This document shows positions 1 through 64,000 of a stretch of 64,000 nucleotides of DNA, piece by piece. The notes beneath the pieces are model-generated. The model saw nothing but the letters and a program-made list of their open reading frames with translations. It was not told where the DNA came from and made no database searches. How positions within the stretch are numbered: the stretch's first letter is position 1; every line of letters starts with the position of its first letter. The position numbers were made by a program, and so were the translations under genes. This DNA comes from Thuidium tamariscinum (Eukaryota; Streptophyta; Bryopsida; Hypnales; Thuidiaceae): positions 29,778,689 through 29,842,688 of the forward strand of contig OX344753.2 of assembly GCA_947034885.2 (NCBI GenBank), given 5' to 3'.

Positions 1-1715
1 GTCTTGCTGCGCGGATCTTTGCCTGGAACCCTGTCTGGCTCGTTCATGTGGGCAAACTTCTCCGGATTCTCCCTGGCCGGATTCGCTAGGGCCTTCATCC
101 GGATCTCCAGGTCGAGCCGTGGTGATGCCCTCTTCTCTTGCAGATCCGTAGGTGTGTTGGACGGTCCGGTCGTATTCGGATCCGATCCGAGCTCGCCGAG
201 GTTCTTCATGATCGGCGAGTTTCCGAGTAGCTTCCGATCCGTTGACATCCGTCCTTGCGCTCCGGGGCTGAAGTCCGTAAACACCTGCTGGTTGAGCAAG
301 TTCGACAGTCCTTCCCCCAACTCCGGGTTGAGCGACCCAATTAAGGCCCTCATCTCCTTCAGTACCCCTTCCATCTTGGCCTGGTAATCTACCAAGATGG
401 TGATGACCTTTGATCCGGTGACGTGCCCTTCCGTCATCAGCCGGGCGGAAAACAGTTTCGCCCTCAACACTGTATCCGTCGGCTGGGCCACCAACTCCTG
501 TAGGTTCCGAACCAAGGAGGTAGCCTCCACGATCTTCCCGTTGGCGACACTGAGATCACTCTCCAGGTACGTCACCGTGCTCTGGAGCCCATTCCGCTCC
601 TCTTCCGCCTTCCGTCGTCCCTCTTCAGCTACCCGGGCCAGATCTTCCGCCTGTCGGGTTCGATCCGTCTGGTTCCGGGCCTCGTCCTCCCACTTCCGGA
701 TCTCTTCGTCTTTCTTCCGCAACACCTCTTGAGTCGGAAGACGGTCGAGGATTTCCGGAATATCCTCGATCTTCACCGCGCCCAGCTTGGTGACGACCTG
801 CTCGAGTATTGCCTCACTCTGGTTGCTGTCTGCGTGCGCCATCATGGCGTGACGGATGATGGTGTCGAAGTGGTTCCGCTTCTTCTTCCTCAGGGTTGAT
901 CCGGGTGGATCCGGGTCTGGATGTCCCCTCTTATCCGGCGTCGTAGACTTCTTCGGTTCCGGTTTCCGTTTCGGCTGACTAGCCGACTTCTGCTCTTCCG
1001 GGTCCTCGTCCATCCGCTCGTCCTCCGGCTCCTTCTCCAACTCATCCGTCAAGCCGTACTTGAGGATCTGCTCTCCTGTCTCATAGCGGAGGAGTTCCGG
1101 GCCACTCAGCACATCATTGTGGTGGTACAAGTGGAAGAGATAGCCGCTGATAGTGCTGGTCTTCTCCCGTCCCACATGCTCGGCTAGCCGGTTAACTACC
1201 CACTGGAGGACTATACCCCAGTTGACTATCCGCTTCTCAAAACACCCGAAGATGGTGTTTGCTACTGTCACGGTGACACGGGTAGGCTTTTCCGGATAGA
1301 GGATGGAAATCAAGAATTCCAACATCCGTCTATGCCGGTCGTTCGTGCAATCCGGAATTGAGTATCCGTCCTTAGGGTGGGGCGGATTCCGGAACTTGTT
1401 AACACCAAACTTGTCCGTCCGTGGAGCTAGACCTAATCCGGTTTTATCAAAACCGTATACATTCGCCCAGATATCTAGCAACCAAGCACTCGGTCTACCC
1501 CTCACTGTGAATTGGTACTGATTCAGAACTCCCGAGAGGATTTCCTGCACCATCTCATCACTCTTCACACTCCACGGGCGCTGGATCAATCCATGACACC
1601 CTAGGAAGACTAGATCATCCTCTAACTCCTTCCGATGCTGCGGATTGGAAGGGATGACTGGTGAAATTGCCTTGGCCGTCACTACCGCCCGCTTCGGATT
1701 GGAGGAACTCGCCAT
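1..1715 (-). CDS. Long ORF of the CCGGAT-rich element: globular N-terminal domain plus coiled coil, open at left edge
   Basis: Read on the minus strand from the ATG at 1713-1715, the frame stays open for 571 codons to the window edge, so the C terminus is missing. The first ~210 residues form a globular domain (landmarks RPWS, PRTDKF, HPKDGYS, VTVANTIFG, YLFHLYHH) that resembles, from memory, the 'putative plant transposon protein' type of domain. A charged Pro/Lys/Glu linker (~210-275) follows, then a long coiled coil (about 320-410, rich in E/R/K, KAEEERN). The same domain order is encoded by the second copy at 37211-43231, with matching residues such as TDKF, NPKDGFTV and TVANTIFG. Function is unknown; it could be a structural or accessory protein of a transposon. 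The ORFs seen on the plus strand here are shadows of this frame. Confidence 0.7.
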   Translation of the reverse strand, partial: MASSSNPKRAVVTAKAISPVIPSNPQHRKELEDDLVFLGCHGLIQRPWSVKSDEMVQEILSGVLNQYQFTVRGRPSAWLLDIWANVYGFDKTGLGLAPRTDKFGVNKFRNPPHPKDGYSIPDCTNDRHRRMLEFLISILYPEKPTRVTVTVANTIFGCFEKRIVNWGIVLQWVVNRLAEHVGREKTSTISGYLFHLYHHNDVLSGPELLRYETGEQILKYGLTDELEKEPEDERMDEDPEEQKSASQPKRKPEPKKSTTPDKRGHPDPDPPGSTLRKKKRNHFDTIIRHAMMAHADSNQSEAILEQVVTKLGAVKIEDIPEILDRLPTQEVLRKKDEEIRKWEDEARNQTDRTRQAEDLARVAEEGRRKAEEERNGLQSTVTYLESDLSVANGKIVEATSLVRNLQELVAQPTDTVLRAKLFSARLMTEGHVTGSKVITILVDYQAKMEGVLKEMRALIGSLNPELGEGLSNLLNQQVFTDFSPGAQGRMSTDRKLLGNSPIMKNLGELGSDPNTTGPSNTPTDLQEKRASPRLDLEIRMKALANPARENPEKFAHMNEPDRVPGKDPRSK

Positions 1716-1890
1716 CTCTCCGCCCGAGTCGGAACTTGTCAGTGCGGTCGGCACCGACCCTGAACTAAACCCGGAACCGATCTCTACTGCTCACCACTCT
1801 TTCTCTCTCTATACGCGCTCCAAAACCTGCACACAAGCCGTACCTTGATTTGCCAAATCGAAAAGGAAAAATGAAGTGGAGAGGAGGGGT

Positions 1891-1897
1891 TTATATA
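1891..1897 (-). promoter_or_regulatory. TATA box of element copy 1
   Basis: The minus strand reads TATATAA about 175 bases upstream of the ATG of the long ORF, in a GC-richer context. The second copy has TATAAAA at 36974-36980, about 230 bases before its own ATG, so the arrangement is conserved between copies. Confidence 0.45.
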
Positions 1898-2215
1898 CCA
1901 GTCGGTACCCTGCGTTCCCAGTTCCCCTCGGAAGGGCGCAACGTTCCCCGGCCGTTACGCTAGTTTCCGTAGGTCGGCAGCGTAGACCCGTAGGTGCCGA
2001 CCATCTGGAACTGCCTCGGATCCGTCTTTAGGTATATCGGATCCGTCTTTCCAAGTTCCGTCTTCCGGAAAGTTCCGTTCCGGATACTGAGGAATCCGGA
2101 TCCGGAAACTTATGCCCATAGACCAGAAATTCTCCTTGGTCAATCCGGTTCAGACGGATCCCAAGGGAAGAAGACCCTAATTGTCTTCTTTTCGCCATAT
2201 CTAACCCTAAAATTT

Positions 2216-3469
2216 TGAAAAATTGATCTTACTCTATATACTATCTTCCTATTTTACTTACATGATATTTCCGGACTGCGACAGTTTATCTTAGAAACAA
2301 AGTCTTATGGGTTCAAGCTTCAATTTTATTGATTTCTTTTATTTATCTTTTATTGAGTTCTACTTAAGACTAGCAAAAATTCTTGTACTTCTTATAATAG
2401 AGTAGCAAAGTTCTTAAAGATTCTATAATGGTCTTTCCATACTTAACTATATAACAATGCACTACACTAGTATAAAGAAGTAATGTATAAATTTAAAAAT
2501 ATCTTACAACGTACATTGACAAATTATTGCATTTAAACTTACCTCCTCAAGTTCTTGTGTTCAAAATTCTATTGAATATTAAAAAAAATCCTATAATTTA
2601 TTTCTTAACATACTCTAAACATTAGTAAGTCCAAATAGGTATAACATTGAACTACACACTAAATGAGTATAAGCTTAATGGAAAAATTCTAAAACGATAA
2701 TCATATATAGATTTGTTTATACATGCAAATACAATTGACCCTAACAAGCAATTCTTTTAAGGATTTGTGAAAGTGGCATTCAATTTTGAATTGGAATATG
2801 TTTTTTTTTAAATACTTTAGTTTTCATAATAACAAATTCATTTACAACTTTCTCATTATGAGTCCAACTTCAATAAGGAAAGGCCTCAATTAAGAACCCT
2901 ACATATAAAGTTAGAAGAACAAAAATAAGGAACCATTATAGTTTTGGATGCTTTTTACTTAATATTTTGACTTCTCCTAGCATTTTTTTGCTCGTCAGCA
3001 AAACCTGAAGTAAAACTTAAACTTTTAAGAAGTCAATGTCATTTTCAAATTTCTAAGAGGTTTAATAAATTCATATCCAAATTGAATAACAACCTAAATG
3101 TGCCTAAATCCCTAAGGCTCTTGCAGTCACTTCTAAACTTAAACGGGCGAATTCTACAATGCAACCCTAAACCCTAGACAAACCCTAACCCTTTAACCGT
3201 TAAATTCATCATCCCCGCTGAAAGTTAAATGATAGCATTGAAAGTGGCCCAACGGAATAAATCTCATTTTTCTAGGGGTTGACAAGATTTTTTTTTGTTT
3301 TTTTTTGTTTTTTTTGTTTTTTTTGACATAGAGGTTCATAGGGGTTTGGGTGTTTTTTTTTTGGGAATATGGACAATTTCCATTAAGAGGGAAACAGTAC
3401 ATGGAACAGAGGGCAAGCCCTCGGCAACGATTTTTTTCCGGGGTTTGGGGTTTATATTTGTGTTGGTTT
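2216..3469. other. AT-rich intergenic stretch
   Basis: No coding potential that I can support. It holds poly-T runs around 3288-3330 and three imperfect telomere-type CCCTAAA motifs at 3164-3192, which are too few to be an interstitial telomere. Confidence 0.6.
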
Positions 3470-3471
3470 TA

Positions 3472-4124
3472 CAGTCAAACCTCGATAAGTGTTAGGGGTT
3501 GGGAGCATACTTTTAGCTAACACTTAGACACTAGTAACACATAACACTTATAGAGAGTGATGCCGATGATTTATAACACTTATAAAAAATAATACTTAGA
3601 AGAATTAAAAAGGTAAATATATAATATTTATAGAAAAAAATGGATGAAATTATAAAATATTGATTCATTATTCATCTAAGTCTGTCGAAAGAATGAATCA
3701 ATAGTACTTTGGCAAGTTTCTACTACATGCCAAGATTCTACTTCCTTTTCTAGTGCTTCAATATTCCTAATAGATAACATGGTGTCATTAGTTCTTTGCT
3801 CCAAAAACTTTTTCAAAGTTTGAAGAGCACTACCTACATCTTGAAAGCCTACAACCTCTTCTACTATATAGTTTTTAGAACGGACATCTAGAGTGACTTT
3901 GCAACTAGAAACTATTACTTTACCTCAAAATTATCTCCTTCTAAGCAATGGCTCTTACAAAAAGCCTTTTTTTGGAAACTTATCACTTACCGAGGTAAAA
4001 TTAACAAAGTCAGGAGCGCGACATTGCGTAACACTTAACACATAACAATTACTAGTCTTAATTTGAAGGGAGCAAAAAACTCCATAACACATATAGAGTT
4101 TTAATACTTATCGAGGTTTGACTG
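3472..4124. mobile_element. Pogo/Emigrant-type MITE (Tc1/mariner superfamily)
   Basis: The two ends are perfect inverted copies of CAGTCAAACCTCGATAAGT, each flanked by TA (3470-3471 and 4125-4126), the target duplication of Tc1/mariner elements. CAGT...AACCTC...ATAA ends are typical of plant pogo-like MITEs such as Emigrant and Lemi. The interior (653 bp) is AT-rich, repeats AACACTTA/TAACAC motifs near both ends and has no transposase, so it is non-autonomous. Confidence 0.85.
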
Positions 4125-4126
4125 TA

Positions 4127-5479
4127 TGGGTATGTTTGGAGTCTCCAAAGCTAATTTCGAGTCTTTGATTTCGAATCTTAATTCTGAATTTGAAAAAAAA
4201 AGAAAAAATGCGAAAAATAAAAAATTTCAAGGGGGGTTAAAAAGGTATAATTTAGTGCGCCCATCATCCCCACGAGAACTGTTCCTACAGAGCGCTAATA
4301 AAGTGATGTCAGTGAATTCAAATAAGGTTCAGTGCATCTACAAATTTGGGTCTAAAGAAAAAGGAAAAAAAATCCAAAATTAAAACTTCGGTTCAATATA
4401 CCGTCTTCCTTAAATATATTAATGCGTTGCCAAACTAAAAAGCCTGTTCCTGTGAGCAAATTGTTTGGTCACTGATCTTTACTACTATTTAGAAATCTTC
4501 GAAAAATCAAAACGTAAAATACGTAAAGGCTGTTGTTGTTGTAGATATAGGTTTCCTATAAAAACACCTATTATAGGGCTTTGGATACTTTACAGTACAC
4601 TGAATACTTAAAAAAACGTCGAAACATTCCTACTTTTCTCAAAAGTCATTCCTCCAAAAGAAGGCCTGAAAATCCAAGTAGGGATGGTAGGGATGAGCTC
4701 CCAACTACTTTCACAAATAGAAAATGCCCCCATTGAAGACTGGAATCGAATGAAAGAAAAGTATGCGCATTAATTAGAAATCCCTGAAAACGAGAGAATC
4801 TTATCGTTGACAATGCTATAGTAAATTCCCGTTTGAAACTCCCGCCATGATTCCTCGCGCCAAGATTCCTCGCGCCAGGATTCTCCGCGTTCTGACCATA
4901 GACCTTTTCCCAAACGAAGCTCGTCTGTTCATTTTCAATGTTTGAGCTTGATGTTGTCGCTCCGAAGACTGGGTTGTTACTCTTGTTGTATGGTGTTAGA
5001 GATTGTGCGAAGTGCGTTATTGAGTTCGGTCTTGTAGTTTATCGTGCAGTTATTTCTGTTTCAGCAACAGAGGTTGCAAGAGTGGCTCTCATCTTACACG
5101 GTGTACACACTTTTGGTATGTTCCGAAGTTCTGTTTGATAGAATGACAGTACTTTGCATTGTGCGTACATTTTGTGACTATTGTTCTGATTTCTTGGTAT
5201 TCAATGTCAGTGATGTGTATAGGAATTTGATGCAGTTTTCAAGTAATCTGTCGATACTGACTTCTTCTGGGGCGAAACTCAGCCATCATAATCATTTCGG
5301 ACGCATTTCATAGAATTTGCATAAGAAAATGCATAACCCGAAGATGGCGCCGTATTTTCCGGGACTCCACATTAACATTACTTACAATGGCTTGCTGCAG
5401 CAGTCGTCATACTGAAACTGAACTGGATTTAAGTTTATTAATGAGAAACTGAAGTGATATCATCGCATGCTATGATTGC
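4127..5479. other. Intergenic DNA upstream of the DUF7869-type pseudogene
   Basis: No convincing exon. The stretch 4840-5310 is GC-richer and could hold the promoter or first exon of the transposon gene downstream, because that gene's recognisable reading frame begins right after a splice acceptor at 6761-6762. I could not identify the missing first exon. Confidence 0.4.
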
Positions 5480-6693
5480 ATTTCAACTCGACTCGAGTTG
5501 AAATGACGAAGATTTTAGATGAGATTATTTTATTCATCACTACTTATATAAGATAAACAAAAATTTAGTGAGATAATTTGACACTTGAGTTAGACCCAAT
5601 TACATACATCCTTCATGAGTTTAGGATAGGTGTATATTCAACTCAACTCTACTTGAATGTACAGTCCAATAGTCATTACAGTCCATGTATTATACTTCCA
5701 GTATGGTAGACGTGTTTCTGAATTTTCATAGTGACTACGTGCATAATGCATATACAGAGGATGTGTATTTAACTCCATTTGACCTAAAAAAACAACCTTT
5801 GATACTTCCGATTCTAGATTTCATACTCTTCATAATTTGGAAATCTGAGTAATGAGATAGTAAGTGGGATTGTTGGTCAATAGTTCTTGGCTACCAATAA
5901 TGTACATTCAACTCTATTCGACTTGAATGTACAATCCGGGGAATATGACATTAGGAATTTTGAGTTAGTTGCATTCGTTTAAAGTGAGTAATGAGTATCG
6001 TAAATTGGATTGCTGGTCAATAGTTCTTGGCTACCAATAATGTACATTCAACTCCATTCGACTTGAATGTACAATCCGGGGAATATGACATTAGGAATTC
6101 TGAGTTAGTTGCATTCGTTTAAAGTGAATAATGAGTAGCGTAAGTTGGATTTCTGGTCAATAGTTCTTGGCTACCAATAATGTACATTCAACTCCATTCG
6201 ACTTGAATGTACAATCCTGAGAATATGGCAATAGGAATTCTGAGTTAGTTGCATTCATTTTAAGTGATTGTAAAGATGATCTTATATCTGAGTTTCCAGA
6301 AATGAATACCATGTTTTGTTTATGTTTTTTCGAATTGCATTTATCATTGTTTGACTATAATTTACGTCTCAGAAAAGTTTGATTTCTATAAGTATGTACT
6401 TGTCTACGTTTTCCAAGAACTACTTCTGATTAATAAGAATGTTGTTAGGTATCTGGGATACTTCTTCAGAACATTCTGATTGACAGTTAAGCTGAGTTTG
6501 GATTGATTTCAGTAGACACACGTGGTACTTCACAATCTTAGTATGTCTGATTTCTCTTTTGTCGATGTGGAACACGATGTGATCACTATTTTATTATCAA
6601 TATTGAGTTGACTAACATATAAGAAAATGACTCGTTTGTTAATACAAGAAATACTTTCATTTCAGAAGTCATTCAACTCGAGTCGAGTTGAAT
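5480..6693. repeat. Array of six related palindromes (TCAACTC...GAGTTGA core)
   Basis: Six 23-33-bp palindromes occur at 5480-5504, 5631-5663, 5901-5933, 6041-6073, 6181-6213 and 6671-6693. The outermost two are near-perfect versions of TCAACTCGACTCGAGTTGA. The inner four are extended on both sides to TGTA(C/T)ATTCAACTC and ACTTGAATGTACA. A half site lies near 5767. All sit within 1.3 kb upstream of the DUF7869-type frame, which is compatible with binding sites for an element-encoded protein. That function is inference. Confidence 0.75.
5841..6262. repeat. Tandem repeat, 140-bp unit, about three copies
   Basis: The phrase GGTCAATAGTTCTTGGCTAC recurs at 5875, 6015 and 6155, a strict 140-bp period. 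The copies differ by a few substitutions and each carries one of the palindromes of the array. Confidence 0.9.
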
Positions 6694-6762
6694 TGCATGA
6701 CTCACTCTACAGAGTTTCTTTTGGGCATAATTGAGTAACCATAATTTGTCCTTAATGTGCAG

Positions 6763-8663
6763 TGATCATAGAGGCAGGAGGGGTTCTATCTCATGGCTAT
6801 TCCTCTGATGAAGGGGATCGTGAGAACATCATTGAGACGATTGTTGACATCCCAGAATGTGAAGGTATCCCACGACCGCTTTGGATGACTAAGGTTGTCA
6901 CTTTATACAATAACCACGGTCTCCCTGTTGCCGAAGGAATCTGTCACAGCGTGAATTCTGACCTAGTCCTTGGTTGCAATGGACCCATAGGTGATTCTTC
7001 TGTGGCTGTTCAAATCTCAAAGTCTTTAGATACTAGAGATGTTCCTGATGAATGGAAGTACTCTCTTTGTGCGTGGCCCATAGAGCAAGTGTATTTGGAT
7101 GGAGCAAGCCTTCATGATCATGAGGTCCGTTTCAAATACAACTGTCAGCAAGCTAACCTCTTGCGGCCGTCATCTCCACGTGGGAGACCATATACAAGTC
7201 TGGTGAGGAATCCACCTCCTCAAACTTGTGTGAAGGCAAAAAGCCTTCTCACTGAGGAGTCAATCAATGCAGTATTGTCGAAGGTCTGCTACTCAAGCAA
7301 TTGTGTCCAACCTTTTCCAAGAGCCAAAATTCGGGCTTTCCGTGAGCGGATGTACTATAAGACATCATTCGAATTCCAGTACCACATGAAATTAGATGTT
7401 CATCGACAAGTGCATCGAGATGCTCAAGGGAAGAGGGTAGTTACCATCGACGGAATCGATGTGTGTATGGCAGCATGGAGGCATATCTCGGGGGTTTCAG
7501 AGAGCACATTTCATCGTTTTCAAGGATATGCTAACAAAGGCGAGCAAGCTCAATCACACGGTAATTTGGGCATGCTAAAGACTTGAAAGCATACATTGCA
7601 AGCTACAGCTACACTTAAGTCCATGTTAGAGAAGTCTGCTGACCACATGCCTCATCGCACACACACTTTACCTTCTGGAGAGAAGGTGGTGTCTATGGTC
7701 TTGCCAGCTAATTTCACGTGGAAAGAGACTATCCCACAGGTTAATGCAGCGAATGCTGTTTTTGGATTAAAGGAAGTGTCGGCTTCGAATATCAGCAAGA
7801 TTAGGAAGTTGAACTTCCCTCAATACAATGCAAAAAAGCCCAGGGATAATTTTGCACGTTGCGCTAAATGTGATAGATTGCAGACTTTGAGAAGGGGAGC
7901 TTGTACTGGCTTGCAACGCAAATGGACGCATATCTTGGAGAAGCATTTGGCTACAGCTCGTGCACATCGTGACCAATATTATGCCAATCGGTATAGATCG
8001 AGCGCCTATCCTCATGAATGTTTGACGATCATGCATGACAAAATGGATCATGCAAAGACGGCCTCCCCAGTCTTCTCGCATAAGAGCAAGCAACTTGACG
8101 GGCTTATGAAGCTTCCTATTTCTGTGACAGGTATGATTGCACATGGACATGGTGATGTGCGTTATGCACATTATGGTCTTGATATCTTTCTTCATGATTA
8201 AAACTATACAGTGGGATCCTTTGCAAAACTTCTACGAGACCTCGAACTTCCTCCAAAGTACTCGTCACGGGAATTGTTCGTTGGATTTGGCAATGCTCCT
8301 CTTTTTCGCGTGGTTCTTCAAAGATTAGACATTTGCAAATCTTCACTTCGGCCACCGCCTGAAGTTCCAGTTGCTGGAACTTCCCTCCCACCAGTTCTGA
8401 ATGTTCAAATGGACAATGCAACGGGAGACAACAAGAACAGATTTGTATTTGCATTTTGGTCCCTTCTTGTTGCGAAGAAAATTTTTCGGAAAGTTTATGT
8501 GAGTTTCATGTTGGTTGGTCACACTCATGATGACATTGACGCTTTGTTTGGGAGGTGGAGTATGCAGTTGAAGAAGGAAAATTTTCCTACTATTCCATCC
8601 CTCATGAAGTCATTCATGGATGTGGATTTGGTGCCCACAATTCCTCATCTCGGGTGTACATAA
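6763..8663 (+). pseudogene. DUF7869-like DNA-transposon protein, two in-frame stops
   Basis: One frame runs from a splice acceptor (AG at 6761-6762) to 8663, interrupted only by TGA at 7584-7586 and TAA at 8199-8201. Both stops are explained by C-to-T changes (CGA to TGA, CAA to TAA), typical of methylated-transposon decay. The protein carries a zinc-binding-like FARCAKCDRL motif followed by HDKMDHAKT, then GMIAHGHGD, VGSFAKLLRDLELPP, VLNVQMDNATGDNKN and VGHTHDDIDALFGRWS. From memory these are the hallmarks of the DUF7869 family, found in many copies in non-seed plants and some animals. The spaced D/H/D residues suggest an RNase-H-like transposase core, which is inference. The N-terminal exon was not found, and homology seems to fade after PTIPHL, so the C terminus is lost or frameshifted. 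Confidence 0.75.
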
Positions 8664-10196
8664 GGTAATAGGATCCACAAAAGGTGTCACACTTCCTTTT
8701 CTTGAGCTTTGTTTGTAAGTATTTTTAATTGATTCTTGGTTATTTAAGAAAAAATTATACTAATGTATTCAATATTGTAAGTAAATTCTTGAAGATGGAT
8801 TACATCCATACATATAAATGTATATATATTCAAAAAGGACAATAATGTAAGGGTCACGCTTGCTTTTTGTGCTAAATAGTGATTAATTGGATGATTACTG
8901 TGCTATTTTGGATGAATATTGTATTGGCGCCCTCGCGAATTCATCCAAATTCAAACTTCGTAGCCGTTTCTCTTTCGCTGAGTTCTGCGTGTATTTAGGG
9001 TTTTGCTCCGCTGAGTTTTGGAGCATGACCTCGTTCTTTCCATTCGCTGAGTTCTAGCGCGTGACCTTGCTCTTCCTTTCGCTGAGTTCTGCACATGACC
9101 TTGCTCTTTCCTTTCGCTGAGTTCTAGCGCATGTTTAAGGTTTTGCGGTCGTTGAGTCCTAGCGCGTGACCTCGGTCTTTTCTTTTGGTGGAGCTGTGTA
9201 AACTTTGTGTTCACGCCTTCACGGTTAGGGTTTAGCCTTGCCTCGCATCCAATAATTCTTCCCTTCTTACTAAATATTGTGGACTGCGCTATTAGAGTTT
9301 TGGACTACTGAGACTTGTGAAAGTCTAGCGCAACCACATTAAAGGAGACGCTTTTTTAATTTTACGGTTTTGTTGAAGCATGAAGGAATTTGAACTGGGT
9401 GTAATTGGGTGTAATTGGGGAGAATTTGAACTATGGCGCGATTGTAGTTTTATTTTGCTCTAGTCGTTGAACATCTCCAGCTGCTTAAGGGTTTCCGCAA
9501 GCACATTCAAGTGCAGGATTTCAGATTTGAACTTAAACCTATTGCGGTTGAAGTTTAGGGTTTTGCTTGCACATGTGGTTGGGTTTGGGCGTACAACTCA
9601 ATGGAAAGTGCATTGCTGCAATAGGGTTTGTTATTGGAGGGTTTAAAGCTAAATCGACACAAAAATTCTAGGTGCGTTTAGGGTGTCTATCCTCACGCAT
9701 GTTTGTTGTGCATTGCTATTGTAACACTATTGTTGTTTCTGCTAGCACTGGCACCATTGTTGTTGTTCCTATTGGTGTTGGTGTTGGCAAAAGGATTTTT
9801 GCTATGTTCAATCCAGTATTGTGAATGAATGACGTTGATCTGTAAGCAGATTAGGGTTTAGGGTTGAAATATTTTGGTCATTAGGTTTGTAAAGAATCAG
9901 GGTTTACAATTGTATAGTTTGGGAATGAGGTTTTGGGGTTTAGCATAAGATGTTGCACTTTTAGAGTGTTCTACACTCAAGATTCTTGTGTGAGACATGA
10001 ATTATGTTTCTTTGTGACTTGATTTTTGCATTATGTTTGCAGATGTACTTAAGGTATGCTGAATTTCTGGATTGTGTGTCTTCTTATATACTTTCAATAT
10101 GCTCCGTGTCTTTCCAAATTTTGTCCCTGGAATAACTAATGTAAGTCTCTGTCCATGGGTGCATTTTCAGAACCTTCACTTTTGAAATGTCTGAAT
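8664..10196. other. Gap between the two transposon ORFs
   Basis: No supported gene. Apart from the 36-bp tandem repeat annotated separately, it contains scattered TTTAGGG/GGGTTTAG telo-box-like motifs (for example around 9550 and 9850) of the kind often seen in plant 5' regions, so part of it may be leader or intron of the ORF starting at 10197. Confidence 0.4.
8970..9185. repeat. Minisatellite, about 36-bp unit, six copies
   Basis: CGCTGAGTTCT(A/G) recurs near 8976, 9009, 9044, 9080, 9116 and 9151, followed by GCGCGTGACC-like and TTGCTCTTTCC-like segments. The 33-36-bp period is diverged. Confidence 0.8.
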
Positions 10197-10957
10197 CTGA
10201 AATTGAAAGGAGACCTGCTGAGGAAGATGGTTACTTGGCTTGGTCTACAGAGAAGCGGAAGGCATTTGCACGTGAGCGAACACGGCGCTGTTGAGCAAGA
10301 AGAAAGGCCGGTTTGATTGAAGAAGAAGAACTAGCACCTACAGGGAGAATCGAACAGGGAGAATTTCAAAGATTTGAGCATTGTCCTTCTAGGGCCAGTA
10401 GAATTAGCCAAGACATTGCTAGGGAGATTGCAGAGTTTGCCTCTTCCCACTTGGAAGAATACGATGCTAACATTCAGCATCTTACTGTACAAAAGTTTTT
10501 GGGTCACAGTTATATGAAAGACATGATTCCACCATTCTTGAGTAACTTGAAATCTATCAAATTGCAACAAAATGTTGTCTCTAGTGTAAGAGAGGGTATG
10601 AGAGAACATTTGGTTGGGGTGAAACCATCAAAGATTGTAATGGCTAAAGATATCTTGTGCACCTTTGCTTCATCTTCAGTGGTTGGAAGTGGTAGGGGGT
10701 TGGCTGCTGTATTGGGGGTGGACAGGAGAAACATATCGAAGGCGCGAGCTAGACGACTTGTTTTGGATGGTACAAAAGATGCTTTCTGGCTGCATCATTG
10801 CCGAAAAATTCGGAGTGATTCCTTCGTAGAGAATGTGAAGGCCGCAGTGGAGCATTGGTGGGCTAATGAGACCATAGTGTCTCCAAATCGGAAGGATGTT
10901 GTAAGTTTTCATGAAGGTCTAAGACAATGGATTTCACATCCAACACATTTCCTTTAG
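10197..10957 (+). pseudogene. Transposon-type protein with helix-turn-helix-like region, one frameshift
   Basis: The ATG at 10197 opens a 35-codon frame (MSESEIERRPAEEDGYLAW...). It runs into a stop at 10302-10304, while the recognisable protein continues in another frame up to 10957. The change of frame falls near 10288-10304. The main part contains RGLAAVLGVDRRNISKAR (helix-turn-helix-like), WLHHCRKIRSDSF, AAVEHWWANET, VSPNRKDVV and HPTHFL, motifs I recall from the N-terminal parts of proteins that accompany or belong to the DUF7869 transposon family. It lies 2.3 kb downstream of, and on the same strand as, the DUF7869-like pseudogene, so both may come from one element. Function is unknown; DNA binding is plausible. 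Confidence 0.6.
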
Positions 10958-11335
10958 TGCTCACAGGTATGGCTTCACTTTTATTTCTTGTTGCTATTAT
11001 CGATGTGATGCTGAATGCTGTGCTTGGAATGTACTGCTATTGTTGTTGTGCTTAATGGAACTTCTGTGTTGGAAGTGAACTGCGTTGGACACTTTTGAGT
11101 AGGGTGAGAGCGTTAGGCATTTGTGCTTACAATTCGATTAGAAAGTTCACTGCCTTTATCCCACTTACGTGTTGAAGGTTGCATGCTTGAGATACTTCGA
11201 TCCATTTGTTGCTTGTGTTCGCAGTGAATGTTAGCGTACAAATGTAGTTGCTATGCTAAAAGTGCACTATTGCTTATGCTTGGGGTGCTTCAGCTATATT
11301 CCTTGCTTTTGCTTTGCTTTTGTGCTAAAAAGGGT

Positions 11336-11545
11336 ATGCTTTAGATACTTAGAATCATTTATTTCTTTTGTTGTGCTAAGTGGTTAGTGGTGTGCTTCAG
11401 ATACTTAGAATCATTTGTTGCTTTTGTGTTGAAAAGGATGTGCTTTAGATACTTAGAATCATTTGTTGCTTTTGTGCTGAAAAGGGTGTGCTTCAGATAC
11501 TTCGAATCATTTTTTGCTTTTGTTGTGCTAAGTGGTGTGCTTGGG
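11336..11545. repeat. Minisatellite, 48-bp unit
   Basis: ATACTTAGAATCATTTGTTG recurs at 11401 and 11449, and in variant form at 11345 and 11497, giving a 48-bp period with one 56-bp unit. The reading frames across it are artefacts of the repeat. Confidence 0.85.
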
Positions 11546-11734
11546 GTGTTGGGTTTCTTGTGGCCTTATACTTCAAGTGCTTTAACTGGACTCCTACTTT
11601 TGTATTGAAAGTGGCATACTTAGGATAAAGAGAACCATGTGTTGTTCAAAGTGTTTGCAATGAATGTTAGTATGTGAATAATGATGTTGCTATTGTATTG
11701 AAATCGTATGCTTTGGGTGTTGGATTGCTTAGGA

Positions 11735-11885
11735 TATTGGGTGGCTTAGGGGGGTGGGTTGCTTAAGGTATTGGATTGCTTTGGGTGTTGTTTGTTTAGG
11801 GTGCTGGGTCGCTTAGGTTACTGGGTTGCTTAGGGTGCCGGTTGCTTAGGGTGCTGGTTGCTTAGGGTGCTTTGAGTGCAAGTTT
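11735..11885. repeat. Short minisatellite, GCTTAGGGTGCTGGTT units
   Basis: Degenerate units of 16-25 bp built on GGTTGCTTAGGGTGCTG are arrayed head to tail. No coding potential. Confidence 0.75.
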
Positions 11886-12200
11886 TAAGGTGTCTAAAGT
11901 GCTTTTACTTTGTTGGACTTGTGTCTGAAGGTGGTATGCTTAGGTTACTTTGAACCATGTGACCCTTTTGCTTGCAGTGAATATTAGCTTATGGACCCAT
12001 GTGTTGTTTTTCTGGTTTCTTCGATTTGTATTAACTGGTGTGCAGCTTGAATTTTATATGACTTTCAAGGCCAAAAACCTTGACCTTATTTGTAGCTTGA
12101 CTTCTTTTGAGAACCTTAAGCTGTAGTGACAATCAGAGGGCATGACTCTCAAGTCGATTGTCCTGCGAGAAAAAAACAGGCACGTACCCACACCTGAGAC

Positions 12201-13154
12201 CATCCCCACTGTAGCTCAGAATTTGGCTCAAACTGGGTATTTGGCCGGGTCAGCCAACTATCTGTACCCCACCCCACGCAAAATCAGACTCAAAATATGG
12301 CCGGGCGTGACCAAATTTACTGGGCAGACGGGAAAATACTGAGTTTTAGCCAGGGGTCGGAAGGGAGTTTGACTGCACTTTTGACCCCGAAATCAAGGTA
12401 CAAACCCTGCTGACCTTCCAATTTCAATTTTTTTTTTTCAAAAATGAAATGCTTATAAGCAATTTCATATATAAAAATGAGACAATTTTTATCTCATAAA
12501 AAGATGAGTTCATAGTCTCTTTTATCCCATATGGATTGAGACTCCTCCCTCCACCCCAAGAGGATGTAGGGAGTTCCACTTCTCATAGAAACTCATGCCT
12601 CCCTACATTCACAATGAAGTGTATGTAGGACGAAGTGAGTTTGCAATGGAGCAAGGCTCCTTATATCCCCATGGGGTGGAGGGAGGTGCTCCAATCCATG
12701 TGGGATATATGAATTCCAACAAGTTGGAACTCAAAATTTGAATTTTGAATTTCCAAATTTTTTTCATTCAAAAATGAAAAAAAATTTGAAAATTGAAAAT
12801 TCAAATTTTGAGTTCCAACTTGTTGGAATTCATATATCCCACATGGATTGGAGCACCTCCCTCCACCCCATGGGGATATAAGGAGCCTTGCTCCATTGCA
12901 AACTCAAAATATTTTGAGATCTCTTCAAGGAAAAAGAATGAGTCCTTGAAGGGAAAAAAAGCCCAATGTTTTTGGGTTTTAATTCAAGGCAAAACGAACT
13001 GAAAAATTGATTAAAAAAAATAAAAACATCTTTTAGAGAGTTGCTTGCACTGTTCAGCAGTGGGGCTCTCCAACTCTGGCCGGGAAGGATTGTAATCATC
13101 TGCCCTGCAAAGGGTCAGATTTTGAGTCAAATTCTGACCCGCGCGGTGGGGATG
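12201..13154. mobile_element. Foldback-type non-autonomous element
   Basis: Diverged terminal inverted repeats: CATCCCCACTGTAGCTCAG at the left and, on the opposite strand, CATCCCCACCGCGCGGGTCAG at the right. Both are followed by AATTTG(G/A)CTCAAA. The interior holds a long perfect hairpin (12637-12905). There is no transposase. The GAG(A)CATCCCCA ends recall widespread plant MITE termini, but I could not establish a target duplication. Confidence 0.6.
12637..12905. repeat. Near-perfect hairpin, arms ~125 bp, centre at 12771
   Basis: The sequence from GAGTTTGCAATGGAGCAAGG reads back as its reverse complement on the other side of an AT-rich loop of about 20 bases (AAAAATGAAAAAAAATTTG). Within the arms I saw essentially no mismatches, so the hairpin is young or maintained. 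Confidence 0.9.
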
Positions 13155-15168
13155 CTCTGACCATAGAAAGTGGGGCACAGTCAAATTGGCAAACAAGGTC
13201 ATTCAATTTGTTGCCCAGAACATGAACACTATTCATGATTGGAACTCTTCTTTGTACACTGTCTTCAGTTGACCCTCTCGAAAAATATTGCCTGGGGCTT
13301 CTAAATGCACGTGTTCTCTCAAGCGTTCACAAATTGACATCTCAAAGTTGTCCAATCACATGTAGTTACATGCAGGAAATGTGCAATTATAGAGTGTGGC
13401 ATAAGATACATAGAGTTGGATGACTAGGGCTTTGTCAATCGATCACTTCAAAATGTCCCAAGTGCTCCTAACTTGCTACTTAGTGGAGAGTTGTCAGACC
13501 GTAGTTAGCATCATTTGTGACTTTAAACGGAAGTTTCTGGATGCTGGAACGCATGCAGTGGGTGATCACAGCACCGTGTCAGATACCAAAACAGAGATAA
13601 ATTGCAATTCCTTCAGTGCATCAATAATGTCCCTTCCCAAAGACGTTATCAGTTCCATGGCCCGGCTGGCCTGATTCAATCTCTCATTAAATCTTCTCAA
13701 ACACCGCTTTCATAATCAGTACAATACTGTACTGTATTTCATATTTTCATTTGACATGAGGCAACGTAACGGATGATACTTGCATCACAAGAAGAATTTT
13801 AACATAGGAATGGGTGATGTTTGGGAGATGAATGGTGCCAGGGGAAATAATCTATGAAGACCAAATTTTTTTTTAGCAAGGTATGACTTTAATTTCTTCT
13901 GCAATTTCAAAGTCAGTGGGAGGTTGAAGACCAGTGTAAGTGATCCTCCAATTCTATTCAAAGATGAATAGCCACAGGCATTTACATCACTTGCGGCCTG
14001 CAGCACACGTAAGAGTATGAAGTGAAACACAAATTGCTGTTGGAAAAGCTAGGAGGTCAGTACAGTGAGGGACAAGTTCCGGTGCGTACCGGCAGTTTCA
14101 GTGTCCTTTTCCATTTTGCATTTCAGGAGATAAGCCTTGAAGTGAGAGCCGGCAGTGCAGAAATTTGTCTTCTACTCCACTGATGTTCAAAACCCAGTTC
14201 CAGTAATCCTTGCTGGGGCAAGAAATATCAAGCAATTCAATTGAGGAACATGACGCACATAACACTGACCACAGCGGTGTTAGCACTGTTGCGTAGCCAA
14301 ACTGGCCTTCTGTATCTATTTCTTTTTCTATTCTCAATCCATCCAAATCCTGACAGCCACATCCAAAGAGCTGTATTCGGAGGGCTTCAAAAGCCTGAAT
14401 CCAAGCATATACATGGTATGTACAAAACCCTTGCTCAATGGGACTTGATGAAGATTGTTGTATGAGGTTTAGGGTTTTATTATTGAAATTGGGAAATTAT
14501 CAAGACTGTGTTATTTTTCTTCTTTGATAATATTATCATCAATGAGCTAGCAGCTGGTAGAAAAATATAGTTTACTTTTGTTTCTTATAGTCCTAAATTT
14601 AGACATTGCTAAATTTAGACATTGCTAATTTAGACAAATCTTGTACTGACCGTTATAATTTTATTCAGATACTAGAGTTACAATCGCATCGTTTGGACAA
14701 AATTAGTTCTTTTTCTCTGGGACGGACGGAGTACTCAGCGTGAAAGCAATTGGCTTACAATAGAATTAAGGCCATGGCTGCACATGGGTCACGGGCGCCT
14801 TCATCCGTGCCCAACTGAAAAATCTCGCAGTGGGCAGATTACTGACCTAGCTCATCATGTGAAAACAAAGTCCAATGGTGACAGCAACAAGGTGCACATG
14901 AATGCAATAATAGCCAGTTTTCTACCCCTCCAAGGACAATCATAGCCCACAACAGGGTGGAGTCTAAACACTCTAAAGTCGAGTCTGACACTTCTCAGTT
15001 CTCACTATCACTACAAGAGCTACAATTGGACAGTACAGTTCAGTTCAAGTTAAAAATTGAACAAGTAAAAATTTCTCCGAAACCTGGCTGCGTACATAAG
15101 TTACCAGTGCACCCAACTGATCAGTTCCAGCCTTTGCTCTTCCGGCACAAACAATATCAGCAGATTAG
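13155..15168. other. Intergenic DNA and promoter region of the GH31 gene
   Basis: No supported gene. Short frames here lack recognisable homology. A Stowaway-like terminus is annotated separately. The last ~200 bases before 15169 are expected to hold the promoter and leader of the glucosidase gene, but no clear TATA box stands out. Confidence 0.45.
14719..14733. repeat. Stowaway-like MITE terminus
   Basis: On the minus strand this reads TACTCCGTCCGTCCC, which matches the conserved outer end (TA target plus CTCCNTCCGTCCC) of Stowaway MITEs of the Tc1/mariner group. The matching second end was not found, so this is a solitary or diverged end. Confidence 0.4.
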
Positions 15169-18100
15169 ATGAGGATGGAGGTCATGAGGAGTGTGTGGTG
15201 GATGCTTAGCTTGGTTACGGTAATTGCAGTGACTGGAGGATTGCAAGTTGAGGCAAGCCAAGGGTATGATTTGCATTCCGTGGTGAAGGAGTACGCGAAT
15301 CAACAAGGGTTTGAGGCGAAGTTGGAGATTGTTTCTGATTCCGGCAATGACACCCTGGGACCTGATATTTCCCCGCTTCTCTTCACTGTCAGGTGAGCTT
15401 CAATCTGCTTGCTGAACAATCATAATTTTGTTAGTTGCTCTCGAACTCTCTCCTGTGCTTGCTGCACTGCGTGAGCATAATCAGAGCAACTCAAAGGAGC
15501 ATAAGAAAATTGTAACATTTCCGGTAGTAGAAAACCGTGTCAATTTTCCTCTTGGACATTGGTAATTGCGTGTCAAAATTTCCAAATCAGGTATCAACAT
15601 CTTTCTTATATGCGCCAGCATCCACGCATAAGCGACGCTCTGCAATGACTGAACCTTGATATATACTACCTTTGATTTGCTACCTCATTGAAGTGGGTGA
15701 TTATCAACCAACTTCCGATGTGGGAACAACTGATACATTGCAAACTGTCAAGCAGACACGCAATAATGGGTCACATTAATTCCCATGTGAGGGTAGCATA
15801 TGGGTTGGATAAAATTACCAAGCTTCAAGCTAGCATACATAATGATGCCTCACATTAGTCCTAGCTTGTGATGCCTGTAAGTAATCTGGAGAGATAGAGT
15901 GATCACTACGACCTGAGAGGAAATTAAAGTCTATGTATTCTACTGTCAAAGTAATGCAGGCCAAACCGTTTCTCAAACAATAATCCGTTCTATTGAAAAC
16001 CGAAACCACAACAATTCATTCCTCTCGGGGTACCCTGAGTCACATGTACGAAGGATTGCAGGCGTATATGCTCTCCGTGAGAATGTGATCACTAGCTGAA
16101 CAATCCATCTTAAGCACTACCCAAGAATTCAAGCTATGCTAACTTATTGTGGATGGTGGTTCGTTGCGTGCAGGATTGAGAAGAGTACGCAATTGCATGT
16201 GTACATCTCCGACGGTTCCAAGCCCAGATGGGAGGTCCCGCAGAGTATGATCCCGCGGCCTCAAGTGAGTTCCCCCTTACCGTCTCCCCCAGAGGAGGAT
16301 CCCCAGCTGGCCATCACGCACACCGCGCAGCCGTTCGGGTTCGCCGTGACGCGAGTGGCCACGGGCGAGGTCTTGTTCAACTCCACGCCACCCGACGGCA
16401 ACAAGGCCTTCAATCCGCTGGTGTTCAAGGATCAGTACATCGAAATCTCCACGCAGCTGCCCCACACGGCATCTCTGTACGGCTTGGGAGAGAGCAGTCG
16501 GCCGGACGGCTTGAAGCTCAAGAAGGGCAAGGTCAGTCAGTGTCTGCACGTCGATTCTTCAATCGTAGAATGCCGAAAGTCAGTCTCCATTCACCATACA
16601 GGAATTAAGGAAGAGGTTCCTTTCACCATACAGGTGAACTTGGAACCTCTAATTTTGTACAACACTCGAGAAACAAACTTTGCACCGTCCGAAATATATT
16701 TGGCACATTAACTTAGATCGTCTTAAACTAAAAATCAATTGCAAAAAAATAATGAAATGTCAATAGATTCATTAGGTGTTTCCACACTTCACTTGTAGGG
16801 TCAATGGAGCCTACGACCTTCGTAGCAGCAGTTGGAACTTGGAAGATCCATTGGGTTGGTCCAGTTTTGGTTCTGGCGCATTGATTGAATGTCCCCAGAT
16901 CTCGGCTCCTGAATGAGGTTCGATTGATCTTCTTGTAATTCAACCTTGCATCTGGGTTCCTTTGGTGCAGGTGTACACGTTGTGGACGACGGACATCGCG
17001 GCTTTGTTTCCGGACATCGATCTGTACGGGGCGTGGCCGTTTTACGTGGATGTGCGAGAGGGGGGCGCTTCGCATGGCGTGCTGTTGTTGAATAGCAATG
17101 GCATGGAAGTGAGCTATGGCCATGAGTCGCTCACGTTCCGCGTGATTGGCGGTGTCTTGGATTTCTACTTCTTCCCCGGCCCCAATCCTTTGGACGTCGT
17201 GGACCAGTATACACAGCTTGTTGGCCGGCCTGCTGCACAGCCCTACTGGGCACTCGGTGAGCAAATCGATATGTCCTTGATAGGCCTTGCAATTGGATTC
17301 AAGGTTCCAGATCCAGAATCGACTAGCTAGGATCATGTTATGCAATCTGTCTACAGACATTGAATCCCGAATTCTCTTAGCTCCTTCTATTCCTTACAGC
17401 ACAGCATTTGAAGAATTCTTGATTTTGCGTCATGACAAATCTACTAGTATGTGACACTTTGATGGCTCTGCGGGACATTGGATCTGGATGATTGTACGAG
17501 TTTTGTGCTCAAGCATAGTGAACTGCTTGCTTGGCAACTGAATGGAACTGAGGGACACAACTTATATGCCGGGTTATATGGTTTTAGGGTTTTAAGGTTT
17601 CCCTCCTTGCAGCCCCTAACTCACATGATTGTGCTGATGACTTAGGATTCCATCAGTGCCGATGGGGATACCGAAACGTGACCATTGTGAAGTCGGTGGT
17701 GGAGAATTTCAAGAAGGCAGAGATCCCGTTGGACACGATGTGGAATGACATTGACTACTCAGACAGGTATCTGGATTTCACGCACGACGAAGAAAGGTTT
17801 CCATTAAACGAATGGCGAGCGTTTGTTGATCATTTGCACGCCAATGACCAGCACTATGTCATCCTTGTTGATCCAGGTAAGATTCACCCACTATCTCTTT
17901 GACGGCACTTCTTCGCTTTCTCTGTTGGTAGTACGTTCTTGATATCATATATATGCCTCATTCGAAGACGGATTTTGAAGAAACTTGGTATACATGTTCT
18001 GCGCACCAGGTATTGGCTCTGCTTACAGCGACTACAAAACCTACACGCGCGGATTGGAGCAAGACATCTTCCTGAAGAATGCCAATGGGGAGCCTTACGT

Positions 18101-19565
18101 GGGGCAAGTGTGGCCGGGGCCGGTGGTTTACCCGGATTTCTTGAACCCGAACGCGACCGCGTGGTGGACGAACGAGGTGCAGCTCTTTCACGACCAATTG
18201 CCCTTCGATGGAATGTGGATCGACATGAATGAGGTTTCCAACTTCTGCACCGGAACGTCCTGCACTTGGAACGGCACCATTCTCGGCGGAGTGACGGCAT
18301 GCTACCTGCAATGCACCAACACGAATACCAACTTTGATGATCCACCTTTCAAGCTCAACCATTTCGGAAATTACGAGACTATAGGCCACCTCACGGCTGC
18401 CATGACTGCCCGGCACTACGATGGCACCCTGGAGTACGACGCGCACAGCTTGTATGGCTTGGCGGAGTCCATCGCCACCAAGGTAGCGCTCACCACTGTG
18501 CGGAAGAAGAGGCCGTTCCTGCTGTCTCGCTCTACTTTCGTTGGCTCAGGTGCCCACACGGCCCACTGGACAGGTGACAACAAGGCCACATACCCTGACA
18601 TTGCGTATTCCATCGTCTCGGTGATGAACTCCGGCCTAGCTGGGATCCCCATGGTGGGAGCCGACATCTGCGGGTTCTACGACATGGCTCCCGACGAGAT
18701 GTGCAGCCGATGGATCCAAACTGGTGCGTTTCATCCGTTCTCACGGGCTCACTCGGTGAGAGACAACGCAGGCAAGGAGCTCTACTTGTTCCCCAAAACC
18801 ACGGTCTCGGCGAGGAAAGCTCTCGGGTTGAGGTACCAACTGCTGCCGTATTACTACACGCTGAACTACGAGGCACACACCAAGGGTTACCCCATGGTCA
18901 GACCTCTGTTCTTCGCGTTTCCAACTGACCCCAACACACTGGAGGTTTCATACCAGTTCCTCCTTGGAAACCACATTCTCGTCTCACCTGTGATCACCGC
19001 AAATGCAACTTCAGTGGAGGCTTACTTCCCCAAAGGCACCTGGTACAACATGTTCGATCATTCCCAGATCGTCAGCACTGGTGGGAACTTCACTTTGCAA
19101 GCACCGTGGGATGCGATCAACGTGCACGTCCATGCGGGGGCTATCATCCCCATGCAGGAGGGCGCATTGACATCAGCTGCGGTGCGCAAGACTCCCTTCA
19201 CTTTGGTAGTTGCTCTACAAAGTGACTCTTTGGTGAGCTCCGCATCAGGTCATGTGTTTCTCGACAATGGTGAGGAGATTGACATGATCCTGCAAGCGGA
19301 CCAGTCCAGTTACGTGAGCTTCGAGGTCTTGGTGGCGGGCAACGAGAGTACTCTCAAATCAAATGTTGTGCATGGGGAGTATGCATTGAAGGAAGGCTGG
19401 ATTGTGGACCGCATTGTGGTCTTGGGTGTTGGCTCGGCTCCAAGTTCAGTGCATGTGAAGCAGAATCTGCCCGTGAAAGTCGTGCACAATGATCAGACAC
19501 TGGAGCTTTCTGGTCTGGGGCTTCTCATCGGGGAAGATTTCGAGATCACTTGGACCTTCGAGTAA
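15169..19565 (+). CDS. Secreted GH31 alpha-glucosidase / alpha-xylosidase
   Basis: Five exons with GT-AG introns: 15169-15392, 16174-16531, 16971-17256, 17646-17876 and 18010-19565, giving about 884 residues, close to the ~900 of plant homologues (Arabidopsis AGLU1/XYL1 type). The first in-frame ATG precedes a hydrophobic signal peptide ([12 protein letters not shown]). Family landmarks in order: [18 protein letters not shown] and SLYGLGE (exon 2), DLYGAWPFY and [14 protein letters not shown] (exon 3), [10 protein letters not shown] and MWNDIDY (exon 4), then [10 protein letters not shown] with the catalytic nucleophile Asp about 438, and HWTGDN with the acid/base Asp about 556 (exon 5). Several N-glycosylation sequons fit an apoplastic enzyme. 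GH31 enzymes of this clade release terminal alpha-glucose, or alpha-xylose from xyloglucan oligosaccharides during wall remodelling; sequence alone does not decide between them. No lesions seen. It converges with the ENTH gene downstream. Confidence 0.93.
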
Positions 19566-20263
19566 GAGATTCTTGGTAGGCATGTAGGCATGTTAAATTT
19601 CTGTGAAGTACCAACATGACTTCTGTACAATTTTGAATGTATATTCGAGGGCTGAGCTTTGAAGTTTGTAATTGCGCCGTTGACGTTGGAAGGGCTGTTG
19701 ATCATAGGAAGCACCCCATTTCAAACCTTCCTACTAAATACAATAAACATTGTAAATTTTGCTCTAAATTTTGGCTCAAATTCTTTCTTAAGTGCTCTTC
19801 TGTGTAGTCATCAAATGTATCCAATCACTTTCATGCAAAGCCCATGAAAGTGACCATAGTAGTGAGAATATCACAGAACGTAATATTGAGTGTTTGCACA
19901 CAATGGTGACCTAAAATGGAATTAGGTGGACTGCCCGTGTGAAAATACAAACAAACTGTTCACGTATTGGATGCAATGAAATGTATGATGTCAATGGGCT
20001 AGTCAAACTAGGGTGGTCCGAGCTAGCCGGCAATTTGTGCTTCGAGACTTCGCTAGTTCTTTTCAATCACAAAATCCAGTCTTCAAAATGCTTGATCCTG
20101 CTTAGACTTTTCAAGTCTCGAGACAGAATCGCCTCTTTTCTGGGATCGAGAAGCTCACTCTTTCAGCACCCCATGTTGTATTCAGCAGCTGACGACAGTA
20201 AGAAGCTATCCGCAACTAAGCTCTATTTACCCAGACATTCCTGTCAATCTGCAAAGGTTCACA
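19566..20263. other. 3' flank of the GH31 gene, convergent with the ENTH gene
   Basis: No gene recognised. An AATAAA at 19742-19747, 177 bases after the stop codon, is a plausible polyadenylation signal of the GH31 transcript. The remainder probably contains the 3' UTR of the convergent ENTH gene. Confidence 0.4.
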
Positions 20264-22873
20264 TCAAATGATGATAAGATCTGGAGCATTTCCATGATCA
20301 TTTCTCAAACTCTTTGGTGGCAGTTTACTTTGCACTCTTGGAGCCTGGGGCTTGACACCTTTGTACCCAGCTACTGGCGGAGGAGGTGGCAGCCTCTGCA
20401 GCGAAGGAGTCCTGCCATTATTCTCAAGCCCAGAGGCAACGCTATCCATGTCAGAATCTGAGAGGTCTTCGGGAATGACGAGATATGTGTTGGCGAATCT
20501 TCCTTCGTGCTCACATTACCGCAGGTGGAATTTTCTGAACGACCACTTGTACTTGCGCTCTCCGCACCAGACGAACCCTGCAGCAAATGAAAAATGCCAT
20601 GTGCATTAGACGATAGAGGATAAGATGGCCGAAATCTCGTGGAGGTTTGACATGGTTGTTGCGCATGAACAGCTGCCATTGTGAGCGTTGAGATTTCATT
20701 TTTTGGGTTGATGACAGGATCTTAAGAAATAGTTAGGTTATGTACTAGATAGCCAAACGAGCTGCGTAGCAGCGTGTTCGTTATTGGACACAACCCACTC
20801 CTCCAAGGCTTCGAACCCTGAAGATCTACGACTCCCTCAAAAACGTGATTAGAGGTTATGGCTCGAAACCACCTTCACCTTTCCAATCGCCCTCCTCCAT
20901 GAGGGCTATGCCATATAACCCTCTCTGATCTCGCTTTTTGGTGAACCAAAGGCTTCAAAACAAATAGCGCATATAGCCTCAACAACTCAAACCAGAAATT
21001 GAGTGACCTCTTCACTGAGCAATGGTTGTATACTACAGTACTCAAATGGTAGAAGATTGCCATTGGATGTCGTTCACCAGCTGGGCCCCTACTGAAGGTA
21101 AGCACACTCACTGAAAAGTTTTCCAGCTGGATGTGTCACTTGAGCTTGGCAAACAGAACTCGGGCTCGAGTGAGCTTCTGCACGATTCTCTGGCATCTGG
21201 TTTACTGTTGACATGATCCCTTCACCCCCCCGCAACAGGGATGTTGAGCCACCTGCTCCAAGGTGGTTCTCTGATAAGCTGGAAGCAGATTGACTGCGAG
21301 GAACAAAACTGGGAAGAAATTTGGAAAAAGTTGATTGGTGATGGTGATGGCGATGGTGATGGCTATGGCGAGCGTGCAAAGATTCATTACCAAAACCAGA
21401 GATGCCACTGGAGATTTTCTGAGCTCGACTGCGCTCCTTCTTGTAGAAAGACTCGTCCATCAGGACATGCAGTACGTGCTGAGCTCTTCTTCGAACAACT
21501 GAACCCCTGTCCATCCTGCAGCAAAAAAAATGTGAGACGGTGATTCGAACACAATAATTTGAGACATATTGGAGGGTGTCATGACAGGATGGTGAACCGG
21601 TGAAGAGAAAATTCGGTGAATTGAAGTACATAGGGCACAACGACAGGAGCTAATTGAGAAGAAGCTTTGACACAACTATATTAAATAATGCAATATGAAA
21701 CCTCCTTGGCACCATGGAAGGGAAGATCTCAAATTATGTCTTCTGAGTTATTCAAGTAAGCTTTAGACAACCGTTAGGTTTTGAGGACGTGGTACCTACT
21801 CTCTCCTTCATTGAAGTTAGAAATTGAATAACCGATCCAGCATCCTATTATGACACCCACTATTTGCATGGCAACTCAAATTGAAATACTTACTCATTCA
21901 AGTCCACATACACAAAGCGTGTAAACTCCTCAATGCGACTCTTGTCTTGCCGAAACTCCATGACTAAATCCTCAGGACCATGGCATAAAAGATATTCCAG
22001 AAGAATTAGTGACTTATGAATTTGTCTCCAGAATTTTTGGGTGTTGAGAGCGAATCTGTACCATCAACACAACGTCAATCCTTGAACGAGCTCTAAAGAT
22101 TGCCAGGGTTAGGAATATTGTGAAGCAGATTGGGAACTCAACCTTAACATTCTATAGCCCTTTTGACCTACATCCCCCAAAGCTATTATAATTCTCTCTA
22201 CTAGCCAAGCTGGCTTTCCTTCACCTCAGGTTTGACAACTTGAGCTAAAATCGTGTTATAGTTGATGGTGCCCACGCATTTTACTAACTATAAACTTACC
22301 TTTCATGAAGAACGTGCACAATACGCAGATAATCTTCAGAGTTATTGATATTACACGAGATCTCAGCCATCTGTGTTGTAGTCGGCCCCCATTCATGAGC
22401 ATTCGTCGTCTCCTCAGTCATCCCACACAATCAGTCATTTCAATCGCAGTGGGTGAAAATGTATTGCTCAAAATACAAGGGTCAGGCCCTTTTTCACAAG
22501 CTATGAAATCAGTAAATACCTTCCACGGCTGCAATGTAACCTCAGGGTACATTAACTCTAAATAAGAAAATTTGCACTCAGAAAACGTTTCACCAAGACT
22601 TTAAACAAAAGAGTGAACACGTTCTCGAATAGCCAAAATACATGCTAGCTTTAGAATGTATCCGAGAGTTCCAAATGCTCTAATCACAAAAATAACCTAA
22701 ATACTGCAGGGTGATAAGTGTGACGAGAAAAGGAGGCTTACAATTCTGCATTGCTGACGTCCACCTGAGCAAGACGTGCAATTTTGAGGCCGTCTTTCAG
22801 CAAATACGAGCTAGGCTTTGTTTTTCAGGCTCTCTAGATGACCCAATCTAAAACCGTTCCGAATTTTGTCCAT
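20264..22873 (-). pseudogene. ENTH-domain (epsin-like) gene, probably inactive
   Basis: Minus-strand exons: 22742-22873 (KDGLKIARLAQVDVSNAEL), 22300-22422 (MTEETTNAHEWGP...LRIVHVLHE), 21894-22055 (FWRQIHKSLILLEYLLCHGPEDL), 21112-21515 (GSVVRRRAQHVLHVL, then ISSGISGFGNES and a His-rich tail) and 20264-20577 (PEDLSDSDMD, PPPPP). Together they form the ENTH fold of plant membrane-trafficking adaptors that bind phosphoinositides and recruit clathrin, of the class ending the domain with RGIQGFG-like sequence. Exon phases agree when read this way. Three problems appear: exon 1 changes frame near 22820 (from KNKA to SSYLLK), exon 2 lacks an AG acceptor (GTGTGG before it), and exon 5 meets TAA about 60 bases after its acceptor in the phase set by exon 4. 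Sequencing error or alternative splicing could rescue one of these, hardly all three. Confidence 0.7.
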
Positions 22874-23319
22874 CCTCTCCAGCTAGCTCGATATATGTGT
22901 TATAGAATCAATCCAAAATTAATAGGTTTTCTCTCATTTGAACCAAGTTATTGAGATCCCATCACTTCGAAAAAGCACGTTTGAAAGTCTGGTACAAAGT
23001 TCTACTTCGGAACTTCATTGGCCGAAGAAATATTTAGTATAGACACAATAAAACCTGACACCTCACAAATGCGAAGTTCCTCACATGCTCAGCAGTCTAA
23101 GCCTCCACAGCAACATTCTGCAATTTATACGAAACCTTGCTCATGGCCACTCAAGCAGTCTTGGAATGTTTACAACAATAATGCCAAGTTTCAAGGGTAG
23201 CAATAACTAGTGAATGTAGGGCTGGCAGTTCACTTTCAGACTAGTACACCGAAATGAGTCATGTAAGAGGCCTGGAACAAGGACAGAAATCTGAACAAGT
23301 GAGCCTTTCACTAACCTTA
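22874..23319. other. Intergenic DNA
   Basis: 5' flank of the ENTH gene. Nothing else recognised. Confidence 0.5.
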
Positions 23320-24053
23320 TTAACCCCTAAACGGCGGACCTATGACCACTGGTTTGATGCCTTCCAGCCCGTCACTCAATTTCTTACCATTTTGGACCCA
23401 GATTCAAGTAAAAAAATTTATTTTTATTTTACAGAGATGAAAGTACATATCTTCTATACTTTACAGAAATTTCAGATTTTTTTGAGGAAAATTAATTTTT
23501 CTGAGAATTTTTGAATGGAAAGTGAAGAAAAAATCATATCAAATTGAAAATTCTCTCAAAAAATCTGAAATTTTCACCATGTGTGTACATTACAGTGACA
23601 AACATCATGGCATAAACTTTACTTCTGTGTACACCTATTTCTAGGCTGCAGTGGACATTAAAAATGAAGCCAAAATTTAAACTGTAATAAAATATTCAAT
23701 TTTACAAATTTTTCAAAAATTTCAATTAGAGTATGAACTAGAGTAGAGGAACTTCATTTTGTTAGTTGGGCTCAAACTCAAAAAATGTCATTTTCAAGGA
23801 GAAATTTCAGATTTACTCAATTTCTCAAAATACACTAAAATGGCAAATTTTGCCATCCGTTTTCCATAATTATTTCTCAATTACATGAAAACAAACATTA
23901 ATTATATCAGAAACTTAATTGAAAACTCTTTGTAACTCAATATGAAAGGTCATTAAAAAAGAAGTGGTTGAAAAAACTACTATTCACCTATTGTTTTCCC
24001 CTCCAAAGTCCGGCAAACGCCACAGAATGGCGTCGCCGGCGCTTAGGGGTTAA
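23320..24053. mobile_element. TTAA-flanked MITE (piggyBac-like ends)
   Basis: The left end TTAACCCCTAAACGGCGG and the right end, inverted, TTAACCCCTAAGCGCCGG, lie 734 bp apart, each starting with TTAA. TTAA target duplication followed by CCC is the signature of piggyBac elements. The interior is AT-rich with repeated AAATTT(T)TC motifs and no transposase. Similar single ends (TTAACCCCTNA) recur at 32876-32893, 48588, 62554, 62867 and elsewhere in the window. Confidence 0.6.
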
Positions 24054-24173
24054 GTTGACTACCCAAGCCCTCGATCAGAACTAAGTTTTTAACAGCATCA
24101 TAAGTGCTCCGCAAGGGTACCCAAGAGCCAACCACAAGGAGGCTATGCACTATCCATATGCAGGCACTTTGTA

Positions 24174-24316
24174 TAAGGGCAAAACACCCATTCCTGTCCA
24201 TGTATCCAAAACCGTCCAAATGTAGCAGGGGAGCACATTTTTCAAAGAAAAATGTGCTCCCCTGCTACATTTGGACGGTTTTGGATACATGGACGGGAAT
24301 GGATGTTTTGCCCTTA
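24174..24316. mobile_element. Small hairpin MITE
   Basis: A nearly perfect inverted repeat with ~66-base arms (TAAGGGCAAAACACCCATTC ... GGATGTTTTGCCCTTA) around a short loop at 24245. I saw two or three mismatches between the arms. No coding sequence; the class is unknown. Confidence 0.8.
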
Positions 24317-24661
24317 AGCTTTGAGGCAAAAACCCTGAAGCATTAAAACTAAAACTGTAAGTAACCTGACCCTGTCTCCCATACCAACAGCAACACTTGG
24401 TTGACTGATTGAATCGGGGTTGTCTCCTGCCACTGCTTCTGGACTACAACCTCCTACTTCGAAATTGCATTAAATATTTGACAAAAACTTAAACCTCGAT
24501 AAATTCGGCTCTCGGTACCCCCAAATGATCACTCCGCAGTTCTATCGAGCCTTCCCAGAATCATTAATTATAAGTTGAAGTGACGCAAACAATGTCGTCA
24601 TCTTCAACTTACGTCCAGCCTCGCAAATGAAACTGTGGGTCCTAACTCTAGAAACTTTGGA

Positions 24662-24787
24662 GCGTTTAGCCTGGGCTGGTGAGGGGTGGTCTAGCCCCCA
24701 TTTCAACCCCCCATTAGATCTTCCGGAAAAAGGTGGGGGGGGCTAAAATTTTTACCTACTTTTGGAACCACCAGCCAAGGCTAAAGC
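24662..24787. mobile_element. MITE interrupted by the left edge of the inverted duplication
   Basis: Imperfect terminal inverted repeats: GCGTTTAGCCTGGGCTGGT (24662-24680) and, inverted, GCTTTAGCCTTGGCTGGT (24770-24787). The copy here is complete. The counterpart at 56694-56800 keeps only the second terminus and stops exactly inside the first, so the duplication edge cuts through the element. A related TTAGCCCCCC...GGGGGGCTAAA motif lies at 34659-34708. Confidence 0.65.
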
Positions 24788-25077
24788 GGATTGTTTATCT
24801 GGGGCAAAATCATATTTTCTTATAAAAAAAAGAATTTTCAAACTTTAATTTGGATTAATTTGCTCCCTCAACAATGAGTTCCATGGATGAATAACATTGA
24901 ATACATTCAATAATTCCGTTGTAATAGTAAATGAAAACTCTTGCAAATTTAGATGCAATCCAACAGTACTCGAGTGGATTAAAATGGAACACGATTGAAA
25001 TGGGATTCTTGTTGGTCCTCTGAGACATGGAACATTTATTAAAATGAATACAATTTACAAAAATAAAATCAAAGATT

Positions 25078-26460
25078 CTATATATATCCTCCACCTGCCA
25101 CGTGGGTCCTCATCGTGTCAAGGACATCACTCGTTGCCGAGCTTTCTATATTTCTGTCTATAGGAAATACTCTCTTGAGAGTGGCCTTGACATTGTTAAA
25201 AGCGGCACCTACTTTAGCTCCAATGCGCACAATAGCAGCAGCCGCAACCATATGCGATCCACTGCCTTTCTCTAGCCCTTCGAGGTAGCTGAGTACACTT
25301 GGATCATCAAAATAGTCGTTAAGTTTGACACGAATGACCACGGTATCTCTGAACCTCGGGAACGCTATCTCTATCAACCATCCTTCCAATAATTTACACA
25401 AACCAGGCAATGAATCAATCTCTTCACCTTCTTCTGAGTATGAGTACACAGAATTCACAACCGCGGGGTCACAATATGGTGATTTCTTGTCTTCTAGGCC
25501 TAGCCATGTGCGACAATCACTCACCTCCCCTACTAGCAAAGCACAAATTCTTCTCTCAAGGACAAACTCAAGGTGGGGATTTGATATTTCAGTGTTAGAC
25601 AGGGATGGGTCAGCTTGTTGGAGCTGGAGAAATAACGCATTTGCCTCTTGAATCAAACACGGAGTCTTTGCAACAAAGCCTTCAACCACATGCGCTAGTG
25701 CTGCCGCATACACTTCAGAGCTGTCAGCAGGGATATTGCTTGGTGTGGCCAAAAAAAGGGCAATTTGCAACAATAAATTGGTCTACGATTAATGCCTCTC
25801 TGAATGGAGTTAAAACAAAACATTTCTAAGGGTATAAGCTAAAATTGCACAACTTAGAAAAGTAATAAGCTCCTTAGCCCCCCAAAGGACCAGTTTCATT
25901 GCCACATGGTAAACACCATTTTTTAGCTGCATTTTGCTCTTTAAAAGATATTCAAGTTCCAATCTTAGAGCACATAGAGCTTGCAGTAATATACTTGCAA
26001 ACATAGGAGGCAGTCATACAAATCAAAAATTTATTCTAGTTGAATATTGTATGTTTAAAATACATGAAATAGGCAAACACTATTGATGAAGATGAGGTAC
26101 CTGCTCTGCAGCAATCATGAGAGAAAAGGCTTCCTTCATCAACTGCTCTCGACTTAGCCCATCTAGTATGTACAAGCTTCAAATTTTCATAATAGAAAGT
26201 ATCCCCCGTTCGATACTTCCAGTTTGCGCAATTGAACATCGTCTAATAGAGCAAAGTCGGAGAGAGAAAATCGGATGAGCGACAATTGAATATTGAGAAA
26301 AGTTTGACAAAAAAGAGAGAATTTGAAGTTGGATCATTGTTACTGACCTTCGCAAAATTGCATCCGTTGTGAACTCGAGCTCTTCTTTCTTTTCCAACAA
26401 AAGCTCGGTGACTTGCAACTGGGAAGGTTTTGGAGGACCTGGCTCCAAACCCTAGATGCG
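25078..26460 (-). pseudogene. ARC6/PARC6-like plastid-division gene fragment, left-arm copy
   Basis: Mirror image of 55018-56400, where the exons are described. The frame 25078-25773 encodes the same 231-residue segment with ATPSNIPADS, LLVGEVSDCRTWLGL, LPGLCKLLEGWL, FPRFRDT and AAAIVRIGA. As in the other copy, the splice acceptor expected before this exon reads CAA instead of CAG (25765-25767 on the minus strand), and the gene stops well short of the membrane-spanning and C-terminal parts of ARC6 proteins. Two identical broken copies mean the damage preceded the duplication. Confidence 0.75.
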
Positions 26461-26718
26461 ACAAGACGATGACACTCACATAAATACAAGTTTGATTAGT
26501 ATTGCAGTGGATGTGTCCTCATTGGCGGGGAGATCCCGTCAGGGCACTCTTGCCAATTCCAAGGGGTAGATGCATACTACGTTGTACCAATATGGATTGT
26601 CACAATCCTTAATTCAGTAGGATGTTTTGGAATTCCTATAATTGTTTCAAATAGGAAAAAATTGTGCAATATAAAAAAGGACTCATTTTCATGTTGTATA
26701 CTTCATTATCTATGCATT

Positions 26719-29700
26719 TGTGAGCGCTTCTAACTCCACCCTCAAGCTAGAAGTTTATCACACAGGTCTTGTGTGTAATTGAGTTTTTTCTCTGATTGGG
26801 TATTAAAAGAGAGCCTTCCAAGCAATGAACTCTTTTAGTCACGTGTTTAAGTGTTTCTAATCTAATGTTATGGTTAAAGTTCAACTAATTTTCTCTATCC
26901 TATTTGATGTTATCGGTTGAAATTGTACCTAGTTTTAATTCCAAGCATTTGGTAAAAAGAAACTTAATAGTAAAACAATGAGAAAGAAATCAAATGTGAG
27001 CGGTTTGCCTCCTCTGCGTAAATCTCCATAGTCCCGTCGTCGAACATCATCATGTGTAAATATTCTCCCACAACCTCGCCATCAAAATCATCCCGGCTCT
27101 CTATCTAATTCATAGTTATTCTTACGTTGTTGGTCAATTAAATCTACCCTGGTTAAAAGGAAACTAACGGTTATGTAACGCTAATTTAATTGCGTAATTC
27201 TTTTAATTCCTAAATCCCCGGTAATTAGAAAATATTACAATTCTAGTTAGCCTACTTATTTTGTTAATGCTCTATTCTAAATAAATCAACGGAAATCTAA
27301 TGGTTAGCTATTTGTTGTTTTTAGTTTTTATTTTGGTTCTAAATTGATATTATAAATTCCAAATGAATTCAATAGTAATATTCTAAAGAAATTAATATTT
27401 TATTCCCAAGGGTCAACCCCCGAAGAATAAGAATCAAGTTCAATAGTGTTATTCCTCAACAATGAATTTTTTAATGGAATTTGCTTCACTTGTTAGGATT
27501 CCTTCGCCTTAATCTTCCTAATCTTTCCCTCCTCCTATTTCATTTTAGTTTTGGAGTGTTTTGCAACAACTTTGAGGAAGAGATATGGCTATGGCAGTAG
27601 AATGTGAGTGAAGCTTAGTGAAGAATTTGTGAAATCTTAAAAATTAGATTTGTGTGAAAATCAACGAAAATTGGTGGGGTTGTGGCTCCAAGTGCTAATC
27701 CAATGATTTTCTAAGAAATCAAGTTTTTGTGATATCATGTGACTTTGAGTTTTGCACTCACCGATTTGGCCTGGACTCTTTGGATTCCCCAGCCGTCCCG
27801 ACTCCCCAGTCTCCCGCTTTAGTCTCCGACTACCCAGTTTAGGTGCTCTGATCCCGTTCGGCAGCTCTGATACCCGTTTGGGATACTCTGATACCTGTTT
27901 GGGGTTCTTCATTCCGCTCAATTGCCGAGCTGGCCTTTCGGGGCTCTCCCTTACCGCTCAGTTGTCGAGTTGGCCCTGGCCGGGGCCTTTGGCTGCTTGG
28001 TTGAGGCCTTGGTTTTTTTGGGGGGTTTTTGGATTTTCTTTTAAGAATAACACGGAACTTTTTAATCTAATTAATGTATAAAATAAGGGTTTTTTTTTGG
28101 TGGTGATGCTAATAAGGGTCTAATTCTAGTTGACTAAATTCTATTGCGCGAGTGTAGCAAATGCATAAGTAGCAATCTAACACTATGTCATGGTCTGGTG
28201 GGATTTTTGATACAACAGCCTTAATGCCATCAATGACTACGTGGATGATTGGAACATGGGAATGCAAGGATAGTTGGTGAATCTTTGTCAATATATCCGA
28301 TGCTGGACCTATGTAATTCCAATTATCAATTTGGTGAACAACGAATGTTAGAGTTCCACCAGCTCTCCCCGATGTTAATGGGAGGTGCTATAGCTTCGCC
28401 GTATGGAAGTTCTTTCAATAGTATTCTATGAATTTTATTTGCAAAAGGAGGTATACATGACAATGTTTAACCGAACTTTCACTTTAAATTCTTAAAATTT
28501 CATAGTATTTCAAGATTTTGTCACCAAAGGAGGTACACATGACAGTGTTTAAATCGCACTTTGGAACTCAATGCTTGAAATGTCCACGATCCAATGGTTA
28601 GCATGAAATAAAGGCTTAGCCTCTAATGTAGAGAGAGAAAATAAGGGTCTATTGAAGGGGCCCTAGGCCTTCAATACTTAACAAAAAACACACTAAGAAC
28701 TTGGCCAAGATCCTTGGTTGAAGCAGTGCTCCGACTATGTCGGTAGCACAAACAAGAGTGTAGGAACAAAGTGTCAGTGCACTAAAGAAAAGGGTATTGG
28801 CAACCTCGAGGGGGGCCCTTATATACCCGTGGCTAGGCCCCTCTCGGTAATTGCTAGTGAAAACACTTTGTTACTTTCCATCCTAAACTATCCTAATGTA
28901 ATTTCAAAATAATATTTGTTTAATGGTGCAAATTTCTAAAAACATCCCCATTTGGCTAACGAAATCTTTAGCCAAATCAAATCCAAGATCTTAGCCCAAG
29001 ATATTTTGGAATTAATCCTAATTTACGTAGATATTTTGCAAATTAACCAAAAGTCATTTCGAAAATTGTCTTTCTTTAGTCCAAAGATGGATTTTTACGC
29101 AAGAAAGAGATCTTGAACAAATCCAATCTTTGATTTTCCAAGAGATATTTCCAAAATCACTCCTAATTAACCGCAATTAATGATTAAAAAGTCAAATTAA
29201 GAGTTGACCCTCTCTATCTTTTAAGGAACAACCCAAAACAGAAAACCGTCTGCGCCATAGACCCCAATTAGTCTAAAGGACCCCTTACCCCTTACTCCTA
29301 GGTCGTTTGCGCGCCCAAATTGGAATTACGGTAATTTCAACTAAAAGTCAAAAATCTAACTTCTAAGATTTGCGCATTTTGATGAATCTATCAGGCCAGG
29401 GTAGTTAGGAATGTCCGTGAGAGTAAGGAACAACTCCTTATTTGCGACAATCGGACATCATTCGCTCCTGATACGTCGGTCAATCCGCTGCCAACTTGTA
29501 AATTCCGTTGAAATTTGATGTCGATGCCGGTTCTGGTGGTTGGGAATGTCAAAATGTCTTCAAACTTGACTGGGCGCTTATTAAGCACACAAAAACTTGT
29601 CCTAATTTTTAGTGATATTTTACCGCATCATACGTAACTTCTATGAATTTATGAACATTGCTATGTGCGGTTGACTTCCCATGGAGTCAACATGGAATTT

Positions 29701-30379
29701 CGGAAAAATACGAAATAAATTGGGTAACATCTAGGAAACTTCTAGATTCTTGGTATAAGTCCCACGCGACCTTGCACTATTCTAATTTTAGTAATTTAGA
29801 ATTACTTTGCCCAATTGGACAATTTAATTCCCGATGCCCGGGAATCTTGGACAATTGTTTGATTCTTGTTCGCTCCTGGCATGCTCCTACCCTTGGAACA
29901 CCTTTCTGTAGTCTTCAATCTCCAATCCTCCATCTTTCATTTTGTAAAGCTCCAATTCTCTAAGCCTTTTGTAATTGTTTTGCCTTTAAATCCAATTTGT
30001 TCCACAATTGAATTTAAGCCTTGGTAAATCTCCTAGGTTCGTCGTAGACTCTTTTGGCTTAGTTAGTATGTCACGTGCATCCTTAAAAGGTTGATTTTGC
30101 ACAGACAGACACAAGGACTGATTAACTCTCGATTCCTTAATTCTCTTGGAACTCCTAAATCTTCACAAAATCTTACTTTGGAGACTTAGAATGATAGAAA
30201 TTCCTAGAATTGGGAATTTTCCACCTTCTAAGTTGGTTTTCCACCATTTTGGCATAGACTAACACCAAAACTCCTTCAACACTCTTTTTATGTCTTTTTC
30301 TTGTATATTTCAGCTGATTTTCGCTATTTAATCGCGAAAAATCGATCCAGAGTCCTGAGTGCCATCTTGAGGGCTCATA
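26719..30379 (-). mobile_element. Solo LTR, 3.66 kb, left-arm copy
   Basis: LTR-type termini (TG...CA, the outer TG changed to TA at the 30379 end) with a perfect 5-bp target duplication (GCATT at 26714-26718 and 30380-30384 on the plus strand). No internal repeat of the termini was seen, so this is read as one very long LTR without internal domain. A TATATAAG promoter box lies at 28818-28825 on the minus strand. The copy is identical to 51099-54759 and clearly diverged from 38275-42197. A fossil; family uncertain, long LTRs of this size suggest a Ty3-like lineage. Confidence 0.7.
28818..28825 (-). promoter_or_regulatory. TATA box inside the left-arm solo LTR
   Basis: TATATAAG followed by GGGCCCCCCTCGAGG, conserved in all three LTR copies, which is the layout expected for an LTR promoter. 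Confidence 0.5.
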
Positions 30380-33300
30380 GCATTGCAAAAGAATTTTTGT
30401 CCAAAAAGTTTATATTCTATTTGTAAAGGACTTTTATATAGACTCTTTATCTACTGTCACAGTCCATAGCATTCACCATAAAGACTCATTGTTCAATAAA
30501 AAATTCAAATATTTTGCAAAAGAAGGAATCATATTTAAGTAGGGTTATATATGATAAAATGCTTAGGTTTAAAATATGTTGAATTAGACACCTAAATTTG
30601 TAGATTTGGACTATTATCTATCCAGAATTGCCACCAAATTTTGGGGATTGATTTGACAGATTTAAAGTTAAAATTTTGATATGTTGTCTTCACTAAATGC
30701 TCATACAAGTGTTTATCTAGAATGGTATTTTTTTTCAAATCATTTTCTTATCATTTTCAACAACTTTTGAACAATTGAATCCATCCTATGTATAAAATGC
30801 CATTAAAAATGGACTAAAATGGAGCCACTTTTGGCATAGCGTAGTATGCATTTGCCCCAAGGTGTCGTGCTCCTGCCCCTGCTCTCCGTCCAACCAACCT
30901 CTAAGTAGATATCCTAATGGAGAATGGACGGGGCTGGGACGCCGACAACGAATTCAATTCCTGTTCTTGGGCTTGTTTAGGATTAAGTTGCATTTGAAGG
31001 TTGAATAAGGCATTAGCTAACAACCGTTTGAAAGAATTGATGTTATACTTTCAAACAAGGGTATCACTGGAAATGAAAAAAACTCAATAAGAAGATTGAA
31101 ATAGTATGATTTGATAAAAAAATACTTTTGCTACACTAGGGTTTGATAAGTGGCAATAGGGTTTCGGACATCAATTGCCGGCAAAAATTGTATGGGTTTA
31201 ACACAGAGGTCTACACTAAAATGATCCCCAAAAGGTTCCTTTGCAAAACACAAGTTACAAAGCTCTCCAACTTCTGACATTTCTACATCTTTATTCACAG
31301 TAATGTACATGAGAGACAACAACTGGAAGCTTAAATTCTAGATCACTCAATCAACAGAAAAAATTAAGTACAAGCTATGTGCTCAGATGATGAAATAACC
31401 TTGTTTGGCAGAGGTAGCATGGACTTGCAGAAGACAAACAAGAGCTCGTTGGGAAAGCTAGTACAAAAAGCTGGGATGCAAAAGCTGGTATTCCTAGTAG
31501 AGAAGCTGTGACATAGAACACCATTTACTTCAAAAATGAGAAACTCCAATTTTGCCTCTAGAAATTTATCACGGCCAGAATTTCTCAGTTCTACGCACCT
31601 TTTTTTTTTAATGGAAATCAAAAGCGACCAATAAACTAATTGGGTTCTGGAGAAAGTAAAATTCCCCCTAGAATTGACAACTTTGAGTGGTCGCTTGTGA
31701 TGATAACATCCACCGAAAGTGGTTCGATTTGCACCAACAGTTTAGAACTAATTTCAAGGGAGGTGGAATATCTACAAATATTTCCATCTACTAAAATTTT
31801 GCAATGAATTTCTTTTGAAAGAGTCATCATTTGTTTCTCTAGACATATTAAAGTTGCAATTTTTTCCTTTATCATCATAATTTTAAAAATTATTATAGTA
31901 GTACAATAATTCTTTACAAATCAATTTCTTGCAAATATTACAAGAAATCATGTATATAAGGATAATGTGTTATTTTTCAAGATAATTAGGCAGCTTACTA
32001 CGGATGGAGTTTTTATTTTTTTTCTTTGAAATTTTGACACAATGTGTATCCAAGGAGTAGCTTTAGGGCCCAACAATTTTCATAACTTTTGACTTTGTGG
32101 ATAAAAAGTTATGGCATGATATATCAATTTGTTTGCTCGGCGGGCAGCCCGGGCAGATGAAAAAACTTTTTCAAAAAAACTTTTTTTTGAAAAGTGAAAT
32201 TTCAAATTGATTCTTTAGGCTTATACAGACATGGGAAGCTTTGAATCAATCCATTCTGATCAATGAGTCAAAAGTTATGAAGATTTTGAGTTTGAGGTAG
32301 TTTGCGGCCAGTTACAGAATCTCTACAGCACAAAAAAAGTTTGAAATTCTTCATTTAATTCAATTTTTCATATTTTTGGAAAAAAAGAAAAGAAAAAGGT
32401 GTAGATTGTTTATTTCAACATTTTAACCATTGGGATTGAAAATTTTCAATTCCATGAATAAAATGTTCACAATTTAGTATTTTGACTCATTTTTTACTGC
32501 TTTCTACTTACTTATTTTTTCCTATATGTTGTACAATTCCAAATGGTTTGAAATTTTCTGAGAATGTAGCCAACTTGCATTGAAGTATGAATTCTAAGAG
32601 TAACCACCATTTTGAATTTTTTTTCACACAAATGTGACCTTGTGAAGTGCAACTGCCCGTATTTTTGCAGGGATAAAGAAACAGTTTTTGTCAATTCAAA
32701 TGCTTATATCTTTTAATCTACATGGTGGAAATTTTTGAAATTTTTTCCACATGTTTACAAACCACCTTACTAAAAGATCCTATGGTTACATGAGTCAAAA
32801 ATGTGTTTTTAAAAAAAAATGCTCTCGTATTAGAAATGGCAGTTTTGGAGCATTTTTTTTTGGTGAAAATGCTGTTAGGGGTTTAGGGGTTAATAATTCA
32901 CATATAATTGATACAAAAGATAAAGCATTAGCACATACTATATAACAATCTTCATAGAAATATATAAAGGAAAATATAAAATATGGACAATTTTGTAGTG
33001 ACCTTGTTTAGTAGTTGGTTATTTATACAAAGGGAGAATTGTTTGACTAATTCTTTTTTAGGATTTTAAAAAATAAGGGATAAAAATAGAAAAAAATACT
33101 CAACATTAAAGTAAAATTATTATAAGAATATAAATGAAGTGGTACATTCAAAAATACTCTTGCTTTAAGTTTCTTCTTAAATTTTTTTAGAACTAAACTT
33201 AAGTTAATTCCTAAATTCTCAAGGCACCCAAATGTGGTGTCAAAGAAACTTTGAAGTTAAATAAAACCTTACTAAATTTCTATTTTTAACAGTTTATGTT

Positions 33301-33663
33301 TTTGGAAGATTTTCTTTCAAGTCCACTTTTAGCATTAGTAATTTGATATAGAAAATGAATGACAGTGATTCCTCTACTGAAGATTTAGTTGACGGGTACC
33401 CCTTGCAATCTTGACATCCCCTAGTGTTAAGGACATTTGGAAATGAGCCTCAAATACACTAGATCTTAGAAATACAATCACATTAAAAATTCATGTAAGA
33501 AAATTGTAGAGTGGATTTTGAGAAGACATAAATTGATGAGGGTTAAACTTGTTAGGCCCTTCAACCTCATATTATTTTTGTGATCAACAATTTAGATTTG
33601 ATATGCAAAAATTGAACTCAAAGATTTTCATAGTTTTTACACCTTCATGATGAAACATTATAA
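30380..33663. other. Inner AT-rich part of the left arm
   Basis: Mirror of 47815-51098. Several small frames are present on the minus strand (31131-31878) but without dependable homology. A TTAACCCC-type MITE end is visible at 32876-32893. Nothing else is supported. Confidence 0.5.
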
Positions 33664-33953
33664 TCTTCTGAATAGTGAAAGTCTTTTATTTCATCCTTAT
33701 TCCATCTTTTAGATATTTTGATACTTTGAAGATATTATAAAAATGAGCTAATATGTATAAATATAAAAATAGGATAAAATAAATAGGAGCATGCTAAAAA
33801 CAATGGAAATCAAAATAATTGATAGTTAATACAATAAAAATAAAAATAAAAATGTACTTCTAATTCTACATTAATTTTTTTTAAATAAATAAAGTAAAAT
33901 AAAATGAAGTAGATTATTGATAGTAATGTTTTTTTACTTTAGAGTGCTTCAAA

Positions 33954-34057
<104 letters not shown>

Positions 34058-34155
34058 TTCATAGTCATTGAAAACTTCAAGAACATTGCTCTATATTTGT
34101 TGATAGTTTTTTTGAATCTTTCTTATTTTTGTAGCTATAACCCTATATAATAATA

Positions 34156-34389
34156 ATGTCTTCAAAAACACACATTTGTATCCTTTGTAATCAAACTTTT
34201 AATTTAGAAGAGCAATGGAAAGCTCATGAGGGGGGTAAAAGACACAAACGTATTTCTAAAATTGCCTTAGGAGAAGAAACTAAAGGACAAAAACAAAATA
34301 CTTCTACTAATAGTAACATAATTGATGAAGATATACAAAATTACGAGCATTACGAATATCAATTCCTACAATCGTCAATAAAGTTATAA
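34156..34389 (+). CDS. Small single-zinc-finger protein (U1/matrin-like C2H2), left copy
   Basis: The 77-codon frame starts MSSKTHICILCNQTFNLEEQ and contains C-x2-C-x12-H-x5-H (CILC ... WKAHEGGKRH), the spacing of U1/matrin-type C2H2 fingers that bind RNA or DNA, followed by a polar tail. The inverted copy at 34942-35148 (minus) is the same gene. It differs by a 7-base insertion just after the codons for LEEQ and keeps one A that the left copy has lost before the tail, so the two tails differ. Neither copy is obviously intact. Function unknown; probably belongs to the surrounding inverted-repeat element. Confidence 0.55.
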   Translation: MSSKTHICILCNQTFNLEEQWKAHEGGKRHKRISKIALGEETKGQKQNTSTNSNIIDEDIQNYEHYEYQFLQSSIKL

Positions 34390-34730
34390 GGTGTCAAAAA
34401 TTAAAAAATGCAAGTTGTGACTTAGATATATCAAAAATGACAAAACTAACTTCAGAGTTCAGAGTTCTGGAGGGGATTGTTGTAGATAGTGTGAACAGAT
34501 CAGGTGACCACTATCCGACTAGCATAGCTAAAGAGGAATTGGAGTCTACAGACCAAAGAATTGGAAATAAGTCCTTAGGAAAATCCCTCTTGGACTAGCA
34601 CAAAACTAAATCTTGCAGAGACTCAAGGCACCCAGCTATTTTAATTTAAACATTGGCAACTTTGGAGCTCTTAGCCCCCCGGGCTAAATAGAAGCAGGGG
34701 GGCTAAACTTGTATGTGAACAGTGGTTGCG

Positions 34731-35148
34731 AGGGTCGTGAGTCTTTCTCCGCGACAGCAGCCTAGTTGCTCTTTCTGAAATCATCCATCTGGTTGAGGAA
34801 GTACAGAGGCAATTCTTGAGCAGCGCCCTTCAATCTAATTTTTGAATTTCTTTATTGTCAAATTCTCTAAAATTGAATCATAATGATGTTTGTTAGTCTT
34901 TTCTTTGGCTCTCCTAATCTCATCCATTTCTTTTGATATTCGTAATGCTTGTAATTTTTGTATATCTTCATCAATTATGTTACTATTAGTAGAAGTATTT
35001 TGTTTTTGTCCTTTAGTTTCTTCTCCTAAGGCAATTTTAGAAATACGTTTGTGTCTTTTACCCCCCTCATGAGCTTTCCATTGCTCATTTGCTCTTCTAA
35101 ATTAAAAGTTTGATTACAAAGGATACAAATGTGTGTTTTTGAAGACAT
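34731..35148 (-). pseudogene. Zinc-finger protein gene, right inverted copy
   Basis: Reading on the minus strand from the ATG at 35146-35148, the sequence repeats the zinc-finger frame of 34156-34389. A 7-base insertion (around 35085-35092) shifts the frame inside the finger. Beyond it, the tail frame (containing SKEMDEIRRAKEKTNKHHYD) runs on to a stop codon near 34846, longer than in the left copy. Confidence 0.55.
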
Positions 35149-35246
35149 TATTATTATATAGGGTTATAGCTACAAAAATAAGAAAGATTCAAAAAAACTA
35201 TCAACAAATATAGAGCAATGTTCTTGAAGTTTTCAATGACTATGAA

Positions 35247-35284
<38 letters not shown>

Positions 35285-35569
35285 TTTGAAGCACTCTAAA
35301 GTAAAAAAACATTACTATCAATAATCTACTTCATTTTATTTTACTTTATTTATTTAAAAAAAATTAATGTAGAATTAGAAGTATATTTTTATTTTTATTT
35401 TTATTGTATTAACTATCAATTATTTTGATTTCCATTTTTTTTAGCATGCTCCTATTTATTTTATCCTATTTTTATATTTATACATATTAGCTCATTTTTA
35501 TAATATCTTCAAAGTATCAAAATATCTAAAAGATGGAATAAGGATGAAATAAAAGACTTTCAATATTCA

Positions 35570-36739
35570 AAGGTTCATATTTCATCCATTCCATTTTTTG
35601 GTAAATAGCACATATGTTGATTGTGCAACATTTTTGTTATAATGGAATTAACATTCTTCTGTACAAATTTATAGATTTTTTAATTTGAAAAGAATCTGAT
35701 GAAATTAATATTTAAATAATACAGTATTTATAAAAATATAATTTTTTTTACAAAGTAATCTAAAATAAAATTTGAGCTTTTTATATATTAGAGCTCCTAT
35801 ACATGTTATAAGTCATTAAGAAAGTGTAAAAATTTAATCCACAATCAACAATAGAAAGTTAATGGTTTTTATTTTAAATTTAATTATATGATATAATAAT
35901 AATTGATGATAGTACAGGAACAAACAATTGAATATATAGAAATAACTTAATAAAGCTAATCCTAAACAATTTGAATTATAAACAATTTATCAAATTTTCC
36001 TTTGAAGCACTTTTTCATAATGAAACTTAGAAAATTATCTTTTGGATCTTGACGTATTTCATAAAATTAAGGGATTAAGCCTATTTAATGTTTAAGAGTC
36101 TATGAATGGTGCCAACAATGTTCCTACTTCCTAGGTTAAACTAGGGGACAACAACGTCTAATACCTTCATTTGAACTTTGTTTACTTTTAAGGTCCCTTG
36201 TTAATTCAAGAGAATTGCAACAGTCATTTGTCGTGACTTCTTTATATGTTACAAATCAATTTTTTAAAATAATCAAAGTACTTCAATATACTCATCATTA
36301 TAGAAAGGTTGAAATCTTTATAAACATATATTTTATAGAATAATCTCAACCATAGGATTACTTTGATTGACTTATTAAAGCCAGGGCATTACCAAAAAAT
36401 TCAGAATTAATATCTCCATCAATTGCAAATTCTATATGATGAACATCAAACTGTGGACTCATATAACTATAAACATAATGCCAAGTAAGTTTCATTAGAA
36501 AGAAAATCAATGGTTCATATTGCTAGAAATAAAATCAAAGGTCCATAAATCAACATTTTAAGGGCTAGAATTAAATTTTTTTGGGAAAAACAATCTTTAA
36601 ATATTCTTCACCGAATTTTTCTCAAGAGACAAGTACAAAAGGCATATAACCCAAGTAGTTGTGGCAACCTAGAACTCACCTAAACAAGTTCTTAAGCAAA
36701 ATACGGGAAGAAGAATCTATTCAATCCCCATTTTTTTTT
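35570..36739. other. AT-rich stretch
   Basis: No coding or repeat structure recognised. Confidence 0.5.
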
Positions 36740-36973
36740 TTGTTTCCTTAGTTTTTACGCACAATTAGGACCAAGACCGGAAACCGGAAAACCCAAGACC
36801 GAAAACCCGAAACTACGCTAAGGAACAGCGTAAGAAAACCCGGATTCCGCCCACCTAGCGACCGAGACCGGATAGGCAATGAGTGGCTACCGAGTCTAGA
36901 GATCGTCGGGAACTCTCCCACGTGACCAGACTGGTTTAAATCTAACGGTCAGTAATTAATGCTGGGAGGAAAG

Positions 36974-36980
36974 TATAAAA
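36974..36980 (+). promoter_or_regulatory. TATA box of element copy 2
   Basis: TATAAAA in the leader region, about 230 bases before the ATG at 37211, matching the arrangement in copy 1. Confidence 0.45.
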
Positions 36981-37210
36981 CCAGGAGAGTAGGGCCAGGT
37001 CCTACCACTTCCTTGCACATAGTTCGAGAAAGGGTTTTCTGGCTAGAGAGGGAGTATTCGGTCTATAGACAGAGAGAAGGAATAGAGAAACTGTCAATCC
37101 GGTCTGGTGTAGAGTTGAGCGATTATCACAAAGCCATCTGAGAGATTCTTGAGCGCTGAGGGTTTAGTCAAGTTGGACCGCGCCTAGATAGTATAGGCGT
37201 AAGGCGAGCG

Positions 37211-38274
37211 ATGGCAAGTGAAGTGCAGGAGGGGATGATTCTAGCCTTCCGGAATGTAAATCCGGTCGTGCCAACTAATGTGCAAGAGAAGCTGGAGTTG
37301 GAGGAAGACCTCAGGCAGATGGGCTGCGAGGGTTTCATGGCGCGTCCCTGGAACCTGAAAGACGAGGCGATGGTGGAAGAGTTGCTGGACGGCCAGACCA
37401 ACGAATGGAAGGGCACGGTCCGGGCGCTGCCAAGGGAGTGGAATGCGGCTATGTGGCGCAAGGTGTACGCCTTTGAGCAGGGCGGAGATGCGACGGGCAC
37501 CCGGACGGATAAATTCCACCAGGGTAAGTTCCGAAGGCCCACCAACCCAAAAGATGGATTCACGGTAGTAGAGTGTATATCAGCTAGGCACAAAAGGCTC
37601 CTACGGTTCATGATGGCTATCCTGAACCCGGATAGGCCAAGTAGAATCATAGTCACCGTAGCCAACACCATTTTTGGTGCACTATCGGGAGACCGGAAGA
37701 TAGACTGGGGATTAGTCATGCGGGAGCAGATGATTAAAATGGTGAATGGAATTGGGAAGTCAAAACCCTCTCCCATTTCACCATTCTTATTTCACTTGTA
37801 CCACTCGTTAGACCTAAGGGAGGGAGAGAGAGAGACTTATGAGGTGAGAGCCGCAATGATAGAATACCAGATAGAGGATCCGGAGGCCGACAAGGATCAA
37901 GACGATGAGGTCTCGGAGGAAGAGGGAGAGGATGATCAGCAAGAGGAACGGCAGGAGAGGAAGGAAGAACCAGAGGTAGGAGAAGGAAGTTTGCCAATAG
38001 AAGCCTCTGTGTTGGCAAGAGAGACCCAAGGAGTGGATCCGGTCTAGGAACAGGATCCCTTGCTAAGGATCCTGCGAGACCTGGATGACTTTAGAAAACA
38101 CCACCTGGAGGAGAGAGGGTTATTGCGGGGCATAAGCCAAGCCCTAGGCTCTATCCCTCCCTCCAAGATCATAGAGGTGTTGGGAGAATTAATTCAGGAG
38201 GCTCATGATAGCCGGGACAGAGAGGAGGTACTCCGGCTGACGAACCAAGTCTCAGCCCTGAAGAGGGAGCTCCA
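37211..38274 (+). pseudogene. Element copy 2 ORF, N-terminal portion before the LTR insertion
   Basis: The ATG at 37211 opens a frame homologous to the long ORF at 1-1715: both share a globular domain with TDKF, NPKDGF, TVANTIFG and a W-G-hydrophobic motif (DWGLV here, NWGIV there). It then enters a Glu/Asp-rich linker, followed by leucine-rich sequence like the region before the coiled coil in copy 1. The LTR insertion at 38275 separates it from the remainder. The gene is broken. The protein family is unknown. Confidence 0.6.
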
Positions 38275-41200
38275 TGTGAGCCCTCGAAATGGCACTCAGG
38301 ACTCTGGGTCCATTTTTCGCGATTAAATGGCGAAAATTAGTCAAAATATTCAAGAAAAAGACATAAAAAGAGTGTTGAGGGAGTTTTGGTGTCAGTCTAT
38401 GCCAAAATGGTGGAAAACCAACTTAGATGGTGGAAAATTCCTAATGCTAAAAGTTTGAATCATTCTAAGTCTCCAAAGCAAGTATATGTGAAGAATTAGC
38501 AATTCCGGGAGAAATAAGGAATAGAGAGTTAGTCAGTCCTAGCGAATGTCTATGCAAAGTCAACCTTTTAAGGATGCACACGATATATTGACTAAGCTAA
38601 AAGAGTCTACTACAAGCATGGGAGAGTTACCAGGGCTTAAGTTCAATTTTGGAATAAATTGGATTTAAAGGAAAACCACTACAATGGATTTGGAGAATTC
38701 GAATTTCACAAGACAAAAGATGGAGGATTGGAGATTGAAGACTACAGAGAGGTGTTCCAAGGGTAGGAGCATGCCAGGAGCGAACGAGAATCAAACAATT
38801 GTCCAAGATTCCCGGGCATCGGGAATTAAATTGTCCAATTGGGCAAAGTAATTCCAAATTACTAAAATTAGAAAGGTGCAAGGTTGCGTGGGACTTACAC
38901 CAAGAATCTAGGAGTGCCCTAGATGTTACCCAATTTATTTCGGATTTTTTCGAAATCCCACGTTGACTCCATGGGAAGTCAACCGCACATAGAAATGTTC
39001 GTAAAATCATAGAAATTACATATGATGCGGTAAAATCTCACTAAAAATTAGGATAGGTTTTTGTGTGCTTAATAAGCGCCCGGTCAAGTTTGAAGACATT
39101 CCGACATTCTCAACTACCAAAACCAGCATCGACATCGAAATTCACTGGAAGTTACAAGTTGGCGGCGAGTTGACCGGCGTATCAGGAGTGAATGATGTCC
39201 GATTGTCGCAAATAAGGAGTCATTCCTTACTCTCACGGACATTCCTAACAACCCTGGCTTGACAGATTCATCAAAATGCGCAAATCCTAAAAGTTAGATT
39301 TTTGACTTTTAATTGGAGTTACCGTAATTCCAATTTGGGTGCGCAAATGGCCTAGGAGTGAGGGGTAAGGGGTCCCTTAGGCTAATTGGGGTCTTTTGAA
39401 GACAATGGCGCAGACGGTTTTCCGTTTCGAGTTGTTCCCTAAAAGATAGAGAGGGTCAGCTCTTAGTTTGACTTTTTAATCGTTAATTGAGGTTAATTAG
39501 AAGTGATTTTGGAAATATCTCTTGGAAAATCAAAGATTGGATTTGGTCAAGATCTCTTTCTTGCGTAAAAAGCCATCTTTGGGCTAAAGAAAGACAATTT
39601 TCGAAATGACTTTGGATTAATTTGCAAAATATCTAGGTAGATTAGGGTTAATTCCAAAATATTTTGGGTTAAGATCTTGGATTTGATTTGGCCAAGATTT
39701 CTTTGACAAAATGGGGATGTTTTTAGAAATTTCCACCATTAAACAACTAATATTTTGGAATTACATTAGGGTAGTTTAGGATAGAAAGTAACAAAGTGTT
39801 TTCACCGGCAATTACCGAGAGGGGCCCGGCCACGGGTATATAAGGGCCCCCCTCGAGGTTGCCAGTACCCTTATTTCTCGCACCGACACTTTGTTCTGCT
39901 TCAGTGCTACCAACGTGGTTGGAGCACCACTTGGACCAAAATTTCTTGGCCAAGTTTTTGTTTAATTTCTGTTGTTACAACCTTGAAGGCTAAGCCTTAA
40001 TCTTTGCTACATCCATTCCGTGGAAATTTCAAGTATTAAGTACCAAAGTTCAGTTCAAACACTGTCATGTGTACCTCCTTTGGTGGCGAAATCTTGAAAT
40101 ACTAAGACATTTTGAACATTTAAAGTGAAAGTTAGGTTCAAACACTGTCATGTGTACCTCCTTTTGCGAATAAAATCCTTAAAATACTATTGACAAAACT
40201 CAAGACGGTGAAGCTTTGAACTTCCTTCAAACAAGTTTATCAAAGGCCACCTAATTCTTTAGCATCGTGTTAAAATACAAGAGTACGTTGAAATTAAACC
40301 CTCTCACATTGGTTGAGATAACCAAATTCAACGAATCCTTCCATTAGCACTACACCAATATTGGGACATGACCAATGTGCGGTAGAATTCGCAGTACCAA
40401 GTGCTAAAAATTGTTCCGTTTAATCCAAAAACCAAGGCCAGAAGGACCAGCCCAAGGCCGAAGGACCAGCCAAGGAGCAGTCGGAGGGCCAGTAAGGAGC
40501 AGTCGGAGCCCCCCCGCCCATCCAATCGCGCCCCGCCACGTGGCGGGCGCTGACAAGGCCCGACCGGGGGTCTGACCACCCCGGGACTGCCACGTGGCAC
40601 CGGGGGCGGGGTACTGGCTGACCAGAGCGGCACCGAGGCGGGGTACTAGCTGAACCAGAGCGGCACTGAGGGCGGGGAGACTGACTGAACCAGAGCGGCG
40701 TTGGGGCAGGGAGACAGAACGGGGGGAGTCTAGGGGCTGAGAGCTCTCATGAACTAAACACACATACAAACGACACTCACAAACCACCTAATCAACTTTT
40801 TGCAAGTAAGTGTATCCTCACAAAAATTTGCCATTGCAATCATTTAGTTTTGGGTTAAAATAAATAAGAGTTGCTAAAGAAACTTACAACTCCCAAATTT
40901 AAATCTTCACCAAAAACTTAACAATTGCAACAACAAGGAATATTGCTTCGGTTCCTATCATCTCAAAACTCCATAGCCATCATCTTCTTCACTAAAATTG
41001 CAAAACATCTTGAAACTAAATGAAGAAGGAAGGAAGGAATTAGGAGAGTTAATACCACGGAATATACACACGTGAAGGAATTTAGATTAAAAAACCAATA
41101 TTCAAAGAATCTCACTATTGAATAAGGTTCTTTATTCTCTAAGCCGTGACCTTTGGCAATTAAAAACTATTTTCTATAGAATCTTACTATTGAATTGGTT

Positions 41201-42197
41201 CTTGGTCTTTAGAATCTTCTACATTCTTTGGTCGTTAGTCATTAATTAGATTCTTAGAAGGTTTGGATTTTGTTGGGTTTTGTTTTATTAGGCCTAATAA
41301 GCCAAAACAAAACAAACAAATTGACAACTAATTTCTTTTCAAATTAACACAAATTTAAAATTAATTAGATTTGAAAAGATTTGATGATAGTTTCTTGGAT
41401 AAAATATTCTAATAAGCCAAAACAAAACAAACAAATTGACAACCAATTTCGTTGGAATTGAAGCAATTTCAAAATTAATTGGATTTGAAAAGATTTGGAA
41501 GGAAATTTCCCATCCAAATTAATTTAATTCAATTAGAATTCGTTGGAATATTATAATATCAATTTAGGATTAAATTCAAAATTAAAACCAACAAACTTTG
41601 AACCATTAGATTTTCGTTAAGAACCTTATCAACTAGGTAGACTAATTTAATTGTAGTAGTTCCTAATTACCGGGAATGTAGGAATTAAAAGGATTACGCA
41701 ATTAAATTAACCCTACATAACATTTAGTTTCTCTTAAAACAGGATAGAATTAATTAACCAACAACGTGAGAATTATTAATGGATTAGATGGAGAGTCGGG
41801 GTGATTTCGATGGCGAGGTTACGGGGGAATATTTACACATGATGATGTTTGACGACGGGACCATGGAGATTTACGTAGAGGAGGTAAACCGCTCACATTT
41901 GATTTTCATTCTCATTGTTTTATTGCTAAGTTTCTTTTTACCAAATGCCTGGAATTAGGTTTAGGTAACATCATTTGATAGAATAGAATAGAATAGGGCC
42001 TCATTGGGGTGAATTTTAGAATAGAATAGAAAGAATTACAACCACGAAATTAGATTAGAAATACTCAAAAGACGTGACTAAAAGAGTTCATTGCTTGGAA
42101 GGCTTTCTTTTTCACTCAATTAGAAAGAAAACTCAATTAGACACAGGACCCGTGTGAAAAAACTCTTAACTCGAGGGTGGAGTTAGGGGCACTCCCA
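38275..42197 (+). mobile_element. Solo LTR, 3.92 kb, inserted in element copy 2
   Basis: Begins TGTGAGCCCTCG, ends GGGGCACTCCCA (TG...CA) and is flanked by a perfect 5-bp target duplication CTCCA (38270-38274 and 42198-42202). It is homologous along its length to the arm copies at 26719-30379 and 51099-54759, with many substitutions and some indels, so it is an independent insertion of the same family. No internal domain or second LTR was found. A fossil of moderate age. Confidence 0.8.
39837..39844 (+). promoter_or_regulatory. TATA box inside the solo LTR at 38275
   Basis: TATATAAG followed by GGGCCCCCCTCGAGG. The same motif occupies the same relative place in all three LTR copies. Confidence 0.5.
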
Positions 42198-42202
42198 CTC
42201 CA

Positions 42203-43231
42203 TCACACCCATGAGGAGCTGGATGAAGAAAGACGCCTCACCACGCAGGCCCGGAACACACTCGGGGAGATCCGAGAGTTCATCACACATCCGGACGAGG
42301 TCGTCAACAAGGCCATGCTATTCGACAAAAAGGTGTTGGAGGCAGGCAAGATGGTAGGTCCACAGATGCTCATCGCTCTGGTGGCCTACAATAAGAAGAT
42401 GGAGGCAGTTCTGGAGAAGTGGCGAACGGTCGTCACGGAGGTCCAAACTAGCGCTACTCTGGTCTCAAGACCGGAGGTGCAGAAGACGGAGGTGGAACAC
42501 CCAAAGGAGCAACCCCCACCAACTACTGATGAGGGAGAAGCCGACGCGTCCGAGCCAGCGAAAGAAGAGGTGATCCGGTCTAAAGCAGTGGTGAAGGTAC
42601 CTACCCCACAGACCCAGATCGAAGAGCCTTGGGTTTCTCAACCCAAGAAGACCAAGGAGCCAGAACCGGAGCCGATTGTGTTGAGGGAGATAATCCGGGG
42701 GACGACACCGCCAAGGGAGAAGACCAAGTTCATCACCTTGCTAGATGATTCTCCAAGCAAGTCATCACCCACGATCGTCACACAACCGAAGACCGGAGGG
42801 GAAACAAAGGCGACGGTGCAGGTCTGCTCCATATTGAAGACCGGATCTGGATCCGGGTCACCAAGTAAGGGACCAGCCCGGACTGCCGAGAAAGTGGGAG
42901 AGCAGACCCCACAAAGCAAGATAGTGCACCACCCGCCATCACCGGATTCAAGAAGAAGACCACGGAGACCTCCAAGGTGAAGCGGAAGGCCCGGGATGAA
43001 GAGGACGAGGAGTCAGAAGAGGAAGATGAGGACTCGGAGGAAGAGACCGACTCCGGTGATGAGTCGGAACAGTACTCAGATGCAGACCAAGCACTGGCAG
43101 AGACCAAGCAGACCAGGGCCAAGGTGCGGGGTAAGACCAAACCGAAACCCAAGCCCACCAAGATGTATCGGTCTCCGAAGAAGCAGCCATCCCGGAAAGG
43201 TGCATCGCCTATCAAGAGGGCGAGGAAGTAG
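42203..43231 (+). pseudogene. Element copy 2 ORF, C-terminal portion after the LTR insertion
   Basis: Immediately after the target duplication the sequence resumes homology to the coiled-coil region of the ORF at 1-1715 (compare AMLFDKKVLEAGKM here with AKLFSARLMTEGHV there). A Pro/Glu/Lys-rich tail follows, then an acidic and basic segment (EEDEDSEEETDSGDE, KPKPKPTKMYRSPKKQ) ending at 43231. The gene is broken. Downstream DNA to ~43550 may be its 3' untranslated region. Confidence 0.55.
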
Positions 43232-44460
43232 GGAAGCATTAACACCAGGTAGATAGGAAGGCGGCTAAATCAGGATATATTTAGGATAGGTAGTTTTGAA
43301 CCTAGACCGGATCCAGATTAATAGGATCTGAGATCCTATTTTGTTGGTATTTTTGGAGTTTTGTGGAAGTCAACCCGCCCAAGTTGTAGAGGAATGTTAC
43401 ATGGCATTCTTGGCGGCTGGTATTGATTCCATTTGCACTTTTAGGTTTTCTTGTAGTTTAGTATTTAAACCCGGTTCGTAATTGAATCCGGGCGCGCATT
43501 ATGTTATCTTACTTTCGCAAGTTTTTGTGTTGCAAATACAAATCAGAACCTTTCTGATTCACTCTGGAGTGGACTGTGTGCCTGGGACCTTGTCAAAGTT
43601 TCATGGTGATGGTTAGGATTGCAGCCTTGTATGGATAAGTGTGTGCCCGGATGTTCAGTTTATCCGGTCCCTGGATTTAAAGTGAATTCGGTTTTGATAG
43701 GGAATTTGTGCAGGATCTCACAGTGTTTCTAGAACAGGTCTAGGGAGTATTCGATAGGGATAGACACTTGTAGAGTCTGGGTTTGAGATCGGGAAGTACC
43801 CAGCCAAATGCCAACTGAATGGTGATCCGGTCTCTGTAGAAGAAAGAAGGACTGGTGAGGAGATGCAGCTCTCTTGCATAAGCTACTGCCCTTATTCTAC
43901 CAGGACTTAGACTAACTGAGTAATCTGTCGTTGTAGTCTTTGTTAGGATTAGGCAGGAAAGCTTGCGTGACCTGCTGGGCCGGATTAGTCCCGGTCCAGT
44001 TGTGAGGTATTCCGATCTGATTATAGTAATAGTTTCCTTTTCTCACAAGTGGAACTTCTGACACTTTAAAACTTGAAGGGTAGGAGTAAGCTTCCTTCCT
44101 AAATGCCCAAACAAGCAGATCCCTCTTGTTATCGAGGTAAAACTTACGTTCGATTACTAAATCTAGGGACTAGACCAACTCTTAGTATCTGGTCTCTAGC
44201 CCCATATCTAGTAAGGATAAGTATAAAGGCGAATAAAATATATTGGTATAATAGCTATTTAAAATTGGAAAGGATTGATCTGGTAATCAGGTCTAAGGAA
44301 GTCTTAGGAACCTTTGAGACCCGGACCGGATTAGTCGTTTGCTTGGATTTTGTTGTGGTAACCACTAACGTGTTCCGGTCTTTCGTCAACTTTCGACCAA
44401 ATCCTTTGGGAACGATACACGAGTCACTTTAAGGCTAATTTAGTATATTCTAACGCCTTG

Positions 44461-46144
44461 AAGAAGGAATTGTGCTTTCCTGTGCTACGACAGTAGTTTC
44501 ATATTTTTTTGAAGTTTTTTGAAAAATTAGTTACACAATTTTGAAGTTTACAAAAATTGGTCACCTATCTTCATCAAAAGCAATACCCTTCTAAAATGTG
44601 CAAATTTGAGACACCCGAGAAAGGAAAATGTACCTCTAAATGTATTTTGAACAATATTGGCCCAATAGTACTAAAATCATTCAAAAAGTGGTCGACTGGT
44701 CCTTAAAGGGTTAAATTACATTCTCATAGATTTTATTTTTTTCTATATGAAAATCTTTGATTCATTCAATTTCATTCCATTATATAATAGTTATGAATTT
44801 TTTTTTTCTTTGAACGTAAACCTCATCTTCTTGAACCAAGAACTTAGAGAATTCATAAATGAATGCAAATTTTAAAATTCAATTGTGAATGCATATTCAA
44901 AATGCATAACTGAAGTTGAAATGATTGTAGTGTAAAGATTTTTAGTGAAGTAGGTTTAGAGTCAATTCATTTAACACTATTATTTACTAAATATATATTT
45001 TTATTATAATTTTAATCAAATGAACATTACAATCATAGAATTTAATTTAAAAAAATTATGTAATTCAATTCATGATTTTGTGCATTGAAATGAATTGATA
45101 GAATTTGGAGAAGACTTTTCAGTATTTGAGAATTGAATTTAATATCGAGAATTTAAAAAGAACTCAACATGGTGTATACTGCCTTTAGACAAACAATGTC
45201 ACCATTGGAATTAGAAAATTTTAATTCTATCTTATATCTTAAAAAAACATTGGCTTTTCCTTCTATGTTGTACCTATTTCCACATAATAGTTTTTAAAAG
45301 AAAGAAAATTAAGTTTTATTGTCTTTTTTTTCCTTTTACTCTCAATTCAATTCTCTATTATGAAAATTTGAAGCTTAAATTTTGGAAAGAATATAAGAAT
45401 TAAGTTAAGAAGGTATAAGTGAAATAATCCAATTTTGCAATGTGTTTAGAACTTGTTTTTTACTGGAAAAGTTGATATCTTATAATGTATGTGTTCAAAA
45501 TTTATGCTTCAAGAAATGTGCACGTCTTTATACTAATTAGATGTAAGACTCTATACTTAGATGAGTAGAAGAATTAATTTTGAAACAATTTCAACACTCT
45601 TTGCTATAAGAATAGCAGTTTTGAGTGATTTTTTTAAGCAAGGAGACCTTGGTCCATTATGGGTTAAATAGTATCAAATTTAGTTGTAGGATTGAAAATA
45701 GCCAATTGCAATGGATACAATGCTCTAATCAACAATCTACATGTAATTATTTTCTTATGTTATCTCAAAAAATATTTCAACAATCTTTGCTATAAGAATT
45801 GCAGTTTTGAGTGATTTTCTTAATAAAAAAAGGCCTTGGGTCCTTTAGGGATTAAGTAGTATCAAATATAGTTGTAGGATTGAAAGTTGCAAATTCCAAT
45901 GGATATGATGCTCTAATGAACAATCTACATGTGAGGGCGATAATGTTTTTTTCAAAAATTTTGTAAAATGAGAGACATATAGGAAATTCTCTTCATCTTA
46001 ATATTCTCAATCCATTTGCTCAAAATTGAACAAAATCCCAACATTTAGATAGATTAAATCAATTTTCTTAAAATGTAATTGTACAAATTCAAAGTAGACA
46101 TATTAGAGATGACAGAGGAAAAGAAAACACAACAATATCATGTA
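44461..46144. other. AT-rich stretch with TTAA-type MITE ends
   Basis: No gene. GGTCCTTAAAGGGTTAA at 44698-44714 and similar GGTCC...TTAA motifs near 45650 and 45835 resemble the right ends of the TTAACCCC MITE family seen elsewhere in the window. A tandem duplication is listed separately. Confidence 0.45.
45584..45945. repeat. Tandem duplication, 186-bp unit, two copies
   Basis: TTTCAACA(C/A)TCTTTGCTAT starts each unit (45590 and 45776). The following sequence, including TTGTAGGATTGAAA and AACAATCTACATGT, repeats with scattered substitutions. Each unit contains a GGTCC...TTAA end. Confidence 0.85.
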
Positions 46145-47800
46145 CAGTGGGGTACCAATCAAAATGTCGTTTTCGAATCCGCAGTGAGGAAAATTTCAGC
46201 ACTGCCAACTTTGAAAGCCTCCCGAGAGCTCACAAATTGGTTTTTTACCACGAAAATTTTACCACAGCATCCTCCTATGAAGATACGCTGTTTGTTTGGT
46301 TGTTTGTTTGGATGTTTGTTACGTTGAGATCTCCCGGACCGTGAGTCCCTCGGGTGCGTGTTTGGTACCGTTGGAAAGCCCTCGGTGAGGAGGGGTGCAC
46401 GGGCTTGGTTTTGTAGCATTCCGACGTACGGCGAGAAAGTTATTGAATTTCAAAGTATTTATGGTTCTCAAAAATTAGAAAATTACTTTTACTTTAGTTC
46501 TGACTGTGGCATTGGCACAGGGCACACTAGTCATCTTTAAGTTAGTTATATGTATGCCAAATTTCAAGGCCAAAAGGTTCACAGAAAAAAAGTTATTCAA
46601 AATCTACCAACATGGATAGTGGTGAGAAACATTTCACTACTTTCAACTTTGACACCTTCCTAAGGATTGAGTTTCTTTTCTTTTTCCATGAAAATTTTGT
46701 CATGAAACAATATCCATGTTTTTAATATATATGAAAAATTTCTAGGTAAAAAATGTTTTTGTTAAGGAGATATTTGAAATCTCCCAAAAGGTGTAGTTTT
46801 GAGAAAATTTTCACAATTGCCAACTTTGACACCCTCCCAAGGGCTGAAAAATTTGTTTCTTACCATGAATTTTTTTTGTGAAGTCATCTCTATATTAATA
46901 ATATGTTCTCCAAATTTCAAGTTCAAATGAATTACCAAAAAAAAGATATACAAAATCTCCCAACATGTGTAATTGTGAGGAGGAGTTTTTGAGCCCTTAG
47001 TATAGTGTTATTTTGTGGAGCAAAGTTTGACACAAATGTAAAAACTCAACCTCACAACTACACATGTTGAGAGATTTTGAATCTCTTTTTTTTGGTAAGT
47101 GATTTGAACTTGAAATTTGGAACATATATTATCTAGATAAATTTGATTTTATTCAAAAAAATTCATGTTAAATAGACAAATTTTGAGCCCGTAGGAAGAT
47201 GTCAAAGTTGGCAATAGTGAAAATTTTCTCACAACTATACATGTTGGGAGATTTTGTATATCTTTTTTTTGGTAATTCATTTGAACTTGAAATTTGAAGA
47301 ACATATTATTAATATAGAGATGACTTCACAAAAAAAATTCATGGTAAGAAACAAATTTTTCAGCCCTTGGGAGGGTGTCAAATTTGGCAATTGTGAAAAT
47401 TTTCGCAAAACTACACCTTTTGGGAGATTTCAAATATCTCCTTAACAAAAACTTCTTTTACCTAGAAATTTTTTATACATATTAAAAACATGGATATTGT
47501 TTCATGACAAAATTTTCATGGAAAAAGAAAAGAAAATCAATCCTTAGGAGGTGTCAAAGTTGAAAGTAGTGAAATGTTTCTCACCACTATCCATGTTGGT
47601 AGATTTTGAATAACTTTTTTTCTGTGAATCTTTTGGCCTTGAAATTTGGCATACATATAATTAACTTAAAGATGATGCTGTGGTAAGATTTTCGTGGTAA
47701 AATATCAATTTGTGAACTCTCGGGAGGCTTTCAAAGTTGGTAGTGCTGAAATTCTCCTCACTGCGGATTCGAAAACGACATTTTGATTGTTACCACACTG
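46145..47800. mobile_element. Tc1/mariner-like foldback element
   Basis: Terminal inverted repeats start CAGTGGGGTACCAATC (left) and CAGTGTGGTAACAATC (right, inverted). Both ends abut TA (46143-46144 and 47801-47802), as in Tc1/mariner elements. The similarity between the arms continues almost to the centre near 46972. Each arm is itself a series of diverged ~200-bp modules (GGGAGATTTTG..., CAACTTTGACACC...). The left arm carries an extra ~262 bp (46272-46533) bounded by CATC on both sides, absent from the right arm. No transposase. The small mirrored frames at 46762-46953 and 47254-47445 are by-products of the palindrome. Confidence 0.7.
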
Positions 47801-47814
47801 TACAAATTGAAAGG

Positions 47815-50800
47815 TTATAATGTTTCATCATGAAGGTGTAAAAACTATGAAAATCTTTGAGTTCAATTTTTGCATATCAAATCTAAATTGTTGATCACAA
47901 AAATAATATGAGGTTGAAGGGCCTAACAAGTTTAACCCTCATCAATTTATGTCTTCTCAAAATCCACTCTACAATTTTCTTACATGAATTTTTAATGTGA
48001 TTGTATTTCTAAGATCTAGTGTATTTGAGGCTCATTTCCAAATGTCCTTAACACTAGGGGATGTCAAGATTGCAAGGGGTACCCGTCAACTAAATCTTCA
48101 GTAGAGGAATCACTGTCATTCATTTTCTATATCAAATTACTAATGCTAAAAGTGGACTTGAAAGAAAATCTTCCAAAAACATAAACTGTTAAAAATAGAA
48201 ATTTAGTAAGGTTTTATTTAACTTCAAAGTTTCTTTGACACCACATTTGGGTGCCTTGAGAATTTAGGAATTAACTTAAGTTTAGTTCTAAAAAAATTTA
48301 AGAAGAAACTTAAAGCAAGAGTATTTTTGAATGTACCACTTCATTTATATTCTTATAATAATTTTACTTTAATGTTGAGTATTTTTTTCTATTTTTATCC
48401 CTTATTTTTTAAAATCCTAAAAAAGAATTAGTCAAACAATTCTCCCTTTGTATAAATAACCAACTACTAAACAAGGTCACTACAAAATTGTCCATATTTT
48501 ATATTTTCCTTTATATATTTCTATGAAGATTGTTATATAGTATGTGCTAATGCTTTATCTTTTGTATCAATTATATGTGAATTATTAACCCCTAAACCCC
48601 TAACAGCATTTTCACCAAAAAAAAATGCTCCAAAACTGCCATTTCTAATACGAGAGCATTTTTTTTTAAAAACACATTTTTGACTCATGTAACCATAGGA
48701 TCTTTTAGTAAGGTGGTTTGTAAACATGTGGAAAAAATTTCAAAAATTTCCACCATGTAGATTAAAAGATATAAGCATTTGAATTGACAAAAACTGTTTC
48801 TTTATCCCTGCAAAAATACGGGCAGTTGCACTTCACAAGGTCACATTTGTGTGAAAAAAAATTCAAAATGGTGGTTACTCTTAGAATTCATACTTCAATG
48901 CAAGTTGGCTACATTCTCAGAAAATTTCAAACCATTTGGAATTGTACAACATATAGGAAAAAATAAGTAAGTAGAAAGCAGTAAAAAATGAGTCAAAATA
49001 CTAAATTGTGAACATTTTATTCATGGAATTGAAAATTTTCAATCCCAATGGTTAAAATGTTGAAATAAACAATCTACACCTTTTTCTTTTCTTTTTTTCC
49101 AAAAATATGAAAAATTGAATTAAATGAAGAATTTCAAACTTTTTTTGTGCTGTAGAGATTCTGTAACTGGCCGCAAACTACCTCAAACTCAAAATCTTCA
49201 TAACTTTTGACTCATTGATCAGAATGGATTGATTCAAAGCTTCCCATGTCTGTATAAGCCTAAAGAATCAATTTGAAATTTCACTTTTCAAAAAAAAGTT
49301 TTTTTGAAAAAGTTTTTTCATCTGCCCGGGCTGCCCGCCGAGCAAACAAATTGATATATCATGCCATAACTTTTTATCCACAAAGTCAAAAGTTATGAAA
49401 ATTGTTGGGCCCTAAAGCTACTCCTTGGATACACATTGTGTCAAAATTTCAAAGAAAAAAAATAAAAACTCCATCCGTAGTAAGCTGCCTAATTATCTTG
49501 AAAAATAACACATTATCCTTATATACATGATTTCTTGTAATATTTGCAAGAAATTGATTTGTAAAGAATTATTGTACTACTATAATAATTTTTAAAATTA
49601 TGATGATAAAGGAAAAAATTGCAACTTTAATATGTCTAGAGAAACAAATGATGACTCTTTCAAAAGAAATTCATTGCAAAATTTTAGTAGATGGAAATAT
49701 TTGTAGATATTCCACCTCCCTTGAAATTAGTTCTAAACTGTTGGTGCAAATCGAACCACTTTCGGTGGATGTTATCATCACAAGCGACCACTCAAAGTTG
49801 TCAATTCTAGGGGGAATTTTACTTTCTCCAGAACCCAATTAGTTTATTGGTCGCTTTTGATTTCCATTAAAAAAAAAAGGTGCGTAGAACTGAGAAATTC
49901 TGGCCGTGATAAATTTCTGGAGGCAAAATTGGAGTTTCTCATTTTTGAAGTAAATGGTGTTCTATGTCACAGCTTCTCTACTAGGAATACCAGCTTTTGC
50001 ATCCCAGCTTTTTGTACTAGCTTTCCCAACGAGCTCTTGTTTGTCTTCTGCAAGTCCATGCTACCTCTGCCAAACAAGGTTATTTCATCATCTGAGCACA
50101 TAGCTTGTACTTAATTTTTTCTGTTGATTGAGTGATCTAGAATTTAAGCTTCCAGTTGTTGTCTCTCATGTACATTACTGTGAATAAAGATGTAGAAATG
50201 TCAGAAGTTGGAGAGCTTTGTAACTTGTGTTTTGCAAAGGAACCTTTTGGGGATCATTTTAGTGTAGACCTCTGTGTTAAACCCATACAATTTTTGCCGG
50301 CAATTGATGTCCGAAACCCTATTGCCACTTATCAAACCCTAGTGTAGCAAAAGTATTTTTTTATCAAATCATACTATTTCAATCTTCTTATTGAGTTTTT
50401 TTCATTTCCAGTGATACCCTTGTTTGAAAGTATAACATCAATTCTTTCAAACGGTTGTTAGCTAATGCCTTATTCAACCTTCAAATGCAACTTAATCCTA
50501 AACAAGCCCAAGAACAGGAATTGAATTCGTTGTCGGCGTCCCAGCCCCGTCCATTCTCCATTAGGATATCTACTTAGAGGTTGGTTGGACGGAGAGCAGG
50601 GGCAGGAGCACGACACCTTGGGGCAAATGCATACTACGCTATGCCAAAAGTGGCTCCATTTTAGTCCATTTTTAATGGCATTTTATACATAGGATGGATT
50701 CAATTGTTCAAAAGTTGTTGAAAATGATAAGAAAATGATTTGAAAAAAAATACCATTCTAGATAAACACTTGTATGAGCATTTAGTGAAGACAACATATC

Positions 50801-51098
50801 AAAATTTTAACTTTAAATCTGTCAAATCAATCCCCAAAATTTGGTGGCAATTCTGGATAGATAATAGTCCAAATCTACAAATTTAGGTGTCTAATTCAAC
50901 ATATTTTAAACCTAAGCATTTTATCATATATAACCCTACTTAAATATGATTCCTTCTTTTGCAAAATATTTGAATTTTTTATTGAACAATGAGTCTTTAT
51001 GGTGAATGCTATGGACTGTGACAGTAGATAAAGAGTCTATATAAAAGTCCTTTACAAATAGAATATAAACTTTTTGGACAAAAATTCTTTTGCAATGC
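47815..51098. other. Inner AT-rich part of the right arm
   Basis: Mirror of 30380-33663. Small plus-strand frames at 49600-50347 have no dependable homology. The DNA around 50540-50640 is GC-richer and its AAATGCATACTACG motif recurs inverted near 54900, on the other side of the solo LTR, hinting at an older element into which the LTR inserted. Confidence 0.45.
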
Positions 51099-54000
51099 TA
51101 TGAGCCCTCAAGATGGCACTCAGGACTCTGGATCGATTTTTCGCGATTAAATAGCGAAAATCAGCTGAAATATACAAGAAAAAGACATAAAAAGAGTGTT
51201 GAAGGAGTTTTGGTGTTAGTCTATGCCAAAATGGTGGAAAACCAACTTAGAAGGTGGAAAATTCCCAATTCTAGGAATTTCTATCATTCTAAGTCTCCAA
51301 AGTAAGATTTTGTGAAGATTTAGGAGTTCCAAGAGAATTAAGGAATCGAGAGTTAATCAGTCCTTGTGTCTGTCTGTGCAAAATCAACCTTTTAAGGATG
51401 CACGTGACATACTAACTAAGCCAAAAGAGTCTACGACGAACCTAGGAGATTTACCAAGGCTTAAATTCAATTGTGGAACAAATTGGATTTAAAGGCAAAA
51501 CAATTACAAAAGGCTTAGAGAATTGGAGCTTTACAAAATGAAAGATGGAGGATTGGAGATTGAAGACTACAGAAAGGTGTTCCAAGGGTAGGAGCATGCC
51601 AGGAGCGAACAAGAATCAAACAATTGTCCAAGATTCCCGGGCATCGGGAATTAAATTGTCCAATTGGGCAAAGTAATTCTAAATTACTAAAATTAGAATA
51701 GTGCAAGGTCGCGTGGGACTTATACCAAGAATCTAGAAGTTTCCTAGATGTTACCCAATTTATTTCGTATTTTTCCGAAATTCCATGTTGACTCCATGGG
51801 AAGTCAACCGCACATAGCAATGTTCATAAATTCATAGAAGTTACGTATGATGCGGTAAAATATCACTAAAAATTAGGACAAGTTTTTGTGTGCTTAATAA
51901 GCGCCCAGTCAAGTTTGAAGACATTTTGACATTCCCAACCACCAGAACCGGCATCGACATCAAATTTCAACGGAATTTACAAGTTGGCAGCGGATTGACC
52001 GACGTATCAGGAGCGAATGATGTCCGATTGTCGCAAATAAGGAGTTGTTCCTTACTCTCACGGACATTCCTAACTACCCTGGCCTGATAGATTCATCAAA
52101 ATGCGCAAATCTTAGAAGTTAGATTTTTGACTTTTAGTTGAAATTACCGTAATTCCAATTTGGGCGCGCAAACGACCTAGGAGTAAGGGGTAAGGGGTCC
52201 TTTAGACTAATTGGGGTCTATGGCGCAGACGGTTTTCTGTTTTGGGTTGTTCCTTAAAAGATAGAGAGGGTCAACTCTTAATTTGACTTTTTAATCATTA
52301 ATTGCGGTTAATTAGGAGTGATTTTGGAAATATCTCTTGGAAAATCAAAGATTGGATTTGTTCAAGATCTCTTTCTTGCGTAAAAATCCATCTTTGGACT
52401 AAAGAAAGACAATTTTCGAAATGACTTTTGGTTAATTTGCAAAATATCTACGTAAATTAGGATTAATTCCAAAATATCTTGGGCTAAGATCTTGGATTTG
52501 ATTTGGCTAAAGATTTCGTTAGCCAAATGGGGATGTTTTTAGAAATTTGCACCATTAAACAAATATTATTTTGAAATTACATTAGGATAGTTTAGGATGG
52601 AAAGTAACAAAGTGTTTTCACTAGCAATTACCGAGAGGGGCCTAGCCACGGGTATATAAGGGCCCCCCTCGAGGTTGCCAATACCCTTTTCTTTAGTGCA
52701 CTGACACTTTGTTCCTACACTCTTGTTTGTGCTACCGACATAGTCGGAGCACTGCTTCAACCAAGGATCTTGGCCAAGTTCTTAGTGTGTTTTTTGTTAA
52801 GTATTGAAGGCCTAGGGCCCCTTCAATAGACCCTTATTTTCTCTCTCTACATTAGAGGCTAAGCCTTTATTTCATGCTAACCATTGGATCGTGGACATTT
52901 CAAGCATTGAGTTCCAAAGTGCGATTTAAACACTGTCATGTGTACCTCCTTTGGTGACAAAATCTTGAAATACTATGAAATTTTAAGAATTTAAAGTGAA
53001 AGTTCGGTTAAACATTGTCATGTATACCTCCTTTTGCAAATAAAATTCATAGAATACTATTGAAAGAACTTCCATACGGCGAAGCTATAGCACCTCCCAT
53101 TAACATCGGGGAGAGCTGGTGGAACTCTAACATTCGTTGTTCACCAAATTGATAATTGGAATTACATAGGTCCAGCATCGGATATATTGACAAAGATTCA
53201 CCAACTATCCTTGCATTCCCATGTTCCAATCATCCACGTAGTCATTGATGGCATTAAGGCTGTTGTATCAAAAATCCCACCAGACCATGACATAGTGTTA
53301 GATTGCTACTTATGCATTTGCTACACTCGCGCAATAGAATTTAGTCAACTAGAATTAGACCCTTATTAGCATCACCACCAAAAAAAAACCCTTATTTTAT
53401 ACATTAATTAGATTAAAAAGTTCCGTGTTATTCTTAAAAGAAAATCCAAAAACCCCCCAAAAAAACCAAGGCCTCAACCAAGCAGCCAAAGGCCCCGGCC
53501 AGGGCCAACTCGACAACTGAGCGGTAAGGGAGAGCCCCGAAAGGCCAGCTCGGCAATTGAGCGGAATGAAGAACCCCAAACAGGTATCAGAGTATCCCAA
53601 ACGGGTATCAGAGCTGCCGAACGGGATCAGAGCACCTAAACTGGGTAGTCGGAGACTAAAGCGGGAGACTGGGGAGTCGGGACGGCTGGGGAATCCAAAG
53701 AGTCCAGGCCAAATCGGTGAGTGCAAAACTCAAAGTCACATGATATCACAAAAACTTGATTTCTTAGAAAATCATTGGATTAGCACTTGGAGCCACAACC
53801 CCACCAATTTTCGTTGATTTTCACACAAATCTAATTTTTAAGATTTCACAAATTCTTCACTAAGCTTCACTCACATTCTACTGCCATAGCCATATCTCTT
53901 CCTCAAAGTTGTTGCAAAACACTCCAAAACTAAAATGAAATAGGAGGAGGGAAAGATTAGGAAGATTAAGGCGAAGGAATCCTAACAAGTGAAGCAAATT

Positions 54001-54759
54001 CCATTAAAAAATTCATTGTTGAGGAATAACACTATTGAACTTGATTCTTATTCTTCGGGGGTTGACCCTTGGGAATAAAATATTAATTTCTTTAGAATAT
54101 TACTATTGAATTCATTTGGAATTTATAATATCAATTTAGAACCAAAATAAAAACTAAAAACAACAAATAGCTAACCATTAGATTTCCGTTGATTTATTTA
54201 GAATAGAGCATTAACAAAATAAGTAGGCTAACTAGAATTGTAATATTTTCTAATTACCGGGGATTTAGGAATTAAAAGAATTACGCAATTAAATTAGCGT
54301 TACATAACCGTTAGTTTCCTTTTAACCAGGGTAGATTTAATTGACCAACAACGTAAGAATAACTATGAATTAGATAGAGAGCCGGGATGATTTTGATGGC
54401 GAGGTTGTGGGAGAATATTTACACATGATGATGTTCGACGACGGGACTATGGAGATTTACGCAGAGGAGGCAAACCGCTCACATTTGATTTCTTTCTCAT
54501 TGTTTTACTATTAAGTTTCTTTTTACCAAATGCTTGGAATTAAAACTAGGTACAATTTCAACCGATAACATCAAATAGGATAGAGAAAATTAGTTGAACT
54601 TTAACCATAACATTAGATTAGAAACACTTAAACACGTGACTAAAAGAGTTCATTGCTTGGAAGGCTCTCTTTTAATACCCAATCAGAGAAAAAACTCAAT
54701 TACACACAAGACCTGTGTGATAAACTTCTAGCTTGAGGGTGGAGTTAGAAGCGCTCACA
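51099..54759 (+). mobile_element. Solo LTR, 3.66 kb, right-arm copy
   Basis: Begins TATGAGCCCTCAAG, ends GAAGCGCTCACA and is flanked by AATGC on both sides (51094-51098 and 54760-54764), a perfect 5-bp target duplication. Identical to the left-arm copy. The insertion therefore predates the arm duplication. A fossil; no internal domain. Confidence 0.7.
52653..52660 (+). promoter_or_regulatory. TATA box inside the right-arm solo LTR
   Basis: TATATAAG followed by GGGCCCCCCTCGAGG, as in the other two copies. Confidence 0.5.
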
Positions 54760-55017
54760 AATGCATAGATAATGAAGTATACAACATGAAAATGAGTCCT
54801 TTTTTATATTGCACAATTTTTTCCTATTTGAAACAATTATAGGAATTCCAAAACATCCTACTGAATTAAGGATTGTGACAATCCATATTGGTACAACGTA
54901 GTATGCATCTACCCCTTGGAATTGGCAAGAGTGCCCTGACGGGATCTCCCCGCCAATGAGGACACATCCACTGCAATACTAATCAAACTTGTATTTATGT
55001 GAGTGTCATCGTCTTGT

Positions 55018-56400
55018 CGCATCTAGGGTTTGGAGCCAGGTCCTCCAAAACCTTCCCAGTTGCAAGTCACCGAGCTTTTGTTGGAAAAGAAAGAAGAGCT
55101 CGAGTTCACAACGGATGCAATTTTGCGAAGGTCAGTAACAATGATCCAACTTCAAATTCTCTCTTTTTTGTCAAACTTTTCTCAATATTCAATTGTCGCT
55201 CATCCGATTTTCTCTCTCCGACTTTGCTCTATTAGACGATGTTCAATTGCGCAAACTGGAAGTATCGAACGGGGGATACTTTCTATTATGAAAATTTGAA
55301 GCTTGTACATACTAGATGGGCTAAGTCGAGAGCAGTTGATGAAGGAAGCCTTTTCTCTCATGATTGCTGCAGAGCAGGTACCTCATCTTCATCAATAGTG
55401 TTTGCCTATTTCATGTATTTTAAACATACAATATTCAACTAGAATAAATTTTTGATTTGTATGACTGCCTCCTATGTTTGCAAGTATATTACTGCAAGCT
55501 CTATGTGCTCTAAGATTGGAACTTGAATATCTTTTAAAGAGCAAAATGCAGCTAAAAAATGGTGTTTACCATGTGGCAATGAAACTGGTCCTTTGGGGGG
55601 CTAAGGAGCTTATTACTTTTCTAAGTTGTGCAATTTTAGCTTATACCCTTAGAAATGTTTTGTTTTAACTCCATTCAGAGAGGCATTAATCGTAGACCAA
55701 TTTATTGTTGCAAATTGCCCTTTTTTTGGCCACACCAAGCAATATCCCTGCTGACAGCTCTGAAGTGTATGCGGCAGCACTAGCGCATGTGGTTGAAGGC
55801 TTTGTTGCAAAGACTCCGTGTTTGATTCAAGAGGCAAATGCGTTATTTCTCCAGCTCCAACAAGCTGACCCATCCCTGTCTAACACTGAAATATCAAATC
55901 CCCACCTTGAGTTTGTCCTTGAGAGAAGAATTTGTGCTTTGCTAGTAGGGGAGGTGAGTGATTGTCGCACATGGCTAGGCCTAGAAGACAAGAAATCACC
56001 ATATTGTGACCCCGCGGTTGTGAATTCTGTGTACTCATACTCAGAAGAAGGTGAAGAGATTGATTCATTGCCTGGTTTGTGTAAATTATTGGAAGGATGG
56101 TTGATAGAGATAGCGTTCCCGAGGTTCAGAGATACCGTGGTCATTCGTGTCAAACTTAACGACTATTTTGATGATCCAAGTGTACTCAGCTACCTCGAAG
56201 GGCTAGAGAAAGGCAGTGGATCGCATATGGTTGCGGCTGCTGCTATTGTGCGCATTGGAGCTAAAGTAGGTGCCGCTTTTAACAATGTCAAGGCCACTCT
56301 CAAGAGAGTATTTCCTATAGACAGAAATATAGAAAGCTCGGCAACGAGTGATGTCCTTGACACGATGAGGACCCACGTGGCAGGTGGAGGATATATATAG
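55018..56400 (+). pseudogene. ARC6/PARC6-like plastid-division gene fragment, right-arm copy
   Basis: ARC6 and PARC6 are chloroplast inner-envelope proteins that position the FtsZ ring. Two stretches are recognisable. An exon ending at 55377 encodes GLSREQLMKEAFSLMIAAEQ and is followed by a GT donor. The exon 55714-56400 encodes IALFLATPSNIPADS, LLVGEVSDCRTWLGL, LPGLCKLLEGWL, FPRFRDT, VLSYLEGLE and AAAIVRIGAKV, collinear with the middle of ARC6-type proteins. The acceptor expected at 55711-55713 is CAA, not CAG, so normal splicing would fail. A possible earlier exon (55018-55132, FTTDAILRR) is weak. The J-like N terminus, the membrane segment and the C-terminal domain are absent, and the arm ends 400 bp after the last codon. 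Confidence 0.75.
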
Positions 56401-56819
56401 AATCTTTGATTTTATTTTTGTAAATTGTATTCATTTTAATAAATGTTCCATGTCTCAGAGGACCAACAAGAATCCCATTTCAATCGTGTTCCATTTTAAT
56501 CCACTCGAGTACTGTTGGATTGCATCTAAATTTGCAAGAGTTTTCATTTACTATTACAACGGAATTATTGAATGTATTCAATGTTATTCATCCATGGAAC
56601 TCATTGTTGAGGGAGCAAATTAATCCAAATTAAAGTTTGAAAATTCTTTTTTTTATAAGAAAATATGATTTTGCCCCAGATAAACAATCCGCTTTAGCCT
56701 TGGCTGGTGGTTCCAAAAGTAGGTAAAAATTTTAGCCCCCCCCCCCACCTTTTTCCGGAAGATCTAATGGGGGGTTGAAATGGGGGCTAGACCACCCCTC
56801 TATGGAATACTATATGGCC

Positions 56820-57330
56820 GGTGGAGGCAGCACAGTGATACGGCAGTACAGCGACAGCTTCACCCCTATTGGTGAAGGTAACACCCACCACGGCGACAGC
56901 TTCACCCCTCACGGCGACGGAGTCCATGGAAACCCCCGTTATGGTAACGACATCATCTGCTTTGGCAACAACTATAAGGCCCACGGTGAAGGGTTCCACC
57001 CGACCTCCCCCAATTTGTGGCCCTCCCAAATCCTGTGGATGCCCCCTTCCCGTAGAATTGGAGGACGCCCCAAAGTGATTTCTCACTTTGACTCAAGTAA
57101 GTTTTGCCCTGTCAACAGGTTTTCTTGGGCAGTTTTGAAAAAAATCCGAACCTGTATCAGTAGGTCCGGTTTTAGGGTTGGGAGGCACATAGAACGGTGT
57201 CTTGGCACAGCATCACGGCAATGGCACAGCGATAGCATCACCCACCACGGCCAAGGTAACACCCACCATGGCGACGGTAACACCCACCAACGGCGACGGT
57301 AACACCTACCACGGCGACGGTAACAGCTTT
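56820..57330. repeat. GC-rich minisatellite, 21-bp unit
   Basis: Units close to CACCCACCACGGCGACGGTAA recur at 56866-56930 and 57222-57330, with more degenerate copies between them. The open frames across this stretch on both strands are caused by the 21-bp (7-codon) period and look like low-complexity translation, not a protein. Confidence 0.7.
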
Positions 57331-58152
57331 GTTGACAGTCTGGTTGACAGAGAACCCTAACCCTTCTGCAAGACCTTCAAGCTCTAGAATCTACAACAAA
57401 TACATATCTTAATCAATGGTTCACTTCAGCGGATCCAAGTTTTGGCCTCGCGGTAGTCTCTGGTTGAGTCCGGGTTTGGTCTCGATGTATTTTAGCCATT
57501 TTGGCCTGGGCGCTCAGAGGTTAAAGGAGTCTTAAGACAAGTCTAAATGAAAATTTGAGCCCTCTTTTGTATGTCAATGTAACGAATGTGAATGTTTGGC
57601 TACCAGATCTCCATCAGCCACAGGAATTTAGTGAAAGCATCTCAGTGCTTGTAATTTGTGCTTGATTACATATTAATTTATATACATTCTATGTCATCTT
57701 GAGCTAACATACACTTCCTACAAGCCAATAGCTAGCAACGGTGATGCCTGCCATAGCCACTGACCAAAATACACTCTAAAACATAGATAATAGCAAACAT
57801 CAATTCATAAAGAAACACAACACTCCCTAATGAGACAACCTTGAATGAACAAAGTAATCTACTTAACGTTGATTTTTCGTTTTGGACATACTCACAAATT
57901 GACAGTATGCAAGCTATCTAATCATATCTTCACACAGTGTTATGAATTCTGAGGATAAAATAGGGAATGTGCAAGTACAAAGCAAATGAAATTGTGCCAC
58001 AGCATATGTCTCATTAATAGAAATCTACCCTTACAGTTTCTTGTTCACCCAAAATTGTCCTTCACGCAAAAACCCATCCTACAACAGTGTGGAATATACA
58101 CACATCTATATGTTGTGGTTGAGGGACAGTTTGAACAAGGCAATTCTATGGA
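57331..58152. other. Intergenic DNA 3' of the HECT-like gene
   Basis: Probably includes the 3' UTR of the gene ending at 58153. Nothing else recognised. Confidence 0.45.
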
Positions 58153-61100
58153 TCAAGCATTGCCATACTCGGTGTGTAAGGTGGCATAGGCAAGCTTTGC
58201 AGCCATGACCTCGTCAGACTCATACTCCGGGATTGTCATGTTGCGGAAACAAGTTGAAACCTCTGGAAGCCGAGTCTTCTCCCACGCAGAATTCACATAG
58301 ACTGTGATACGCTCAAAGGCAAAGTACTCCGAATCCGTCACAAACTTATTGAGCTTGTACAAACCAGCCTGGGTCATATTGGTAACAACTCGGCGAAATC
58401 GATCTTCAAGCGCAGTTGGCATCGACTTCAGATGGCATGAATTGAGAAAATCCTCTGCTTCCACACCTGACTCTGCTCCAAAGATGGGTGCAATCACCTC
58501 CGGAGCCATAGTAAACAAGGTAGAGGTGATATTTTGTGCGGAGGTTTTCTGTATCCGCCGGCTGTTGGCACAGGATGCCATTGCATACCTAAAGCCAATT
58601 TGGACGTGTTCGGCCGCCAAGCGAGGCCCATCAAAAATAACCTTCATGATTTGTTGCCGTAAAATGTCGCGAGCGCTTGTAGAGAAGGTTGCTGTAGTGT
58701 CATTACCCGCAAGTGTACCAGAGCCAAGCCGATTAACTATACAAAAGAGTTCAGAGTAGTCGTAGTCACCCATTATTGCAGACATTATTGCAGCCATCTG
58801 TTCTTCTACTGATTTGGCCCGGATGAGTGTGCTCAGAGCTATGAAGAGTCGCGGCTTCACAGCTTGATAGTCACCCTCATAATGATCAATCTCGGTTGGT
58901 TTTTGCATGTCTGGGCGATAGCCACAGGCTAAAGCAATAGTAGACTTCGTCATTGGGCGATCCACTTGCTGCCCATACATGGCAAGGAGGAAGCACAAAA
59001 GACCAAATAGCTCCAAGTTCTCAACCTGTTGTTTATTAAGTAGTGGTTTAGATAGTGGCTTCAGGGATCTTGTATGGCCTCCATCAGCAATTTCAAAAAT
59101 TGATCCAAATACCTGCATGCAACAACTTAGCAATGTGTTACAAGTATACACCACTAGGTGCTCATGCTGGGACAAAAGTTCCCAGGGCTTGCCATAGTTA
59201 GGAAGGTACCCAATTAGTCTAACTTATGCGACAACTTTAAGGTCAAATATAACTTACCCCGGTGTCGTTCCAGAACTGATTCCAGCATTGCCCAAGGAAT
59301 CGACGTGTTGGACCACCACAGTCTTGTGTGTCAAGCTCTGCAAACGATTTATCGTCTAGGTTGAATGCATAAGTGACCTTCATTGTGGGGAAAGGCATTT
59401 TAGCTGTCTTCAAACACATAAACATTGACCGCAACTCTTGCAGTTCTGACCCGGGTGTCACCTGCATTACCCAAATGCCAAGTACTTGTGCTCTTTAACA
59501 CAAGGAAATCGAATATATAAAATACTATTAGTTCTAAAAAAGTACGACTATTGTGTGAACAACTAACACATGGTGAACTTTGCTTACCCGTATGCGGTAG
59601 GAGTCATGTTGGGAGAGGGCATTTCGATACTCAGCAAGGACACGCGTTCGAAAGTAGCAAATTTGGTATGCTCGCCAAACCTCCTCCTTGCGCCAATAAC
59701 TCTTTACCAAGGCTGCCTCTAGAGCTCTGTTTGTTGTGTGGGCATCCTCCACATGCCATTTCTCTAGGCGGTCCTGCATTCCCTGAAGAGTTTCAAGGCT
59801 GAAGGTCTCTTCCAGGACCGTTCCAATCACCTGGTCATGTATTTCAGCTGTTGTGGTTCCATTGACTACTACCGTACACACTGACTCAATCATATCCCAC
59901 TTCTCCCAATCTGGGTGTGCTTGTTTTAAGAATAACGACTCTACCTGCGACATAGTCCACATTTGCATATCGGGTTGCAGTAATACCACCACAAGTTCGT
60001 TGGTCAGGGTACTTTCTGGCAAACCTCTGCGTAGTTTGCGCCGCAACAGAAGTATTTCCCAGGCTGAAGCCTCATCTGGGTCAGAGATGTTTTGTCTTAT
60101 CGACTCAAGCATGCTCCAAAAGCGGCTTGGACAGTTCCGTCGTAGAGTGCCATAGTTCTCTGTGTCCAACATGCCTTCATCTACGAGGTCTACATCTCCT
60201 GTTTCACGGAGCAAGTCATGTGCAAGACTCACCCGGATCCACTCCTCATCAAGTCACACCATGTCTCGATCTTCCTCATCTCGAATGCTCTGAACCCTTC
60301 CAGGACTGTCAATGCTGGTTAGATCAACAAAGGGGTTGTTGTCATTGTCAATTGCTTGAGAAGGTAGTCTGGACGTTTCCCTACTGCGTGTGCGACTTGT
60401 ATTACTAGTACCTGACATTCCTACCCTTGAAGGTCTTTCACGTCCGGATAGCCATGGTGGGTCTTCAAAATCATCATTGTCATTGTCGCTTTCAATGTTA
60501 CAAGCAGGTGAGCGAGGTTATTGAAAGACTGTGTCAACAATAGGGGAGAACAAGTTGTAAGTATACCGTCAATGACCATTTTAGTTATATTCAGAAACTA
60601 CTTAAATACATGGTATAGCCCTATAATTGGGTCTTGAATGAAGGCATATAATATATGAGTACATTTGCTTACAATTTAGAGTAGGTTCATAAAATACTCA
60701 GTGGTGGTTGAGGTTTGATATGGAGAAATCCAGTAAACTGTGGAAACACTAACCTGGGACATCTTGAAAGTTGTTTTGGTCATTGTGTAGCGCACGTGTT
60801 CCTGAGCTACTACCGATGGAAGTTGTACACAGTCGCCGTTGTACAGCAAGGGTTGATTCAAGTTGGACACCTGGTGTTCCGAGACTCTCTATGCTTGTAG
60901 GCGCGGGTGGCCGCATTGTAGACCAATGGGCCGGGTATTGTGACAGTGGCTGCTGCCTTCCGAATACCTCAGAAGATTCACCAACAACAAAGTCGTTAAA
61001 CAACCTACGTGGTTGGTTGCTTGAAACAAATGGCTCATTGTCATCAGTGTCATCGCTTGGTGGACATAACGGTAGATCTATTTTCAGGTGCTTTCCGGCC

Positions 61101-61854
61101 ATGTCTGTATACTGTAGGATCTGTGCATGGGTTAGCATGTTGACTGGATCAGCTATATATACTGCTGGGCCGTAGAGCACGCTTTTTTTGGGAACTTGTC
61201 TCCACGTTGACCTGTTTGGCAGTATGAAGGGTCTCTTCATATTAACAAGACCGTAGTTGCCCTTGCTCTACACACACAATAGTGCACAATATAAGTTGAA
61301 ATCATAGCCAATTATGCTCTCAACAATTGGAGAAGAAACAGGGAGTAAGAGATCATGCTTACCCGCTCCTTCTCACGATGGATGCGAAAGAAGAAGCCAC
61401 CGATAAGACTGAGCGCCGGATTATCATACTTTTCTACAGCCACCTCTGCTATAATCCGTTGTCCAGTCCCCTCAGGGAAAGGTAATATGTCATAGTGATC
61501 TCCCCAGGGCAGGTTTGGATGCAACTTGAGTTCGATAGTTGCACTACAGATACTCTTCACACCCACATGCTCAGTGCCATCCATTGAATAACGTGCCAAT
61601 TCGTCTGGGAGGTTGAAAACCTTGGTGTATCCATCCTTATGCCAATGTGCTGTAATTGGCGTTGCAGTTGCGTGAGCTGTTATCCTTGATCTGTGACGAC
61701 ATGCAGCTCCCCCTCCTCTCTGAATGCTACGTGACAGTAGTGCATTGGAAGTCGCAATGCTTGTCAAAGGACTACCCGCAAACCCTCCAACACTTCCCTG
61801 TGCTTCATGAGTCCTTGCTAAATTGCCAAGCTGAGTTTCACGGTTGTCGGCCAT
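58153..61854 (-). pseudogene. HECT-like E3 ubiquitin ligase gene with one in-frame stop
   Basis: Five minus-strand exons with GT-AG introns: 61363-61854 (start MADNRETQLG), 60754-61267, 59588 to about 60500, 59258-59461 and 58153-59112. Exons 4 and 5 read as a HECT-type catalytic lobe: TYAFNLDDKSFAELDTQDCGGPTRRF, then LFGLLCFLLAMYG and, near the C terminus, LPEVSTCFRNMTIPEYES, where the Cys is the expected thioester-forming residue. HECT ligases accept ubiquitin on that Cys and pass it to substrates. Exons 1-3 have no domain I recognise; exon 2 and the start of exon 3 are Ser/Pro/Asp-rich. A TGA at 60254-60256 interrupts exon 3 (DMV-stop-LDEEW, possibly CGA before), so the gene is inactive or this base is in error. 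It may be a host gene or transposon cargo: HECT-like proteins of this sort are also known from mobile elements. Confidence 0.7.
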
Positions 61855-64000
61855 TGCAAACTAAGAAACAGACTGCAGTGGGCACATGTAAACAACAAAA
61901 CAAGAAGGTAGACAAGGAAACAATGAGGTTGGTTTGCCTTCTGTTTGCGTAAAGTTTGACTTGCAAAGTGAATGTACAGTTGAAATGATGTATGTGGGTG
62001 GATACATCAGGCTGGGGCTCCACTCCGATTGCACGCATCACTAGGTGGTAAGGAGCAGAAGTACTCCCTAGGGGTGAATTTGAACTAGGATAGAATATTT
62101 CTTGAAGGACATGTGCACTCGGCGATGTACTAACTACCGATGTTCATTGGCTGTAGGAACATTGACTAGGAGGACAGAGCGTCTCACCACTCACCGACAT
62201 GAATACCCTTCCCAGTACGTGTCCTACAACAAGGACGTATGAGATAAGCACAATGAAGTCAGCATTCATAAAGGTTTTAGAACTCTTCTAGTTAATATCC
62301 ACCTTCCATAGGAATAGACCATTTTTTCTTCACTGGTCACCAGTTTGAGTGTACTAAACTCCTAAATTAACAAGTTAATTTCCCCCAATATGTGTTGCCT
62401 CCACCGGCCAATTTCCTTCAAATTGAACACTTTCAAAGTTAATATTGTCTAATTTCTTAAAATATCCATTTCAATGTCTAGTATTGAATTGTATTATAAA
62501 CTTGCAATATTAAAAACTTGGCATGCAGAGAAATTTGTATCTTCTTTATCCAATTAACCCCTCACAGTCAAAGGGTGTTTTTGTTTAAAAAACATCATTG
62601 TTTTTGAAGTGATATAGATCTAAATGTCACTAAGCTACTAAGATCTTAACTATATACTCTTATAACAAATATGTTGTAAACGATGTGTATCAAATTTGAA
62701 GTTATTTGATTGCATAGATTGCAAGATTATAATGTTTTAATGTTGAGAGCTATAAAAAAAGAAACATGTACAAAATGAGTACATTTAGAGTATGAACATT
62801 TGTAGAACCTCCTACAAATTTTCAAATTACCAAGTTTCATTCAGAAAATGATTGCAATCTAATCAGTTAACCCCTAAACACGCCAAGAATTGTAATAGTG
62901 AATGCGCCTTGGTCAACCTTGATGGCAACTTTTACAATAATTACATTTGCAATTTGATCTTAACTAAGAAAACAAAGTTTGACAAGTTTTGTTCCTATTC
63001 TATTTTAAAGTTTTGAGGAATGTCAAAAATTGACAAAGAATTCACCCTAAAATACAAATAACACAATGTATTGTTCTTTTCATTCACATTTCCAGTTTGT
63101 TTAAATATATTTCAGATTTATATTATAAAATTGTGTACGTCAATTTAATAAAAGTCCCAATGTGGCTTGATAGTCAAATTTGACTTCAAGGTCTTTGGTG
63201 TGGCTATTTTGGGTTTTAAAAAAAAAGCCAATTCATCCATTTTTCATGCTAATCTCTATTGCTACTATTACCAAATTTGAAATTCTTGTAAAATAATTTC
63301 AATTGGTTTTGCTATTTTTACTCATTTATGTTCATTTGGTGCAACAAGAATGATAACAATTGGAAATTTTAAACAGGGCTTTGTAAAGAAGTGAATATCA
63401 TAGACAAAACTTGAGGTAGAAATGATTGTATTTGTAAACTATCAATAATAGTTTTTGCTTAGATTGATACTTCATATCTTTTAATAGTAGAAATGCTTCA
63501 TTTCCAACAATAATCGAAAAAAATATGTCCTAGTAGGAAAAATATTTTAAAATTGTATTTTGGACCATAAACAAAAAAAATTCTGCCCTTCACCGTGATA
63601 TTTGGGCTTTTGTGGTATAATTTTTGGTTTCAAGCACCAATTCAAAGTGGAATTGTATTCCTACAAAGCTAATCATTTTTGCTATATTATTGGCAAGTTT
63701 CAAAAAGTTTCACCAAAAATGGAGACCATAGCAGCTTGCTGAAAGTCTATTTAGTTCCTTGAAGGAACAATGGTCCTTTAAAGGTTAAACAAGCAATCAA
63801 TGTAGTTAACCTCAGTCATTTCTTAGAAAACTAGTTTATTTTGAATTTCATTTGTAATAATAACAATTCATTTCAACTCAATTAAGTCTGTGATTTTAGA
63901 GAACAATATTTTTTTGGATACTAATAGTGTACTTCTAAATATAGAAATCATGTTTAGTAAAAATAGCTCATTTCTAGTTCTTAGAATGTTGAAAATTTAA
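61855..64000. other. AT-rich right flank with TTAA-type MITE ends
   Basis: No gene supported. The first ~250 bases are presumably the promoter and leader of the HECT-like gene. TTAACCCCT ends occur at 62554 and 62867, and GGTCCTTTAAAGGTTAA at 63772-63788. The pair 62867-63788 could delimit one ~920-bp MITE. Confidence 0.4.

Follow-up and report, generated by a model that had tools for sequence, protein, structure and literature searches.

A young inverted duplication with near-identical 9-kb arms in the moss Thuidium tamariscinum, probably produced by template switching

Introduction

How two stretches of about 9 kb, facing each other across a spacer on a moss contig, come to be almost free of differences is the question raised by a locus of Thuidium tamariscinum. 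An earlier note on this DNA had left three options: the arms are very young, they are kept identical by gene conversion, or they are a product of the assembly. In this work, we analyzed the 64,000-nucleotide window that contains the locus (C5:29778689-29842688, in a 363-Mb assembly of 19 contigs) with regard to the structure, content, age, and polarity of the arms.

Results

Comparison of the window with itself by BLASTN, together with a global alignment, showed that a left arm (24681-33663, + strand; 8,983 bp) and a right arm (47815-56800, - strand; 8,986 bp) are reverse complements in the assembled sequence, separated by a spacer of 14,151 bp (33664-47814). The BLASTN match pairs 24681-33667 with 56800-47811 over 8,990 columns at 99.944% identity. 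When the left arm was aligned globally with the reverse-complemented right arm, exactly one substitution was found, between T at 31559 and C at 49919; the second difference consists of three bases in a run of G near 24735 (8 G vs. 11 G). The extra T/C mismatch in the BLAST count is at 33664, one base beyond the arm. The two arms with a 14.15-kb spacer, the single substitution, and the one homopolymer difference described in the earlier note are thus all borne out; its constant coordinate sum of 81478 holds inward of the G run, whereas for the outer 54 bp it is 81481. A genome search with two arm stretches (28000-29500 and 24400-26700) recovered both arm copies at a rounded identity of 100%.

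The similarity between the arms stops abruptly at both the outer and inner ends. Past the arm ends, the outer flanks (400 bp) align with a score of 19, which was reached by 127 of 300 shuffles, and the inner flanks with a score of 26, reached by 119 of 300. A gene with an ENTH domain lies in the left flank and one with a HECT domain in the right flank. Chance as the origin of a 9-kb match is out of the question. An assembly product, in which one arm was used at two places or a pair of variants of a single locus was joined head to head, would fit the fact that misjoins classically stem from identical repeats, and the 3-G difference resembles a sequencing error. However, a simple fold-back read would have no 14-kb spacer, the arm meets four different flanks, the arms differ by a base at 31559, and the window contains no N within a chromosome-scale contig of 30.6 Mb that extends 764 kb further beyond the inverted copy. 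Moreover, moss shoots are haploid, so there would be no second allele to misassemble. We regard an artifact of this kind as unlikely.

Each arm carries a fragment of the plastid-division gene ARC6. The larger exon is an open frame (25081-25782, - strand; second copy at 55696-56397, + strand) that corresponds to residues 340-557 of 803 of P0001, and the smaller exon (26098-26166, - strand; second copy at 55312-55380, + strand), located by tblastn, corresponds to residues 319-341. The larger exon matches Pfam PF23468 (1.8e-63 for the right-arm copy and 3.1e-61 for the left-arm frame) and has changes at 7 of 69 near-invariant sites. A fuller ARC6 copy, 95-97% alike to the arm piece, is present at locus L041 (C2:47.10 Mb), and the genome has a second ARC6-like locus, L044. 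A six-frame Pfam search of 20000-34900 (E up to 0.01) identified only the broken ARC6 piece within the arm; by Pfam models, the arms apparently have no recognizable working gene, although a gene that lacks such a model would escape this search. Also copied along with the arm was the repeat X (26714-30382, - strand, in the left arm; boundaries set by eye from the alignment), which occurs in at least 37 other genomic places. A third and old copy is found in the spacer (38277-42192, + strand), with identities of 85, 78, and 71% in the pieces that align with the arm copy.

The defects of ARC6 and of X are common to both arms. Because of these shared defects, the 3-5% divergence of the ARC6 piece from L041, and the 15-29% divergence among X copies, the arm content is, judging from these sequence comparisons, far older than the duplication. 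The view that AT-rich DNA and pseudogenes in the arms have no reason to be conserved stands; selection would hardly maintain such DNA. A bacterial or viral origin was rejected, as the proteins match moss proteins. The X pattern had no match in viral contigs, and no structured RNAs or tRNAs of known kinds were detected in the window at the thresholds used.

The arms have diverged by one substitution per 8,983 bp, with 95% limits of 2.8e-6 to 6.2e-4 per site. Among the papers listed in a literature search, no usable substitution rate for mosses was found. With assumed rates between 5e-9 and 9.4e-9 substitutions per site and year, the point-estimate age is about 5,900-11,000 years (limits of about 150 to 62,000 years). 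We infer that the duplication is thousands to tens of thousands of years old. Unlinked copies of a transposon in the same genome, named as CACTA via Pfam, are 99.89-99.95% alike over 16-20 kb (0.05-0.11% different).

Homologous recombination is efficient in mosses, which counts in favor of an old palindrome with arms held identical by gene conversion, as is the case for palindromes on the sex chromosomes of mammals and willow. Such conversion would also account for an identity of 99.99% across apparently unimportant DNA, and a precedent in willow has been described (PMC7023750). Against this, the ends are abrupt with no decayed homology outside the arms, no apparently working gene was recognized in the arms by Pfam, and the unlinked transposon copies are nearly equally alike. 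Given those copies, gene conversion is not needed to explain the near-identical arms, and we consider an old, converted palindrome improbable. A somewhat older event followed by moderate gene conversion would look identical to a single recent duplication.

The outer junctions provide information on which arm came first. The end region of a repeat unit (24650-24680, + strand) lies beside the left arm only, and homologous loci run across 24680/24681: L045 matches from 24650 and L040 from 24655. Extension into the left outer flank gave a score of 22 for L045 (0 of 2,000 shuffles) and 9 for L040 (6 of 2,000), and extension into the right outer flank gave 0 for both. Since L045 and L040 continue past the left but not the right outer junction, homology at the outer end marks the left arm as the source and the right arm as a derived inverted copy that is truncated within the repeat end. 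At the inner end, polarity is tentative, being drawn from a marginal resemblance in which the end of the palindromic element E1 runs into the arm (62 of 2,000 shuffles as good). Microhomology at the inner junction is weak, consisting of AAG plus one mismatch with no longer homology; none is readable at the outer junction, where a reading would require the ancestral right-hand site.

These junctions also bear on the idea of a mobile element. It would be one transposon of 32 kb whose terminal inverted repeats are 9 kb long, or an element of 9 kb that inserted twice. A repeat end lies no more than about 30 bp from the start of the arm, the arm holds part of a gene in the manner of gene-capturing transposons, and the genome has CACTA elements that look recently active. 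However, no target-site duplication of 4-12 bp was found within 7 bp of the ends of the right arm, the left arm, or the whole, which argues against transposition; this size range lies above the 2-3 bp duplications made by CACTA elements. The bases upstream of 24681, which the left copy has in common with L040 and L045, are missing from the right copy. Furthermore, no transposase domain was detected in the left arm and spacer (six frames, E up to 0.01), and the outer-arm content matches other loci as scattered pieces rather than one unit. Mobile elements of either form are very unlikely, and the whole-unit transposon was rejected for its missing 4-12 bp target-site duplication and truncated right end.

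The spacer itself is rich in repeats. E1, a palindrome with pieces of a CACTA-type transposon (33649-35586), starts at the left inner junction, with its BLAST start 15 bp inside the arm. Open frames at 37160-38323 (+ strand) encode a protein family of unknown function that reads like a retroelement gag, with X inserted at their end; the segment 37211-38044 has 20 relatives and no Pfam match. A second palindromic element, E2 (46141-47804), stops 10 bp short of the right inner junction and has a relative on C10 with 88-91% identity. Both inner breakpoints adjoin palindromic elements. In a test framed after the positions had been seen, E1 was taken by hand to start at 33670. The distances from the inner junctions to ends of the palindromic elements are then 7 and 11 bp, which is equaled or bettered by 0.0155% of 200,000 random placements of a spacer of this kind and by 1.5e-5 of independent draws.

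Discussion

Taken together, a single recent inverted duplication within moss DNA, made by template switching with the left arm first, is the explanation that we consider probable. Among the three options of the earlier note, very young arms are favored by the abrupt ends, the truncated right copy, and the near-identical unlinked transposons; gene conversion and misassembly are less likely. In the proposed sequence of events, a replication fork or broken end would have halted at the end of E2 (47804), and the halted end may have annealed next to the palindrome E1, at the arm's inner end (33663). About 9 kb would then have been copied backwards in the direction of 24681, after which the template would have been abandoned and the new end joined to the sequence now at 56801. 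Microhomology-mediated break-induced replication (MMBIR), fork stalling, or fold-back copying could each provide this as one single event. The duplication looks like an ordinary copying accident, not a new kind of element, and it is explicable without any function.

Could the inverted arms nevertheless act as a fresh RNA-interference locus, with paired transcripts that yield small RNAs against the true ARC6 and the X family? Exact arm 21-mers are present at L041 (422 of 8,963; the two ARC6 exons contribute 254 of 634 and 27 of 49) and at L044 (16 of 8,963), and exact X 21-mers number 234 to 623 of 3,649 per locus at six X loci, each of which holds part of X. Such a role appears highly improbable; if true, a copying accident would have come to regulate both plastid division and a family of transposons.

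If real, the duplication represents a young plant inverted duplication that is resolved to the base, in which source and new copy can be distinguished at one end, and an example with breakpoints at palindromic elements, one of them built of transposon pieces. It also illustrates that long near-identical arms alone are no sign of gene conversion, as unlinked transposons here come close to the same identity. From the structure of the locus one would predict flipping of the spacer through arm-to-arm recombination and possibly small RNAs against ARC6.

Among the papers listed in our literature searches, no similar inverted duplication or palindrome in a moss was found. Human Y palindromes have long inverted arms that are more than 99% alike. 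The willow palindromes W.P1 and W.P2 share these traits with the moss locus (PMC7023750). Unlike in sex-chromosome palindromes, no apparently working gene was recognized in the moss arms, and conversion between the arms or a link of C5 to a sex chromosome would be speculative; the likeness to such palindromes drawn in the earlier note is therefore weak. Mu killer of maize (PMC3440606) is likewise an inverted duplication of a broken sequence of transposon type, from which silencing RNA might in principle be transcribed. In contrast to the moss arms, which are 14 kb apart and known here from DNA alone, Mu killer is compact, with about 1.3 kb duplicated, and the authors of that report themselves doubt the long-hairpin model.

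Closer parallels concern the mechanism. According to a description of the MMBIR model (PMC2621351), an inverted template switch would need a second switch for a viable cell. The moss locus resembles MMBIR or fork stalling and template switching in its inverted segment, second switch, and ends near pre-existing repeats, and differs from them in showing only two known new junctions and little microhomology, of which MMBIR would leave 2-5 bp at junctions. Human fold-back inverted duplications (PMC3907307) are large (one example of 42 Mb) and have a telomere, translocation, or ring at their far end, whereas the moss copy is 9 kb, its contig continues for 764 kb, and inverted microhomology is weak. 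Spacers in the human cases are mostly a few kb and range from 1,866 to 70,466 bp, with two cases of 14,779 bp; the moss spacer falls within this range and is close to the latter length. As in the human cases, inverted copies flank a normal-copy spacer, the inverted copy faces the nearer contig end, and, as in some of them, the breakpoints lie at repeats or inverted sequences.

Structure of the Inverted Duplication

Comparison of the window against itself found positions 24681–33667 and 47811–56800 to be 99.944% identical in reverse complement, which bears out the inverted duplication with near-identical arms proposed in the earlier note. The left arm (24681–33663) and the right arm (47815–56800) enclose a spacer of 14,151 bp (33664–47814). 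The two arms differ by one substitution (T at 31559, C at 49919) and by a single length difference of 3 bases in a G run, in agreement with the one substitution and one homopolymer difference first noticed. Homology does not extend past the arm ends, where local alignments of the outside 400 bp were matched by 127 and 119 of 300 shuffles.

The window occupies positions 29,778,689–29,842,688 of contig C5 (30.6 Mb) and stops about 764 kb short of the contig end; the assembly comprises 363 Mb in 19 contigs. That the inverted arms are a product of assembly is improbable, given the 14-kb spacer, the four different flanks, the base difference at 31559/49919, and the chromosome-scale contig with no N. 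The arm identity itself may be overstated, because polishing with short reads could hide differences between the arms.

Gene and Repeat Content

The nearest named relatives of the window proteins are mosses, both for a GH31 gene at 17985–19562 (best protein match 83%; Physcomitrium 80%, Ceratodon 78%) and for a piece of the plastid-division gene ARC6 in the arms (best match 82%; Physcomitrium patens 77%, Ceratodon purpureus 74%, Sphagnum magellanicum 64%). The ARC6 piece holds exons for residues 319–557 of an 803-residue relative, and a search of the window with an E cutoff of 0.01 found no further ARC6 parts. Seven of its 69 near-invariant sites are altered, compared with 0 to 6 among the 118 relatives kept out of 120, the maximum of 6 coming from a single row (P0110). 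A fuller ARC6 gene by sequence match (L041, C2:47.10 Mb; residues 177–803 seen) is 95.3 and 97.0% identical to the arm piece across two common stretches; compared with it, the arm piece lacks the splice site ahead of the large exon. A second ARC6-like gene lies at 30.9 Mb of C1 (L044), and an additional ARC6 fragment (93%) at 37.63 Mb of C2 (L040). The neighbouring arm pieces 24655–26167 and 26194–26563 match L040 and the locus L042 (C2:37.68 Mb), which are 47 kb apart, an arrangement resembling a longer unit with its central part deleted.

Repeat X, at 26714–30382 in the left arm, has the ends TGAGC and GCTCA and, as read by eye, is flanked by weak 9-bp repeats. A third copy, inverted relative to that in the left arm, lies in the spacer (38277–42192) and is 85, 78, and 71% identical to the arm copy across the aligned pieces. 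At least 37 other occurrences of X are present in the genome (40 of 1345 candidates scored; the spacer copy is absent from this list). Because the ARC6 piece and X have diverged from their relatives and their decay is common to both arms, the arm content had been decaying over a long period when the arms were doubled. In the spacer, positions 37160–38323 and 42141–43228 are open frames of a protein family that has no Pfam model, with 20 relatives found for the first; we infer that both belong to the same gene, apparently split through insertion of X.

It is very improbable that the arms have become a newly made RNA-interference locus directed at ARC6 and X; the one argument for this reading is the 21-mers that the arms share with the fuller ARC6 locus and with X loci.

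Breakpoints and the CACTA Family

The left inner junction (33663/33664) falls at the start of E1 (33649–35586 by BLAST), a palindrome with pieces of CACTA transposon, and the right inner junction (47814/47815) lies 10 bp past the end of the palindromic element E2 (46141–47804), which has a relative on C10 (88–91%). When a spacer of the same length was placed at random, 0.0155% of the placements came equally close to palindrome ends on both sides; this test was framed after the fact and with the E1 start fixed by hand at 33670. Microhomology at the inner junction is weak (AAG plus one mismatch). A search within 7 bp of the arm ends, and likewise of the ends of the whole structure, gave no repeat of 4–12 bp that might represent a target-site duplication. 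Elsewhere in the window, palindromes at 12636–12906 (271 bp, 96% symmetric) and 24174–24316 (143 bp, 95%) have the size of small fold-back elements, and tandem repeats occur at 5846–6267 (140 bp, three copies) and 57239–57325 (21 bp, four copies), the latter about 440 bp past the right outer junction.

The CACTA transposon related to the E1 pieces has four near-identical copies, one each on C10 and C7 and two on C2, which start with CACTACTAG. These copies (L017–L020, L026–L037) are 99.89–99.95% identical over at least 16.4 kb (19.7 kb for a C7/C2 pair; far ends not reached), and therefore the transposon was probably active recently. The copy examined contains pieces of tnp2 transposase (PF02992, 9.9e-31 and 6.6e-26), DUF4218, and a C2H2 zinc finger resembling one in E1. 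A diverged copy (L021, C3:27122500–27132000; about 94%) holds an inverted 1.17-kb segment whose ends (~0.3 and ~0.5 kb) occur twice in opposite orientation. E1 is a similar fold-back, with 10 mismatches in ~690 partly overlapping columns, gaps aside. Because both show similar fold-backs, the family may be prone to them.

Polarity and Age of the Arms

Matches to the outer arm begin slightly outside the junction at 24680/24681: from 24655 in L040 (93%), from 24650 in L045 (C3, 78%), and from 24643 at C6:16658177 (85%; search-table entry only). Extended outward from the junctions, the homology to L045 and L040 runs on into the left flank (scores 22 and 9, reached by 0 and 6 of 2000 shuffles, respectively) and not into the right one (scores 0 and 0). 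Because both loci continue with the left flank only, the original outer end belongs to the left arm, and the right arm is a copy that has been truncated. At the inner end, a marginal resemblance of the E1 end that runs into the arm (62 of 2000 shuffles) would likewise make the left arm the first.

The single substitution among 8,983 sites corresponds to an arm divergence of 1.1e-4 per site, with limits of 2.8e-6 and 6.2e-4. Under assumed rates between 5e-9 and 9.4e-9 substitutions per site and year, the duplication would be about 6,000–11,000 years old (limits, roughly 150 and 62,000 years). A somewhat earlier duplication followed by gene conversion may also account for the likeness of the arms, but conversion is not required, because unlinked CACTA copies are also nearly identical, with 9 to 21 differing bases per 16.4–19.7 kb in all six pairs. 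Recent copying suffices, and long near-identical copies are its normal result in this genome.

Proposed Origin and Comparison With Known Systems

From the observed structure, outer-end polarity, lack of a 4–12 bp target-site duplication, and nearby palindromes, we infer that the arms were most likely produced by one replication-based event. An end at E2 would have taken the arm, at its inner edge, as a new template and copied it backwards from there; it would then have left the template at 24681 and been joined to the present right flank. The weak AAG microhomology and the marginal inner-end polarity count against such an event, as does the possibility of an older duplication with later conversion between the arms.

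No comparable inverted duplication in a moss was found in the literature searched, which is a weak negative; comparable ones are already known from other genomes (PMC3907307, PMC2621351). An inverted template switch is stated to need a second switch (PMC2621351). The human fold-back class has spacers mostly of a few kb and up to 70 kb, two being of 14,779 bp (PMC3907307), and resembles the present case, with its spacer of 14,151 bp, in overall layout.
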